Of a DNA stretch of 64,000 nt, positions 1 through 64,000 are shown one piece after another. The notes below the pieces were generated by a model. That model worked only from the letters and a program-made list of their open reading frames with translations. It was not told where the DNA came from and did not search any database. Position numbers and translations under genes: made by a program. The stretch is from positions 35,334,784-35,398,783 of the forward strand of contig NC_092640.1 in NCBI RefSeq assembly GCF_039555335.1, written 5' to 3'. Within the stretch, counting starts at the first letter, position 1; every line of letters starts with the position of its first letter. This DNA comes from Amphiura filiformis (Eukaryota; Echinodermata; Ophiuroidea; Amphilepidida; Amphiuridae).

Positions 1-2220
1 TTCAGAAGATAGCACGATTCTATAAAATATCGCTTTAGGGTTCATATATATGCCACTAAATCCGACTGTGAAGCGGTTTCCGGTAAAAGTTTATCACGCC
101 TATAGTCCCAAACTTTGCATAAAATTTCTAGAAAATCGGTAAAATATTAACCATTTTAGTGTTGAAAATCGTGTTTTACTAGAACTTGTGAATGTGATCT
201 CTACAAATTTGAAAAGAAAATGCGAAAATTTGAGTGATATTTACGATTATGTGCGCATGAACAAACGAGGTCAGAACGCGGTTAGCAGTGGGATGTAAAC
301 ACGGGAAAATGTGGCCTTTTTATATAGCACTAATTTAATAAAAAATTAGTCGGACCTAAAATGTGTAGTCATTTTCAGAAATGTTATGCAGAATTTTATT
401 CTAGTTAAGATGATATCAAATATATATTTCAAAATTGGACGTAACTCAACTTATGGCCAAAACGTGACCCCTATTTAGCACGTAAAGAGTCTGGAAAGCT
501 TTTTTGTGGAACCCTTTATCTCGTTCAGCAGACAAAAACGACAACCAACGGGCATTTAAATTTGAGCTATCTGCAGTTGATAGCAAAATCACACGAATCC
601 GACAAACACCAAAATGACATGAAACATATAGAGAAATGTAAAAGCTTTATTTCAAAGTTTATTTCAGCGTCATACGGTATTCGGTTCTTGAGGTATTTCA
701 ATTTTAATATTACACATGTAAATCAATGCAGGAGCTCTATAGACACCGGCACCAGAATCGAGCAAATTACGGCATGTCTCGTCACATTTTCTTTTGGTAT
801 AAAAATCGGCACTAGGCCGAATGCAAAGCTATAAACATGATAAAGAAATGTTAAAATGGCGAAGCTGACCAAAATTGCTATCTTCAGAAGATAGCAAGCA
901 AAAAAAAATACTAATATTAAAAAAAAAGGCATTGCCTAGCACGCGTTGTAGATGATGATTCAGTACGGCGCGAAACGGCAAAACTGCATTGAACGGGCCG
1001 ACTGCAGAGCTATAAAGAAATGTAAAAATGACGAAGATGACCAAAATTTAAAACCACACTTATAAAGCAGAGATTATCATCTGCCTGTTTCTCTATTTTT
1101 ACCTCTTTTTTCCCCCTTTTTTTTTTTAATAGCGCGGCATATTAAGCCGAATGCCGATTTTTTTTTAAATTCGGGCAGAGTAACCTTGCACGTTTTAGGA
1201 TTTTTCGCTATATCTACTGAAGATAGCATTTAGAATCTCATCCCGATTCATTGCATCTTTCTACTCTAGAAGTAATGTTTTACATTATTTTCTCTAAATT
1301 TTTACTTCATCATGTAGCGGCGAGCTTTTCTTTCTAATGCAACAGTCCTGATCAGAAAGTTTAAAGAGATATAACAGACTCATCACTTTCCGCATCTGCC
1401 TGTTTCTCTATTTTTACCTCTTTTTCCCGCCCTTTTATTTTAATAGCGCGGCATATAGGCCGAATGCCGATTTTTTTATTCGCGCAGAGTAACCGTGCGC
1501 GTTTTGGGGTTTTTTTCGCTATATCTACTGAAGATAGGCCTAGCATTTAGAATCTCATATCTTCAGAAGATAGCACGATTCTATAAAATATCGCTTTAGG
1601 GTTCATATATATACCACTACATCCGACTGTGAAGCGGTTTCCGGTAAAAGTTTATCACGCCTATAGTCCCAAACTTTGCATAAAATTCTAGAAAATCGGT
1701 AAAATATTAACTTTTTTTTTTAGTGTGTTGAAAATCGTGTTTTACTAGAACTTGTGAATGTTTTGCCTTTTACCTCCCCTGTTTTTTTTTTAATAGCGCG
1801 GCATATAGGCCGAATGCCGATTTTTTTTAATTCGGGCAGAGAAACCTTGCGCGTTTTAGGATTTTTTCATTATATCTACTGAAGATAGCATTTAGAATCT
1901 CATCCCGATTCATTGCATCTTTCTAATCTAGAAGTGATGTTTTACATTATTTTCTTTAAATTTTTACTTCATCATGTAGCGGCGAGTTTTTCCTTTCTAA
2001 TACATCAGTCCTGATCAGAAAGTTTAAAGCGATATTACAGACTCATCACTTTCCGCATCTGCCTGTTTCTCTATTTTTACCTCTTTTCCCCGCCTTTTAT
2101 TTTAATAGCGCGGCATATAGGCCGAATGCCGATTTTTTTATTCGCGCAGAGTAACCGTGCGCGTTTTGGATTTTTTTTCTATATCTACTGAAGATAGGCC
2201 TAGCATTTAGAATCTCATAT
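1..2220. repeat. Cluster of dispersed repeat copies
   Basis: A block starting CTTCAGAAGATAGCACGATT at position 1 recurs at 1559-1710 almost unchanged. A second block (TGCCTGTTTCTCTATTTTTA ... GCGCGGCATATAGGCCGAAT ... CTGAAGATAG) occurs at about 1080-1390, 1393-1560, 1760-2050 and 2055-2215. The copies differ by small indels and T-run lengths. No gene is seen. Confidence 0.75.
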
Positions 2221-2599
2221 AGTCCCAAATTAACGCCTATAGACCCAAATTAAACCAAAACAAAATGTCGTAACATTTGAAATTTTAATTTGATTCTCAG
2301 TAGATATAGCACCAGTGGGCCTAATTCGATTCGAAAATATATATCTCGCGCAGGGGACAATGAAAACATAGGCCTGTATTTAATTTCAGCTATACATGTA
2401 TTAATAGGCCTACTAGAAGCGTTATAAGGACATTTTTGGTTGAATAACAAAGGTATTGTTTACTGAGAGGGAAACTACGGTATACTAAATATAATTCTTA
2501 CTTAAATTATTTGCGACTCGATCTTACCTCGCGGAAGAACTTCATTTCCTGGACATTAACTTTGTTGAAACTTTGTTAACTCTCACTGCACAGATGTTT
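2221..2599. other. Unassigned spacer
   Basis: AT-rich sequence between the first repeat cluster and the 34-bp satellite. I see no gene or repeat structure in it. Confidence 0.5.
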
Positions 2600-5500
2600 A
2601 ATGCTGCTGATATCATTACTGATGAAGTAGCTATCTGCTGCTAATACAAGTATCGATGAAGTAGCTATCTGCAGCTGATATCAATATTGATGAAGTAGCT
2701 ATCTGCAGCTGATTGATGAAGTAGCTATATGTAGCTGATATCAGTAGGCCTATTGATGAAGTAGCTCTCTACTGCTGATATGAGTATCGATGAAGTAGAT
2801 ATCTACTGCTGATATCAGTATTGATGAAGTAGCTATCTACTGCAGATATCGGTATTGATGAAGTAGCTATATACTGCTAAAATCTATAATTGATGAAGTA
2901 GCTATATTGCTGGTAATATCAGTACTGATGAAGTAGCTGTCTACTGCTGATATCAGTATTGATGAAGTAGCCATCTGCAGCTGATATCAGTATTGATTAA
3001 GGTAGCTATCTGCAGCTGATACCAGTATTGATGAAGTAGCTATCTACTAATGATATCAGTGTTGATGAAGCAGCCATCGGCTTCTAATATCAGTACTAAT
3101 GAAGCAGCTTTCTACTGATGATATCAGTATCTGCTGATATCTGTATTGATGAAGTAGCTGTATACTGCTAAAATCAATTATTGATGAAGTAGCTATCTAC
3201 TGCTGATATCAGTATTGATGAAGTAGCTATACCTGCAGCTGATATCAGTATTGATGAAGCAGCTCTCTACTGCTGATATCAGTATTGATGAAGTAGCTAT
3301 CTACTGCTGACATCAGTATTGATGAAGTAGCTATAATGCAGCTGATATCAGTGTTGGTGAAGTAGCTATTTAGTTCTATATCAGTATTGGTGAAGTAGCT
3401 ATCTGTAGCTGATATCAGTATTGATGAAGTAGCTATCAGTATTAATGAAGTAGCTATCTACTGGTGAAATCAGTATTGATGAAGTAGCTATCAATTGCAG
3501 ATATCAGTATTGACGAAGTAGATATATACTGCTAAAATCAATAATTGATGAAGTAGCTATTATGCTGGTAATATCAATACTGATAAAGTAGCTATCTACT
3601 GCTGATATCAGTATTGATGAAGTAGGTATCTGCAGCTGATATCAGTATTGATGAAGTAGCTCTCTACTGCTGATATCAGTATTGATGAAGTAGCTATCTG
3701 CTACTAATATCAGTACTAATGAAGTAGCTATCTACTGATGACATCAGTATTATTGAAGTAGATATCTATTGCTGATATCAGTATTGATGAAGTAGCTATC
3801 TACTGCAGATATCAGTATTGATGAAGTAGCTATCTCTAGCTGATATCAGTATTGGTGAAGTAGCTATTTGCTGCTGATATAGGTATCGTTGAAGTATCAA
3901 TCTACTGCTGATATCAGTATTGATGAAGTAGCTATCTACTGCTGATATCATTATTGATGAAGCAGCTATCTACTGCTGATATCAGTATTGATGAAGTAGT
4001 TATCTACTGCTGATATCAGTATTGATGAAGTAGCTATCTGTAGCTGATATCAGTATTGATGAAGTAGCTATCTGCTGGTGATATCAGTATTGATGAAGTA
4101 TCTATCTATTGCAGATATCAGTATTGATGAAGTAGCTATATACCGCTAAAATCAATAATTGATGAAGTAGCTATAATGCTGGTAATATTAATTCTGATAA
4201 AGTAGCTATCTACTGCTGATATCAGTATTAATGAAGTAGCAGTTGATATCAGTATTGATGAAGTAGCTATCTGCAGCTGATACCAGTATTGATGAAGTAG
4301 CTATCTACTGCTGATATCAGTATTGATGAAGTAGCTATCTACTGCTGATATCATTATTGATGAAGCAGCTATCTACTGCTGATATCATTATTGATGAAGC
4401 AGTTATCTACTGCTGATATCAGTATTGATGAAGTATAGAGCTATCTGCAGCTGATATCAGTATTGATGAAGTAGCTATCTACTGTTGATATCAGTATTGG
4501 TGAAGTAGCTATCTGTAGCTGATATCAGTATTGATGAAGTAGCTATCTGCTGGTGATATCAGTATTGATGAAGTATCTATCTATTGCAGATATCAGTATT
4601 GATGAAGTAGCTATATACTGCTAAAATCAATACCGGTAATTGATGAAGTAGCTATAATGCTGGTAATATTAATTCTGATAAAGTAGCTATCTACTGCTGA
4701 TATCAGTATTGATGAAGTAGCTATCTGCAGTTAATATCAGTATTGATGAAGTAGCTATTTGCAGCTGATACCAGTATTGATGAAGTAGCTATCTACTGAT
4801 GATATCAGTATTGATGAAGCAGCCATCTGCTTCTAATATCAGTAGGCCCTACTAATGAAGTAGCTTTCTACTGATGATATCAGTATTGATGAAGTAGCTC
4901 TCTACTGCTGATATCAGTATTGATGAAGTAGCTATCTACTGCTGATATCGGTATTGATGAAGTAGCTATCTGCTGCTGATAACAGTATTGATGAAGTAGC
5001 TATCTACTGTTGATATCAGTATTGATGAAGTAGCTATCTGCAGCTGATATCAGTATTGATGAAGTAGCTATCTACTGCTGATATCAGTATTGATGATGTA
5101 GCTATCTGCTGTTAATATCAGTTTTGATGAAGTATGTATCTGCTGCTGATATCAGTATTGATGAAGTAGCTATCTGCAGCTGATATCAGAATTGATGAAG
5201 TAGCTCTCTGCTGCTGATATCAGTATATTGATGAAGTAGCTATCTTCTGCAGATATCAGTATTGGTGAAGTAGCTATCTCTAGCTGATATCAGTATTGGT
5301 GAAGTAGCTATCTGCTGCTGATATAGGTATCGTTGAAGTATCTATCTACTGCTGATATCAGTATTGATGAAGTAGCTATCTACTGCTGATATCATTATTG
5401 ATGAAGCAGCTATATCTACTGCTGATATCAGTATTGATGAAGTAGCTACCAACTGCTGATATCAATATTGATGAAGTAGCTATGATGCTGCTGATATCAG

Positions 5501-5917
5501 TATTGATGAAGTAGCTATTCCTGCTGATATCAGTATTGATGAAGTAACTATGATGCTGCTGATATCAGTATTGATGAAATAGCTATCTGCTGCTGAAATC
5601 AGTATTGATGAAGTAGTTATGATGCTACTGATATCAGTATTGATGAAGCAGTTATATAATGCTGCTGATGTCAGTATTGATGAAGTAGCTATCTATTGCT
5701 GATATCTGTATTGATGAAGCAGCTATCTACTGCTGATATCAGTATTGATGAAGTAGCTACCTACTGCTGATATCAGTATTGACGAAGTAGTTATAATGCT
5801 GCCGATGTCAGTATTGATAAAGTATAATAGCTATCTACTGCAGATATCAGTATTGATGAAGTAGCTATACTGCTAAAATCAATAATTGATGAAGTAGCTA
5901 TAATGCTGGTAATATCA
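2600..5917. repeat. 34-bp satellite array (GATATC unit), about 97 copies
   Basis: The unit reads roughly GATATCAGTATTGATGAAGT then AGCTATCTACTGCT. The 34-bp spacing is directly measurable (GATATC at 3241, 3275, 3309). Most units carry an EcoRV site. Variants (TGCAGCTGATATC, AAAATCAATAATTG) recur in blocks, for example about 4000-4200 and 4500-4700, indicating block duplications of several monomers. The monomer includes stops and is not coding. Confidence 0.95.
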
Positions 5918-6050
5918 GGAATCGAATAAAAGGAGGAGGTCCGTTTTTTATGCCCCACCCTCTTTTTTAATGTGAGATTCGGAGGGAGAAACCCCCTAGA
6001 GTACCACAATAAGTCTTGGAAGTGATCCATGTTCTCTTATAAATTTGTTC
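5918..6050. repeat. Direct repeat copy A (partner at 7185-7316)
   Basis: Shares GTGAGATTCGGAGGGA, CCTAGAGTA and AAGTCTTGGAAGTGATCCAT with 7185-7316. These are two diverged copies of one dispersed repeat about 130 bp long. Confidence 0.7.
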
Positions 6051-6337
6051 CTGCTGTTGTCATTTGACGTATTAAAATTAGTCGGACGGATTTAGCAAAA
6101 TCTCATTCATAACTGGCTCTACTGACGAGTATCATGGCAGTCGACTCCAATAGCCATGTGCACAGCTGCGTCGATCCAATAAATTATTGGGTTTAAAATC
6201 GGGTTTTTTTGTTTGTATGTTGTTGTTGTTCCGTTTTTTCAGCTACAATTAAAAAAAATAGTTAGGCCTACAGACTGAAAAGTTAGAAGTTAATCTCTTT
6301 GAGTTCAGGGTTGCATGAATTCCGGGAGTTCAGGGAT

Positions 6338-7026
6338 CCCAGCAAACACAAAAACGTTTTTAACACGTTTTAAATAAGTTATATTTTGGGTTTTGGTTTA
6401 GGTAAAAACGTTTTAATAACATTAAAATGTCGGGTTATAAAAAGGTCATGAAATCGTTTTAAAACGTTTTGTATGAAAACACACTACAAAAATATTTTAA
6501 AAATGTTTTCGAAATGTCATTGTAAATTAGTTTTGCAAACATTTTTGGCAAAATATTTTGTCAACACTTAAATAACATTGTTAAAATATTTGCACCAGGC
6601 AAACACAGAAATGTTCTTAAAATGTGTTTTACAAAACGTTTTAATAACATTTAAATGTCGGGTTATATAAAGGTCATGAAAACATTTTAAAAACGTTATT
6701 GTAAATATTTTGGGCAAACATTTTTACAAAATATTTTTCAACTCCAAAATAACATTCTGTTTAGAATGATTTGCACCAAGTTTTCAAAAATGTTTTTGGA
6801 ATGTTACTAAAACGTTGTTATACCAATTATATAACCCGACATTTAAATCTTTTCTGTAAAACATTTGTATTTACTGTGCAGTAAATTACCAACAAATGTT
6901 TTTTAATGTTATGAAAACGTTTTATACCATTAATGTACCCTTTATATAACCCGACAGTTAAACGTTTTCTGACAACCTTTTATAACCTTTTGCGAATGAT
7001 GTCGAAAACGTTTTGTGTTTGCTGGG
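6338..7026. mobile_element. Foldback/MITE-like element rich in AAACGTTTT
   Basis: It begins CCCAGCAAACACAAAAACGTTT and ends with the inverse, AAAACGTTTTGTGTTTGCTGGG (7005-7026). The interior repeats AATGTCGGGTTATA and its complement, so the element is largely self-complementary. A partial third copy is at 7466-7600. No clear target duplication was seen. Confidence 0.6.
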
Positions 7027-7062
7027 GAGTTACTGACATTGAAGTCGACAAATCGTAATACA

Positions 7063-7441
7063 AGGCCGTATAAAATTAATATTTTGGTTCTCGTCCAGAG
7101 GTCGAGAATTTCATGGATTGATGAGGGGGGTTTGTCTTTCCCAATGTAAAATTAGCATTGTTTGTTGTTTTCGGTCTTTTCCAATAGTAATCGAGGAAAG
7201 GAGGAGGAGGCCCGTTTTGTGTTTTGTTTTCCACCTTTGTGAGATTCGGAGGGATAAACTCCTAGAGTATACCACAAAAAGTCTTGGAAGTGATCCATGT
7301 CCTCATAAACTTATTTATATGTGAGGCCTATAAGTTTTCCTAAAGTGTAAAAAATATGTTTATTAAAAAAACATAAATCTGACAAATCCCAGAAATTAAG
7401 GAGGGAGGGGACGAGAACCAAAACATCAATTTTATACGGCC
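7063..7441. mobile_element. MITE with 33-bp inverted repeats
   Basis: GGCCGTATAAAATTAATATT (start of the 33-bp arm 7063-7095) is matched in inverse by 7409-7441 with two mismatches. The span between contains copy B (7185-7316) of the 5918-6050 repeat. Confidence 0.65.
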
Positions 7442-7639
7442 CATTGTCCATTCATTTCAGATCAGCCCAGCAAACACAAAACATTTTCGATATCATTTGC
7501 AAAAGTTGCCAGAAAACGTTTAAATGTCGGGTTATATAAAGGGTATAAAACGTTTTCATAACATTCAAAAACGGTTTTGATAACTTACTGCAAATATTCT
7601 AACATAATGTTATGTGTTGAAAAATATTTGGCAAAAAAG

Positions 7640-8083
7640 ACCTGTCCACAGAATTAGAGCATTTATTTTATTTATTTATTTATTGGAACATACACTTTTG
7701 TAACAGTGGCACACGCCTAACCAGCGGTGCGTTCAAAAACAATATCAAACATAATTATATACAAGAAATGATTTAAAACAAAGTTGAATATACATGCACA
7801 ATTATTATGGCACAAAAACAAAAGCAAAATAAATTGCCTGTGTCAACCCCCCCGGGGGTGTCAACCCAAGTTAATTTGAAATGGGTCGTTAGCAGGCAAA
7901 TAAAACGAAATATAAAATAATATTAAAATAATATAGGGCCTACATTAGCATGGCAAAATACTGGCATTTTTTTATGCATAGATTCATTTAACAAGAGAAG
8001 CTCTAAGAGCCCAAGCACGTTTAAGGAATGATTTACAAAAAGAATCAAAACAAAAACCTAATAATTATTCTGTGGACAGACCA
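7640..8083. mobile_element. Possible MITE with short inverted ends
   Basis: CTGTCCACAGAATTA near 7643 is inverse-matched by AATTATTCTGTGGACAG near 8066-8082. The interior is AT-rich with a TTTA run near 7668-7690 and no coding potential. Confidence 0.4.
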
Positions 8084-9771
8084 GGAATGATTGGTCTAGC
8101 GCCCTCTATATTGACCGATTGACTTTTAACTTTTACTTGTTGGTATTCGTTTAAGGACGTTTAAGGTGTACACCTTTCGACTTTCGACTGTGATTCCACA
8201 TTATTTTATTTTGTGCAACATTGGGCCTATGTTATAAGAATGATAAGAATTAACAAAATTTTAATAATTATAGTTGGGAAATAGGCCTAGGTCAGTATAA
8301 TTGAGGGTTGTCCATATATTGCCAAATTATAGTAAATTAATTTTCCGGCTAGAGTGGAAAATAACGGGGAATACCAACATACCGGTATAGGCCTACCGCA
8401 GAGATGCCAGTTTGGGCCACTCAAAAAGCCTGAAACTTTGTGAAAAAATGCCTGTATTATATAATGTGCAAATTTGGATAAAAGTTCCACAAATGGGCTG
8501 AAGATAATTAAAATTGCGGAAATTTTTACTTAATAAAAGAAGGAATTCAGGCATGAGAAGGAAAAGTGGCATCTGTGATACTGGAAATTACTGGGAAATA
8601 CTTGTAAACATTGAAATTACTAGTACCTGGTCAAATGCTGGTTTGGCAATCTTTTTTTTAAATAAATTTTAGAAATACAGTTTTGTTCATGTTTTAAACA
8701 CATTTTCATAATTTCTAACCACATACTTTCAATACATTTTAGAAAATGCCACTCGTCCAAAACAGGTATAATTAAATACGACCATATAATTAAATATATT
8801 TCTTTAATCTGTCAGTGATGTGTGTCTGTGACAAGAAGTTACAGAGTAAAAGTCAAAACATTATTTCACTGTAATACCATCTAATTTTACTGCTTTTTCC
8901 CTTTAGGAGTAATGGCGAGTCCCAAGTGAAATACAATACGATCGATATACAATTTTTCTTGAAAGTTGCAACATGAATATGCTAATATCTATACAAGATG
9001 TATTGGGGGTTGGGGGGAAGTTAAGTCCACTTTTTACATCAAAGCCAACTTCCACGCAAAACCAGGTCTACATTTCCGAAAGTCCAAACGCCTGGATGCC
9101 ATTAATTATCGCTGCCCACCCAGTAAATTATTTTCCCTAACTTGAGGGCAAAAATAAATGAAATTGCCCACCCAGTAAATTATCATTATTTACCTCCTGG
9201 GAGATGATGCTGTGGATCAAGAAATGCCCTTTGAAGAGATGGAACTTTCAAAATTGAGGGTCTTTCGGAGCCCTATTTTCAAAAACGGGGGTCTTCCCGG
9301 GGAGCATATAGGCTACCCGTATGGTCATTTGTATTAATTTAATTAAAAGGGCATTTCGTGATCCACAGCATCATCCCCCCACTTTTCTCAAAAAAAGTTG
9401 AGATTTTTATATATATCAATGGAAACCTCTGGCTACATAATGTTTATGTACAAAATATTTCTTACAGATTAATTTGTTTGGCAAAGATATCGTGAAATTT
9501 TAATTTCGTTCTGGTGCACCAGAACGAAATTAGGCCTACAACACATTGTCTATGGAGCAGTCTAGGGCCTAATACACATAATCATACATAACTCGCAAAC
9601 GCAAAATCGGAATCAACTGAAATTTTGGGAATAAACTTTTTTCGTGGATATCTACTGAAAAATGCCATAAAAAGAGGATCCAAGGATCACGAAATACTTA
9701 TTTAAGTGCCCCCATCCCAACTTAAATCATACAGTCGCAAGTCGCTGGGGCGTTTAGCATCGGTAAAAAGT
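8084..9771. other. Intergenic stretch with two foldbacks, otherwise unassigned
   Basis: No credible gene. An inverted repeat joins 9197-9230 and 9346-9379 (GATGATGCTGTGGATCA and its complement), and a perfect 32-bp palindrome lies at 9501-9532. Confidence 0.5.
9501..9532. repeat. Perfect 32-bp palindrome
   Basis: TAATTTCGTTCTGGTG followed immediately by its exact reverse complement, centred between 9516 and 9517. Confidence 0.9.
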
Positions 9772-11955
9772 AATGAATATGCAAATTATTGACATCTCAT
9801 GAATTTGCAAAATGATGACGTCATCTCATAAATATGCAAATTGATGACGTCACCTTATGAATATGCTAATTGATGACGTCATCTTACGAATATGCAAATT
9901 GATGACGTCATCTCATGAATATGGAAATTAATGACGTCACCTCGTGAATATGCAAATTGATGACATCTTATGAATATGCAAATTGATGAAGTCATCTTAT
10001 GAATATGCAAGTTGATGACGTCATCTCATGAATATGCAAATTGATGACGTCATTTCATGAAAATGCAAATTGATGACGTTATCTTATGAATATGCAAATT
10101 GATGACGTCACCTCGTGAATATGCAAATTGATGACATCATCTTATGAATATGCAAATTGATGCCGTCATCTCATGAATATGCAAATTGATGACGTCATCT
10201 TATGAATATGCAAATTGATGACGTCATCTTATGAATATGCAAATTGATGACGTCACCTCGTGAATATGCAAATTGATGACGTCATCTTATGAATATGTAA
10301 ATTGATGAAGTGATCTTATGAATATGCAAATTAATGACGTCATCTTATGAATATGCAAATTGATGACGTCACCTCGTGAATATGCAAATTGATGCCGTCA
10401 TCTCATGAATATTCAAATTGATGACGTCATCTTATGAATATGCAAATTGATGACGTCATCTTATGAATATGCAAATTAATGACGTCATCTTATGAATATG
10501 CAAATTGATGACGTCACCTCGTGAATATGCAAATTGATGACATCATCTTATGAATATGCAAATTGATGACGTCATCTTATGAATATGCAAATTGATGACG
10601 TCATCTTATGAATATGCAAATTGATGACGTCATCTTATGAATATGCAAATTAATGACGTCATCTTATGAATATGCAAATTGATGACGTCACCTCGTGAAT
10701 ATGCAAATTGATGACGTCATCTTATGAATATGCCAATTGATGACGTCATCTCATGAATATGCAAATTGATGACGTCACCTCATGAATATGCAAATTGATG
10801 ACGTGATCTTATGAATATGCAAATTAATGACGTCATCTTATGAATATGCAAATTGATGACGTCACCTCGTGAATATGCAAATTGATGACGTCATCTTATG
10901 AATATGCAAATTGATGACGTCATCTTATGAATATGCAAATTGATGACGTCATCTTATGAATATGCAAATTAATGACGTCACCTCGTGAATATGCAAATTG
11001 ATGACGTCACCTCGTGAATATGCAAATTGATGACATCATCTTATGAATATGCAAATTGATGACGTCATCTTATGAATATGCAAATTGATGACGTCATCTC
11101 ATGAATATGCAAATTGATGACGTCACTTTATGAATATGCAAATTGATGATGTCATCTTATGAATATGCAAAATGATGACGTCATCTTATGAATATGCAAA
11201 TTGATGACGTCATTTCATGAATAGGCAAATTGATGACGTCATCTTATGAATATGCAAATTGATGACGTCATCTCATGAATATGCAAATTGATGATATCTT
11301 ATATGCAAATTGATGACGTCATCTTATGAATATGCAAATTGATGACGTCATCTTATGAATATGCAAATTGATGACGTCATCTCATGAATATGCAAATTGA
11401 TGACGTCACTTCATGAATATGCAAATTGATGACGTCATCTTATGAATATGCAAATTGATGACGTCATCTTATGAATATGCAAGTTGATGACATCATCTCA
11501 TGAATATGCAAATTGATGATATCTTATATGCAAATTGATGACGTCATCTGATGAATATGCAAATTGATGACGTCATCTCATGAATATGCAAATTGATGAC
11601 GTCACTTCATGAATATGCAAATTGATGACGTCATCTTATGAATATGCAAATTGATGACGTCATCTTATGAATATGCAAGTTGATGACATCTCATGAATAT
11701 GCACATTGATGACGTCATCTTATGAATATGCAAAATGATGACGTCATCTTTTAAATATGCAAATTGATGACGTCATCTCATGAATATGCAAATTGATGAC
11801 GTCATCTCATGAATATTCAAATTGATGACGTCATCTTACGAATATGCAAATTGATGACGTCATCTTACGAATATGCAAATTGATGATGTCACCTTATGAA
11901 TTGATGACGTCATCTCGTGAATATGCAAATTGATGACGTCATCTTATGAATATGC
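9772..11955. repeat. 29-bp satellite array carrying CRE and octamer motifs, about 75 copies
   Basis: The unit is about TGATGACGTCATCTTATGAA then TATGCAAAT, period 29 (for example 10561 to 10590). Nearly every unit has the 8-bp CRE TGACGTCA and the octamer ATGCAAAT. CACCTCGTG variants recur at spacings of 4, 5 or 6 units from about 9940 to 11010, which shows higher-order block duplication. A few monomers have lost 6-10 bp (near 11290 and 11520). Confidence 0.96.
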
Positions 11956-12345
11956 TCTCATAAACATTCAAGACAATAAAAGACTCGAGTCATAAACCAC
12001 GCAACTCCCATACATCAAAAGCTGGTCTCCAAAGACTGAATTGCACTGGTAAAATGTATTTTATTATTTTGTTTTATTTTATTTTATCCATTTAACCTTT
12101 ATAACCTCGAATTCATGTGACAAAATCAGTTCTCAATGCGCGTTACAAAATGTACATAAATACATAAAATGTACACAAATACGAACTAACATTTAAAAAA
12201 AGAAGATGTACATGTATTTGCAGTTGAACACGCAATTGCAACAAAATTGAAATTGTGAAATAGGCACCAATGCAAGAACTGAAAAATCACAGTCCTTTAA
12301 AACACACTTTGAGAAGAACAATGCAACCAGTGCGACAATGCTTAA

Positions 12346-12627
12346 ATTAGAGTCACGCGGTAGCCGTGACCAGCAAGTTTAAAAAAAAAAGACTGATAAA
12401 GAAGACTAATAACAGATGCTCCCCCGAGACTATATTTACACCTAACATTAAAACACTTGACTTCTATTGTTCGATGTTATTTTTCGCTGGGTACAAAATG
12501 TATCTAAAACCATGCTAAATGTTATTTACAGTCCCAGGTGTAATATCTTGACAACTCATTAATTCAAAAAGGGCCACTAATCCTACAGTCAAACATTGTT
12601 CATAATAAACAAATATTTTTGCTTCCA
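12346..12627. repeat. 280-bp repeat, copy 1
   Basis: Starts ATTAGAGTCACGCGGTAGCC and matches 13339-13622 along its length with few differences. A fragment of the same repeat (CACGCGGTAGCTGTAACCAG) occurs near 15057. Confidence 0.85.
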
Positions 12628-12896
12628 TTTCACGCGGTATTTCATAGCGAAAATTAGTGGCAAATCATACTGATCCAGAATTTTTAGACACTGCTACAGG
12701 TCTACCTGGTTATCACCTTCACACTAACTTTTCAGATTCACTTCCAATTATACCCTAGCAATTTCTGAAATACCGTACATACAAATTCCGAACCCCATTC
12801 GCCAAAAAATCAAGTTTTTCACAATTCTTTTGTTCTTTTCGGACGACACATCAATTCATATAATAAATATTGAACATCGACACGTTATTTCACAGC

Positions 12897-12968
12897 CGAG
12901 GCCTGTGGTCTGATGGTTAGGGCATTTGATTCCTACTCCGGGGACTCGAGTTCGAAATCCGATGACCA
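12897..12968 (+). repeat. tRNA-like SINE head or tRNA pseudogene
   Basis: TGGTCTGATGGTTAGGGC resembles an A box and GAGTTCGAAATCC a B box at tRNA-like spacing, followed by a T9 run at 12971 that could end Pol III transcription. The acceptor and T stems do not pair well, so a functional tRNA is unlikely. A tRNA-derived SINE is the better reading. Confidence 0.5.
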
Positions 12969-13338
12969 ACTTTTTTTTTACAATCTTTTATTAAACAATT
13001 AATTTTCGTTCATCAAGGATAACATAATTTTAAACATCCAGTGCTATTGTGATATTATTTTTTTTTTATCAAAGCAAGATGTTTTATTCTGCAATGTTCA
13101 CAGGGAAATTGTTTATTATTTAAACACCACTGCACAGTGTCATACAACATCATCAATGATAGAGACCAGTTATATGTAATTATGTATCCATGTACTGTAG
13201 CCGTTAGCGAACAAATAATAAAACAAATCTGAATAACACAAGAAACTACATCAGGATAACAATACTAGGATATATGCAATACCACGACGTCACTAATTGC
13301 AGAGTCATTCTCACGTCGTGTTCACACGGTCGGACATT

Positions 13339-13622
13339 ATTAGAGTCACGCGGTAGCCGTCACCAGCAAGTTTTTAAAAAAGACTGATAAAGAAGACTAA
13401 TAAACAGATGCTCCCGCGAGACTATATTTACACCTACCATTAAAACACTTGACTTCTATTTGTTCTATGATATTTTTCGCTGGGTACAAAGTGTATCTAA
13501 AACCATGTTTAATGTTATTTAGAGTCACACATGTAATATCTTGATGACAACTCATTAATTCAAAAAGGGACACCAATCCTACAGTCAATCAATGTTTCAT
13601 AATATACAAACATTTATGCTTC
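13339..13622. repeat. 280-bp repeat, copy 2
   Basis: Second copy of the 12346-12627 block, 993 bp downstream in the same orientation. Confidence 0.85.
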
Positions 13623-13689
13623 AACCAAATATGGAAGGCCATTGAAGTCATACGTAAAGACAAATTAGCAAAGCGGCAAAAATACCCAA

Positions 13690-14815
13690 ATGCCTATTGA
13701 ATGGAGGGACTGTCCCCACCACAAACCGCGAAAGACCGCCAACAACCGCCGCTCAAAAGGGATGTCAAACTAGATTGCCCCGCAGGGCTACAAAGAACCA
13801 CAAACCGCGAAATATGGATATCCAACCAGTTTAAAAGACAAATTAGCAACCGATAGAGGCCAGGGCCTGAAAAATTAGAGAAATTAAAACCACAAACCGC
13901 GAAAGAACGCAAAAACCGCCGCTCACTAGGGATATCCAACTAGATTGGCCCGCAGGGCTACAAAGAATCACAAACCGCGAAATTTGGATATCCAACAAAT
14001 TAAAACCACAAACTGCGAAAGACCACCAACAACCGCCGCTCAAAAGGGATGTCAAACTAGAGTGGCCCGCAGGGCTACAAAGAACCACAAACCGCGAAAT
14101 ATGGATAACCAACCAGTTTAAAAGACAAATTAGCCACCGATAGAGGCCAGGGCCTGAAAAATTAGAGAAATTAAAACCACACACCGCGACAGAACGCCAA
14201 AAACCGCCGCTCACTAGGGATATCCAACTAGATTGGCCCGCATGGCTACAAAAAACCACAAACCGCGAAATTTTGATATCCAACAAATTAAAACCACAAA
14301 CTGCGAAAGACCACCAACAACCGCCGCTCAATAGAGACATCCAGCTAGATTGCCCCGCAGGGCTTCAAAAAACACACACCGCGAAGTATAGTTATCCAAG
14401 AAGCTTAAATTATAAATTAACCCGCGATAGAGGGTAGGGCATGAAGAATGAGGGAAATCAAAACCACAAACCGCGAAAGACCGCCAACAACCGCCGCTTA
14501 ATAGGGAAATCCAACTAGATCTATAAATCTAAATAACTATCAACCGCGAAATTTGGATATCCAACTATATTGCCCCGCAGGGCTACAAAGAACCACACAC
14601 CGCGAAGTATAGTTTTCCAACAAGCTTAAACTATAAATTAACCCCCGATAAAGGGTAGGGCATGAAGAATGAGTGAAAGTAAAACTACAAATCGCGAAAG
14701 ACCGCCAACAACCGCCGCTTAATAGGGAAATCCAACTAGATTGCCCCGCAGGGCTACAAAGAACTATCAACCGCGAAATTTGGATATCCAACTAGATTGC
14801 CCCGCAGGGCTACAA
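13690..14815. repeat. Complex tandem array with alternating about 118- and 170-bp modules
   Basis: The marker ACCGCCGCT recurs near 13746, 13914, 14032, 14204, 14322, 14491 and 14711, giving intervals near 168, 118, 172, 118, 169 and 220. CCCCGCAGGGCTACAAA and ACCACAAACCGCGAAA alternate within. The period of about 290 bp leaves open frames on the - strand (up to 165 codons at 13843-14340) whose repetition simply follows the DNA repeat. I do not regard them as a gene. Confidence 0.8.
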
Positions 14816-15253
14816 AACCACAATCATTAAAACATAATTATCTTGCTAAGTCGTGGCACTTAGAAGTTTCCGTAGTATAAGCCTTGGTACATATACGCGC
14901 ATTTCACAGTTTCAATTTGAAGTAAATCGGACTGACTCTGTGTCCTCCTGGCATCGTCAACATTGGGTATGTGTTGTTCATATTTACATTTTCTTAGTTG
15001 CCTTGAATAATTAAAGAATATTAAAATGTATATGTATCCCTATTAACATTACATTCACGCGGTAGCTGTAACCAGTTTTAAAAGTAAACGGCTGATAAAG
15101 TTTTATTAAATTATTTACTGTCATAAAAATTAATCAAGGATAACATAACTTCAAACATCTATTTTTCGTTTTATTCGTTTTATGGAGTACTTCGTAACCC
15201 GATGACTTTCCAAGCTTAGAGCTGCTAGGCTACATTCATAAAAAGAAAGAAAA

Positions 15254-15697
15254 TCCACCAAAAAAACGTTGACAACGTAAAGAAAGCAGCAAGTTTAAAA
15301 AGCCCCCACCTCGGCGTACTTTGTGAAACTTGGTCCCATTTTGAATATCAACAGCAAATCGGTGTTTTTAACGTTTAAACAATAGCATCATTGCCATTAA
15401 CATACCTACTTGTTATTCGTTTTGATCATGAAATAATTATTATAAAACAAAACATATATAGGATATTGGCCAAGAACAACATAATAACCTTTCTGATCGT
15501 TCCAGAATGCTAACAACTTAATATCGCATCGGCACATTAAAGATACATAACACTTCTGGTAATGTTTTAAGTTGATAATTATGACAAAGTTTAAATCAGT
15601 AGTCTTTCACAAATGGGACCAAGTTTCAAAAAGTGAGCCGAGGTGGGGGCTTTTTAAACTTGCTGCTTTCTTTACGTTGTCAACGTTTTTTGGTGGA
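15254..15697. mobile_element. Foldback element with about 88-bp arms
   Basis: 15254-15342 and 15610-15697 are near-perfect reverse complements (for example AGCAAGTTTAAAAAGCCCCC), separated by about 267 bp of AT-rich spacer. No coding content. Confidence 0.8.
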
Positions 15698-16656
15698 TTT
15701 AACTTATACAAAAAGCAACACAATCAACTACATCATTTAAATCATTTTACTTGCAAGCAATATTATTAACTGCGTTTCAAAGCATACATAAACACAAGTG
15801 CTCTTTAACACTATAGTCACATAAACAGAACATAGTGTGTTCTTTAAGGGGTCGGTCTGTATTGTCTCAAATATCTCCGAAATGGGAGAAAACTGCCATG
15901 TTTGCTGTGAAATTTTGCCTAGCAATATCTATCTCAGGTGCAAAATTTATGGTGCACATGAAAGAATGAAGTCTTTAGATTAATATTTTAGCAATCTTAA
16001 TATTATTAGTTGATAGGAAATTCTTCAAATATGCCTGTACATATAACGACGCATATTAAACAGCCCACGCAGTTTTTTATAGGTGAACTTTTTTCGAGCA
16101 GTCCGTGTTGGACGATGACCCTATCTTTTTGCTGAGGTATTTACAGGACCTTGAAATAAGAATTATGATAGATATTTGCGACTTCGGAATGCAACGAAGG
16201 CATGTTTGAAGCTCGTCAATACACAAAATACTACCTGATTTTACACTCTCGTCGACCACTGTCTGGCGCATGTTATTTTGTTACTCTAAATTCAACAAAA
16301 TTCCAATTTTTCGGGCAAAAAGACTTCTAGAGATACCATCCTACATGTCCATGTTCGATTTATGGTAATACAATTAACCAATTTTTAAATATCAATTTGT
16401 TTAGATTCACAGAAGCCATATTTTGTACATTTTCGACAGTAACGAGTTAACGCCAATTTTGGTACAAATTTGTCAGTTTTGCCAAAGTTATTTATCCGGT
16501 TAACTAACGAATACCAAGGTTCATAGGCGAGCTAATAGCGCTATGTTATTTAACTACTTTTTACTTACGATTATTTTCATGATTCCGTTTGAGAACAAAT
16601 TAATATAATTCCTTATGGGTCTCCAACTTCCCCTGTCTTCAAGCTTCTTCACACGA
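15698..16656. other. Unassigned intergenic stretch
   Basis: AT-rich, no recognisable gene, exon or repeat structure found. Confidence 0.4.
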
Positions 16657-16814
16657 CTATAATTGAAGACCGAATTGAAAAGACTAGTTTGCGTATGACG
16701 TCCTGTCAACCAGACCAAAAATGCCGTACTGCGCAGGTCAGTAACCAATCACGTCTCGCCTTTGCCCTGACGTCAGACGCAAACTAGTCTTTTTAATTCG
16801 GTCTTCAATTATAG
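16657..16814. mobile_element. 158-bp MITE with 38-bp terminal inverted repeats
   Basis: The left arm (16657-16694, CTATAATTGAAGACCGAATT...) and the right arm (16777-16814) match with one mismatch. The interior (TGCCGTACTGCGCAGGTCAG, TTTGCCCTGACGTCA) recurs in a diverged copy near 63690-63812. Confidence 0.85.
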
Positions 16815-18278
16815 CCATGTTTTATGGAGTGTTGCCAGGCAAGTCAAAAGCAAATTGGGACAAATCGGCACTAAATATGGCCCGTAACTACATCAATATA
16901 TCACCCAAATGTCCATGTTATTTAGGGTACAATGTTAATGTAAATAAATTGTAATATACAATTTTAAAACAGTGTTTAAAATGTTCTAAGGTGCGTATGC
17001 GCGATTCTTTCTAATGTATATACCTATAATGTATTGACAATCAATTCATAAGAAGCCCAAAGTTAATACCAACACTGTAGCGCTGGAAACACGCTCAATT
17101 CTGTGAAAGGATTTGTCATGAAATCGTTCCGCTTGATTTATCAGGTCTATTAATGTGACAAAGGAACAGGTCTCTAGTTTGATTCCACAACCATTCAAAC
17201 CGATCTCATGTTTTATTGTATCATCGTGTATTAAAACAGGAAGGCTATGTCATAAATGGACCGGAACAATATAACAATTACACTGTCACCTGTGTTGAAG
17301 GACGGTTCTAAGATACAGGGTGTTCCAGAATGATCTATATCGTGTTTGAAAACATTAATCAACATTGTATTTAATTTGAGTACGGTACGTGAAATATAAT
17401 GGCATAAATGTCACCTACTTATTGTGTTACTTTCATTGCAAAACCTTCATTCGTTTTGGCGTGATATTGCATATTCTTAAAACTGGATGTTTTGCATGTG
17501 TAAAAATTGCATGTGTGTAACTTACAGCGCAAAGGCTTCATAAGCACAAGACATTGCTGCTTTATCACTATCGCGTAGGCCTACTTTGCAATTATGTGTA
17601 GAAATCATACAGTTGTCATAGGAGATACACCAAATTTGGCACAGATGTAGAGCTTGAAACACTGAATAATTCTTGATATTGGATTAAGTGACCTTTTTCA
17701 TGTGTTTTCAATATTACGAGGGCTCAGAGCAAGAACAAGCTATGTCCACAATTACATGTTACTCATTTCGGCAACAAATGGATGGTTAATTCTGCACTCC
17801 ATAATAAATGCAAGTGACACCCTGTAGCTTAAGATGACAGCGAGACAGGTTTCTAGATCATTCCACGACCAGTCATACCTATTACCTGTTTTATTGTTAC
17901 CTTATGGAGGCCAGACTTTTATTTGAATGATAATGGCTCTGTCACGCCGTATTGAATACCCTCTGTACGGAATGTTACATCACAATTCAGTATAATTATT
18001 CAAGGTTGGTACGCGTGTCTGTCATCGACTTGACAACAGGCACACCCGGTACAAACATTTTGTAAATCGTGGAAAGTCGTATTTATGCAAAATGATCAAA
18101 AAATGATACTTTTAGGTGTTATTCTGTTAGTTTCTGTTTGGCAAATCATAAATGCGTACGTGTTTTGGTCAAAATGCCAATAATCTTATTTTTACCCCTA
18201 CCCACCTGATATAGCTTTACACAACCCTTAACACTGTATTGTGTTAAAAACATAACTTCATATCTTTTTATATATATA
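16815..18278. other. Unassigned intergenic stretch
   Basis: No gene found. There is weak similarity between about 17160-17265 and 17835-17915 (ACAGGTCTCTAG.. / CCTGTTTTATTGT..), perhaps an old duplication. Confidence 0.35.
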
Positions 18279-18560
18279 TTTTTATACCATGAGGGGAAGC
18301 CTCCTTGTATACATTTGTAACGTTTTTATGTGAAAATTTTGCCATTTAAAAATGTAAAGTTTTGTTTTTAGAATTATCTGAAAGGGCCCGCTTTAGGGTC
18401 CCTGGTGGGCGTCCAGGGGGCGAAGCCCCCGGAAGCTCATGGGTTTGGGGCATTTTTATACCATGAGGAGATGCCTCCTTGCATACATTTGTAACGTGTT
18501 TATGTGAATATTTTGCCATGTAAAAAATGTAAAGTTTTGTTTTTAGAATTATCTGAAAGG
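18279..18560. repeat. About 107-bp direct duplication around a GC-rich insert
   Basis: 18279-18386 and 18453-18560 are near-identical (TTTTTATACCATGAGG ... GAATTATCTGAAAGG). Between them lies CCAGGGGGCGAAGCCCCCGG followed by AAGCTCATG, a self-complementary GC-rich segment resembling 33440-33515. Confidence 0.75.
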
Positions 18561-18639
18561 AAACAAAAATTAATTTACAATGTAAGAACAATACAATAAA
18601 ACAATACTGATATTCTTGAGTTGATTTAACAAGTTGTTA

Positions 18640-19050
18640 CATGTCTTATTATATTCACCCCTTATTTCCCCCTTCGTTCTCTTTCCTTCACCTTTACATT
18701 CTTCAATTCCTTCCCCTTTCTCTCATTCCTTCCCCCTTCCATTAAATTACTTTCCAATTACTTCCACTTGTGTTCCTTAAGTTTCCATTCTTTCTCTTTC
18801 CGTCTTCTTCATATTCTTCAGTTTCCTCCCTTTCTCTCATTTCTTCCCCCATTCCATTTATACACTCACTACTGCCCCTCAAATCACTTCCTTAAATTCC
18901 CTCTCCTTCTTCATATTCTTTAATTTCTTCCCCTTTCTTACACTCCTTCCCCCTGTGTATGAATTGCTTCCCCACAATAAACATGCAAGTTGTTGTTTTC
19001 CCCTCTTTTGTTCCCCTTTCCCTATTCCTTCCCCATCCCACAGTGTATTT
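18640..19050. repeat. Polypyrimidine-rich tract
   Basis: The + strand is mostly C and T over about 400 bp (TTCCTTCCCC-type words). Any open frame here is a composition artefact. Confidence 0.7.
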
Positions 19051-19727
19051 TACCCATATGAAAAATCATTCCGTACGGACCGTACCGTGCATGCACAGAC
19101 CACAGACAGTGACGCAATCAACCAATCAGCAGTTGGAAAATCGTTTACCCATTGACGTCATCGCTGCATTTTCATTGATGAAATTCAGAATCGTTCAAAA
19201 ACACGAGTTTTTAATTGCAAATATTTATTTTTTGTAACTATGAATGTCAATGTCTATCTCAAATTAACATTGTGTATTATCGTAGCGTTGAATGCACTGA
19301 AGCTTGTGAGGCGGATCCGTTGCAAATTTGGCGGATCTTTTGTTTTTTGTGACATTAAAATCCATCTTTCGCATGGCCGCTGGGTGTGTGTGGGGGTGTG
19401 TGTGTGGGAACGGGGTTCAGCTATGCACGCGCTGCATGCATAAACACTAGTACTGCTGACTGCGTGTACCAATCGTAGCAGGGTGTAAAATATGTACAAC
19501 AAAGTCAATGTTTAATCTCAAATACGTTATTGGGTAAATATAAGCATTTGAATAATTTAACAATAATTTGAATCTGAAAAATAAATGAACATAAAAGTTA
19601 ATGAGTGATTTTACAACATATTTGACTGTTGGATAAATATGGGTGCTGCAGCTTTGGAGCTAAGGCAATATGGCGTATTACTTTGAAGTTGGTAATGGGT
19701 AAATTACACTGAGGGAAATTTTGGAGT
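19051..19727. other. Unassigned intergenic stretch
   Basis: Contains a short GT-rich run near 19385-19407 and otherwise nothing recognised. Confidence 0.4.
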
Positions 19728-19925
19728 GAGAAGGGAAAAAAAGAGAAAGGAAAGGTGGAAAGAAAAAAGAAAAGAAAGGAAAGAAGAGAAAAAGGAAGGA
19801 AAAAAGAAAGAAGAGGAAAGGAAAGAAGAGAAAAGGAAGAGGGAATGGAGAAAGAAAGGGTCAAGAGGGAAGGAAAAGCAACAGAGAGGAAACCTGAATA
19901 AATAAAAAAAATGAGGGAAATAAAA
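19728..19925. repeat. Polypurine tract
   Basis: The + strand is almost entirely A and G (GAAAGGAAAG-type words). Confidence 0.85.
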
Positions 19926-19940
19926 AAAACAAAAGGGAAG

Positions 19941-20112
19941 CCTAATCTATGGAAGACATGACCTTAATTAATTAATCTCCCACACAGGGAGTGTAGGTTT
20001 TAAAATGGAGTCACACATTCTGACAATCCCATTTGAAATTCACACTCCCTGTGTGTAAGATTAAGGTCACGTCTTCCATAGGGGTGTATGGACTTCAACT
20101 GAAATAGCCTAT
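19941..20112. mobile_element. MITE of the GGCTATTCC family, copy 1
   Basis: Self-complementary: TATGGAAGACATGACCTTAA near the left end and TTAAGGTCACGTCTTCCATA near the right. It ends GAAATAGCCTATT. Related copies are at 51570-51843, 59770-60044 and 60741-60924. Confidence 0.7.
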
Positions 20113-20225
20113 TGACTTAAATTCACGGCTCTTTTCCTAAAGCGCATGACAAAAGCTGAAACGAAAAGCTGCGAAAATCATGGCATACCGGGGTACACTC
20201 GACAACTACTTCAAAGGCAAAAAGA

Positions 20226-20436
20226 AATAAAATAAAATAAAATGATATTAAATATCATTTTATAATTTCTATGATTGAAATAAACTAAACTAAACTAAAC
20301 TAAACTAATCTAAGATAACCAAACTATAAAACTAAGATAAAATGAAAAAATAAAATAAAATAAAATAAAATAAGTTAAAATAAAATAAAATAAAATAAAA
20401 TAAAATAAAATAAAATAAAATAAAATAAAATAAAAT
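20226..20436. repeat. AT-rich microsatellites (CTAAA)n and (TAAAA)n
   Basis: CTAAA repeats near 20283-20310 and a long (AAAAT)n run at 20341-20436 with few interruptions. Confidence 0.9.
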
Positions 20437-20460
20437 CAGGATCGCCAAAGTTTTTATCCA

Positions 20461-20970
20461 TACTGCTGATATTGAAATTAATGAAGTAGTTATCTACTTC
20501 TTATATTTAAATTGATGAAGTAGTTATCTACTGCTGATATTTAAATTGATGAAGTAGTTATCTACTGCTGATATTTAAATTGATGAAGTAGTTATCTACT
20601 GCTGATATTGAAATTAATGAAGTAGTTATCTAATGCTAATATTGAAATTGATTAAGTAGTTATCCACTGCTGATATTTGAATTGATGAAGTAGTTATTTT
20701 CTGCTGATAGTGAAATAGATGAGTTTTCTACTGATGATGAAGTAGTTTTCTACTGCTGATATTGAAATTGATGAAGTAGTTATCTACTGCTGCTATTGAA
20801 AGTGATGAAGTAGTTATCTACTGCTGATATTAAAATTGATGAAGTATTTATCTACCGGTGCTGCTGATATTTAAATTGACGAAGTAGCCTTATCTACTAG
20901 ACTACTGCTGATTATTTAAATTGATGAAGTATAGTTTTTTTCTGCTGATATTGAATTGATGAAGTAGTTA
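20461..20970. repeat. Second array of the 34-bp satellite family, about 15 copies
   Basis: The unit is about GATATTTAAATTGATGAAGT then AGTTATCTACTGCT, clearly related to the 2600-5917 array (shared TGATGAAGTAG and TATCTACTGCTGATAT) but a distinct subfamily lacking the EcoRV site. Confidence 0.92.
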
Positions 20971-21559
20971 TCCATTATGGATTCTGGTAATGGCATTTGA
21001 AATTCACACTCCCTGCGAGGAAGATGAAAGTCATTCATATTCATATTTTATTTCCATAAAAATCATTACATTACATTTCTTTACATTACATCAAAAATAT
21101 TCAAACACGATACAAATGGAGGAAAGGGCTGGAAGACCAAAAAGGACTGAAAGTTAGCCTTTCCCTAAAATCAACAAATGAAATTAGCAAAACAAAGCAA
21201 CTTTACCAAACATAAAATGATAACCAAAATAAAAGACAAGGGACGGGGAGGTGCTCGAGGAAAAGATTAATTACACTAAGAGATAAGTTTTTTTTAAAAT
21301 TCACTGCGCAAATGTTTGACAGATTTTGAAGCTTTCTGATTTTTATCTAAAGAATTCCAAAGGATGGGACCTCTTGTACGTATGGCATGATCAGAATAAC
21401 ATGGCAAACAATGATTTACAGGGTTTCTTATGGTTCTGGTTCTGGTTCTGGTTCAGGTTAAGTCGGAATCACAGTCAAGTTGCATCTTCTCCAACATTCT
21501 TAGAAGATTTGGGTGGTCAATGTGCCGTGTGTGTCTCTCGTAACTCGCGGAAGAATAAA

Positions 21560-22806
21560 TTAATTACTTATACATGTAGCTGCTCGAGGTCCTACTTTTG
21601 ACCCCAACTGGTTCCAGTCTGTAATTGTTCTGGGAATGAAGCTGTATCTGTGGACGTCTTTCTTTACGTGCGGCCGGTAGATCTTCTGTGATCCCCTTCT
21701 GTTAGCCCTGGTGGTCTTTGTGAGTTGAATGATGCTATCAGCCTTGATCCCCACCTCGTTGTTGATGATCTTGTTCATCATCTGGATTCTTGTTTCTTTC
21801 CTCCTGTGTTCTAATGTCTCCCACTTCAGCTCCTCTATCATCTGAGTGACACTATCCCTTTGTTTGTAGTTGTTGAGGCAAAACCTGGCAGCTTTCCTCT
21901 GGATTGCTTCTAATGACTGTACATCTCCCTTCCTGTATGGATCCCAGACACTACTTGCATACTCCAGTGTTGGTCTCACAAGAGTTTTGTAGGCATTCTC
22001 TTTGATCTCCCTTGAACAGTGCCACAAATTCCTCTTAAGGAAGCCAAGGACACGGTTTGCCTTGGCTGTTGTCTTGTTGTAATGAACATTCCATCTCAAC
22101 TTGCTGTCGAGTTCCACACCTAGGTAAGGATGGGAGTCAACTTCCTTCAGTGTTTCCCCACAGAAAGTGTAGGCCTTGTCAGGAGGTGATTTGCTGTTAG
22201 AGATCTTCATAACAGAGCATTTGCTGGGGTTGAAGGACATGGACCAGGTGTTTTGCCATTCTTCTAGCTTGTTTAGATCTTCCTGCAATACTTCAAATTC
22301 CGCTGTTGATTTCCCCGATGCATAAAGTACGCAATCGTCTGCGAAAAGTCTTGCAGTACAGCGTAGATTCTCAGGAAGGTCGTTTATGTATATCAGGAAG
22401 TCTAGGGGCCTGTCACGGTACCCTGAGGAACACTTGATATGACTTTCTTTGGTTCAGATGTTGCTCCATTACAGACCACCTTCTGTGTCCTGGCAGTAAG
22501 AAAGTGCCTCATCCAATTCAAGATGGGACCTCTTATTCCATGATACTCCAGTTTCCCCAATAGCCTTTCATGAGGGACCTTATCAAAGGCCTTGGCAAAA
22601 TCAAGGATTGCCATGTGCACTGTTTCACCTCTTTCTATACTGCTAGTGAGGTCATGAGCTGTAAGGATGAGCTGGGTGACTGTAGAATGTTTCGCCCTGA
22701 AGCCATGCTGGGCATCAACCAGTATACTATTAGCCTCCAGATGGTCCATCACATGCGAATGCACGATATGCTCCAACACCTTACTCACAACACTAGTCAG
22801 TGACAC
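21560..22806 (-). pseudogene. LINE reverse transcriptase, C-terminal part, split by a frameshift
   Basis: Two frames continue the reverse transcriptase. 22806-22402 carries NYRGVSLTSVVSK-type sequence, HGFRAKHST, LDFAKAFDKVPH and SVPQGTVTGP. The frame stops right after GP; adding one C in the CCCC run near 22405 gives GPLDFLIYINDLPE and then FADDC (DNA 22331-22345), the catalytic site, continuing to 21560 with the RT thumb region (WQNTWSMSFNPSKC, YLGVELDSKLRWNVHY). All catalytic motifs are present, so the only visible lesions are the two single-base breaks. Confidence 0.82.
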
Positions 22807-24827
22807 TCCTCTGTAATTTGCGGGTCCGATTTATCGCCTTTCTTGAATATGGGACAGATGTTGGCTTCTCTCCACTGCCACGGTAGATAACCCTCGTCAA
22901 TAGAGCACTGGAACAGATCCGTCAACACCGGAGCTATTTCTTCAGCTGTCATCTTCAATATCCACGGCGGGATTCCATCAGGGCCTGGAGCTTTATTGTC
23001 CTTTAGGTTCTTGAGTTGCTTGAGGACACCATCTTCATAGATAACCAAGTGTGGTATGTCAGGTACGTTACTCCTCCCCAATGACGGAATATGTGATGTC
23101 TCTTCCCTTGTGAAAACACTGGCAAATTGACTGCTGAGGACTTCAGCTTTATCACCATCTGACGTGACGATCTTATTGTTGACTTTAAGGTCAGCGACTC
23201 CAGCTTCTTCTTTCCTGATCTTGCTGATAAAAGACCAGAATGCTTTGGGGTTTTCTTTCACCGTTTCAGCTAAGGTGCCATTAATATAGTCTCTTCTGGA
23301 TTTGTTTAATGTCCTTCTAGCCACTTTCTTGAATTCCTTGTATTCATCCCAATGAGCTTGATCACCAGTTAACTTTGCTTTGATATACAGTCTTCGTTTC
23401 TTCCTGCACATTCTTCTATGTTCCCGTTGGAACCATGGTAGATTCCATCTGCTGGAGATCATTTTGGATGGAATATGAGCTTCCATAACTTCCTTGATTT
23501 TTGATTCAAAATTGTCCCATTTCTTCTGAACAGAATTTTTGTTCTTACTGCTACTGTATTCCTCCTGAAATTTGCTCAAGTCTTGTTTGATTTTGTCTGT
23601 CTCTGCCCTATGTCTCAAGTAAATTTTTCTTGGGGGTTTCCGATTACGTTTCAGTCCAATCTTCCAAACAGTCTTTACCATCTCGTGGTCGCTCAGGCCA
23701 GGAATTACATCAACTTCCCCTACAATTGATGCGTTGTTTGTCATTGCAAGGTCCAAGATGCTGTTTAATCTTGTTGGACGCTTAACTAGCTGGTCCAGCC
23801 CATTGTTTTGCAAGACTTGCATGAGTAGCTCAGCTGTTTCCTTTGAGGCCGAGTGATCCTTGATAACCGACCAGTCATCCCAGTTGACATTGGGTTGATT
23901 GAAGTCACCCTGCATGATGATGTCTTTCAATTTTGAATAACTGTTTATGATTTCAAGTGTATTCTTGAAATCAATCACTGTGTCGATGTCATCGTGTCTC
24001 GGTTTATACACTGTGCCAAATAACAGAGAGCGCCTGCCCTCAATGTCTAGCTGACACCATATGCTCTCACTGTCTCCTTCCAGATCAAGACGACGAATCA
24101 CTGGAATGTCTTTTCTATACACAAATATAACGCCACCATGTCTATCATTAGGACGATCCTTCCTAAATGCTGTATACTCCTCTGGAAGGAATTCAGCATT
24201 GTCTATGGACGCTTCGAGCCATGTTTCAGTCCCTTGAATAAAGTCCGGCTTGATGTCATGAAGTAATGATTCCCATTCACTCCTTTTATTCATGATACTT
24301 TGAAAGTTAATGTTCAATATGGTAAAACCCTTTACGGTTTTGAGGTGAGATGACTTTGGCTTAGCTTTTGTACTCTGTTTCTTTCCCGTCTCCTGTGTAC
24401 TACACTCTGAGTCCGAGTTGTCACTTGATGACGAGAAGAATGAGCTATCAAAATGAGTTGCCTCACATATTGGACACATCCAGTCAAAATTGGTGTTAAC
24501 TATTTCGTCATACAAATCGTTATCCATTCCACCACATAAACTATGTGTCCATGCCCCACACTTGTCACAATCTAGTGCTCTCTGTCCAAATTTGACAGGT
24601 TCGGTGCACATTGTACATGGTGAAGCGCACTCCGAACAATACCATTCCCGTCCTCTAAAAATGAGTCTATATTCTTTCTCCTGTATTCTCCTACAACTAG
24701 CATGAAAATGTTGATCACAATCCCCACACTTCACCCATCTGCGTGGTCTGGCTGTTGAATCGCCTTTGTCGCAGTCTCTGCAGAACTTACTGCTGTGATG
24801 ATTTGTTTGCGTATGTCTATCCATCAT
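22797..24827 (-). CDS. LINE ORF2-like, N-terminal part: two PHD fingers, AP endonuclease, start of RT
   Basis: 676 codons from Met at 24827. Finger 1 shows CRDC, CGDC, H-x2-C and CSEC at about residues 16-68; finger 2 shows CTMC, CDKC, H-x2-C and CPIC at about 70-120, both C4HC3 like PHD fingers. The endonuclease (about 165-390) has ILNINFQSI, GTETWL, GDFNQPNVNWD, LDLAMTN and SDHEM, the usual active-site motifs of LINE EEP nucleases. The RT N-terminus follows, with APGPDGIPPW and ANICPIFKKGDKSDP. The frame is lost after KSDP where one base is missing (probably in the CCC run near 22825): adding it gives PANYRGVSLTS, the expected RT motif, which continues in the next frame. Confidence 0.85.
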   Translation of the reverse strand: MMDRHTQTNHHSSKFCRDCDKGDSTARPRRWVKCGDCDQHFHASCRRIQEKEYRLIFRGREWYCSECASPCTMCTEPVKFGQRALDCDKCGAWTHSLCGGMDNDLYDEIVNTNFDWMCPICEATHFDSSFFSSSSDNSDSECSTQETGKKQSTKAKPKSSHLKTVKGFTILNINFQSIMNKRSEWESLLHDIKPDFIQGTETWLEASIDNAEFLPEEYTAFRKDRPNDRHGGVIFVYRKDIPVIRRLDLEGDSESIWCQLDIEGRRSLLFGTVYKPRHDDIDTVIDFKNTLEIINSYSKLKDIIMQGDFNQPNVNWDDWSVIKDHSASKETAELLMQVLQNNGLDQLVKRPTRLNSILDLAMTNNASIVGEVDVIPGLSDHEMVKTVWKIGLKRNRKPPRKIYLRHRAETDKIKQDLSKFQEEYSSSKNKNSVQKKWDNFESKIKEVMEAHIPSKMISSRWNLPWFQREHRRMCRKKRRLYIKAKLTGDQAHWDEYKEFKKVARRTLNKSRRDYINGTLAETVKENPKAFWSFISKIRKEEAGVADLKVNNKIVTSDGDKAEVLSSQFASVFTREETSHIPSLGRSNVPDIPHLVIYEDGVLKQLKNLKDNKAPGPDGIPPWILKMTAEEIAPVLTDLFQCSIDEGYLPWQWREANICPIFKKGDKSDPQITEECH

Positions 24828-26159
24828 GGGCCAAAAACTACTGTGTAACCAGATGGCTGGGCCAAAAGTTATACTAAACTTAAGTCACTTGGTACAATCA
24901 CAAAGTCACTAGATCACATATTCACAAAATCACTATTTCACTGATACGTCAAACAAAATGAAGCCTTAAAAGGTGCATAAAATGTAAAAGCTAAAACGTC
25001 TCCTTCTTCTGGATGCTGGATGTAGTGTAATAATCCTGTCTCTAGTCTCTGCTTACCTGGTGACATCAATCAACAAGCACAATAACACTTCACACGGTGC
25101 ATACAAAAATCACGAACTATTAATCAGGTTACTTCCGTCGAGTCCTGCCGCTGTCTGGGTAGATTTACTCTACCATGTTGTCTACTGCTGGAATAAAATC
25201 ACAAAGTCAGGTACATCAATAATAACAATCATTCACTGGTCCTCCGGCTCCGTCGATGCTGTTGAATTCCACCACCCAACATGTATTGCACAAAATTACG
25301 ATAATTTAATAAAATATGAGTTGCACATCCAATGATTAAACGTTCTCCATCCACTTCTGGTCATACAAAATAATGAGGTGAGTGTTCTCTAAAAACTAAG
25401 TCACTATTGCACAAGACTTATAAGCACAAAAATATTTTTGAAGCAGAATGATATTTCCTTTGCGAGCGAGGATGAGTTGTCAAGATGGTCGCTCCATAAA
25501 CTTCCGGTCACACTCGGAGGCCCTCGGCAAGGTTCGGCAAAGATCGTATGGCGGGAAAATTGCTTCAGTTTTTATGTAAACATTGCACACAAAATGTCTC
25601 AAAAGAAGATATATAATTCATCAATGATAAAATGCAGTCCTCACGATAATAATTAAGTTCATGAAGCGAGGTTATGAAACTTGCAATGATGAAATGACGC
25701 TAACAAACACTGCACTTGATATAAAATACGAGCACACACCAAATATGAAATTACCAAAGTTCGAGTTTAAAAAGTTCTAAAAAGTCACAAATATTGCACC
25801 AACATCAAACAAAATATGCTTGTTTTTTTTTAATCAAAGGTTGATTTAAAACTGGTCAACAGCACTCACTTTTTGAACCGAATATTTCAGAGAAACCATT
25901 CTCCGTCATCAGCATCACAGATCACACGTCACACCGGATTGTGCCGGGGCATTGTGGTCCTAGATCACAAGTTACGGACGGAATGTGTGGTAGGTGCCAA
26001 CTTTGCACGGATACAAAAAAGCAATGACCGCATTGTTGATGTCTGGATGTGTCTGCGATCACGAAAAAAAATATCGGCACGAAGGGCGAGCGGTGGAAAT
26101 ACGACATATGATGCGTGTTTTAGCCATTTAATCGTAAAATTAAAGCATTATTTACGCTG

Positions 26160-26321
26160 ATATCTTTGGAATTTAATGATCTGGCTATTTTATCGACGTT
26201 TAAGGATTACGTCAAAGCTTAAAACATCATTTTTGGTGACCGGAAAATCGGCACTAAATATAATTGCTGTTGAATTCTGCAGTTGACAGCATCTAGCACT
26301 GTCTGTAGAAAAAGCTGCCAA
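26160..26321 (+). promoter_or_regulatory. Probable ALS2 5' UTR / proximal promoter
   Basis: Non-repetitive-looking sequence between the end of LINE-like 5' sequence and the ALS2 start codon. It contains the in-frame stop at 26271 and no evident TATA box at a fixed distance. The transcription start cannot be placed from sequence. The bases around the start codon are CAAATGG, with G at +4. Confidence 0.3.
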
Positions 26322-26392
26322 ATGGCGTCCAAGCGACCAGCAAGGAAAAAGTCAGCGGCACCAGATGAAATAAAAACCGCTGCAAATGTTGG
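26322..26392 (+). CDS. ALS2: ALS2 coding exon 1 (start codon, basic N-terminus)
   Basis: The ATG at 26322 opens a short basic peptide beginning MASKRPARKK, ending at a strong donor (GG|GTGAGT) at 26393. There is an in-frame TGA at 26271-26273, so this is the first possible Met in the frame. The exon is 23 codons plus two bases (GG); the first base of the next exon (A at 36416) completes GGA, then GAA, then the ATG at 36420, so the join to exon 2 is in frame. Vertebrate alsin also begins M-x-S-K followed by basic residues. The exon is too short to prove by itself; phase, strong donor and N-terminal resemblance support it. If wrong, translation would start at Met 36420. The intron that follows is 10.0 kb. 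Confidence 0.72.
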
Positions 26393-29300
26393 GTGAGTAT
26401 GTCTTATATTTGCCAATAAAAAACAATAGCCTCAGACCAGGCTTCCCGTAGTACTAGTGTGCATCATTGCGTCTAGACCTAGTTCACCACGTAAACTTAT
26501 GGCTCAAAATTCGGACCGCTCGCCAATAAGTTTACTGCTTTCTATGTTTTGAAATTTGTTGACGTTTTAACGATCCCCGATTCCCGGTCGCTTATTTTAG
26601 CCGTGTCACGTCACATGCATGACGCTGGTGGGTACCAACCAAACTTCAGAAAAAAAAACACCTTGATCGCCGATAACGATGTGATATGGGACTTACATAG
26701 GATTTATACACAGAGATATTTCTTGCCAAAATTTGACCATTTCTAGGCAAGTTGGCCCTACTTTGTCTGTGTTATATGAAAAAGGACAGTCTTAAGTAAG
26801 TATAAGTGCAACGCTTTTGATGTTTTGATGTTTTGGGAGACTGGGAGTGTTCAGAACAAAAAAATGATGGAGCCTATTCTTGACTGTGTAATATTCACCA
26901 GTTGCCGTGCGGTAACAGTCTTATACGATGGACAGATAGTATCAGTTTGTGAATGAGGACATCGTATAAGTTCCTTGTACTAGTCTAGACCCGTCACGTA
27001 TTTTACAAATTTGGACGCAAGTGAAGTGTCAGATGGCTGATCAAGTATTTTGCGTGCATGTCACATGCATGTGGACGCAGACAAAATTTCTAAATTCAAT
27101 CATTAATTGATGTTAAAATAAGAAATTTATATTCTTTTACATTTTTAAAATAATAAAAGCCCCAAAATTTTGATCCACATCCACCTGCCTAAGAATTGAA
27201 ATAAATTCTGCAATATTTATAAATGCGACTCATCACATCAAAACCAACCACTTCGCGACTGGCTTCATTGGCAGATATGAAAGAAGATGAGAAAATATAA
27301 AGAAAATAAAAAGAAATTTGAGCTTGTTTTGACTCATAAAATATTTTTACTGTACCTGACTTCAACTTGATAAGTTATTTTATAATGTAAAAAGGTGTCA
27401 TTTTAAAGCTAAATAATTAGGGGTTCATTCATATATTTTCATGACTAAGCGGTTGTTTATGCCCGAGGGCCGCTTGCGGCCGAGGGCATAAACAACTTCG
27501 TTTAGTCATGAAAATATACTGAATGAACCCCTTTCATATACCAGAACATTTTGTGATTCTTATTTCATCAAAATAATGACAAAAGATAACAAGTACATCA
27601 TAAAAAACAATGAATTTCCTTCGTTTTCTTTACCCTGAGATCGCACATCCGGACCACCGGGCATAAACGCTGTTTATGCCCGGCTCTCGACCAATCACGC
27701 GCGCCGTTATATAGCGCGTATGTATGAACAGCAGTTCATTTAGGGGTTCATTCATATATTTTCATGACTAAACGGTTGTTTATGCCCTCGGGGCCGCTGT
27801 CATAACATTTTGTGGATCTTATTTCATCAAAATAATAACAAAAAATTACAAGTAACATTTATTTAAAAAAAAAAAAAAAATTTCCTTCATTTTCCCTACC
27901 TGGCGATCGCACATCCGGGACACTGGGCATAAACGCTGTTTATGCCCAGCTCTTGACCAATCATGCGTGCTGTTCCATAGCGTGTACATTGTACATGTAT
28001 GAACCTAGTGGGGCCAGAGCCAAAAATGGTCATCACTCAACCTAAAATTTAGAAATTGTTACAGGAGGCTAACTCCAGCGTGACTGACGGGACAGTTTGA
28101 TAGGCCTTTTTTTTAAAAATGACGCAAAAAAAAAAATCTACAAGACATATCCCAGACTGTTATACTCCAAGTCAAAGAGAACATGTCATAATTCAATTTA
28201 AAACACACAAGATGGAAACCAAGTGATTCAATGGCTGTATGGTTGCAAATTGAAATACAGCGTGACTGACGGACGCAAAAAACATCAATTTTTTAGAAAA
28301 AGTACATTCTTGCAAAACTCTATCTGTTCACAAGTGAGATTTATTGAAAAATGCTGTCAAAATTAAACATTGGTACATAAACTCTCAGTAAACATCATAC
28401 TCAAAAAATACGAAGCTGAGATTTTTATACCTGGGCTCGCCAAAGTCGTGACTGACGGGACGTGACTGACGGGACACTTTTTGAACATTTTTACAGTGTT
28501 CTTTAGAACAATGGCGAATTGCTCAAATATACTTTGTGGGATTTATTTTCACACAGAAATTACAAACAACATCTAATCATGATGAAATATTACCTTAAAC
28601 ATCATTTGAGGCCTCTCAAGCAAGGGAGTCAACTTCAAACAAGCAACTATATCCAGTAGGGGAGATTGGGGTTAGTTGCAACACTGGGTAAGTTGAAACA
28701 TTGTATTTTTTTCTGACACAAAAAATTAATTTGGTAAAACACTGGCACCTAGTAATAGGTATTAGTAAGGGTCATCCACCAAATTAGCAACAGCACTGAT
28801 GCCCCACCAGTGTTGGCTTGGGAAAGGAATATCTGTTTTTTTGACTTGCTGACTAATTTTTATACCCCTCAGAAAAGATGCGTTATCTCCATGTTGTTTG
28901 AAGATTCAGGGGATTATTTTTTGAGTATCATAAGCACTAGTAGTAAGTCCCAGAATAAGTAAAAATAAAAGTTTTACTGTATTTCTTATTTTGTGTAATG
29001 AACTTTGAAATTTAAAAATAGGCATCGGGGTTAGTTGAAACTTTTGAGGTGGGGTTAGTTGAAACGTGAAAATCGCATAGAAAAATATGGTTAAAAATTT
29101 GACTTTTTAACATGTTTACCATTTCTTCAATATTGCTTTAATATGGTTAAAAAGCAATAATACAAGCAAAAAGTGCACACAGAAAGTACATTTTATAATA
29201 TTTTAGGCTTCTCATATTTTTTGTCCATGGTGACACTCGTCACCTTGTGTCCAAAGTATTGACCAGCGCTCCCACATATTTATTTATTCATTTTTTCACA

Positions 29301-32300
29301 CTGATTGTATGTTAAAGGGTGCCTTCAAGGGAAGTATAACCCTAACAACACAATAATAATTATTTTGAAATTTTTACAAGCCATGTTTCAACTAACCCCA
29401 CCCTATGTTTCAACTTACCCCAGGGGTGGGGTTAGTTGAAACTACCCCTTTCAAATTTTCAAATTGGATTATATGAATAATCATAAGCAGGTCCAATAAA
29501 ATTTAAGGCTGTATTTGTAGCATGTATGTATATGTTTATACTGATATGGTTAGTGTTTCTTGAAAGTAATCGGTTTGGGTTAAAAAGACGATTTTGTGAA
29601 AAATGTTTCAACTAACCCCAATCTCCCCTACCCATAAAAATGATCAAATTCTAGAGTTTACAATGGTTTGACTGCCAGGTGGAATTTTAATCGTCAAAAT
29701 GAGCATTAAATCTTTTTTTTTTGGCCAAAATTTAGTGCAGAATATGAATCTGAAGTAAAAAACTGAAAATTTCCGACTTAAAAATTTCCCCCCATTAGAT
29801 TGTACATGGTAAGAATGCTAAAACGTGACTGATGGACACATTTTAACATGGAATATCTTCTATACTAAATGTCAGTGAACAATTTTGCATAATTGTTTGT
29901 ATGAGGCAAGTCAGATAGAAGATAGATTTAACTTGAAACCAACAATTTATATACTATGACAGAAAATATGCAACTTTTTCATGTTTTTTCGTGACTGACG
30001 GGACATTTCAATACCCATATTTGAAGGCCATAGTATACATTTATGATGTTACTGATGGGTTTAAATTTTGTTCTGGAATTGCAGTAAAGATATCAAAGCT
30101 GATATTAAACCACTTTAATACATACTTTTGTGCATGTACCCTAGGATCAGCAATACTCAGTCATAAGATCAGCAATTTCCTGCAAAATTAGGGATACACA
30201 AACCTGTTCCAATTCCCCAAACTTCAAATTGTCATAAAAATGTATAAAATTATGTGAGGCAAAAAACAAAAGTGGTTTCTGAAAGCTCTTTTAGTCTACT
30301 TTGCAGGAAACAATAACTTGGAAGCATTGAATGAACTTTTAAAATTCATGCAAATGTACCATTTCTGTGGAGTTAGCCAGGAGTGAATTTCTCCTCTGGT
30401 TTAATAGACCACTTACCAAAGATTATGAATCGGAAAAAAAAGAGTAAAATTTTGGAATACAAGCAATAAAATACACACGTAGCGCCCTCTTGATGTTACT
30501 GCATATTTAAAAATGATAGGATTTTTTTGTTTATGGTATTATAAAGGTCTTCTGTATAGACAATTTCAGCACTAAAAAAAATGTCAGTGGACTTTGCAAA
30601 AATAAAGAAATAAATTAAAATATGTGTAAAATTCCGTCCCGCCACATTTTGAGGTGATTTTTTTACGTTCCGGAAGGGACGAAAAAAAAAAAATTGTAGT
30701 CAAAACTTTCCAAAATATCAACTATTATGGTAATAAACATTCCTGAGTACATAAAAATTGAATTCATCAACTTTGCTAGGCTCAAAACCATTTTAACTTC
30801 TTCTATTTCAGGCCTTTTGTGGTAGGATGCCAGCAATAATGCTCTTTTCAGGGTCTTTGGTGCAAAACACGGCGCTGCCACATTTTGAGATGATTTTTTT
30901 AAGTTCAGGAATCTATGAAAAATTTCTTTCTCAGTCAATATTTTGCAATAATTTTTCATTGGAAGTGAAAGAAAAAAACAATTTTGTCAGTTTTAAAGTG
31001 AATCAATTGCTTTTTTTTCTTGATTTTGACATAGTGGACAAAATTCCGTCCAGCCACATTCCGTCCCGCCACATTGACATGATTTAAAAAAATTAATGAA
31101 CGTACTTTCAAGAAGGGGGTGAATTTTATAATTCCTCCCATAACAAAAGAAGGATAGTTGAAGTTAATACCAATGTTAGAAACAAATGTTTTATCCCAGT
31201 ACTTTTGATAAAAATTCAACAAATGTACTGTGTTCACAAATACATGAAGTTTATCATTCCGTCCCGCCACATTAATGAATTTGTGTTACCGTGGCAACGT
31301 GTTGATTCTTAGGACTATTTTTCTTGTGTGTGAATGTAGTCTGTAACTTACTTGTTTATATTAAGAACATAAAGAATCCATAAAATAAACAGGTACAGGG
31401 CTACAATTTAAAAGGCCTATCAAAATTCCGTCCCGCCACAAACGGGAATTTTGGCTCTGGCCCAGTGTTCATATCTCCATTTTCATTTCTGCCGCAAGGT
31501 GGTCTGTTTTGATGTACTGATGGGTCACAAATGCAATGTCAGGAAATCATGCACTTTTTGCATGCTTTCCGTAATGATCGCTGTTTGATGGGGAAGTCCA
31601 AATTGATGCAATTGACTTTGTTTACAAGCATGCTGGACTAACGACGTGCGGTTAATGTGTATTTAATTATTTCACAACCTGACAATATTCAGTTTTTAAT
31701 GTTTCAATTTCATTTTCTGATTTAAATAATCTCTGTTTTCTTTATTTCCTTATTATTGTTACGGTGAATAAAAGCAATTTTAAGACAAAATCTAAATGAT
31801 AGGGGTGTGATTTTGGGTAATTTTGTGCCGGATACCCGGCACATTTTTTAAGCGGGTAACGGGTACCGAAATTGCAAAGAAAAAAAAAAAAAAAAAATTT
31901 TTGTTCAATTTTTTTTGGGGGTTTTGTAGTGTCTCTGGACCTAGACCTAAATGCTTACACAGGATCATTCATGGTTGACCTAAAAAAAAATAAATTGAAT
32001 TTTGCACATTGTTTTGTGAAAATTGATACATAGTTTTCATGTCATGTACTCTATTAATTAATGATATCAAAATGCATTCAAATTCAATGCAATTTGATAT
32101 CATTAATTAATAGAGTATGACATGAAAACTATGTATCAATTTTCATATTAAAAACACAAAACAATGTGCAAAATTCAATTTTTTTTTTTAGGTCAACCAT
32201 GAATGATCCTAGCATTTAGGTCTAGGTCCAGAGATTACAAAACTCAAAAAAAAAAAAAAAAAATTTTTTTAAATTTGGGTATCCGGGCAGGGAATTTCCT

Positions 32301-35300
32301 GCCCGGGTAATAGGATTCTCAGACGGGACTTGAATTCTCGGGACTCACTCACACCCTTACTAAATGATAACCTTTTTTTTGTATTAAAATCATGAATATG
32401 TGTAAGGGGGGAGCAAAGATTTTTTGGCACATCAAAAGTAAGGGGGCAAAGGTTTTTTTGCATGTTGAAGGGGGGGGGGCAAAGATTTGTTGGCACAACC
32501 AAAGGGGGTAGGCCCCTAAGCAACTTTTGGCAGACCATTAAGAATTGACTACCCGGCCCAGGATACACATGATTTTTCACAGCCCCTGAATGTTGGAGTG
32601 ATAGGAGAGTTACATCTAGGCTTACTCTAGAGTAAGTATATACATTTATTTTTTTCATATCCATCCATGGTGGAATCACCATATAGGTAAGGCAGTCACT
32701 AGACCACTTTCTCAGGGGTGGGGGGGTGGATCCTTCATGTAATTATTTTGTGTTTACAAGCTAATCCTAACCCTAACCCCAAACCTAATCCTATAACCCT
32801 AAACTAACCCTGACCCTAACCCTAATTTCATGTATAATTACATGAAGGAGTACCGGTAACCTAATTTTTGCTAACAGTCGTGCACAAAGCCTGACCTCTA
32901 AGGTCTGTATGCACAAAAGAGTTAGACCGGGTCTAAAGTTAGACCTGGTCTAAGTGGATTTTAGTTCCATCAGGAATGGTCCTTTACTCCTATTTTCTTC
33001 CTAAAGTAGCTAGCAAATTCTAAATATTTAAATGCAGAGTTCAAAAATAATACAAAATATCTTAAGCAAATGTAAAGGAAAATGTCCTTTCTCCTGGGAC
33101 TAAATTCCACTTAGACCAGGTCTAACTTTAGACCCGGTCTAACTCTTTTGTGCATACGGACCTAACAGTCCAGGTGCCCGCCTTGGCTCCCTCACGGTGG
33201 GGTCCAGGGACATACTGGAGTCACCGAGGGGGGTGGGGCAAAATTCCAAATTGTCCCACTGATCTTCTAAATGAATTTGCTGGTCCGATAAGAAAAATTG
33301 GCAATTTCGGTGCTAAAATGGTCCAAATTGAGGACAAAAATATGTAAAATCGGGGCAAAGGAAGATCACAAAATCTTACTTTTGGGTAATTTTTGTCCCG
33401 CTATTTCAAGCAAGTGGAGCAAACTTGTCTCTCCCCTCCCTCCTGCCCCTGGTGGGTCCAGGAGTCAGCCCTCGGCAGGGGCCCACAGGGCCAGAGCCCC
33501 TGGGAAGCTCATGATTTTAGCCTTATGAGGCATCTGGAGAGCTACTGTCCTAGCACTCATACCAGTGTTTACGATTTTACAACTTTAAGAGAAAGGATTG
33601 AATTATTCCTCTGATTTTTCGACATACAATTGCTCGGTCAGCTATGGGGATAAAATTTGGGGTATTCTGTCCTTGCCGACGCTGCGCGGAGACAAATGAA
33701 AACAATTCTGCGTCTCATCATTAGCGTCTTGGTATCGTGTGCAGGTCGCATCTGCGTCTCTCAAATGTGCCCATCATCAATATCCATGTTGCGCTTGCAT
33801 TGCCTTGAGCGCATTCCAAGGGAATACCCCCAATTTTTGCTCCATGCCTGTATCAAGATAGCAGTTGAGTCCCAGTTCTCTTTCTCTAATTATGTGGTTA
33901 TAACTCAAGGGAGTGGTATGTCCTAGATAAGTCAAACTATACAAATTCTGAATCCTTGTGACAAGAGGAATACATTTGAATGGTTTTTAACACAATTTGA
34001 GCAACTTTGATATTTAACCCCAGGTGTGTAAAGTTTGATGACCTTTTCCCCGCCAAAAGCTACTCCGGTTCAATTGCTATCAGGCATTTTTGTGTAGCCA
34101 AAGATGTCATCTATCTCTGATATAGCAGTGCAGCTTTGCCCCCCAGGCCCGTACACAGGAATTCATTGGTTTTGAAAAGGTGGACTTATTTTTCCAAGGG
34201 GAGGGAGCGATTTTGTGAATTTAAGTGGACTTTCTTCCTAAAATTTGGACCTTTTTTGTCTAATAAACCCGATTTTTTTGCTCGCTACGCAGGCTGCAAA
34301 TTCTGGCATTTTGGGACTTTTTGTATACTTTTCCAATTTTTTTTTGGGGGGATGCATCGCACCCCCTGCCCCCCCAACTGGTACCAAACACCCCATCATG
34401 AGGGCTCAGGCTCACACGCTAACATGTCTGCAGATGAGAATATTTCATGTTAAATTGAGGAAGATGTGCCGACATCTAGTGATACATTTGTAGCATCATC
34501 AGACACGGTGTAAATAGACACGTGGAAGATGCCTGCCTTGGATGACTCATCACACTCACCTCAACTAGCTAGCACTTGCTTCTGAAGGATATAAATAAAT
34601 ACAGGTAGAATTAAATTATGTGCAACAAAAAAATTACCCACCCAATCCAAGGGGCTTTACGTTGTACTTGCGGTGTTCTATATGTAGTCAGTTTCAAAAG
34701 GCATTTTACAAGTAATATTAATTTTTATAAGGTTTCTACTAAAAAAAAAAGATATCATTTTTGTTCACACGCCCTTTTAATTTTGAGCCAAACTAATGGA
34801 AAAAAAAAGGAAAGCAAGATGCTCTTTCATTCTATTTCTTAAACTTTGGATGTAAAAATCCTTAGGTTTTTTTTTTTTTTGGAGGGGGTGGGGGGAGGAG
34901 GAGGATCCAAGTATTTAACATGCCCAGTGGCATATCAGGGTCAGTTGTCTGAGGGGCAAAGGTACAAGAATAACAAGTGGAGGGCATGACCATGCACAAA
35001 AATATTAAATTTTACACTATTTTCTAGATGAAATTTTGTGTTTATCGTTCCAAATTGTACACTATTGACAATATGGGGGAGGGGTGACATTTTCTTTTGG
35101 GGGTTGGTTTTTTTGGGCAGTTGATATTTTCTTGAGGGGGTTGGTTGAATTAGCAATTTATCATTGTTTATTACAAAATGCATGGGGGGGGGGGGGTTAA
35201 CCCATGGAATCCCAAAATTTTTATGAAAACTGTTAAAATATTGCACCATTGGCTGCTCTTTTGGTCATACGGTGTGAATTATGATACAAATATTGTCTGC

Positions 35301-38300
35301 AGGCACTAGTATCAGTGATCCAAGTGAAAGTGAAAAAAAATTAGGAATCATTAATAATTTTTTTTAGATTTTCTAATTTAGCAAACATTTGTAACTTGCA
35401 AAAAATATAATGTGGTTGGGAAATGGAAGGCTGGTACATAGAAATTATTACGTTTTAAATCAGCCATGACTGTTGTGATAGAATTCGAGCTTCGTATGTG
35501 ATATGATCAAGCTATTAATGAGTCGTTTGTCGCTAATATTGATTTTGAAATTAAGCCAATAATAATTAAACTCCTTTGTGTTTTATTGTTTTGAGCAACA
35601 CTAAAATGACCATATCTTTGGAACCATTATCCAATTATGATGCAGTTTTGATCAAAATAAAGCTCTGATATAGTGATAATGGCATATAATGAGCACAAAA
35701 ACTGAATTTTGATTTTGCTTGACAAACAACGATCATTTTGCTTTGCATCCCATATTTTTCATTGTCTGACAAAACTAGGTAACAGGTGGTTGGAGCTGCT
35801 GATTGAAGTTCAATTTCAGTGCTTTTACTCCATGCATAATTTTTGTAACATCTATATTGCCATTATGTACTTTGACGTTCTGCATAGAATAATTGTTTTT
35901 TTGTACATTGTGTATGTTGTATGCACACATCAGAAACTGGGACTACATGTATGCTGGGACTCGCTGTCTAGATGCATGTTTAGCTGCCTTGACTCAGTGA
36001 TGTATGAATTGTGCTATGGTCATTTTAACATGATTAATGACTACATGTACTCTTATGGTTTGCTGTCAATATTATGTGTAAAGTGAACAATATTTTTTGG
36101 TTGCCGATCCATGCTCGTCCTGGCAGGTTTTTCTCCGGGAGTCCGGGTGTTCCGGTTTTCATCCTCCTCCAAAAATCGGACCTCTGAGTTTGGTTGCCGA
36201 TTCATGCTTGTCCTTGCAGGTTTCCCTCCGGGTGCTCTGTTTTTTTCCCTCCTAAAATCGGACCTCTTGCCATATCCATGTCCCATCATATTCAGTTAGC
36301 ATCCCTTTAATTTAGTAGCCTCTGAGCACTATTGCTTTGCTTGGCTTTGGTTGAAGTTATATTTTTATAAATTAATAAATTAGTAATTGTTGTCTTTCTT
36401 CTTATTTATTTGCAGAGAAATGGAGAAGAAAGAGGATGGTCCACGCGATCAACAGCTTCAAGGTATAGCATGTACATGGAAAGGATTCCTAAGCACCACA
36501 TCCCCACATACGTACAATGTGTTAAGCACAAAAAACGTTATCAAGATATCCCTAGGAAGCAAGCATAGTGCTTTCCTCACCGACGAACACACCGTTTATT
36601 GTTTTGGTTCCGGAGAATTTGGCCAACTCGGACATAAAAAATTCACCGATGTTACAAAAGAGCCGATTTTAGTACAAGAACTGAAAGGGGAAAACGTTGT
36701 GGATGTGGTCTGCGGTGCGAATCACACAGGAGTTGTGTGTTCCGATGGAATCGTGTTCTGCTGGGGGGATTCAAGTAGTGGACAATGTGGGACTGGGGAC
36801 ACAGAAAAGATTCACACCCCGCGACAAGTTGAGATTTGCGACACAGATGCCGACCCACTTGTGACGCATATAGCGTGCGGAGATACGCACACCCTAGCAT
36901 TGACCCATCATGGTGAGGTTTGGTCATGGGGTACAGGACCACAGCTGGGGCTCGGCACTGGGACTACCCCTGTGCTATCACCTCGTAAAATCGACGCGTT
37001 AGTCGGTCGTAAGGTGCTTCAAATTTCATGCGGTGCAATACATAGTATAGCAATTGTTCAGAAAATAAAACATGCGAAGATCGTGAAACGGCAGCCTGGG
37101 GACGATGATGAGTCGGAATCGGGAACATTATCATCGACGAACGAAACATTCACTATGATTGAAGAGGATGATGCAGTTATTATCACCGACACACGAGTCA
37201 AAGACACTATATCAATTGATGAAGTCCCTTCTATAAGAAGCATGTCACCGGATAGTATTGACATGGAGGCGAAAAAGCTGCATGAACAAAATGGCCGTAT
37301 ACGTGACGGTGGGGAAGAAGGTTATGCGTCATCGGAAGGCAGCCAAGGAACATATACATTAAATCAAGACATCAAAAGTATGGGCGATTCGGATATCGTG
37401 GCAAATGGTGATGTCAAGACGATAACATCCGAAGATCATGCTGACGGACCTGTGGGGTCCGAAGACGAAACCTGCATCAAAAATGGCGCTAAACCTCAAC
37501 CCTCGGCATTACCTAGTAGTTCAGCAACTATGGAATATTTTGCCCAGTTGAAACCCAAACGCCCCACATCGTTATCGTCGAAAGAGCGATCATGGCTAGT
37601 CTACCGACGGCGGTGTCGTCCAAACTTGAGAAGCTGATGAGCCCTAGGTTAAGTTTAGTGCTCGGTTTGTGGCAAGGGCACGAGTTGAAGGTGTTGAAGG
37701 AAAGCGAAGGGGACGATGAAGACGAGGAGGAGCCTGGAAGTAGCTTGGAAAGATCGCAGACCAAAGTGAAGTCACCGTTAGAAGGTTTCTTGGATGAGCA
37801 CGGTGCACCAACAGATGTGTGGACTTGGGGGAAAGGAGCTAGTGGTCAGCTGGGACAAGGAGATCCTCTTGACAAGTAAGTGATCATGTGACCTGATCTA
37901 ATCCAATCAGGGCCCTTTTTTTGGGGGGGAGGGAAGTAATGGTGGACTGCAGCCTGGTGGACTAAATAATATCAATTTTAGAGTTTAGGGATATAATATT
38001 TATTAGGTTAGGGTAAGGGTTAGAATTATAGGGTTGTATGAAGTGTACCCAAGGGTGAAATTAAGTGGGAGACGCAGCCCTCGAATTAACCCACAGCACC
38101 GAGGGTGCCCACCCCCATTGCCGCAATGACCTCAAAATATGTCCTTTACCGACGGCAGTTACTTGCCGTGCCCCTAAATGAAGTTGCTGTGGGTGCCCTA
38201 GCCGGCCAGCCTTGTTGCCCCTTCAATATAAAATCATTAACAAGTACTGGTTACTGACCCCCCAAAATTGTGGAAAATTAAATCGAAAATCTTGAACACG

Positions 38301-41300
38301 ATCGCTATTTTGAGCATCGTAATCACAGAATTGATCGTAACCCAGCTATCAATCACAGTATACACAATAGTTTGTTGTCAATTAATATTCATTACCCCTA
38401 CGTAAGCTTACATATTCAGCCAATCACATCGGCTTTTATACATTATCTGGTTGCTAGAAATCTGACTTCATTTTCTCGATTGGTCAGAGAAATACCTTCA
38501 GCCTACTATCGACCAATCAGAAACGCTGTTAGTAACTATTAAAGCTACCTCGTGTCATGAACAAAATCCGAGCACTGGGCAAATCAGTTATTGATCTCTC
38601 GATTAGCAAACATTGACTTCCCATTGCAAACCGATGGCGATCCCCCTTCCGGTATCGTCTTATCTTGTACATGTGAGCCCATCTCTAGATATGATTTGCC
38701 CGAAATAGTTTTTATCCCGGCGAATTTGATCAATATTATTACCAAAGTTACAGCTGTTTCATCGCTGTTTCGAGTCAGTTTTGCAGCTCAGAACTAGGGA
38801 TCGCAAAATTTAAGTAAATTAAACTGTTGATTTTTGATTGCTTTGTATTATTTAAGCAGTTTTTTTGAGCAAGCAGGTTAGTTTTAGTGTAAAGTTGAGA
38901 GTCAAATTTTACTTTGGTGTCGAATTCAGCTGACAGCAATGCATCTATTCGCTTTTGAAAAATTGCCTTGGTGCCCTTCTCAAATTTCAACAGTTGCCTT
39001 GATGCCCTTTTGAAATATTACAAATTGCCGTGCTGCCTTGCCTTTTCAGTGAAAATCCAAGGCAATTATCAACTTGCCCTAAAAAAGTTGCCGTGCCCCT
39101 TCAGATCCTTAATTTGAGGGCTGGGGAGACGGGAGCCCTCTGGCCCCAGAAACTCTGAAATGGCCCCTGGTTCCATCTCAATTGTAGTTGACCAGGGGAC
39201 ACTTTTCTCACAAAACTGGCCCCTGGATAGTGAACCAAAAATATCAAATTCAAAGCAACTAGCTTATTTAACTCATCCAGCACATCTTTATTTTTACTGG
39301 CCCCTTGGTAATTGGAAATGGCCCCTGGTTCCTCCCAATCTTGGTCAACCAGGGGCTACTTTTTTGCCAAAGTGGCCCCTGGTTCAAGCTCTCTTATTTT
39401 CACCCTTGAGTGTACCGTACTACCGTTACTCACCTGTGCATTAGGAACATGGGAGGAGTGGTGAAATGAAACTGACTGTGCATCATTTTGGTCCAGTATG
39501 CTCAGGGACGTATACGTACAGTGCATTTTTTAGAGGGACTATAGGGACTTTTAGAGTCTGTCCACTGATCTGCTTCATAAAGGATTTACCTAGACAATTT
39601 GCTCTAGGACAGGGTGAATTTTGGCTCCAAGGAAGATGCACTGGGCAATGTTTGTTGATGTCCTGCCCAGTACATTGTGCTGTCTTGGTAAAAGATTCAA
39701 TACTGGTCTGAAATTCTTGCCTGGTAAAAGCCATCTGAGAAGGCACTCTGCCCTTCCCCACAAGTATGCTCACGGCATGTACACGGCACGTAAAATGCAT
39801 GCAATATTAATACGAGGAACAGTCATGTAATTTTTGTAACAATTAAAATGTTTAAAAACAGGATTATTTTAATATTTAGAATGATTTAGTGGTATGATAA
39901 ATTTATTAAATTAGGTTCAACATCGGTATGGTACGGAAATTATTTTTGCGCTCAAAATATGTCATACTGGGTTCAGCCTTCGGGTTCACCCATTACGACA
40001 CTTCGCGCATAATAATTTCTCGTACCATACCGATGGTTCACCTAATGAGTAATGACTATGAATTTATGTAAATTTGGAAACAAACAAACAAACAAATAGA
40101 CAAATACACTAATTTCTTGACTCTTGTAGCCTAGAATTTTCATTTTGAAGTTGTTCAAATATCTAAAAACGAGGAAAAAGTAGGTGCAAGATTCAAAAAG
40201 AAATTACAAGGGTCAATTCTCATCATGCATACATCCAATCAATTATAAACTTGAGTTACCATGTTATTGAATTTGTCTGTGATTGTAGACTTTCATTAGC
40301 ATTTATTCATGTGTTGGTAAGCTACCCTGCCATAAGCAGTAATGAGAGCATCAGACATGCATGTGTCTTGTCCTACTTTTAGTACACTCAGTCTATGTAT
40401 GTACTCGGCTTAGGGATGTGCAATATGTACATTATCTCAAATTATGTTATCTATTAAATTACAAGGCAATCACCCAGGCTAGAAGTAGCATTTGAATATG
40501 TTAAAATAAAATGCCTGATACTTTGGCAAATTCTTCTTTTCATTATGGTGTGTGCAAGATACTGTTAATCCTAGTAAAAATAAAAAATAAAAGCATGTTT
40601 GAAACAGTGGTTTTAACAAAATGTTTATTTTAAAATGTGCTGCCCATAGGCTATCTTAAGAATTACTGAACCAATACAGAGCTTGTTTGTACACATTTTT
40701 TAAATGCATTTTTCATGCTGATTCCAAATATGGTCATTCAAAAGCATACTTCTGAATTTTTTAATTTTTGAAAGAAAAAACTTGTCGTCTGCAGTCGACA
40801 CTCGCGTGCAGAGGTTTTAAAAGGTTAGAACTTTATGATTATGAAATTATGATGGTTAATGACTTTGGTAGATGCATACATGTGGCAAAATATTACATGT
40901 AGGAGTTGAGGGTACAAAATAATGAAATGGCCTATTTGTATTTAGGGTTAGGAGGATATAAGTATCAGTGTCCAAATTACGCACAGAGATAGACCATTAA
41001 CCCTAACCCTACCCGTGGTTTTTGTGCTATCGGAAGGGAAAGAAGGAACGAAAAAGGAGAGAAGATGAAGAAGAAAGTCACTTGGCACCCCCGGGATTCG
41101 AACCTGGGACCCTCGCATGCCACGCAGAAGATCCCCAGCATGTAGCTACACAGGTGACGTTGGCCCAGCCAACGATTCCCTGGGTATATATGACTTTGGC
41201 TGATTGCGTCATCAAGTCACCTGGAATGCATGCACGCAGAGCGCTTTTAATAGTGAGCTTTAGTGAGTCCTAGTTCTGTTAGGGTTAAGAAGGCATATAG

Positions 41301-44300
41301 GGGAAACATGCATGTAGCTTAACCCTAACCCTACTCGTGGTTTTTGTGCTATCGGAAGGGAAAGAAGGAACGAAAAGGAGAGAAGATGAAGAAGAAAGTC
41401 ACTTGGCACCCCGAATCGAAACCTGGGACCCCTCGCATGCCACGCAGAAGATCCCCAGCATGTAGCTACACAGGTGACGTTGGCCCAGCCAACGATTCCC
41501 TGGGTATATAATATATACTATATATGACTTGGTCTGATTGCGTCATCAAGTCCCGTGGAATGCATGCACGCAGAGCGTTTTTAATAGTGAGCTTTAGTGA
41601 GTCCTAGTTCTGTTAGGGTTAAGAATGAAATAACTAGTTGACTAATGGTATACCTACATTGGGCTATTCCAGAAAATAGGTGCACACCCCCTATAGAGGA
41701 GTAAATTTTCAAATAAAGAAATGTCCGGATTTCCAAGTCTGCTTTCTGAAAACGACTGGATTTCCAGTTGCCAATGTTACTGGAAAAAGCTTGGAAATCC
41801 AATCAAATGAAGGAAAAATCACGGAAATGTTGAAAATGTGCTCTCAAATTGAGGATTTCTGATTTTAAACTATTTTTCTGCCGGATTTTTTTGCCTTTGA
41901 ACACTTTGAAAGTCTGGATTTCCAACAGTCACGACTGGACAAAAAGTCCGGATATGGGTAAAGTCAAAAATAATGGCACCGTTTGGTTTTTGATGCCTGC
42001 TGTGCAAATGAAAAAGACCAGCAAAAAAATTCATCTTTCAAAAAGTGTGTTATGATTTTCTCTTTAACCACAGCAATTTGTAGTGTCATAGCTGTCATGT
42101 AAAAAATAATATGCCCAATTTTCTTCCCCATAGGGTCAGGAGTGTTACACTTTAGCGTGACAAGAAAAGAGGTACTTGTTTTTTAATCATGCACTTAAAA
42201 AATATACAAGTTGCAAAGTGTTGCATGGGTTTTCATGGCATTTTGTGAAGTGTCTGCTATTATTAAGTACCAAATTCTTTCATATTAGTCGCTTAATAGT
42301 CTACTTAGGAACATGTGAAGACTACATGGTGCGAAAAATAAAATATGTTCCAAAAATCACTTCTCGCCAGATTGTGTAGCATTGTAAGGTTATGATGACA
42401 GTAATAATCTATTTCAGTCTGTTTAAAGTAAAAGCAACATTTAGGCCAAACTTGGAAAAAATAAAACTTGCATGATATCAAAACCGTTTTCTTTTTAGAG
42501 CGGGTTGAAAAGAGAAATTCTGTCTCGTCAGGAGTGTTACATCAGAATTCAACATGATATTTTTCATACACCAAGTTGGCAATATTCATACATTACTTTT
42601 TATTTTATTAGTGCATTGGGATAGGAACTCAAAAACAAGAAAAATATTTGCCATTGCTTGAACATGTTTGCTACAGCTATCTAAATAGTCAATGTCAGGA
42701 GTGTTACACAGAATTAATTAATTGGCAATAATTCAAATTTCTGAAGAAATTACCAGTCTGTTGGTGTTCTTTTAGCCCTGAAACTATATTCCTGAAGCCA
42801 AACTGCTGCAATCATGATGTAAAGACCTTCATATTCAAGAAATATGTACATAAAAACATGGTTATCATAGCTCGACCAAAATGTTACACTCCTGACAATC
42901 AATTGTAAGTAATATAGGCTCAACAATAAAATTGAACTAATGTAATTCAATTTTTTGCCCCTTTTTGAGATAGCCATAGATAGTGTCACCAAAAAATTAC
43001 AAAAACTACTTTAGAAAATGTGATTTGCAAATTTATATATTTGAGGCTATACAGTACGTATAGCAAAGTGTCAGGAGCAGGCTGCGACAAATCGCCTGTC
43101 CGATAGCCCGGGGCAATCACATTTTTTGTCGGGCAATTAAAACTCTGAAGAGCTGTGCCCGATCGGGCAAGTCTAAATTTAAACCAATTAAAGCTTGATG
43201 ATTTAAAATGGAGTATTTCTGTCCAACTTGGCATGTTCACAGAAGTAAAAAACGTCAAAACAAAGTAGAAAACCTCTTGAAATGCATGAATGGAACTCAA
43301 ATTTCGCTAGGCACTCGTATCCCACACCAGACTTGCAGACGTGTATATATGCTAATGAACATCATGCCATTATGTGACGTATTGGAAGTTTGGCCAATAA
43401 GCCCAATCGGCATTGGAAGTTTGCAATGCATTGTGGGACAGTTTTTGCAGTTTTAGGACATTTTGTCCTTTGACCTATCGGGAAAATTGCTGTAATTATT
43501 AATAATTTATTTATTATTGTCATAATGTTATCATTAAAAATATTTAAATAATTAATTTATTTAATAATAATGTTTTTTAAGTTTGTTTTTATTCTAGTAA
43601 CACGTTTTAAATTATATTTTATACGCACAAAACCCGAATTTTTCTGAATTTTCCAGATAGGTCAAAGGGCAAAGTGTCCTAAAAAAACCGGAAGTTACAA
43701 TAGCGATTTGGCTTATTATAGAACCTGTTTCGTGCAGGTTTCGTTCAAATATCATGACGTCAGCTGGCCATGTATTTGCATATGATTGAGATTGAGATGT
43801 ACTAGTGGTTGGCGAAATACGTAAATAGCAGTGACTTTACTGACAAAATTTCACATAAAATTCACATTATTTTCCACATAAGAAACAAACAGTGAAATAA
43901 TTGAATGAAATGTTCATTTTTTATGCATTTCATGAATACTCATTTATTTATCAACTTAACTGAGAAAAGTATTGGATTTCCGTAAGAATGAAACTGCCAA
44001 ATTCGCACACTTACGCACTGCACTGCATGATGAGTACGGTATGTGACTTTGTCGACAATTGTTGCCGGGAATATGGGTTAATTTCGGGCAATTTGGGGCA
44101 ACCAATTTTTGGATATTGCCTGCCCGATCGGGCAAGCTAAAAAATAAAATTTGTCGCGGCCTGGTCAGGAGTGTTACAAAAACATGTAAGCTGGGCTCGA
44201 AAAACAAAAATGAACGTAAATCACCTAAATTTTGTGCCATAGAGGGCCATAGATGTTGTCAACAAAAATTACAAAGACTGTTTTAGAAAATGTAGTTTAT

Positions 44301-47300
44301 AAAATATTTCAGGCCATACAGGTAGTGTACAGTGTCAGGAGTGTTACACAACTGTACTACTTTGATGGATCCTTACATCAATTTGAAGAACAATGTGATG
44401 CTAAAAACCTCAACACAGTTTTTGCACATCGTATTGCATGATATAAACTTAAACAGAAAATAATTCAAGATGTTTCTTTAGACAAATAAAAACTTTTGTT
44501 CATGATTTCCACAAATTTTTAGGTGTTCAAATGAAAATTTTAATTTTTTTTCCAAAACTTTGTTTCCTTGACAAAATTCTACATGACTATTTTAGTATAG
44601 TGTCTAAGCAATTAATTAAAACTCAAAGAATTACATATTTGCATAATTTTGTCAAAATATAACAAGGAATGACATGGATCTTTTGTGTTATGTTTCTGAA
44701 GATTTTGGACTACTTTAGCCTATAAACCAATTGAAGAAATATATTTAGTAATATTACTGAAGTAATTTTTTAATTTTTTCTTGAATTTAGATATGTTTTG
44801 CTTACAATAAGACAATAATTACATCTCTGAACAGTGTTTGTAATTTTGACACTTTTGTCACACTTTGGTGCCATTATTTCTGATTATACCCATATCTGAA
44901 CTCCTCTATAGGGGGTGTGCATCTATTTTCTGGAATAGCCCATTGTAACTATATGTCATTGGGTATCTCATAAAACTAAAGAAGATGGAATTAATGACAC
45001 ATAATACAGAGAAAATATTAACTAGGTAATTTCCTAAACACTGTACAATTAGCATCCCAGTTTAATTTCATTGATCCAATTGATTCTTCCCAGAACCTGG
45101 AGTGTCTAATAAAACCTAATTAGTGTCAGTTTAGAGTAAAATTATACTGCTATTTATGATTGCCTATTTCAAATTTCCCTCGTTTGGGGAAACCTTTGCT
45201 TTATAGTCGATAGAAGGGCTCAAACTACCCAGATTTTGCATTAAGGGGAATTTTATGTTTTATATAAGCCAAATTTTAGCCAAAGTGTATTGATTTTGAC
45301 TGAAATTTTATGCCAAAAAAAAAAAAAATCAAAACATGTTGCAACAACAGCCCTACTGTACTTGGTAAGTGCACAGGACAGAAGAATAAGTTTTTTAGTT
45401 GCCTTATGAAGACATTTTTCTTTTCAATGAATGTCATGTATGATATATACTTGATTGATGTAAAATACTGAAAAAGAAGGAAATTGAAGATTGTGAAAAA
45501 CAAATCTGACAAAAAATATGCTTGTTTAAATATCAAGGATGAATCATCAAGAGACAGCATATTAAGTCTTTATAAATTAAGCCCAATTATGATTAAAGAC
45601 ATCCGAGTCAATGATTGATTATTGAAATGTGTATATAGCAGGCTAATTCGATCAAGTTGGTTGGTCTCAATTTTATTTTTTTTTCTGAAAGAGGCTAACT
45701 ATGACACTAAAAAATCACAGAAAGCTTGAAAAATTAATTTGCATTTCATCTGTTTTTCAACAACATGACAATGATCATAATCTGAAGGACTTGAAGTGCA
45801 TCGTTGATGAAATTTTAAGCTTCAATATATATATTGCAATTTACAAAATAGGAAAGCTTTTATGTTTATACAACAAAAACTGAAAATTACTTTCTTTTTA
45901 ATATATTTTTTGTGTGTGGAATTATAGACATTTTCTTTTTAAATATGTATAAAAAAATAAATTATTAATAAAATCGGCCAGTGTTTACCATATTGGAACA
46001 TGTACACATTTTCATTATAAAGTGGTATGCTAACGTGGGTGTAAAATTGAAATAGAATCCGTATCTAAATATAACATGTGCTTTTTATTGTTGCGCAATT
46101 GAAGCTGTCAAATTCAGAAAGCATGGTAAAACATACAATGTACGAACATTAGCAGTTGATGTACTAGACATTCACACTCATACTAGATCAAGTTATAAAT
46201 GCTGTATCAAAATAATAAGCATGAATTTTATTTGCTTGCTGATTATTTGTAGGAGAATTTTTGGTAAAATATTTTATGTAAAAACATTAAATTTCCAAAT
46301 TATTCCTTTTAAAAGTTAAAAAAATAGTCAATAAAATGAATGCTACTAGACAGGTGAATTAAAGTCTGTGTTTTAGGTGTCTGCATTTAGCATGCTTAAA
46401 AGGAAATCAGTATAGGTGTCAAATTCCAACATTATTAAGACTTTTTTCCTGAATATAATGAGAGAGGCGGAGAGCAAGGTTCATGATCCTATTTCTTAAC
46501 TTTTATTCCAAAATTGTTTTATTACCTTGAAATTGCACAATTTACAATATATTTGTACAGCACAGAACTTTATGATGCTTACCAGACTAACCATTTTAAG
46601 TTGTCTTGAAGTATCCGGCATAATTTGACACAGTCTTACATTGATTAGGCCCCAAAACTTAATTGTTTTGTTGTCCTCAACCACCCTGTGAAAGACAGGG
46701 TTGGTCAGTCATATTTTTTAAAGGTCATGTCATAGCCAAAATATGTAAGAGCCTACATGTAATTAGAATAAAATAAACCCTAAAATAGGTTTGAATTGGG
46801 ATATCACTTCAGTCATGTTTTTCCCCAGTTTAGAAGTGTAAAGAAACTGTTTTTAAAACAATCTTTTCAGGATGTTAAAATTTCTGAAAGAAATTTTTTT
46901 ACTGGAATTTAAAAAATATGGGTCGGTATTCTTTTTAGAGTAAATTTCCCCTAGATTTTCCAGATTTAGGGTCGGTCGGTGGAAAACAACCATAGTGTTG
47001 GTATGTTGGGTTCATGCCTCGAAATAACCAGGCACCCAGGAGCCATTTACCCAAATATGGTCATAACATTTTGGCTCCTGGTCCACACCAAAATTATGTG
47101 AACCAGGCTCTACATTTAAAAAAAAAATAGAGCCTGGTAGTGAAAACGGGTTTTGTATTTTATGTGTACAAAGAGTACAATTAACATTTAAATGACTCTT
47201 AGCTTTTTAAAAATGGCTCCTGGTTCGCTAGATAATCACAGGACCAGGAGCCGCTTTTTCCAAATGTGTGGCTCCTGGTCCAGATCTGCTTATTTCGAGG

Positions 47301-49900
47301 CTTGGTTGGGTTTTAGTAAATGTACATGACCGGGCTAAGCTTGAAACGATGCTTTATTACACTGGTATAAACAAGATGGAATTATGTTGCCTTATACTAT
47401 CTCATTCTGTCTACTAACCTTTGTATGTATACATTATAAATTATCTTACACCATGGCATGTTTGGAGTGGCATACTCAGGGAAATTTTGCCAAGGGGCAC
47501 TCTAAGAAATTTTAAGAATGAAAAAAAAAGTGGAGTTGAGATCAATTTAATAGTGGTTCAGGACTCAAAATACATGATTCAGTTGATCATATAGTGATAC
47601 TGGGATTCATTAGCGCCAATCCAGCTTGAAATGTGTGGGGTGGGGCAATCGACCTGAATTGTCAAAAAAATGCCCCCCCCCCGGATTGATGCCTATGCTG
47701 GGACATCTACATGAACCTGTCATTTTGGTCCAAATTTTGGTGACAAAATAGGTAATCCATAAAATTTAATTAAAAAACACTAAAAACAATCAGACATTTC
47801 ATACAGTACAGACTATAATTGCAGTGTAATATTTCCTGGCAAGTCAAATTGTAGCTGTAAATGCTATATATGCCACCAGATTGTTTATAAAAATCACATG
47901 ACTGAAAATTCAGTACGGTACATATCAAACACGGTCTATGTCAAAATGCCACAGCTTTTATGCTAATACTAATTAACAGGACGACTCCACCACTGATCTA
48001 CATAATATGATACAATGCAAATTATCATACACGTTGTCCTCACTGAGGTCATTCAATGGTGGTTTAAAATATGTATCATATAAGAGATACAGGAGTAGGG
48101 TTGAAAGTATTAAAGGGGCACTGTGTGATATTGTATTATGAATAAGTTTTCTTACATTTCATATTACTCATTTTCACAGTTAAGTGCTTGGATTGGTTGC
48201 AGAACCTATCATAAATTGCAAAAGAATATTTGAAAAAGTATGTTTTTATTAAAAGTAATGATCAAAATATTTGTATAAAGCTCAGAAAATGTATATCCCG
48301 TGGCTTGAAATCACAAATCATTGATTTCCAAGCGATGAGACTATGAGAATGTATGAAATGATGGTGTTAGGCAGGTTATGACATGCATTAAAATAATAAC
48401 AATTGTTAGTATTCAGGTTTTGTTAAAATATTTATTTAAATACTTTTTTCCATATTTTTATTAATTTTAAAATTGTCTTAATTAAAAATAAATGAAAATG
48501 CTGTTTCTGTACTCTTCTGTGTTTTCCGTATTTTCCCCCGTTTTCTGTAAACAGAAAACGTGCCACCTTGGCTAAAAACAAACTATATAACATGTTTTAG
48601 TATTCCCTCTTGAACCCAACTCAAATCAGAGACGCATGTCTACAATGCTCCGATACCACCGGGCACGTGCTTGTATTATCACAATGCCCACCACGCCCAC
48701 TATTCTTCCACCGAGATGAAATCGGAGACTGACAATGTCTTCTGGCGGTGGCTTTTAACCCATTCTCTGCTAATGTTATGGGGAATTAATGTAGCATAAT
48801 GTCATAATTGTACATTGCAAAATTAATAAGATTTGTTATAAGGTCTTAAAATGTCACTGCCCCTACGTGAATGTTGGTACTCACTTAAAAGATGCAAGTA
48901 TCAGCAATTAAACTTCTTTTTATGGGTTTTTACTCTTCATTGGTGTTTTCTTTTAAAACACTGCAGGACGTTTATAATGCCAACAACTGCAAAAGCTGGT
49001 TTGAAGTAGCCACTCAAAACTGCATGGTCGTTGGGACAAAATTGGTATATCCATATCATAAATTTGCTAATATTTATTCAGGTTAGGTGTTATGTTACCT
49101 ATGGAAATTGACTGTGTCATTGTTGGGGTTGTGAAAAGATGTTAGATTGAGAAATGTGCAGTGGTACTACCATTATTAAGCCTGAATATGTGGATATGGA
49201 CTCAATTTTTAAAAATAAATTATTTCTCCTCAATTTAGTTTCTTAGTTTATATGGATATGATTTATATAAATGATAGAAATATTTGTTGTGTTGTTCTCA
49301 TCATTAATAATATTATATTGAGAGTACTGGTATTAGGAAAAAGGAAATAGTTTGGGCAAAAAAGTTGATTTTTTTATTTATGAATGTGGAGACATCTGTT
49401 AAAACCCTTTCTCACATTTTTTTCTTTCCCCTTATGTGCTAGCTTCATTTTGGCCCTTTTTTGAAAAGACATAGGCCCGAACCCCGAGCCTCCCCACATA
49501 AATAAATGAGATATTTTACTTTCTAAATGCAATAAGCAAAGTAATACTACCAGTATAATACTACCAGTATTAGGAATACCCTGTTGCAACCACAAATGTT
49601 ATTGTATATACTGGGTTTCATATTACCATCTGTATCCTGGTATAAAATTCATGTGTCATCATTTCTGTAATTGAAAGATTTAAAGATGTACAATGGCGTA
49701 TTATGTCAAAAATATACTATGTTTTCTCCTCTTTTAAAATTAAAATGTTTTTTTGTTCACTAATATAGTGTAATCACACACTTCTTCCATCCATACAAAT
49801 ATCTTTTACAGATATTTTTTGCAAAATTAATGCGTATATTGCAAAAGGAATACACACAGCAGCTTCTTTGAGACATACCTCTTTGCCTCATCTCAAGCAA

Positions 49901-49940
<40 letters not shown>

Positions 49941-52900
49941 GAAACAGGATTAACTCTGCTTAGAGATGTACATGTATCCTATACTACATAGATTTAATCT
50001 GAGTTTGGTACTTTGATCATTAAGATATATGTTTATTATTACAGTATCATCAAAATTATATGCCATTTTGTTGCCATTTATTTCTTGCAGACCTCAGCCG
50101 CTACCAATCAAACAGCTCAGCAACAAGAACATCATTCGCATAGTCGCAGGTACGAACCACAATCTAGCCATCACCAGCAACGGACAGGTGTACTCATGGG
50201 GTGGGAATACGGATGGACAGCTAGGACATACAGGACAACTAGTACCAAAAAAGAATTAAGGTATTAAATAAAGCTGAGACAAGCACAGATTGTTTGTTCA
50301 AAATTAATTTTGTCGAGGACAGTTTGAATTAAAGCCACGCAAGTATATTATGTAAACAATTTTATTGCATTTTGTTAAAAATTGATGGCGTGAATACTAA
50401 AGAAAACAATTTTACAAAGAGGTAATCCACACAAGCTGTACTTTATCAGTCTATAATACCAAATTTATTAATTTGTTTTAAACAATTCATTGATGCTAGC
50501 ACTGGTAGCATCCATTACTGCTTGTCGACATGAAGTCTGGAAAGGTGACCTCAATGCTGTGGGTGGTCTTCCTGTGCTAATGAATGGGACAGCATTATCC
50601 GTGGCTAATTTTTAGACCAATATTTTGGATTTTTTGGACTTTTTTCTAAGTTTGTGAGAGCATAACAAGACTCTCCGTCGATGGATTTTTTTATTGCAGT
50701 CGGTAAATATATTTTAAGTTAAGTTTTTCATAACATATTAAAAAGGCAGAGACCCCTGCTGTATAATAATTTAGTTAGTTTTGAGTAACTATGATGAATT
50801 GATATATAGACGAATCCAATTTCACGCATTCCTACTCCTCAATGGCAGCCATAGCTGCGACGGGGACCCAGCTATCTCACCTAAAATGTGAAATGATGCG
50901 GCCTTGGAGGGTATTTTAAACTGCATTCTATCACCCGTGTTACATATAGACAAAAGAATGATGACAGTTTACAACACAAAAGAATCTAACATCAAATTTT
51001 AAGCGGGTTTAATCCACCCAATTGGGCACTCACAACACCTGTTTGGTGCATGCGGGGAACCAAATATGGCCGACCAAATCCTGACCATGACTTGGCTCGT
51101 TGGATTCGTCTATATGTAAATGATTATGCTTTTAAACTTGATGGCATTAACACTTCAGGAAACTTTACTTTTTCGTTTTCCTTACAGATGCCCAACAATG
51201 CATTGGTATGGGATGCAGCAGCAGGGACTACACATACATTACTAGTAGCTGATGGTAATAGCTTCCAGCCTGATGTGTACTATTTAGGAAAACAACCAAG
51301 GTATAGTAGGGAAATTTATTGATGGTATTCTTTGGTTCGCCTCAAGTTCGGTTGTGTAGTAATGCTTTTTCATGCTTTCGTTGCAAGCGTGCCGACAAAT
51401 TGACCTTGTATATGTGGGTGTACGCTTTGTGCGATTAACTTAATGTACGCGATTTGATACTACGACCAGCAAAATACGCCTACGTCACTACCGAATTTGA
51501 GGCGAAGCAATGTATAGGGAGAGGAGGGGGAAGGATAGAAGAGAGGAAGGTGACAACACATTCATTATTAGGCTATTCCATTTAAAATCCACACTACCCC
51601 TGTGGAAGATTTAGCTAAAGTCTGCCATAGAGGGAGTATTAATTTTGAATAGAATAGACAAGTGGGTAACTTCCATTTGTAATGCTCACTCCTGTTGTGG
51701 AAGGTATAGGTAAAGCCATTATACAGGGGGAGTATGGGTTTCAAAGTGATTACCTCTGGCCAATTACATTTGAAAAACATACTCCCCCTGTGGAAGATAT
51801 TTCCAAAATCTGCCACAGGGTAGTGTGGATTTCATCTGGAAAAGAACATGGTAATTAGCTTCCAGCCTGATGTATACATACTATCTAGGAAAACCAAGGT
51901 ATAGGCCTTGTTTCCCTGCTGATCAGTTATGTCAAAAAAATTGTTTGATTGGTGTAACCCGACCGACCCTAAAAGTAAGCCCTAGACTAAAATAATAAAA
52001 AAATAAAGAAATTAAAAAAAATAAAATAAATTTATAAAAAAGAAGAAAAAAAGTTCCAATGCCTTTATCGAACGCAATTTACAGCTTAAACAGTAAAATA
52101 AAAATCCCGACCTACCTACCCAAATTTTTTTTATGTTACTCTAATCAAACAATTTATTTTTTGAGGCCTTGAAATAGAATTTTCTAGTTTTGGAATTGAT
52201 ACTGTGTGACATATGAATACAATGGTTGATTAGACACTAAAATGGACATCATAAAAATGAAATTTGGCCATATTTGAATATAATAGATTAATATGATACT
52301 GACCTTGTGCCTACTTGTTACATCTGACAATTGAACAGGACAATAGATGACAACCTTAAAGCAAAGATCAAAATTTCTGCAAATTACCAAACAATCACAA
52401 TAGTGTCATAATAAGGCCAAAAAATAAAATGTTGTGTTGCCCTCAAGTGGGAAAAATGGAAAGTTGGGTCGGTCGTTCAATTTTTTTTTTTACACCTTCA
52501 GTTTTTAAAAATCCCCACAAATATTAAATAATGCTTCTTCTATTAGGGACATGTCAATTTTGACTACTGGATACTTCGTCGTCCGTATTCCATAGTGGCG
52601 TATAGTGGGCGCCGCTGAATAAACAACTTTTCGAGAAAATCGGGTTTGAAGAAATGCCAATTTAAAATCGAGTTGTGTAAATCAGACATTCATTATATTT
52701 TGTAAATGATGTGAAATTTCTGTAGTAAACTAAATAGATTTTATTGTTATATATTTTCAAAAGAAATAAATACATACTATTGCTGGCAAACTGACAATAA
52801 AACTATACGTCACTATGGAAAACGATCAAAACGCAATACCCTAACCTTACGTTAACCGTGACGCCACCTCGGTCGCCGTGTAATCCCTATGGCGTTATTT

Positions 52901-55900
52901 TTCGTCAAGTTAGTATTCCATAGTGGCGATAGGTCCGATCTTACGCGTCACGCCACTATGACATACGATGTTTTTCATTTTGCCGATATTTCATAATTAT
53001 AAAATGTGTATAAAAAGGGGCGTATGGTCGATATGCCACTATGGAATACAAAAATGTCACTTTGTAACTATACGCCACATTTAATTAATTAATTACTAAT
53101 TAATTAGCTAATTATGACTGATGAGACTTAGAAAAAATGAAAGAGAACATCATTAAAAACATATGTGCCAATTTTAAAAAAAATGACCAAAAATCACTAT
53201 ACGCCACTATGGAATACAGCCGACGACTTGTTAGATGATCAATTTCAGACTAGTCTTTCAGTGAAATATTAATTTTAAGTGAAAAACAGTGATTTATTTG
53301 GGGTCGATCGCTTAGGGCAACACAACTTTTTTTTGGGGGGGGGCAAGATCTGATCCATCTGAAGGAAAATAATGTAGTAATTGGGAAATTGAAATACAAG
53401 CACCCAAACAACTATAAAATGCATTAAATGACAACTCAAACCTTTGAATCCAAAGGAATACAGGTGTGTCACACTAACAAATTGTAAATTAAAAAACAGC
53501 AAAAATGTGACACAACATCCAGTAGTAGGGAGTAAAAACAAATAAATACACAAAGTTAAAAACTCATAGTTTCTAAAAGACAAAAAACTTTTTCATGGGA
53601 GAGTGACTAGCTGTATAGTAAGAGAGGAGACCAGCTTCAAACTTGATGACCATGCAAGAAGTGAATATGCAGTGAAATATCAACATAAAAATCAACATTT
53701 GGTTTTGAAAAGCAAAACTTGGAAAATTTATTAAGCAAATAAATTCTTTTGGATATATACAAATCTTAGAATTTTTACCACTATGTGAATATAACCAAGA
53801 AGTAAGAAACCCAGTATGCTGTAAGGCACATTTTGTCTTGCTATCCATTGATATAAGCTCTTGAGGTCAGTGAGTTCATTGCTTTGAGTATTGTATAAAG
53901 TGTGGACATAAGTATTCAACCATTTAAGAATTGTGCTTGCTCTAACTAACTCTTAACAATCTCAGGAGAGTCTGCCAACACTAACAATATGAATGGTTTG
54001 CTGAAATGCTAAAAATTGAGAATTTAATGCTCATTTTGCCAACTGACCCAAATTTTGCATCGTCCAGATCATGAGGATTTTTTTTTAAATTATTTTATTT
54101 TTGGTATAATTATATGCTTATAAAAGCCTACATTTTTTAGGACAAAAGTAGATATATTTTGACGGAAAAAAACATGGGCGAAGCAAGTGAAAATGTGCAG
54201 GTTTACAGATTTGTGTGATTTTTAAGGTTATTTAAAAAAACCCAAAAAACCACTTGTCACCTTAAAGGTTAAGTAACAGAGTGGCGAAGGTATTCTACAC
54301 AAAATATGAAAAGCTACTAGATAAAATTAAAAAGCAATAACAGTAAAACAACAATAAACAAGGGGGCTCAAATGGTACCTGTTCTACTTTAACCTGTACA
54401 TGTTACATAAAATATAAAATTGGTAGCTGAAAGCATTGTTCAATTGGCTGTAATGACATGTGAGGTATAAAAATAAATGAATGGCACCATCTCTTACTGT
54501 TTGTTCACACCTTGCCTTATTGCAATCACTTACATCAGGATTTCATCAACCGCACAAAATTGCAATCATATGGCATTTACACATTGGAGATAGCTGTCTA
54601 TGATCCCGTTTATACAGAGCCTGAAGTCGACTTTGACTTTGAACTCGACTTCATTTTTGTGTAAACAGGGTTGTCGTTATTTGAACTCAACTTCAGAAAT
54701 CTACTTCAAATGACGACCCGGAGCAACATTTGTTGAATTCAATGTCAACTGGAATGTCAACTGCAGTGTAAATGATGAACACGTAATTTGAAGTCGACTT
54801 CATAATAGGTATTTGAAACATGAGCAAGTGGTGGTATAAAAGTCGAATTCCCAATTTGTTTTGAAGTCAACTAAACACCCTGTCAAGAAATAATGCTAAT
54901 CCGTAGTTGCAGGTTGAATTTGATGTCGCAACTAAAGTTGACTTCTCTCTGTGTAAATTGGATCTATGGCAGGCCAAATCAGGAAAAACTTGTTTTTTTT
55001 TTTGTGTGTGTCTGTGACTGTGTTTGGACTTGTCACATGTGATCTGTTTGTTAACCCTCCCTCTCATTATCTGATTTTGTATTGTTTACAGTTTACAAGA
55101 GTTGAGAAGTGAAGGTCGCACACAGGGGACTCCAGACAGCCCATCATTGAAAGATAAAGAGGGCAAAAGAAGATCAGCATCCAGTATTGCAAAGGGGCCA
55201 ACCATCAAGTATGCTGCCAGGGCTAAACAACCAGAAAAACTGGCATTTATAAGAAAGGTAACATTGTAAACATTCTACAGGGGTATGAAATTTCAGATTT
55301 TAAGCTGATTTCAGCTTTTTTTATTTGCTAACATTTACGTGTTTTCTTTTATTTTCAGCCCATATGTGACATGATCAAGGGAAATGAGTCGGATGTCGCT
55401 AATATTGATTTTGAGATATTGGCAAAGAAAGTGTTAAAATTCTTTTGTTTTATATTGTTTTCAGCGATTGATAAATTTACATAACTTCACAAAGAAAAGT
55501 CAGTATCAACATGGGGTTTTCAGTTTCTGAAAGCTCTAAATGTCCTCTTTAGAAACATGTGTAAAACTCATTTTCGTCCAGGGCCGACATGTGACTCATT
55601 CCCCTTGATCATGTCACATATTTGACGTTTTTACCCTGCTTTTACGCTGTTTTTCAGCTTTTTTTTAGTAATTCTCAGCTTTTTTGGTCTGAGGCCTCTC
55701 ACACCCCTGATTCTATTAAAGCCATAATGTGCAATCTTATAATATGAAATTGGTTAATTTATTTCAAACCTAATTTTTCTGGCATATTTGTAACATTTAC
55801 AAATGAACCAACCAATACCTAAATAGAATCAGCCAAATTTATTGTGTTTGTGGGTGAACAGAGCAGTTTGGAAAAAGTCATGTTATGACTTTAAATCCCC

Positions 55901-57665
55901 TATAGCCAATGGGGTTTCTTTCACTTTACCTTGTTATTTTAGCTTAAAATGGACAGAAATCCTTCTTGCAGGTGTTACTAATATTATTTCTGGGTAATTT
56001 TGACAGCAATATTGTACATATAGCTTTAACATTTCTTTTATCCTCTTGGCCAGCTAAAAAATGACATTGCACTTAATATTTATAATGAAGAAAATGAACC
56101 TGTTGGGTTTAACGACAACTATATTTAATTACATACATACAGGATGTATCAAAATGATTTCTACACATTCGGCAAAAAATGGTTCTATTGGAGTAGCCCG
56201 CCCTTCCCTAAAATTGGGCCAGACCCAAGACTTTTCAACAAAAAAGCACCCCAAACAGCACCCCAAAAAATGCTATAGAGGGCTCATCTTCAAAAAGGAA
56301 TACAGAACACAGAAAGAGAGAGGTAAAAAAAAAACCCCTTTCAGAGTTGGCAAAAGTTGTTTTGTCATTTTGTGATTTATTTGACTGCAAGATCAAGTAG
56401 CAGTGGCGTAGCTGCCGGGGGAGCAGGGGCAATTGGCCCCCTGGCAATGCCTATTTGGGCCCCCCCCCCCCATAGCGCAGGGCAAAATAATAAAGGAGTG
56501 AGAGAGATGGAAAAAAGGGAAAAGAAAGAAAGAGAATCCATAGGCCAACGATAAAGGTGCGGATAGGATTTGAACAGTTTCAAAATTTTGTTAAAAATTG
56601 GACTATATTATATCAAAATGAAGTCGCTATCCCTTGTATTCCTTAAAAAAAATTGGGTCAACCTTTTTGAGGGAGGGGCAGCAAAATTTTTGTTTGGTGG
56701 ATTTGGGCCCCCGCCCCATACAGACTAGACTTCTCCGTAGTCCACTTGCCAATTGTGCACTACTCTGGCTATTACATTTAAGCTTAAAACTCTGATTTAA
56801 TTAATGAGTGCACAATTGATAGATTTTCACAACTGATCTTTTCAGTCACCGTCGCCCTCTGTTTGTTAGCTTCCCAAGTGGACTACTGACTTTGCCTTGA
56901 GAGTTAGGCCAATTTCTGGCCTAACTAAAATTGGGCATGATGTAATGCATCTTTAAAAATGAATCTGGCTTGTGATTGGTCGCCCAGATCTCGTTATTGT
57001 TTAAATCCTCCCGACGCTATTGGTACCATTATAACTATACATGGTACACAACTATCTAGGGAATGCGGCGCTTTTGTGCTGGTGGATGAACGTATGCATC
57101 TAGCGCGTATTGTACCACCATGCTTAGTCTTGTGGTTAGATTTTATTGATAAACAAGTATGATTGACAGTATGTGAGTCCCGGGTAAAGTTCTGCTTAAA
57201 AGTGAAAGTCCATAGTCGGTTTTTCGGATAATAAACTGGCAGATTCTAAAATTAGAATTGTTCAGTATTGAAGTGTCATTATAATTATGCCATTATGATA
57301 TGTTGCATTCAATAATATAAGTCTACGTAGGGCCTATACTTTACTTTTACTGTCACAAATATAATTATATAGCCTAAAACTTTCATAACCATTTTATACT
57401 AGTATTTTGATGTACTAAATATCAGTATAATTTCGAGTTCAACTGAATGCGTTCATCATGATTAATAACATTTTATTTATCAAAAATCGACTATGGCATA
57501 GTCTACATACAGACTTGCCCCCCCTGGAAAAAATCCCAGCTACGCCACTGTCAAGTAGGCCTAATTATATACTCATTGAATACAGGAGGTGGAAAAAAAA
57601 ATGAAATCTGACCACCCTTCCCTATTTTGTAATAGCCTGTTACTCCAATACAACAATTTCTTTTT

Positions 57666-57736
<71 letters not shown>

Positions 57737-60700
57737 GATTTAGTTAGTATATTTATTGAAAAGCTTGCTCTTCTGCAACATTGGATCCTCCATCTTGAAA
57801 TGTCAAGAATTTAAAGTTCTATGATCTATCATAACATTAATCTATAAATTAGGTGATCTTGTTTTGCAGTTTGATGTGGTAGTATATGCTTCTTTAAAAG
57901 CATACAAAGGTGCACTTGTACTTTGAGTGCATGCTTGCGATTTGAACCGGCGCCCAATGAAAATGTGCGGTGATAAAATAAAAATAACATAATTTGTGCA
58001 ATTTTGCCAGTTTGCCAGCAAAGTTTATCTGCCCATCTAGTGCCACCTGTAATGAATGTAAACATACTTATGAGACCATTTTTGAACCATAATGTAATAA
58101 TATAATAATATAATAAAGACCAGTGATTACACTGACAAAATTTCATCGATATAGCTCTTTCACTTCTTGGTGATTTCAAAAACCTTTGGATATCCCCTCA
58201 TACATCTGGTGAGAACAGTAATCAGTTGCTTATGTTCACTCTCTATTTCAGAATGGTTGGGTCCAGGCCATAGCTGCAGCGGGAGACACATGCGCATGCA
58301 TAGTGGACAAAAACGTTTCCGGGTTCACATCTATCTTGCAAGAATTAACAGCCAGTGAAAGACTAATTCATAACCAGTTATCAACGATCAAGTCTACCAT
58401 TCTGAAGACTCTGCAAACTCCAGGTGATTTGTTCTTAAAATCTGAGACTAAGTTAAAAAGAAAAGTTTGTATGTGATGGCAACTCCTCACAGTCTGTGAT
58501 TGGTTAATATTGCATAAAAGGATGGTTGATTCATTTGGTACCTTTATCGGAGAAAAGGAATGACAGAAAATTGCAAATGATGTTGGTACTGTTAGAAGGC
58601 AAAAAGCAGCATGTATGAATTTCAAATGGGGTTACCTGAATGAGTAACTCCTTTTGAAATCTACTCCCCCCCGCATTGGACGCATCAACATCTTAGCGTG
58701 TGTGCATTATTGAATCAAATTTCTCCCTCAACAAGTAATACAAAAAGCCTGTAAGTGTGGCTTTGCCAATTTGTAATCCTGCTGTACTTTTATTCATGTA
58801 TTTTGAGTAGCACACTACAATAAATTATTGGACTTGCCTGTCGTCTATCACAGGGTAGAGAAAATAACTATAAACTAGTGGGCAAAAGTTAAGTACCACC
58901 ATAAAAACTTCCCTTATTCTAAAATAAACGAAAGTTGTTTACATTTTCATGTCACCTGCTGCACGTACTGCAAGATGGTGCAAGTATTGCGGACTAGATA
59001 TACGCATGCAATTTGCTACGTGCACCTCTACAAGCATGTTGCGCGTTATCAATACACATGCGATTGTCCAATCAGATTAAGTTTTTTTAACTAGACCATT
59101 CCCACTGACTAAGAATATAGCATTTATAAGCATTACGTAACAAGTAACCAATTTAGCTTCTCTTTTTCTCTCTTTACTTTAGGGAACAAACCAAAAGATC
59201 GGTGACGTCCTATAAACGAAACTAGTTTCGTTTAGGGGAGGGGGTAAAAATACTCGATTACGTTTGTACAAAAACATCGGTCTGAAGAATGTGTCATTAT
59301 TATTATTATGTCAAAATTTTCAACATTTCATTATTACGTTTCTGGCAGGGAGGGAGGGGTTCGGCTGAGAAAGAAACTAGTTACGTTTATAGGACGTCAT
59401 CGATCTTTTGGTTTGTTCCCTTACAGAAACCCACAAAGCTGTAGAAAACACCATCTACAGTGAGCCATTCAGGCTTATCCTAGACTATTTCAGCATGGTA
59501 TCAAGCGGGGTAGGACAGAGCAGTGCCCAACTCACCAACATCGTACAGAAGAACCAATACTTGGTAGACCTGGTCATGCTGAAGAATGCTACTGAGTATG
59601 TTGCTTTGTACGAGCAGTATGCAGTGCAAGTGTGCAATTTTCTGACAATCGGAGGTTTTGCCCATATTGGAAAGATATGCAGGTAAATGTGATGTGTTTT
59701 TTTTACGGATTGAAGTTTCTAGGTTGGTGTGTTTAAATTTACCAAGTCATCGTGTATAGAGGTGCAAATGGGCTATTCCATTTAAAATCCACACTACCCC
59801 TGTGGAATATTTAGCTAAAGTCTTCCACAGAGGGAGTATAAGTTTTGAATAGAATAGAATTGGGTAACTTCTATTATAAATACTCACTCCAGTTGTGGAA
59901 GATATATGTAAAGCCATAATACAGGGGGAGTATGGGTTTCAAAATGATGAACCCTGATCCGATTACATTTGAAAATGTACCCCCTGTGGAAGATATTTCC
60001 AAAATCTCCCACAGGGGTAGTGTGGATTTCAACTGGAATAGCCCAATGATGAAGACAGAATCTGACATTCAGCAAGAAAGTTGGATAAGACTGAGGTGTG
60101 AACCCTCGTTTATGCGGATATCTTGCTTCAGATATTCTTACGGATGCAGGGAGTACCACATTTTGGTGCCAAATTTTTGGACTTAAATTTCATCATATGT
60201 TAAAAATTAACAATGTAAAGAATATAAAAAGTTTAATAAATGGAATGAAACTGATGTAAGGAATCCAATTAATTAAGTTATTGATAGAATTTGGGAAAAA
60301 GTGCCTGACTTTGAGAGAATCACAAAAAATGGATTTTCCACCAAAATATTTTCAACCACCTAATCTTCACTTAATTTATGTCCTTGGCTCTGCCTCAATT
60401 CTATTAATGAACTCCTAATTTGCACTTAGACATGCAAGCAGCAAGAGCTATTATGATAAGGTTCGCTTATTTGCGATGCGATCAAGCAAAATGAGTCTGA
60501 TGTTGATCAAAATCAAAATTTAGTTTTCAAATTCATTACATGAGCCATTAAAGCTTTATTTTGCTGAAAACCCCATCATAATTAGACTTATCGTTCCTGC
60601 GATATGGTCATTTTAGTGTTGCTCAGAACAATAAAATATAAAGGAAGTTGAATTATAAAATTGGCTATATCTCAAAATCAATATTCCCGACATTTGACTC

Positions 60701-63008
60701 ATTTTGCTTGATCACATCACATCTATGTTTGTTGATTATTGGTCTATTGCAGCTGAAATCCATACACCCCTATGGAAGACATAACCTTAATCTCTCATAC
60801 AGGGGGTGTAGAATTCAAATAGAGTCACCCATTCAGGTAGCCCCATTTGAAATTCACACTCCCTGTATGAAAGATTAACGTCATATCTTCCATAGGGGGT
60901 GTATGGATTTCAAAAGAATAACCCATTTAGTGGAGCAGTTTGACAAAATATTTTTGTGCAGGAATTCTCTGTTGTTTTGAAGACCAAGTTTGTTTTGTTC
61001 GTTTGTATGTTTGTTTCAGCGAGAGTCTGTCCAAGCATGAATCGGTCTTCTGCGAGCTGTTAAATGAACCAGAGAAGCCACCCAGCTTTGGCGCACCTCT
61101 ACGCACTCTGATGAAACTACCGCTAGATCGCATCAAATGCTATGCCTATTTGCTTAAGAAACTGTCCGAATACTATGCCCAGGTAAGTCATCTGGTATTG
61201 TATCATTCATACATAAATTCTAGCTAGTTCATTGGTCGATTGTCATTTGTAATTTTTACCATCAGCCTCTCTACACTCGCTGATTTAGTTATAGGGTGGA
61301 TCCCAAAATGTGAAGTTTGTCAAGGCAAAACATGGTGTTATGTTGATGACAAAATGAATTCCCTACCTTAAATAGGTTTTTGAAGTAATAGAAAAAATGT
61401 ATGAGTAAAATAAAAAAAAATATTAACTGCCTTAAATTCATGCAGTATCGTGGAAATATAATTACTTGGTGAAAGATGTATTGTCCCAATCATCACTGTC
61501 CCAACTTGTGCAATGGAACATTTCCCTTATGGATTCACTCATATTTCACAATTGTTCATCACTGTTTAACAACAATGTGTCCGGGTCGTCTGTGTGCATG
61601 GTTTACTTCGCGAGGGCTGCCCGAGCAGAGTATACTGGAAAGATTGGCATAGTGCACACCGACATCGCCTGGCTAATAAGTACTTGGTACACCAGAGATA
61701 CTAAAATCAATACCCGGGATCGATACACGTGAATGTGCTATGCACGATTTTGATATTCAGATGAAAATCTTTGGATACCGGGGTAGAAAATGATGAATAT
61801 ATCCCGTAAATGATTTCGCCAAAGAAACCAGATGTGGTTCGTTGCACTTGAATATATGTGTTGAACAGATATGATTGTCATTAGCTTGCGTCTTGAGAAA
61901 GAAGCTTGCGTCTTGAACTCAAAAACTGACAATAATTCTGATTTTATATGTGCCGAATTATATAGCGCAGTGTATAGGCCAATCGTGGAGGTAGTCTAAA
62001 AGCATATGACCTATGGCTTACCATGCTCGACTCACACGCAGCGAGGTCAGTCACCGGGCTATTGTCAGTAGCCTTAGTCAGATGTCCTTCGGCCCATTAT
62101 GCGTCTCAAAACTATTAAACAGGTCGGAACAAAATGGCCATGCGTGGCGGTGGATTCAACCTACCATGGCGATTTCTGCCATGAAGATATCGGGCGATGA
62201 CACTGTGTAGCATTTGGCAGTATTTGTAGATATTTCATGGCCATATCCAGCCCTGCTGTTAGTCTATTGCAAACTCAAAACCTGCCAAGAAGTAATCACT
62301 GTGTGATAAGGCCGGCGTCGACAGGTCCTTTGTCGGAATCCTGTCGACAAAGTGAATTATGTCAACATATCGACAGAACTTCGTCCATGGCGACATAGTG
62401 CTAAGGCAATGGCCCAGTAAAACTTCGCCAGGCAAGCTCATTTTCACTCAAAATATTGGCCATTTCCAATGTATTTTCAACAAAATGCAATGCCAAATCT
62501 TATCTTTTACCTACTATTTCGCAAATTTTTCATGTTATTTGCCTTCAGGGGTCATACTTTTGGCAGTATTTTGCCTTGTTTTCCCAGTGTGAATTGTACA
62601 CTTTATCGCTACATGTACATGCTCGCTATGAAGACGGCCATCTTGGATTCTGCTGAAATTGCCGACAGTGTTTCTAAATAATGTTAGGTTAAAATTTTTT
62701 AAATATTCCTAAAATCATGAAAAAAAAAGTCCTGGTATTTTTTACACTGTCGACATCAAGATACAAAATATGTCGACATGTCAACATCAAAAAACGGTGC
62801 CGACGCCGGCCCTACTGTGTGAGGACATTATTTTTCAGTCAATGCAAAATTACACTTTTTCTTTTTGTACCATTAGGATTCACATGAACACAAAGTGTTG
62901 ACCACATCTAGTGCATTATGGGAGAATTTGAAGAGTATGGTAGATGGTAAATTAGCTGATGCAGAAGAAACCAGGAAGTTCTGGGAATCGTGCCCCTCCA
63001 AACTTGCT
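26322..63008 (+). CDS. ALS2: Alsin (ALS2), 5' part of gene, nine coding exons, 3' end outside window
   Basis: Alsin is a cytosolic/endosomal guanine nucleotide exchange factor: RCC1-like repeats, a DH/PH module linked to Rac1, MORN repeats and a C-terminal VPS9 domain acting on Rab5. Here I see exons 26322-26392, 36416-37875, 50091-50260, 51188-51300, 55092-55257, 58252-58423, 59427-59682, 61020-61182 and 62877-63008. Every junction has GT and AG and the codon phases agree throughout (2,2,0,2,0,1,2,0,0) if two 1-base frame breaks are corrected. About 901 codons result: RCC1 block at about residues 62-225, acidic low-conservation linker to about 470, second RCC1 block about 490-600, DH domain about 670-890. 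Order and spacing match vertebrate alsin as I know the family. PH, MORN and VPS9 must lie downstream. Gene identity is confident; exact ends of exons 2 and 3 are less so. Confidence 0.9.
27419..28006. repeat. Tandemly duplicated foldback unit
   Basis: 27419-27532 is a near-complete hairpin (AGGGGTTCATTCATATATTT ... its complement), followed by a segment ending GGGCATAAACGCTGTTTATGCCC...GTATGAAC. The same head and tail recur at 27741-28006 with part of the hairpin missing. Confidence 0.75.
28011..31463. mobile_element. 3.45-kb element with TIR GGGCCAGAGCCAAAA and 4-bp AGTG duplication
   Basis: GGGCCAGAGCCAAAA at 28011 is exactly inverted at the right end (31463). AGTG flanks both sides (28007-28010, 31464-31467). 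The left part repeats GTGACTGACGGGACA-like words (about 28080, 28260, 28449, 28461, 29824, 29990); the right part repeats ATTCCGTCCCGCCACA (about 30632, 31043, 31062, 31256, 31423). A separate element (28656-29631) is nested inside. No transposase is seen, so it is non-autonomous. Confidence 0.8.
28656..29631. mobile_element. Nested 976-bp element, TIR GTAGGGGAGATTGGGGTTAG
   Basis: The terminal repeats match over more than 20 bp in inverse orientation, with CCA on both sides (28653-28655, 29632-29634). The terminal word GGGGTTAGTTGAAAC recurs internally near 29028, 29051 and 29427 and in inverse near 29386 and 29408. Non-coding. Confidence 0.8.
31800..32359. mobile_element. hAT-like non-autonomous element, 8-bp duplication CTAAATGA
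   Basis: TIRs TAGGGGTGTGA / TCACACCCTTA flanked by identical CTAAATGA (31792-31799 and 32360-32367). The interior is a long imperfect palindrome (about 31925-32240) centred near 32080. Subterminal words resembling GGGTACCCGGCA occur near both ends. Confidence 0.85.
32731..32849. repeat. Foldback carrying degenerate telomere-like repeats
   Basis: TCCTTCATGTAATTAT at 32731 is inverted near 32834-32849. Between them run variants of CCCTAA (32766-32826). Confidence 0.65.
32902..33162. mobile_element. 261-bp MITE, TAA duplication, about 70-bp arms
   Basis: GGTCTGTATGCACAAAAGAG starts the left arm and its complement ends the right arm with few mismatches. TAA lies on both sides (32899-32901, 33163-33165), as expected for PIF/Harbinger-type MITEs. 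The arms contain palindromic TTAGACCGGGTCTAA words. Confidence 0.8.
36097..36280. repeat. Two 92-bp tandem units
   Basis: TTTGGTTGCCGATCCATGCT at 36097 and its near copy at 36189; each unit continues CGTCCTGGCAGG / TTGTCCTTGCAGG and ends in AAATCGGACCTC. Confidence 0.8.
36416..37875 (+). CDS. ALS2: ALS2 coding exon 2: first RCC1 block, acidic linker, start of second RCC1 block
   Basis: A large exon after a TTTGCAG acceptor (AG 36414-36415). It encodes RCC1-type repeats with hallmark segments such as FGSGEFGQLGH, CGANHTGVV, CWGDSSSGQCG, CGDTHTLAL and WSWGTGPQLGLG, then a long D/E/S/T-rich linker with no recognisable fold. The reading frame is 0 (codons starting at multiples of 3) down to a stop at 37637. 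The end of the exon, which encodes WTWGKGASGQLGQG, is in a different frame, open only from 37520. A 1-base loss somewhere in 37520-37637 is therefore needed; the C4 run at 37562-37565 is a candidate. The donor is AA|GTAAGT at 37876, phase 2, matching exon 3. The break falls in unconserved linker and cannot be placed exactly. Confidence 0.88.
38050..39408. mobile_element. hAT-like MITE, 8-bp duplication AGTGTACC, split by a second insertion
   Basis: TIRs CAAGGGTGAAA / TTTCACCCTTG flanked by identical AGTGTACC (38042-38049 and 39409-39416). Without the nested 1049-bp element the original is about 300 bp and repeats TGGCCCCTGGTT-like words near 39162, 39195, 39218, 39318 and 39374. Confidence 0.9.
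38075..39123. mobile_element. Nested hAT-like element, 8-bp duplication GGGAGACG
   Basis: TIRs CAGCCCTCGAATTAA / TTAATTTGAGGGCTG flanked by identical GGGAGACG (38067-38074 and 39124-39131). The interior repeats TTGCCGTGCCCC-like words near 38163, 39025 and 39089. No transposase frame. Confidence 0.92.
39911..40045. mobile_element. 135-bp foldback MITE
   Basis: TTAGGTTCAACATCGGTATG and the inverse CATACCGATGGTTCACCTAA form about 38-bp arms reaching TTTTTGCGC / GCGCATAA. Confidence 0.7.
40997..41288 (-). mobile_element. TIR-ended, tRNA-containing repeat, copy 1
   Basis: Ends TTAACCCTAAC / GTTAGGGTTAA are exact inverses. On the - strand the interior has a strong B box (GGTTCGAATCC, about 41094-41104) in a tRNA-like context at about 41085-41160, suggesting a SINE core. 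A second copy lies 30 bp downstream. Confidence 0.7.
41319..41622 (-). mobile_element. TIR-ended, tRNA-containing repeat, copy 2
   Basis: Same ends and orientation as 40997-41288, nearly identical sequence with a damaged B box (CCCCGAATCGAAACC on the + strand) and a small TATA-rich expansion near 41505-41525. Confidence 0.7.
41661..44941. mobile_element. 3.3-kb element, TIR GGGCTATTCCAGAAAATAG, internal GTCAGGAGTGTTACA words
   Basis: About 42-bp terminal inverted repeats (41661-41702 and 44900-44941) with one or two mismatches; ATT on both sides. The word GTCAGGAGTGTTACA occurs near 42126, 42530, 42692 and 44334, inverted near 42883, and split by the nested 43078-44163 insertion. No transposase seen. 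The TIR start is shared with the small GGCTATTCC MITEs. Confidence 0.82.
43078..44163. mobile_element. Nested hAT-like element, 8-bp duplication GTCAGGAG
   Basis: TIRs CAGGCTGCGACAAAT / ATTTGTCGCGGCCTG flanked by identical GTCAGGAG (43070-43077 and 44164-44171); the target was one of the host element's own repeated words. Subterminal words CGGGCAATT and GCCCGATCGGGCAA occur near both ends. A further foldback (about 43456-43680, arms AGGACATTTTGTCCTTTGAC) is inside. Confidence 0.92.
47013..47304. mobile_element. 292-bp hAT-like MITE, 8-bp duplication GTTGGGTT
   Basis: TIRs CATGCCTCGAAATAA / TTATTTCGAGGCTTG flanked by identical GTTGGGTT (47005-47012 and 47305-47312). The interior repeats GGCTCCTGGTCC-like words near 47074, 47215, 47250 (inverse) and 47270. 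Confidence 0.92.
49893..49938. repeat. (AAGC)n microsatellite
   Basis: About ten AAGC units, the first interrupted. Confidence 0.9.
50091..50260 (+). CDS. ALS2: ALS2 coding exon 3: RCC1 repeat
   Basis: After a TTCTTGCAG acceptor, the first base completes an AAA codon with exon 2. The exon encodes a textbook RCC1 unit: IIRIVAGTNHNLAITSNGQ then VYSWGGNTDGQLGH, lining up with the fourth/fifth alsin repeats. The frame hits TAA at 50257-50259 just before the best donor (AAG|GTATTA at 50261). Removing one A from the A6 run 50247-50252 restores VPKRIK, which matches the V-P of the family and gives the phase 0 exon 4 needs. A weaker donor at 50242 (CTA|GTACCA) would also be in phase without any indel, but would shorten the RCC1 blade by six residues. 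The intron upstream is 12.2 kb. Confidence 0.85.
51188..51300 (+). CDS. ALS2: ALS2 coding exon 4: end of second RCC1 block
   Basis: Acceptor CTTACAG (AG 51186-51187), donor AAG|GTATAG at 51301, phases 0 in and 2 out. The 37 codons plus two bases contain VWDAAAGTTHTLLVADG and FQPDVYYLGKQ, corresponding to the IAAGRDYSLFLVD...FQPGLYY segment of vertebrate alsin. A damaged second copy of the 3' end of this exon with its donor lies downstream at 51848-51905. Confidence 0.9.
51570..51843. mobile_element. MITE of the GGCTATTCC family, copy 2
   Basis: GGCTATTCCATTTAAAATCC at the left, inverse-related TGTGGATTTCATCTGGAAA at the right; the interior matches 59770-60044 (CCTGTGGAAGAT, CAGGGGGAGTATGGGTTTCA). 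The right end is degraded. Confidence 0.8.
51848..51905 (+). pseudogene. Duplicated 3' end of ALS2 exon 4 with its donor site
   Basis: TTAGCTTCCAGCCTGATGTA ... AAACCAAGGTATAGG closely copies 51264-51306 with small indels that break the frame. It lies immediately after the 51570-51843 MITE. Confidence 0.85.
52577..53225. mobile_element. 649-bp element, TIR CGTCGTCCGTATTCCATAG, 4-bp duplication ACTT
   Basis: Terminal repeats of about 31 bp match in inverse; ACTT flanks both sides (52573-52576, 53226-53229). The terminal word CCATAGTGGCGTATAG or its inverse recurs near 52803, 52919, 52954, 53033 and 53068. Non-coding. Confidence 0.85.
54602..54964. mobile_element. 363-bp element with repeated GAAGTCGACTTC words
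   Basis: GATCCCGTTTATACAGAG at the left, inverse-related CTCTGTGTAAATTGGATC at the right. The near-palindrome GAAGTCGACTTC and variants occur at least six times (perfect at 54790-54801). The flanking duplication is ambiguous (TAT or CTATG). Confidence 0.7.
55092..55257 (+). CDS. ALS2: ALS2 coding exon 5: linker between RCC1 block and DH domain
   Basis: Acceptor TTTACAG (AG 55090-55091), donor AAG|GTAACA at 55258. One base completes AGT (Ser) and 55 codons follow without a stop. The product is a hydrophilic K/R/S-rich segment (for example LKDKEGKRRSASSIAKG) that matches the poorly conserved spacer of alsin between the RCC1 domain and the DH domain. The call depends on phase agreement with exons 4 and 6 and on the open frame, because the sequence itself is not diagnostic. 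Confidence 0.8.
55278..55709. mobile_element. hAT-like element with nested foldback
   Basis: TIRs CAGGGGTATGA / TCACACCCCTG, with ATTCTA on both sides (55272-55277, 55710-55715), a 6-bp match rather than the usual 8. Words TTTCAGCTTTTTT recur near both ends. Nested at 55362-55621 is a foldback (ATATGTGACATGATCAAGG and inverse) related to 35497-35750 and 60475-60720. Confidence 0.65.
56401..57550. mobile_element. 1150-bp hAT-like element, 8-bp duplication TCAAGTAG
   Basis: TIRs CAGTGGCGTAGCTGCC / (inverse) CAGCTACGCCACTG flanked by identical TCAAGTAG (56393-56400 and 57551-57558). A nested foldback with GTAGTCCACTTG / CAAGTGGACTAC lies at about 56735-56886. No transposase frame. Confidence 0.93.
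57665..57737. repeat. (GTT)n microsatellite
   Basis: About 24 uninterrupted GTT units. Confidence 0.95.
58252..58423 (+). CDS. ALS2: ALS2 coding exon 6: last RCC1-like strand and start of DH domain
   Basis: Acceptor CTATTTCAG (AG 58250-58251), donor CAG|GTGATT at 58424, phases 0 in and 1 out. It encodes WVQAIAAAGDTCACIVDKNV followed by SILQELTASERLIHNQLSTI, aligning with the alsin stretch that reads TAGKDSYLALVDKNI...SLHELATTERRFYSKLSDI. This is where the DH helical bundle begins in alsin. Confidence 0.92.
59182..59420. mobile_element. Harbinger-like MITE in the acceptor of ALS2 exon 7
   Basis: About 48-bp arms: GGGAACAAACCAAAAGATCG at 59182 and its inverse ending 59420, flanked by TTA on both sides (59179-59181, 59421-59423). 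It lies inside the exon 7 3' splice site: the original pyrimidine tract (59159-59180) is now 240 bp upstream and only TTACAG remains between element and exon. Confidence 0.9.
59427..59682 (+). CDS. ALS2: ALS2 coding exon 7: DH (RhoGEF) domain core
   Basis: Acceptor CCCTTACAG (AG 59425-59426), donor CAG|GTAAAT at 59683, phases 1 in and 2 out. It encodes helices of the DH domain including VDLVMLKNATEYVALYEQYA and VCNFLTIGGFAHIGKIC, matching the alsin segment [20 protein letters not shown]. The acceptor is unusual: a 239-bp MITE ends 3 bp before its CAG, so the pyrimidine tract used today comes partly from the transposon. Confidence 0.93.
59770..60044. mobile_element. MITE of the GGCTATTCC family, copy 3
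   Basis: GGGCTATTCCATTTAAAATC and the inverse GGAATAGCCC with AAT on both sides (59767-59769, 60045-60047). The interior is close to copy 2 at 51570. Confidence 0.85.
60475..60720. mobile_element. Foldback of the TGATCAAGCAAAATGAGTC family
   Basis: GCGATCAAGCAAAATGAGTC at the left and GACTCATTTTGCTTGATCAC at the right are inverses. Related elements at 35497-35750 and 55362-55621 share the interior (AATATTGATTTTGA; TTTTAGTGTTGCTCA). Confidence 0.7.
60741..60924. mobile_element. MITE of the GGCTATTCC family, copy 4
   Basis: 184 bp, ATT on both sides; interior pair CTATGGAAGACATAACCTTA / ACGTCATATCTTCCATAG. Closest to copy 1 at 19941. Confidence 0.8.
61020..61182 (+). CDS. ALS2: ALS2 coding exon 8: DH domain, continued
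   Basis: Acceptor TTGTTTCAG (AG 61018-61019), strong donor CAG|GTAAGT at 61183, phases 2 in and 0 out. The product contains LRTLMKLPLDRIKCYAYLLK followed by KLSEYYAQ, matching the alsin DH segment [20 protein letters not shown]. Confidence 0.92.
62307..62814. mobile_element. 508-bp hAT-like element, 8-bp duplication CTGTGTGA
   Basis: TIRs TAAGGCCGGCGTCG / CGACGCCGGCCCTA flanked by identical CTGTGTGA (62299-62306 and 62815-62822). TGTCGACA-like words recur near both ends (62321, 62331, 62340, 62771). It lies 54 bp upstream of the exon 9 acceptor. Confidence 0.92.
62877..63008 (+). CDS. ALS2: ALS2 coding exon 9: end of DH domain, entering DH-PH linker
   Basis: Acceptor ACCATTAG (AG 62875-62876), donor GCT|GTAAGT at 63009, 44 codons, phase 0 at both ends. 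It encodes a helix with ADAEETRKFWESCPSKLA, matching KEAEYTLGFWKTFPGKM of vertebrate alsin immediately before the PH domain. The next exon is beyond the window. Confidence 0.9.
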
Positions 63009-64000
63009 GTAAGTATAGAGTCATGATAACCCGTTGGCTGTATTACATAGTGACGTATTTAGCTGCCTTCAGTGATTTTTATTATCATTGTTGTATTTTA
63101 TATATTGTTATTTAATATTTCACCATGCTGCTTTCGTTTATGAATGCTCATGGGATTGTAATATTGTGATAACACTTTAACAGTAATTTACAACATTTAT
63201 TTTGCTCATCACAATATTAGATGATAAAAGGTCACATAAGGCAGCCATTGCAATTACTCTGAACAAATTCATCAGGATCGTTCATAAATCACTGGTAAGC
63301 AAATGTTCTCAGTACAGATCCAAATAAGTAAAATTAGGTACTCACTACAAATATTTCGATTCCTATCGGGAATCTTGTTCACTCTGGTTTGTTTACGAAA
63401 TATTTCTAGTGAGTACCTAATTTTACTTATTTGGATCTGTACTGAGAACATTCGCTTACCATGCAGCATTGCAATTACGTCAGTATGTGATACAGGGGTT
63501 GGATTACAATGGAAAACAGAGATAAAAATGACAAAGTGGCTACAGGGCGACAGGTAACCTATTGTTGTCACACAGTAAGCAGTAATCTGTTGACCACTAT
63601 CCTGTCAATTGACGTTTAATTGGGGGTTAGGGTTAGGTTGACAAGAAAATACTTCGGTTACCTGTCGCCCTGTAGCCGCTTGTCAAAATCGCGTCTAATG
63701 TCAGGGCAAAGGCGCACCATGATTAGTTACTGACCTCGCAGTGCGGCATTTTCTGTCTAGTTGTCAGAATTTCAGACGCAAACTAGTCTTTTTATCTGTC
63801 TTTCATTATAATGCCTTAGTTATAGATCCTTTTTGTCTCGCCTGAACTTTGTTCAGGATGGGACTTAGTAATCACTATTTCTGTCTGTCCGTGTGTGTGG
63901 ATGGAGGGGTGTGTGTGTGGATGTATGTATGTATGTATGTGTGTCCGTCCGGAGCTGTATCTGGGGAACCGTAAGACTTACGGCGACGCTACTTGGTGGG
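63009..64000 (+). other. Start of ALS2 intron 9, with foldbacks
   Basis: A foldback at 63294-63460 (about 60-bp arms, AATGTTCTCAGTACAGATCC), an inverted pair at 63534-63559 / 63656-63681 (GGCTACAGGGCGACAGGTAA), and a diverged copy of the 16657 MITE to about 63812. From 63835 a dispersed repeat begins (TCGCCTGAACTTTGTTCAGG) with a GTAT microsatellite near 63922. Confidence 0.7.

Follow-up and report, generated by a model that had tools for sequence, protein, structure and literature searches.

The design of short repeated words inside small mobile elements of this window (the whole 64-kb stretch of DNA that was analysed) is largely real and recurrent, with known precedents, and its hAT cases are classical. 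The words are probably arrays of binding sites for the transposase of each family, carried by non-autonomous DNA transposons; duplication would have extended the arrays inward and selection preserved them. Arrays of transposase-binding sites had also been inferred in a sequence-only reading of this DNA, and as candidate sites they fit best, because the words are alike while most spacers are not, because words stand at the TIRs and because the same layout is found in two hATs. The part that exceeds the textbook layout is the arrays of elements A, N and B, with their spacing of about 190 bp.

Many small mobile elements are present in the window, which has a G+C content of 36% and whose genes and LINE suggest DNA of animal type. 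Its other contents are as follows.
2602-5918, satellite array with a 34-bp unit
9773-11955, satellite array with a 29-bp unit
13718-14520, satellite array with a 287-bp unit
20461-20972, satellite array with a 34-bp unit
21560-24884, LINE (PHD finger, endonuclease, reverse transcriptase split over two frames)
36387-37879, gene with RCC1 repeats (weak Alsin_RLD match, E 9e-5, under the curated cut-off)

The 34-bp units of 2602-5918 and 20461-20972 are alike. Across the window, no match was returned by Rfam at the gathering threshold, and a tRNA search found none. The word-bearing elements (unstranded) and the two words of element A (plus strand) are listed here.
28011..31463, element A, non-autonomous TIR element; TIR GGGCCAGAGCCAAAA, flanks AGTG/AGTG; 2474 bp when its nested element is left out
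28079..28094, plus strand, left word of A (CGTGACTGACGGGACA); further copies at 28261 (variant), 28447, 28461, 29824 (variant) and 29990
31426..31443, plus strand, right word of A (TTCCGTCCCGCCACA); further copies at 30632, 31044, 31059 and 31257, and a weak one at 30868
28656..29631, element N, nested in A; TIR GTAGGGGAGATTGGGGTTAGTTG, which includes the word GGGGTTAGTTGAAAC; eight words in both orientations; flanks CCA/CCA (or TA)
38050..39408, H1, hAT MITE; TSD AGTGTACC, TIR CAAGGGTGAAA; 302 bp without its nested hAT
38075..39123, H1-nest, hAT; TSD GGGAGACG, TIR CAGCCCTCGAATTAA
41661..44941, element B; TIR GGGCTATTCCAGAAAATAG..., flanks ATT/ATT; six words GTCAGGAGTGTTACA, one split by a nested hAT; 2187 bp without that hAT
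43078..44163, B-nest, hAT inside a word of B; TSD GTCAGGAG, TIR CAGGCTGCGACAAAT
47013..47304, H2, hAT MITE; TSD GTTGGGTT, TIR CA(T/A)GCCTCGAAATAA; 292 bp
52577..53225, element C; TIR CGTCG.C.GTATTCCATAGTGGCGTATAGTG, which includes the word CCATAGTGGCGTATAG; seven words; flanks ACTT/ACTT
54602..54964, element D; TIR GATCC..TTTA.ACAGAG; palindromic word GAAGTCGACTTC in eight variants; flanks TAT/TAT

All ten words named in the sequence-only reading were located where it had placed them. Near-matches of every one (10/10) are enriched in its own element for the length of that element: GTGACTGACGGGACA occurs four times inside and nowhere outside its named element (up to three mismatches), GGGGTTAGTTGAAAC eight times inside and twice outside, and the weakest, CGGGCAATT, three times inside and seven outside (up to one mismatch). 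A de novo search took the commonest 12-mer of each element (up to one mismatch, both strands, nested inserts removed), with 30 first-order shuffles per element as controls. Recurrence beat the shuffles in seven of the nine listed elements, with 4–8 copies against shuffle maxima of 2–4, namely six against three in A, eight against three in N, six against two in H1, six against four in B, four against two in H2, six against two in C and four against two in D. The result was weak in H1-nest (three copies, shuffle maximum two), and there was no excess in B-nest (two copies, shuffle maximum three), so that a design claimed for at least nine elements stands for seven by this search and is weak in the other two. 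On these shuffle comparisons, chance was rejected as the source of the words. A scan of the whole window gave 20 word clusters, including satellites and simple repeats, against none in each of five shuffles. Nested inverted repeats at 6342-7572, with AAATGTCGGGTT five times, are a possible further word-bearing element.

Words within or adjoining the terminal repeat, noted before for several elements, are seen in N, C, D, H1, H2 and at the right end of A. Other parts of the earlier description hold in narrower form. Exact copies on both strands exist for three of the ten words, one word is palindromic, and two others are found on both strands when mismatches are allowed, so that the claim of both orientations holds for some words only; words are inverted as well as direct in N, B and C, and both words of A have a single orientation at the near-match thresholds used. 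Most families do have their own word, but H1 and H2 carry a related one, so not all words are private, and the elements, described as unrelated-looking, include relatives among the hATs. Without the nested inserts, the interiors of up to 3.4 kb through which words were said to run come to 2.5 and 2.2 kb.

The contrast between words and spacers is sharp within elements. In all eight arrays examined, pairwise identity was 0.70–0.90 for words, 0.21–0.38 for flanking 20-bp bins and 0.25–0.28 for background; word positions were picked for similarity, which makes word identity high by construction, and the informative feature is the sharp drop at the edges. In A, B and N the words are 79–90% alike while most spacers are near background. 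When 25 spacer pairs from these three elements were compared in two orientations (50 comparisons), three exceeded z = 3: two spacers of B (z = 15; 76% identity over 105 columns), two in the right arm of A (z = 4.0) and a further pair in B (z = 3.3). Such matches indicate that word-plus-spacer units were duplicated at least locally; being only 3 of 50, they argue weakly for duplication as a general route. One right-arm word of A has decayed though its flank stayed similar.

Conservation between copies could be compared in one near-complete pair, that of element E, which was absent from the earlier list.
59770..60044, element E; TIR GGGCTATTCCA, common to B; flanks AAT/AAT
51570..51844, second copy of E; 87.7% identity over 276 columns; right end decayed, limit approximate

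In this MITE family the word CCCCTGTGGAAGAT occurs in opposed pairs 23 bp apart, with the outer words 184 or 188 bp apart. Between the two copies, words differ at 6 of 83 positions (7.2%), spacers at 19 of 146 (13.0%) and ends at 2 of 40. The word-versus-spacer contrast lies in the predicted direction and is not significant (Fisher one-sided p = 0.13; a single pair, 8 gap columns left out). Pieces related to E lie at 19947-20113 and 60754-60927; they were aligned with each other and are uncounted in that test. Element ends and word pairs gave no matches in viral and prokaryotic contig collections. PIF/Harbinger elements have a 3-bp TSD of TWA type, and this class was rejected for B and E, whose 3-bp flanks (ATT and AAT) have the wrong letters.

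H1, H1-nest, B-nest and H2 are hAT transposons, judged by their perfect 8-bp TSDs (4/4) and CA... TIRs. TIRs of hATs start C/TA...G, and the starts here are, respectively, CAAGGGTG, CAGCCCTC, CAGGC(T/C)GC and CA(T/A)GCCTC, with one mismatch per 14 between ends. The boundaries drawn earlier for these four coincide exactly with the 8-bp duplications. A hAT assignment was rejected for A, B, N, C and D, whose flanks at the earlier boundaries share only 3–4 bp and give no 8-bp TSD; the flank repeats (AGTG, ATT, CCA, ACTT and TAT, respectively) are so short that chance may give them. A scan for TSDs with TIRs returned 11 hits, of which six were accepted as hATs and five discounted, against 0–2 hits in each of ten shuffles; its filter dropped two-letter duplications, which puts H2 outside its hits, and the TSD of H2 was read from the flanks. 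Three hAT-like stretches with perfect 8-bp duplications (31800-32359, 56401-57550 and 62307-62814) are without repeated internal words, among the 12 TIR elements tested for repeated 12-mers.

Subterminal repeats are clear in H1 and H2 and weaker, as short motifs, in H1-nest and B-nest, where five motifs were tried per element and several do not rise above the shuffle maximum. In H1-nest, TTGCC or its complement is found 12 times (shuffle mean 3.4, maximum 8), ten lying no more than about 160 bp from the ends and two in the centre, and TGCCC shows no excess (10, shuffle maximum 10). CGGGCAA occurs four times in B-nest against a shuffle maximum of two, at 53, 87, 1008 and 1052 of 1086 and always within about 95 bp of an end; TTGCC shows no excess there (9, shuffle maximum 9). 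The motifs of both elements lie mostly near the ends, which is the classical subterminal layout. At 43070-44171 the hAT is inserted exactly within a word of B, and its 8-bp duplication belongs to that word.

H1 and H2 are, judging by their alignment, diverged relatives, with an overall score of 200 against 94 ± 10 for shuffles and identities of 72/96 in words and 110/184 in spacers. H1 has seven TGGCCCCTGGTT-like words and H2 seven TGGCTCCTGGTC-like words, arranged in each as two +/-/+ triplets and one more, with triplet steps of 31/25 and 30/24 in H1 and 30/26 and 29/26 in H2 (range 24–31 bp). Two or more triplets arise in random layouts with a probability of about 0.0003 per element, under step limits set after inspection of the data. 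At one word position, C stands in all seven H1 words, and H2 has T in five of seven and G in two. The pair seem to be a natural case of concerted change of a putative binding site throughout an element. H2 and H1-nest have similar ends (CA..CCTCGAA.TAA) and different words, which suggests that ends and words can evolve independently.

The elements are likely to be non-autonomous, having TIRs and flanks and no coding capacity that could be seen, since a Pfam scan of 10 of the 71 open pieces gave only two sub-threshold matches (E 0.05 and 0.11). The longest open stretches are 109 aa in A and 106 aa in B. A scan in the window that covered 7 of 17 long frames and, of 71 short pieces, 10 revealed neither a hAT transposase nor an autonomous partner.

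From these patterns we infer transposase binding, selection and, as the general route, growth by duplication. Each word would be a putative binding site for the DNA-binding domain of its family's own transposase, which in the hAT cases would be a BED zinc finger, by analogy with Hermes. Many words per element could raise the local concentration of transposase and make the pairing of the two ends easier. In the short hATs the words would fill the whole element, as such an element barely exceeds two subterminal zones. The arrays of A, B and N may have grown inward by duplication of units of about 170–200 bp with one word each, after which the spacers would have drifted and the words been kept, since only copies with good words would be mobilised.

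The two arms of A bear on this history. Words at 28447 and 28461 in the left arm, and at 31044 and 31059 in the right, form head-to-tail doublets. The outermost left and right words both adjoin TTTGATAGGCCTTTT and, with 15 adjacent bases, align between the arms with a score of 37 (500 shuffles, 18.1 ± 3.0, maximum 36). Because the outermost words and their neighbouring bases are homologous, the left and right words of A appear to have diverged from a single word in once-inverted arms. The two arms may have a mirrored word layout, for which the matches are suggestive. With the shift left free, four of six sites match, which 635 of 5000 random layouts equal; with the shift fixed by TTTGATAGGCCTTTT, in a post hoc test, 2–4 of the five remaining sites match, as in 72–160 of 5000 random layouts depending on tolerance. 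When arms were compared in windows, z exceeded 3 in A only at 1-100 and 51-150 and in C only at the end; B passed this value at its end and in the window 651-750 (z = 3.6), and N at its end and over 301-450, a stretch with words in which z reaches 6.3. A Foldback or Galileo-type identity was rejected for A, since beyond about 100 bp no arm window exceeds z = 3 and most spacers are unrelated. Some 240 bp at 41703-41946 are found in the left end of B only, with several GGATTTCC-type words recognised by eye. CpG retention was also rejected as a general sign of constraint: it is high in A, where 24 of 39 CpGs fall within words that cover 8% of the length, and the pattern does not extend to the others (B 1/19, N 2/8, C 8/33).

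With nested inserts removed and words less than 60 bp apart merged, successive intervals are 182, 193, 391 and 166 bp in the left arm of A, 420, 206 and 169 bp in its right arm, 392, 167, 190, 186 and 170 bp in B, and 362, 368 and 198 bp in N. Words in these three elements are thus about 190 bp, or twice that, apart, as assessed by tests that were designed after the intervals were known and with a post hoc period range and choice of elements. The intervals of C (217, 127, 118 and 148 bp) do not fit such a spacing, and D (170 and 103 bp), H1 and H2 are too short for testing it. Fitting the intervals to multiples of one period gave a best value of 186–193 for the combined sets; the fit with the best period at 190–193 is reached by at most 1 of 1000 random trials for A+B and A+B+N at every setting, and by 0–16 of 1000 for all eight arrays; for arrays taken singly, the random counts out of 3000 are 9 (B), 52 (A left), 133 (N) and 188 (A right). 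A phase-free test peaks at periods of 167–260 depending on the set, with 0 or 1 of 2000 random layouts reaching the combined sets and, singly, 21 (B), 123 (A left), 146 (N) and 541 (A right). The weak word of A at 30868 was counted in the phase-free and single-array fits and dropped from the interval list and from the combined-set counts out of 1000.

A spacing of about 190 bp resembles the nucleosome repeat length. It is conceivable, as a tentative idea to which we give limited credence, that these are nucleosome-spaced arrays of transposase sites, with one word per 190 bp or so serving recognition and folding in chromatin, and with the two forms in A forcing left-right pairing. Each linker or nucleosome of the chromatinised element would then present the same site, the transposase could recognise and fold its element in chromatin, and the diverged word forms of A, one per arm, would force the left end to pair with the right. 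Base composition around the words shows no clear nucleosome-type pattern, and no nucleosome-spaced array of transposase sites was found in the literature searched, a body that lacks most subscription papers.

The same spacing can be read in another way, with the words as remnants of satellite-like tandem repeats (monomers of about 190 bp), being the slowest-changing or last duplicated part and having no binding function. The regular spacing and the similar adjacent spacers in two places would follow from this, and oyster Helentron elements carry monomers of 140–180 bp (PMC7492417). We regard it as unlikely, since the words of A, B and N are 79–90% alike while most spacers are near background, N, B and C have direct as well as inverted words, and C has words without that spacing.

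Sites for host proteins (transcription, insulator or silencing factors) carried along by the elements would give the same pattern, and the patterns seen here do not name the binder. That most families have their own word, and that words lie within or adjoin the terminal repeat in N, C, D, H1, H2 and at the right end of A, is what would be expected of the family's own transposase, and it makes host-protein sites an improbable source. Homogenisation by repeated templated repair or gene conversion, also proposed in the sequence-only reading, would make likeness a matter of copying and not of function, and we do not favour it and consider it very improbable: the C common to all H1 words and the T in five of seven H2 words at one site, and the head-to-tail doublets in both arms of A, are compatible with it, but a shift in transposase specificity would equally produce the co-change, and identity drops nearly to background as soon as the word ends, whereas conversion tracts would normally include flanks.

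If the words are the transposase sites that we take them for, the DNA-binding specificity of many uncharacterised transposases could be had from sequence alone, and gene-less elements could be matched to their enzymes. The spacing of about 190 bp suggests a connection of transposon architecture with nucleosomes that can be tested. Most worth following are the long elements with words at this spacing and the concerted word change of H1 and H2.

Subterminal repeats are present in the hAT elements Tol2, Tag1 and Ac. A literature search by sequence string returned no transposon-related titles. BED domains of Hermes bind subterminal repeats, and about 70% of activity is left after mutation of the putative left-end BED sites (PMC10368747), which means that many subterminal words need not be essential. 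One subterminal motif is described as critical for binding by the Herves transposase, and as sufficient for it (PMC3143072). The hATs described here resemble Hermes and Herves in their 8-bp TSD, short TIR and several motif copies near the ends in both orientations. They differ in that the words here are longer, 9–16 bp as delimited in the sequence-only reading, against AAG(T/C) in Hermes, and in the two ordered +/-/+ triplets of H1 and H2, unlike either.

Among foldback-like elements of Drosophila, Galileo has internal repeats of about 210 bp, which its authors tie to secondary transposase sites; extra transposase-binding sites are stated for one Galileo, and the possession of multiple binding sites is viewed as convergent, perhaps favoured by selection for improved transposition (PMC3573991). 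Tetris has 220-bp repeats, for which extra transposase sites were proposed by analogy (PMC4079207). The spacing of about 190 bp resembles these repeats, whereas Galileo and Tetris have near-identical tandem units within long TIRs, and A, B and N have short TIRs and mostly unrelated spacers; the arms of A, unlike theirs, show only a trace of homology past the TIR. The oyster Helentron, a non-autonomous mobile element with satellite-like monomers of 140–180 bp (PMC7492417), has a similar repeat length inside a non-autonomous element; its whole monomers are alike, whereas here there are TIRs and TSDs and only the words are alike. SIRCs of Arabidopsis consist of 2–8 direct repeats of 10–29 bp with diverse DNA between them, and their authors place their origin in internal MITE structure and leave functions open (PMC10342631). 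A, B and N likewise have 2–8 direct repeats of 10–29 bp with diverse spacers. Unlike SIRCs, they have ends and flanking duplications, some words are also inverted (at least one copy in B and N), and the words of the long elements are spaced near 190 bp. Of what we found in print, these Arabidopsis SIRCs are the closest structural description.
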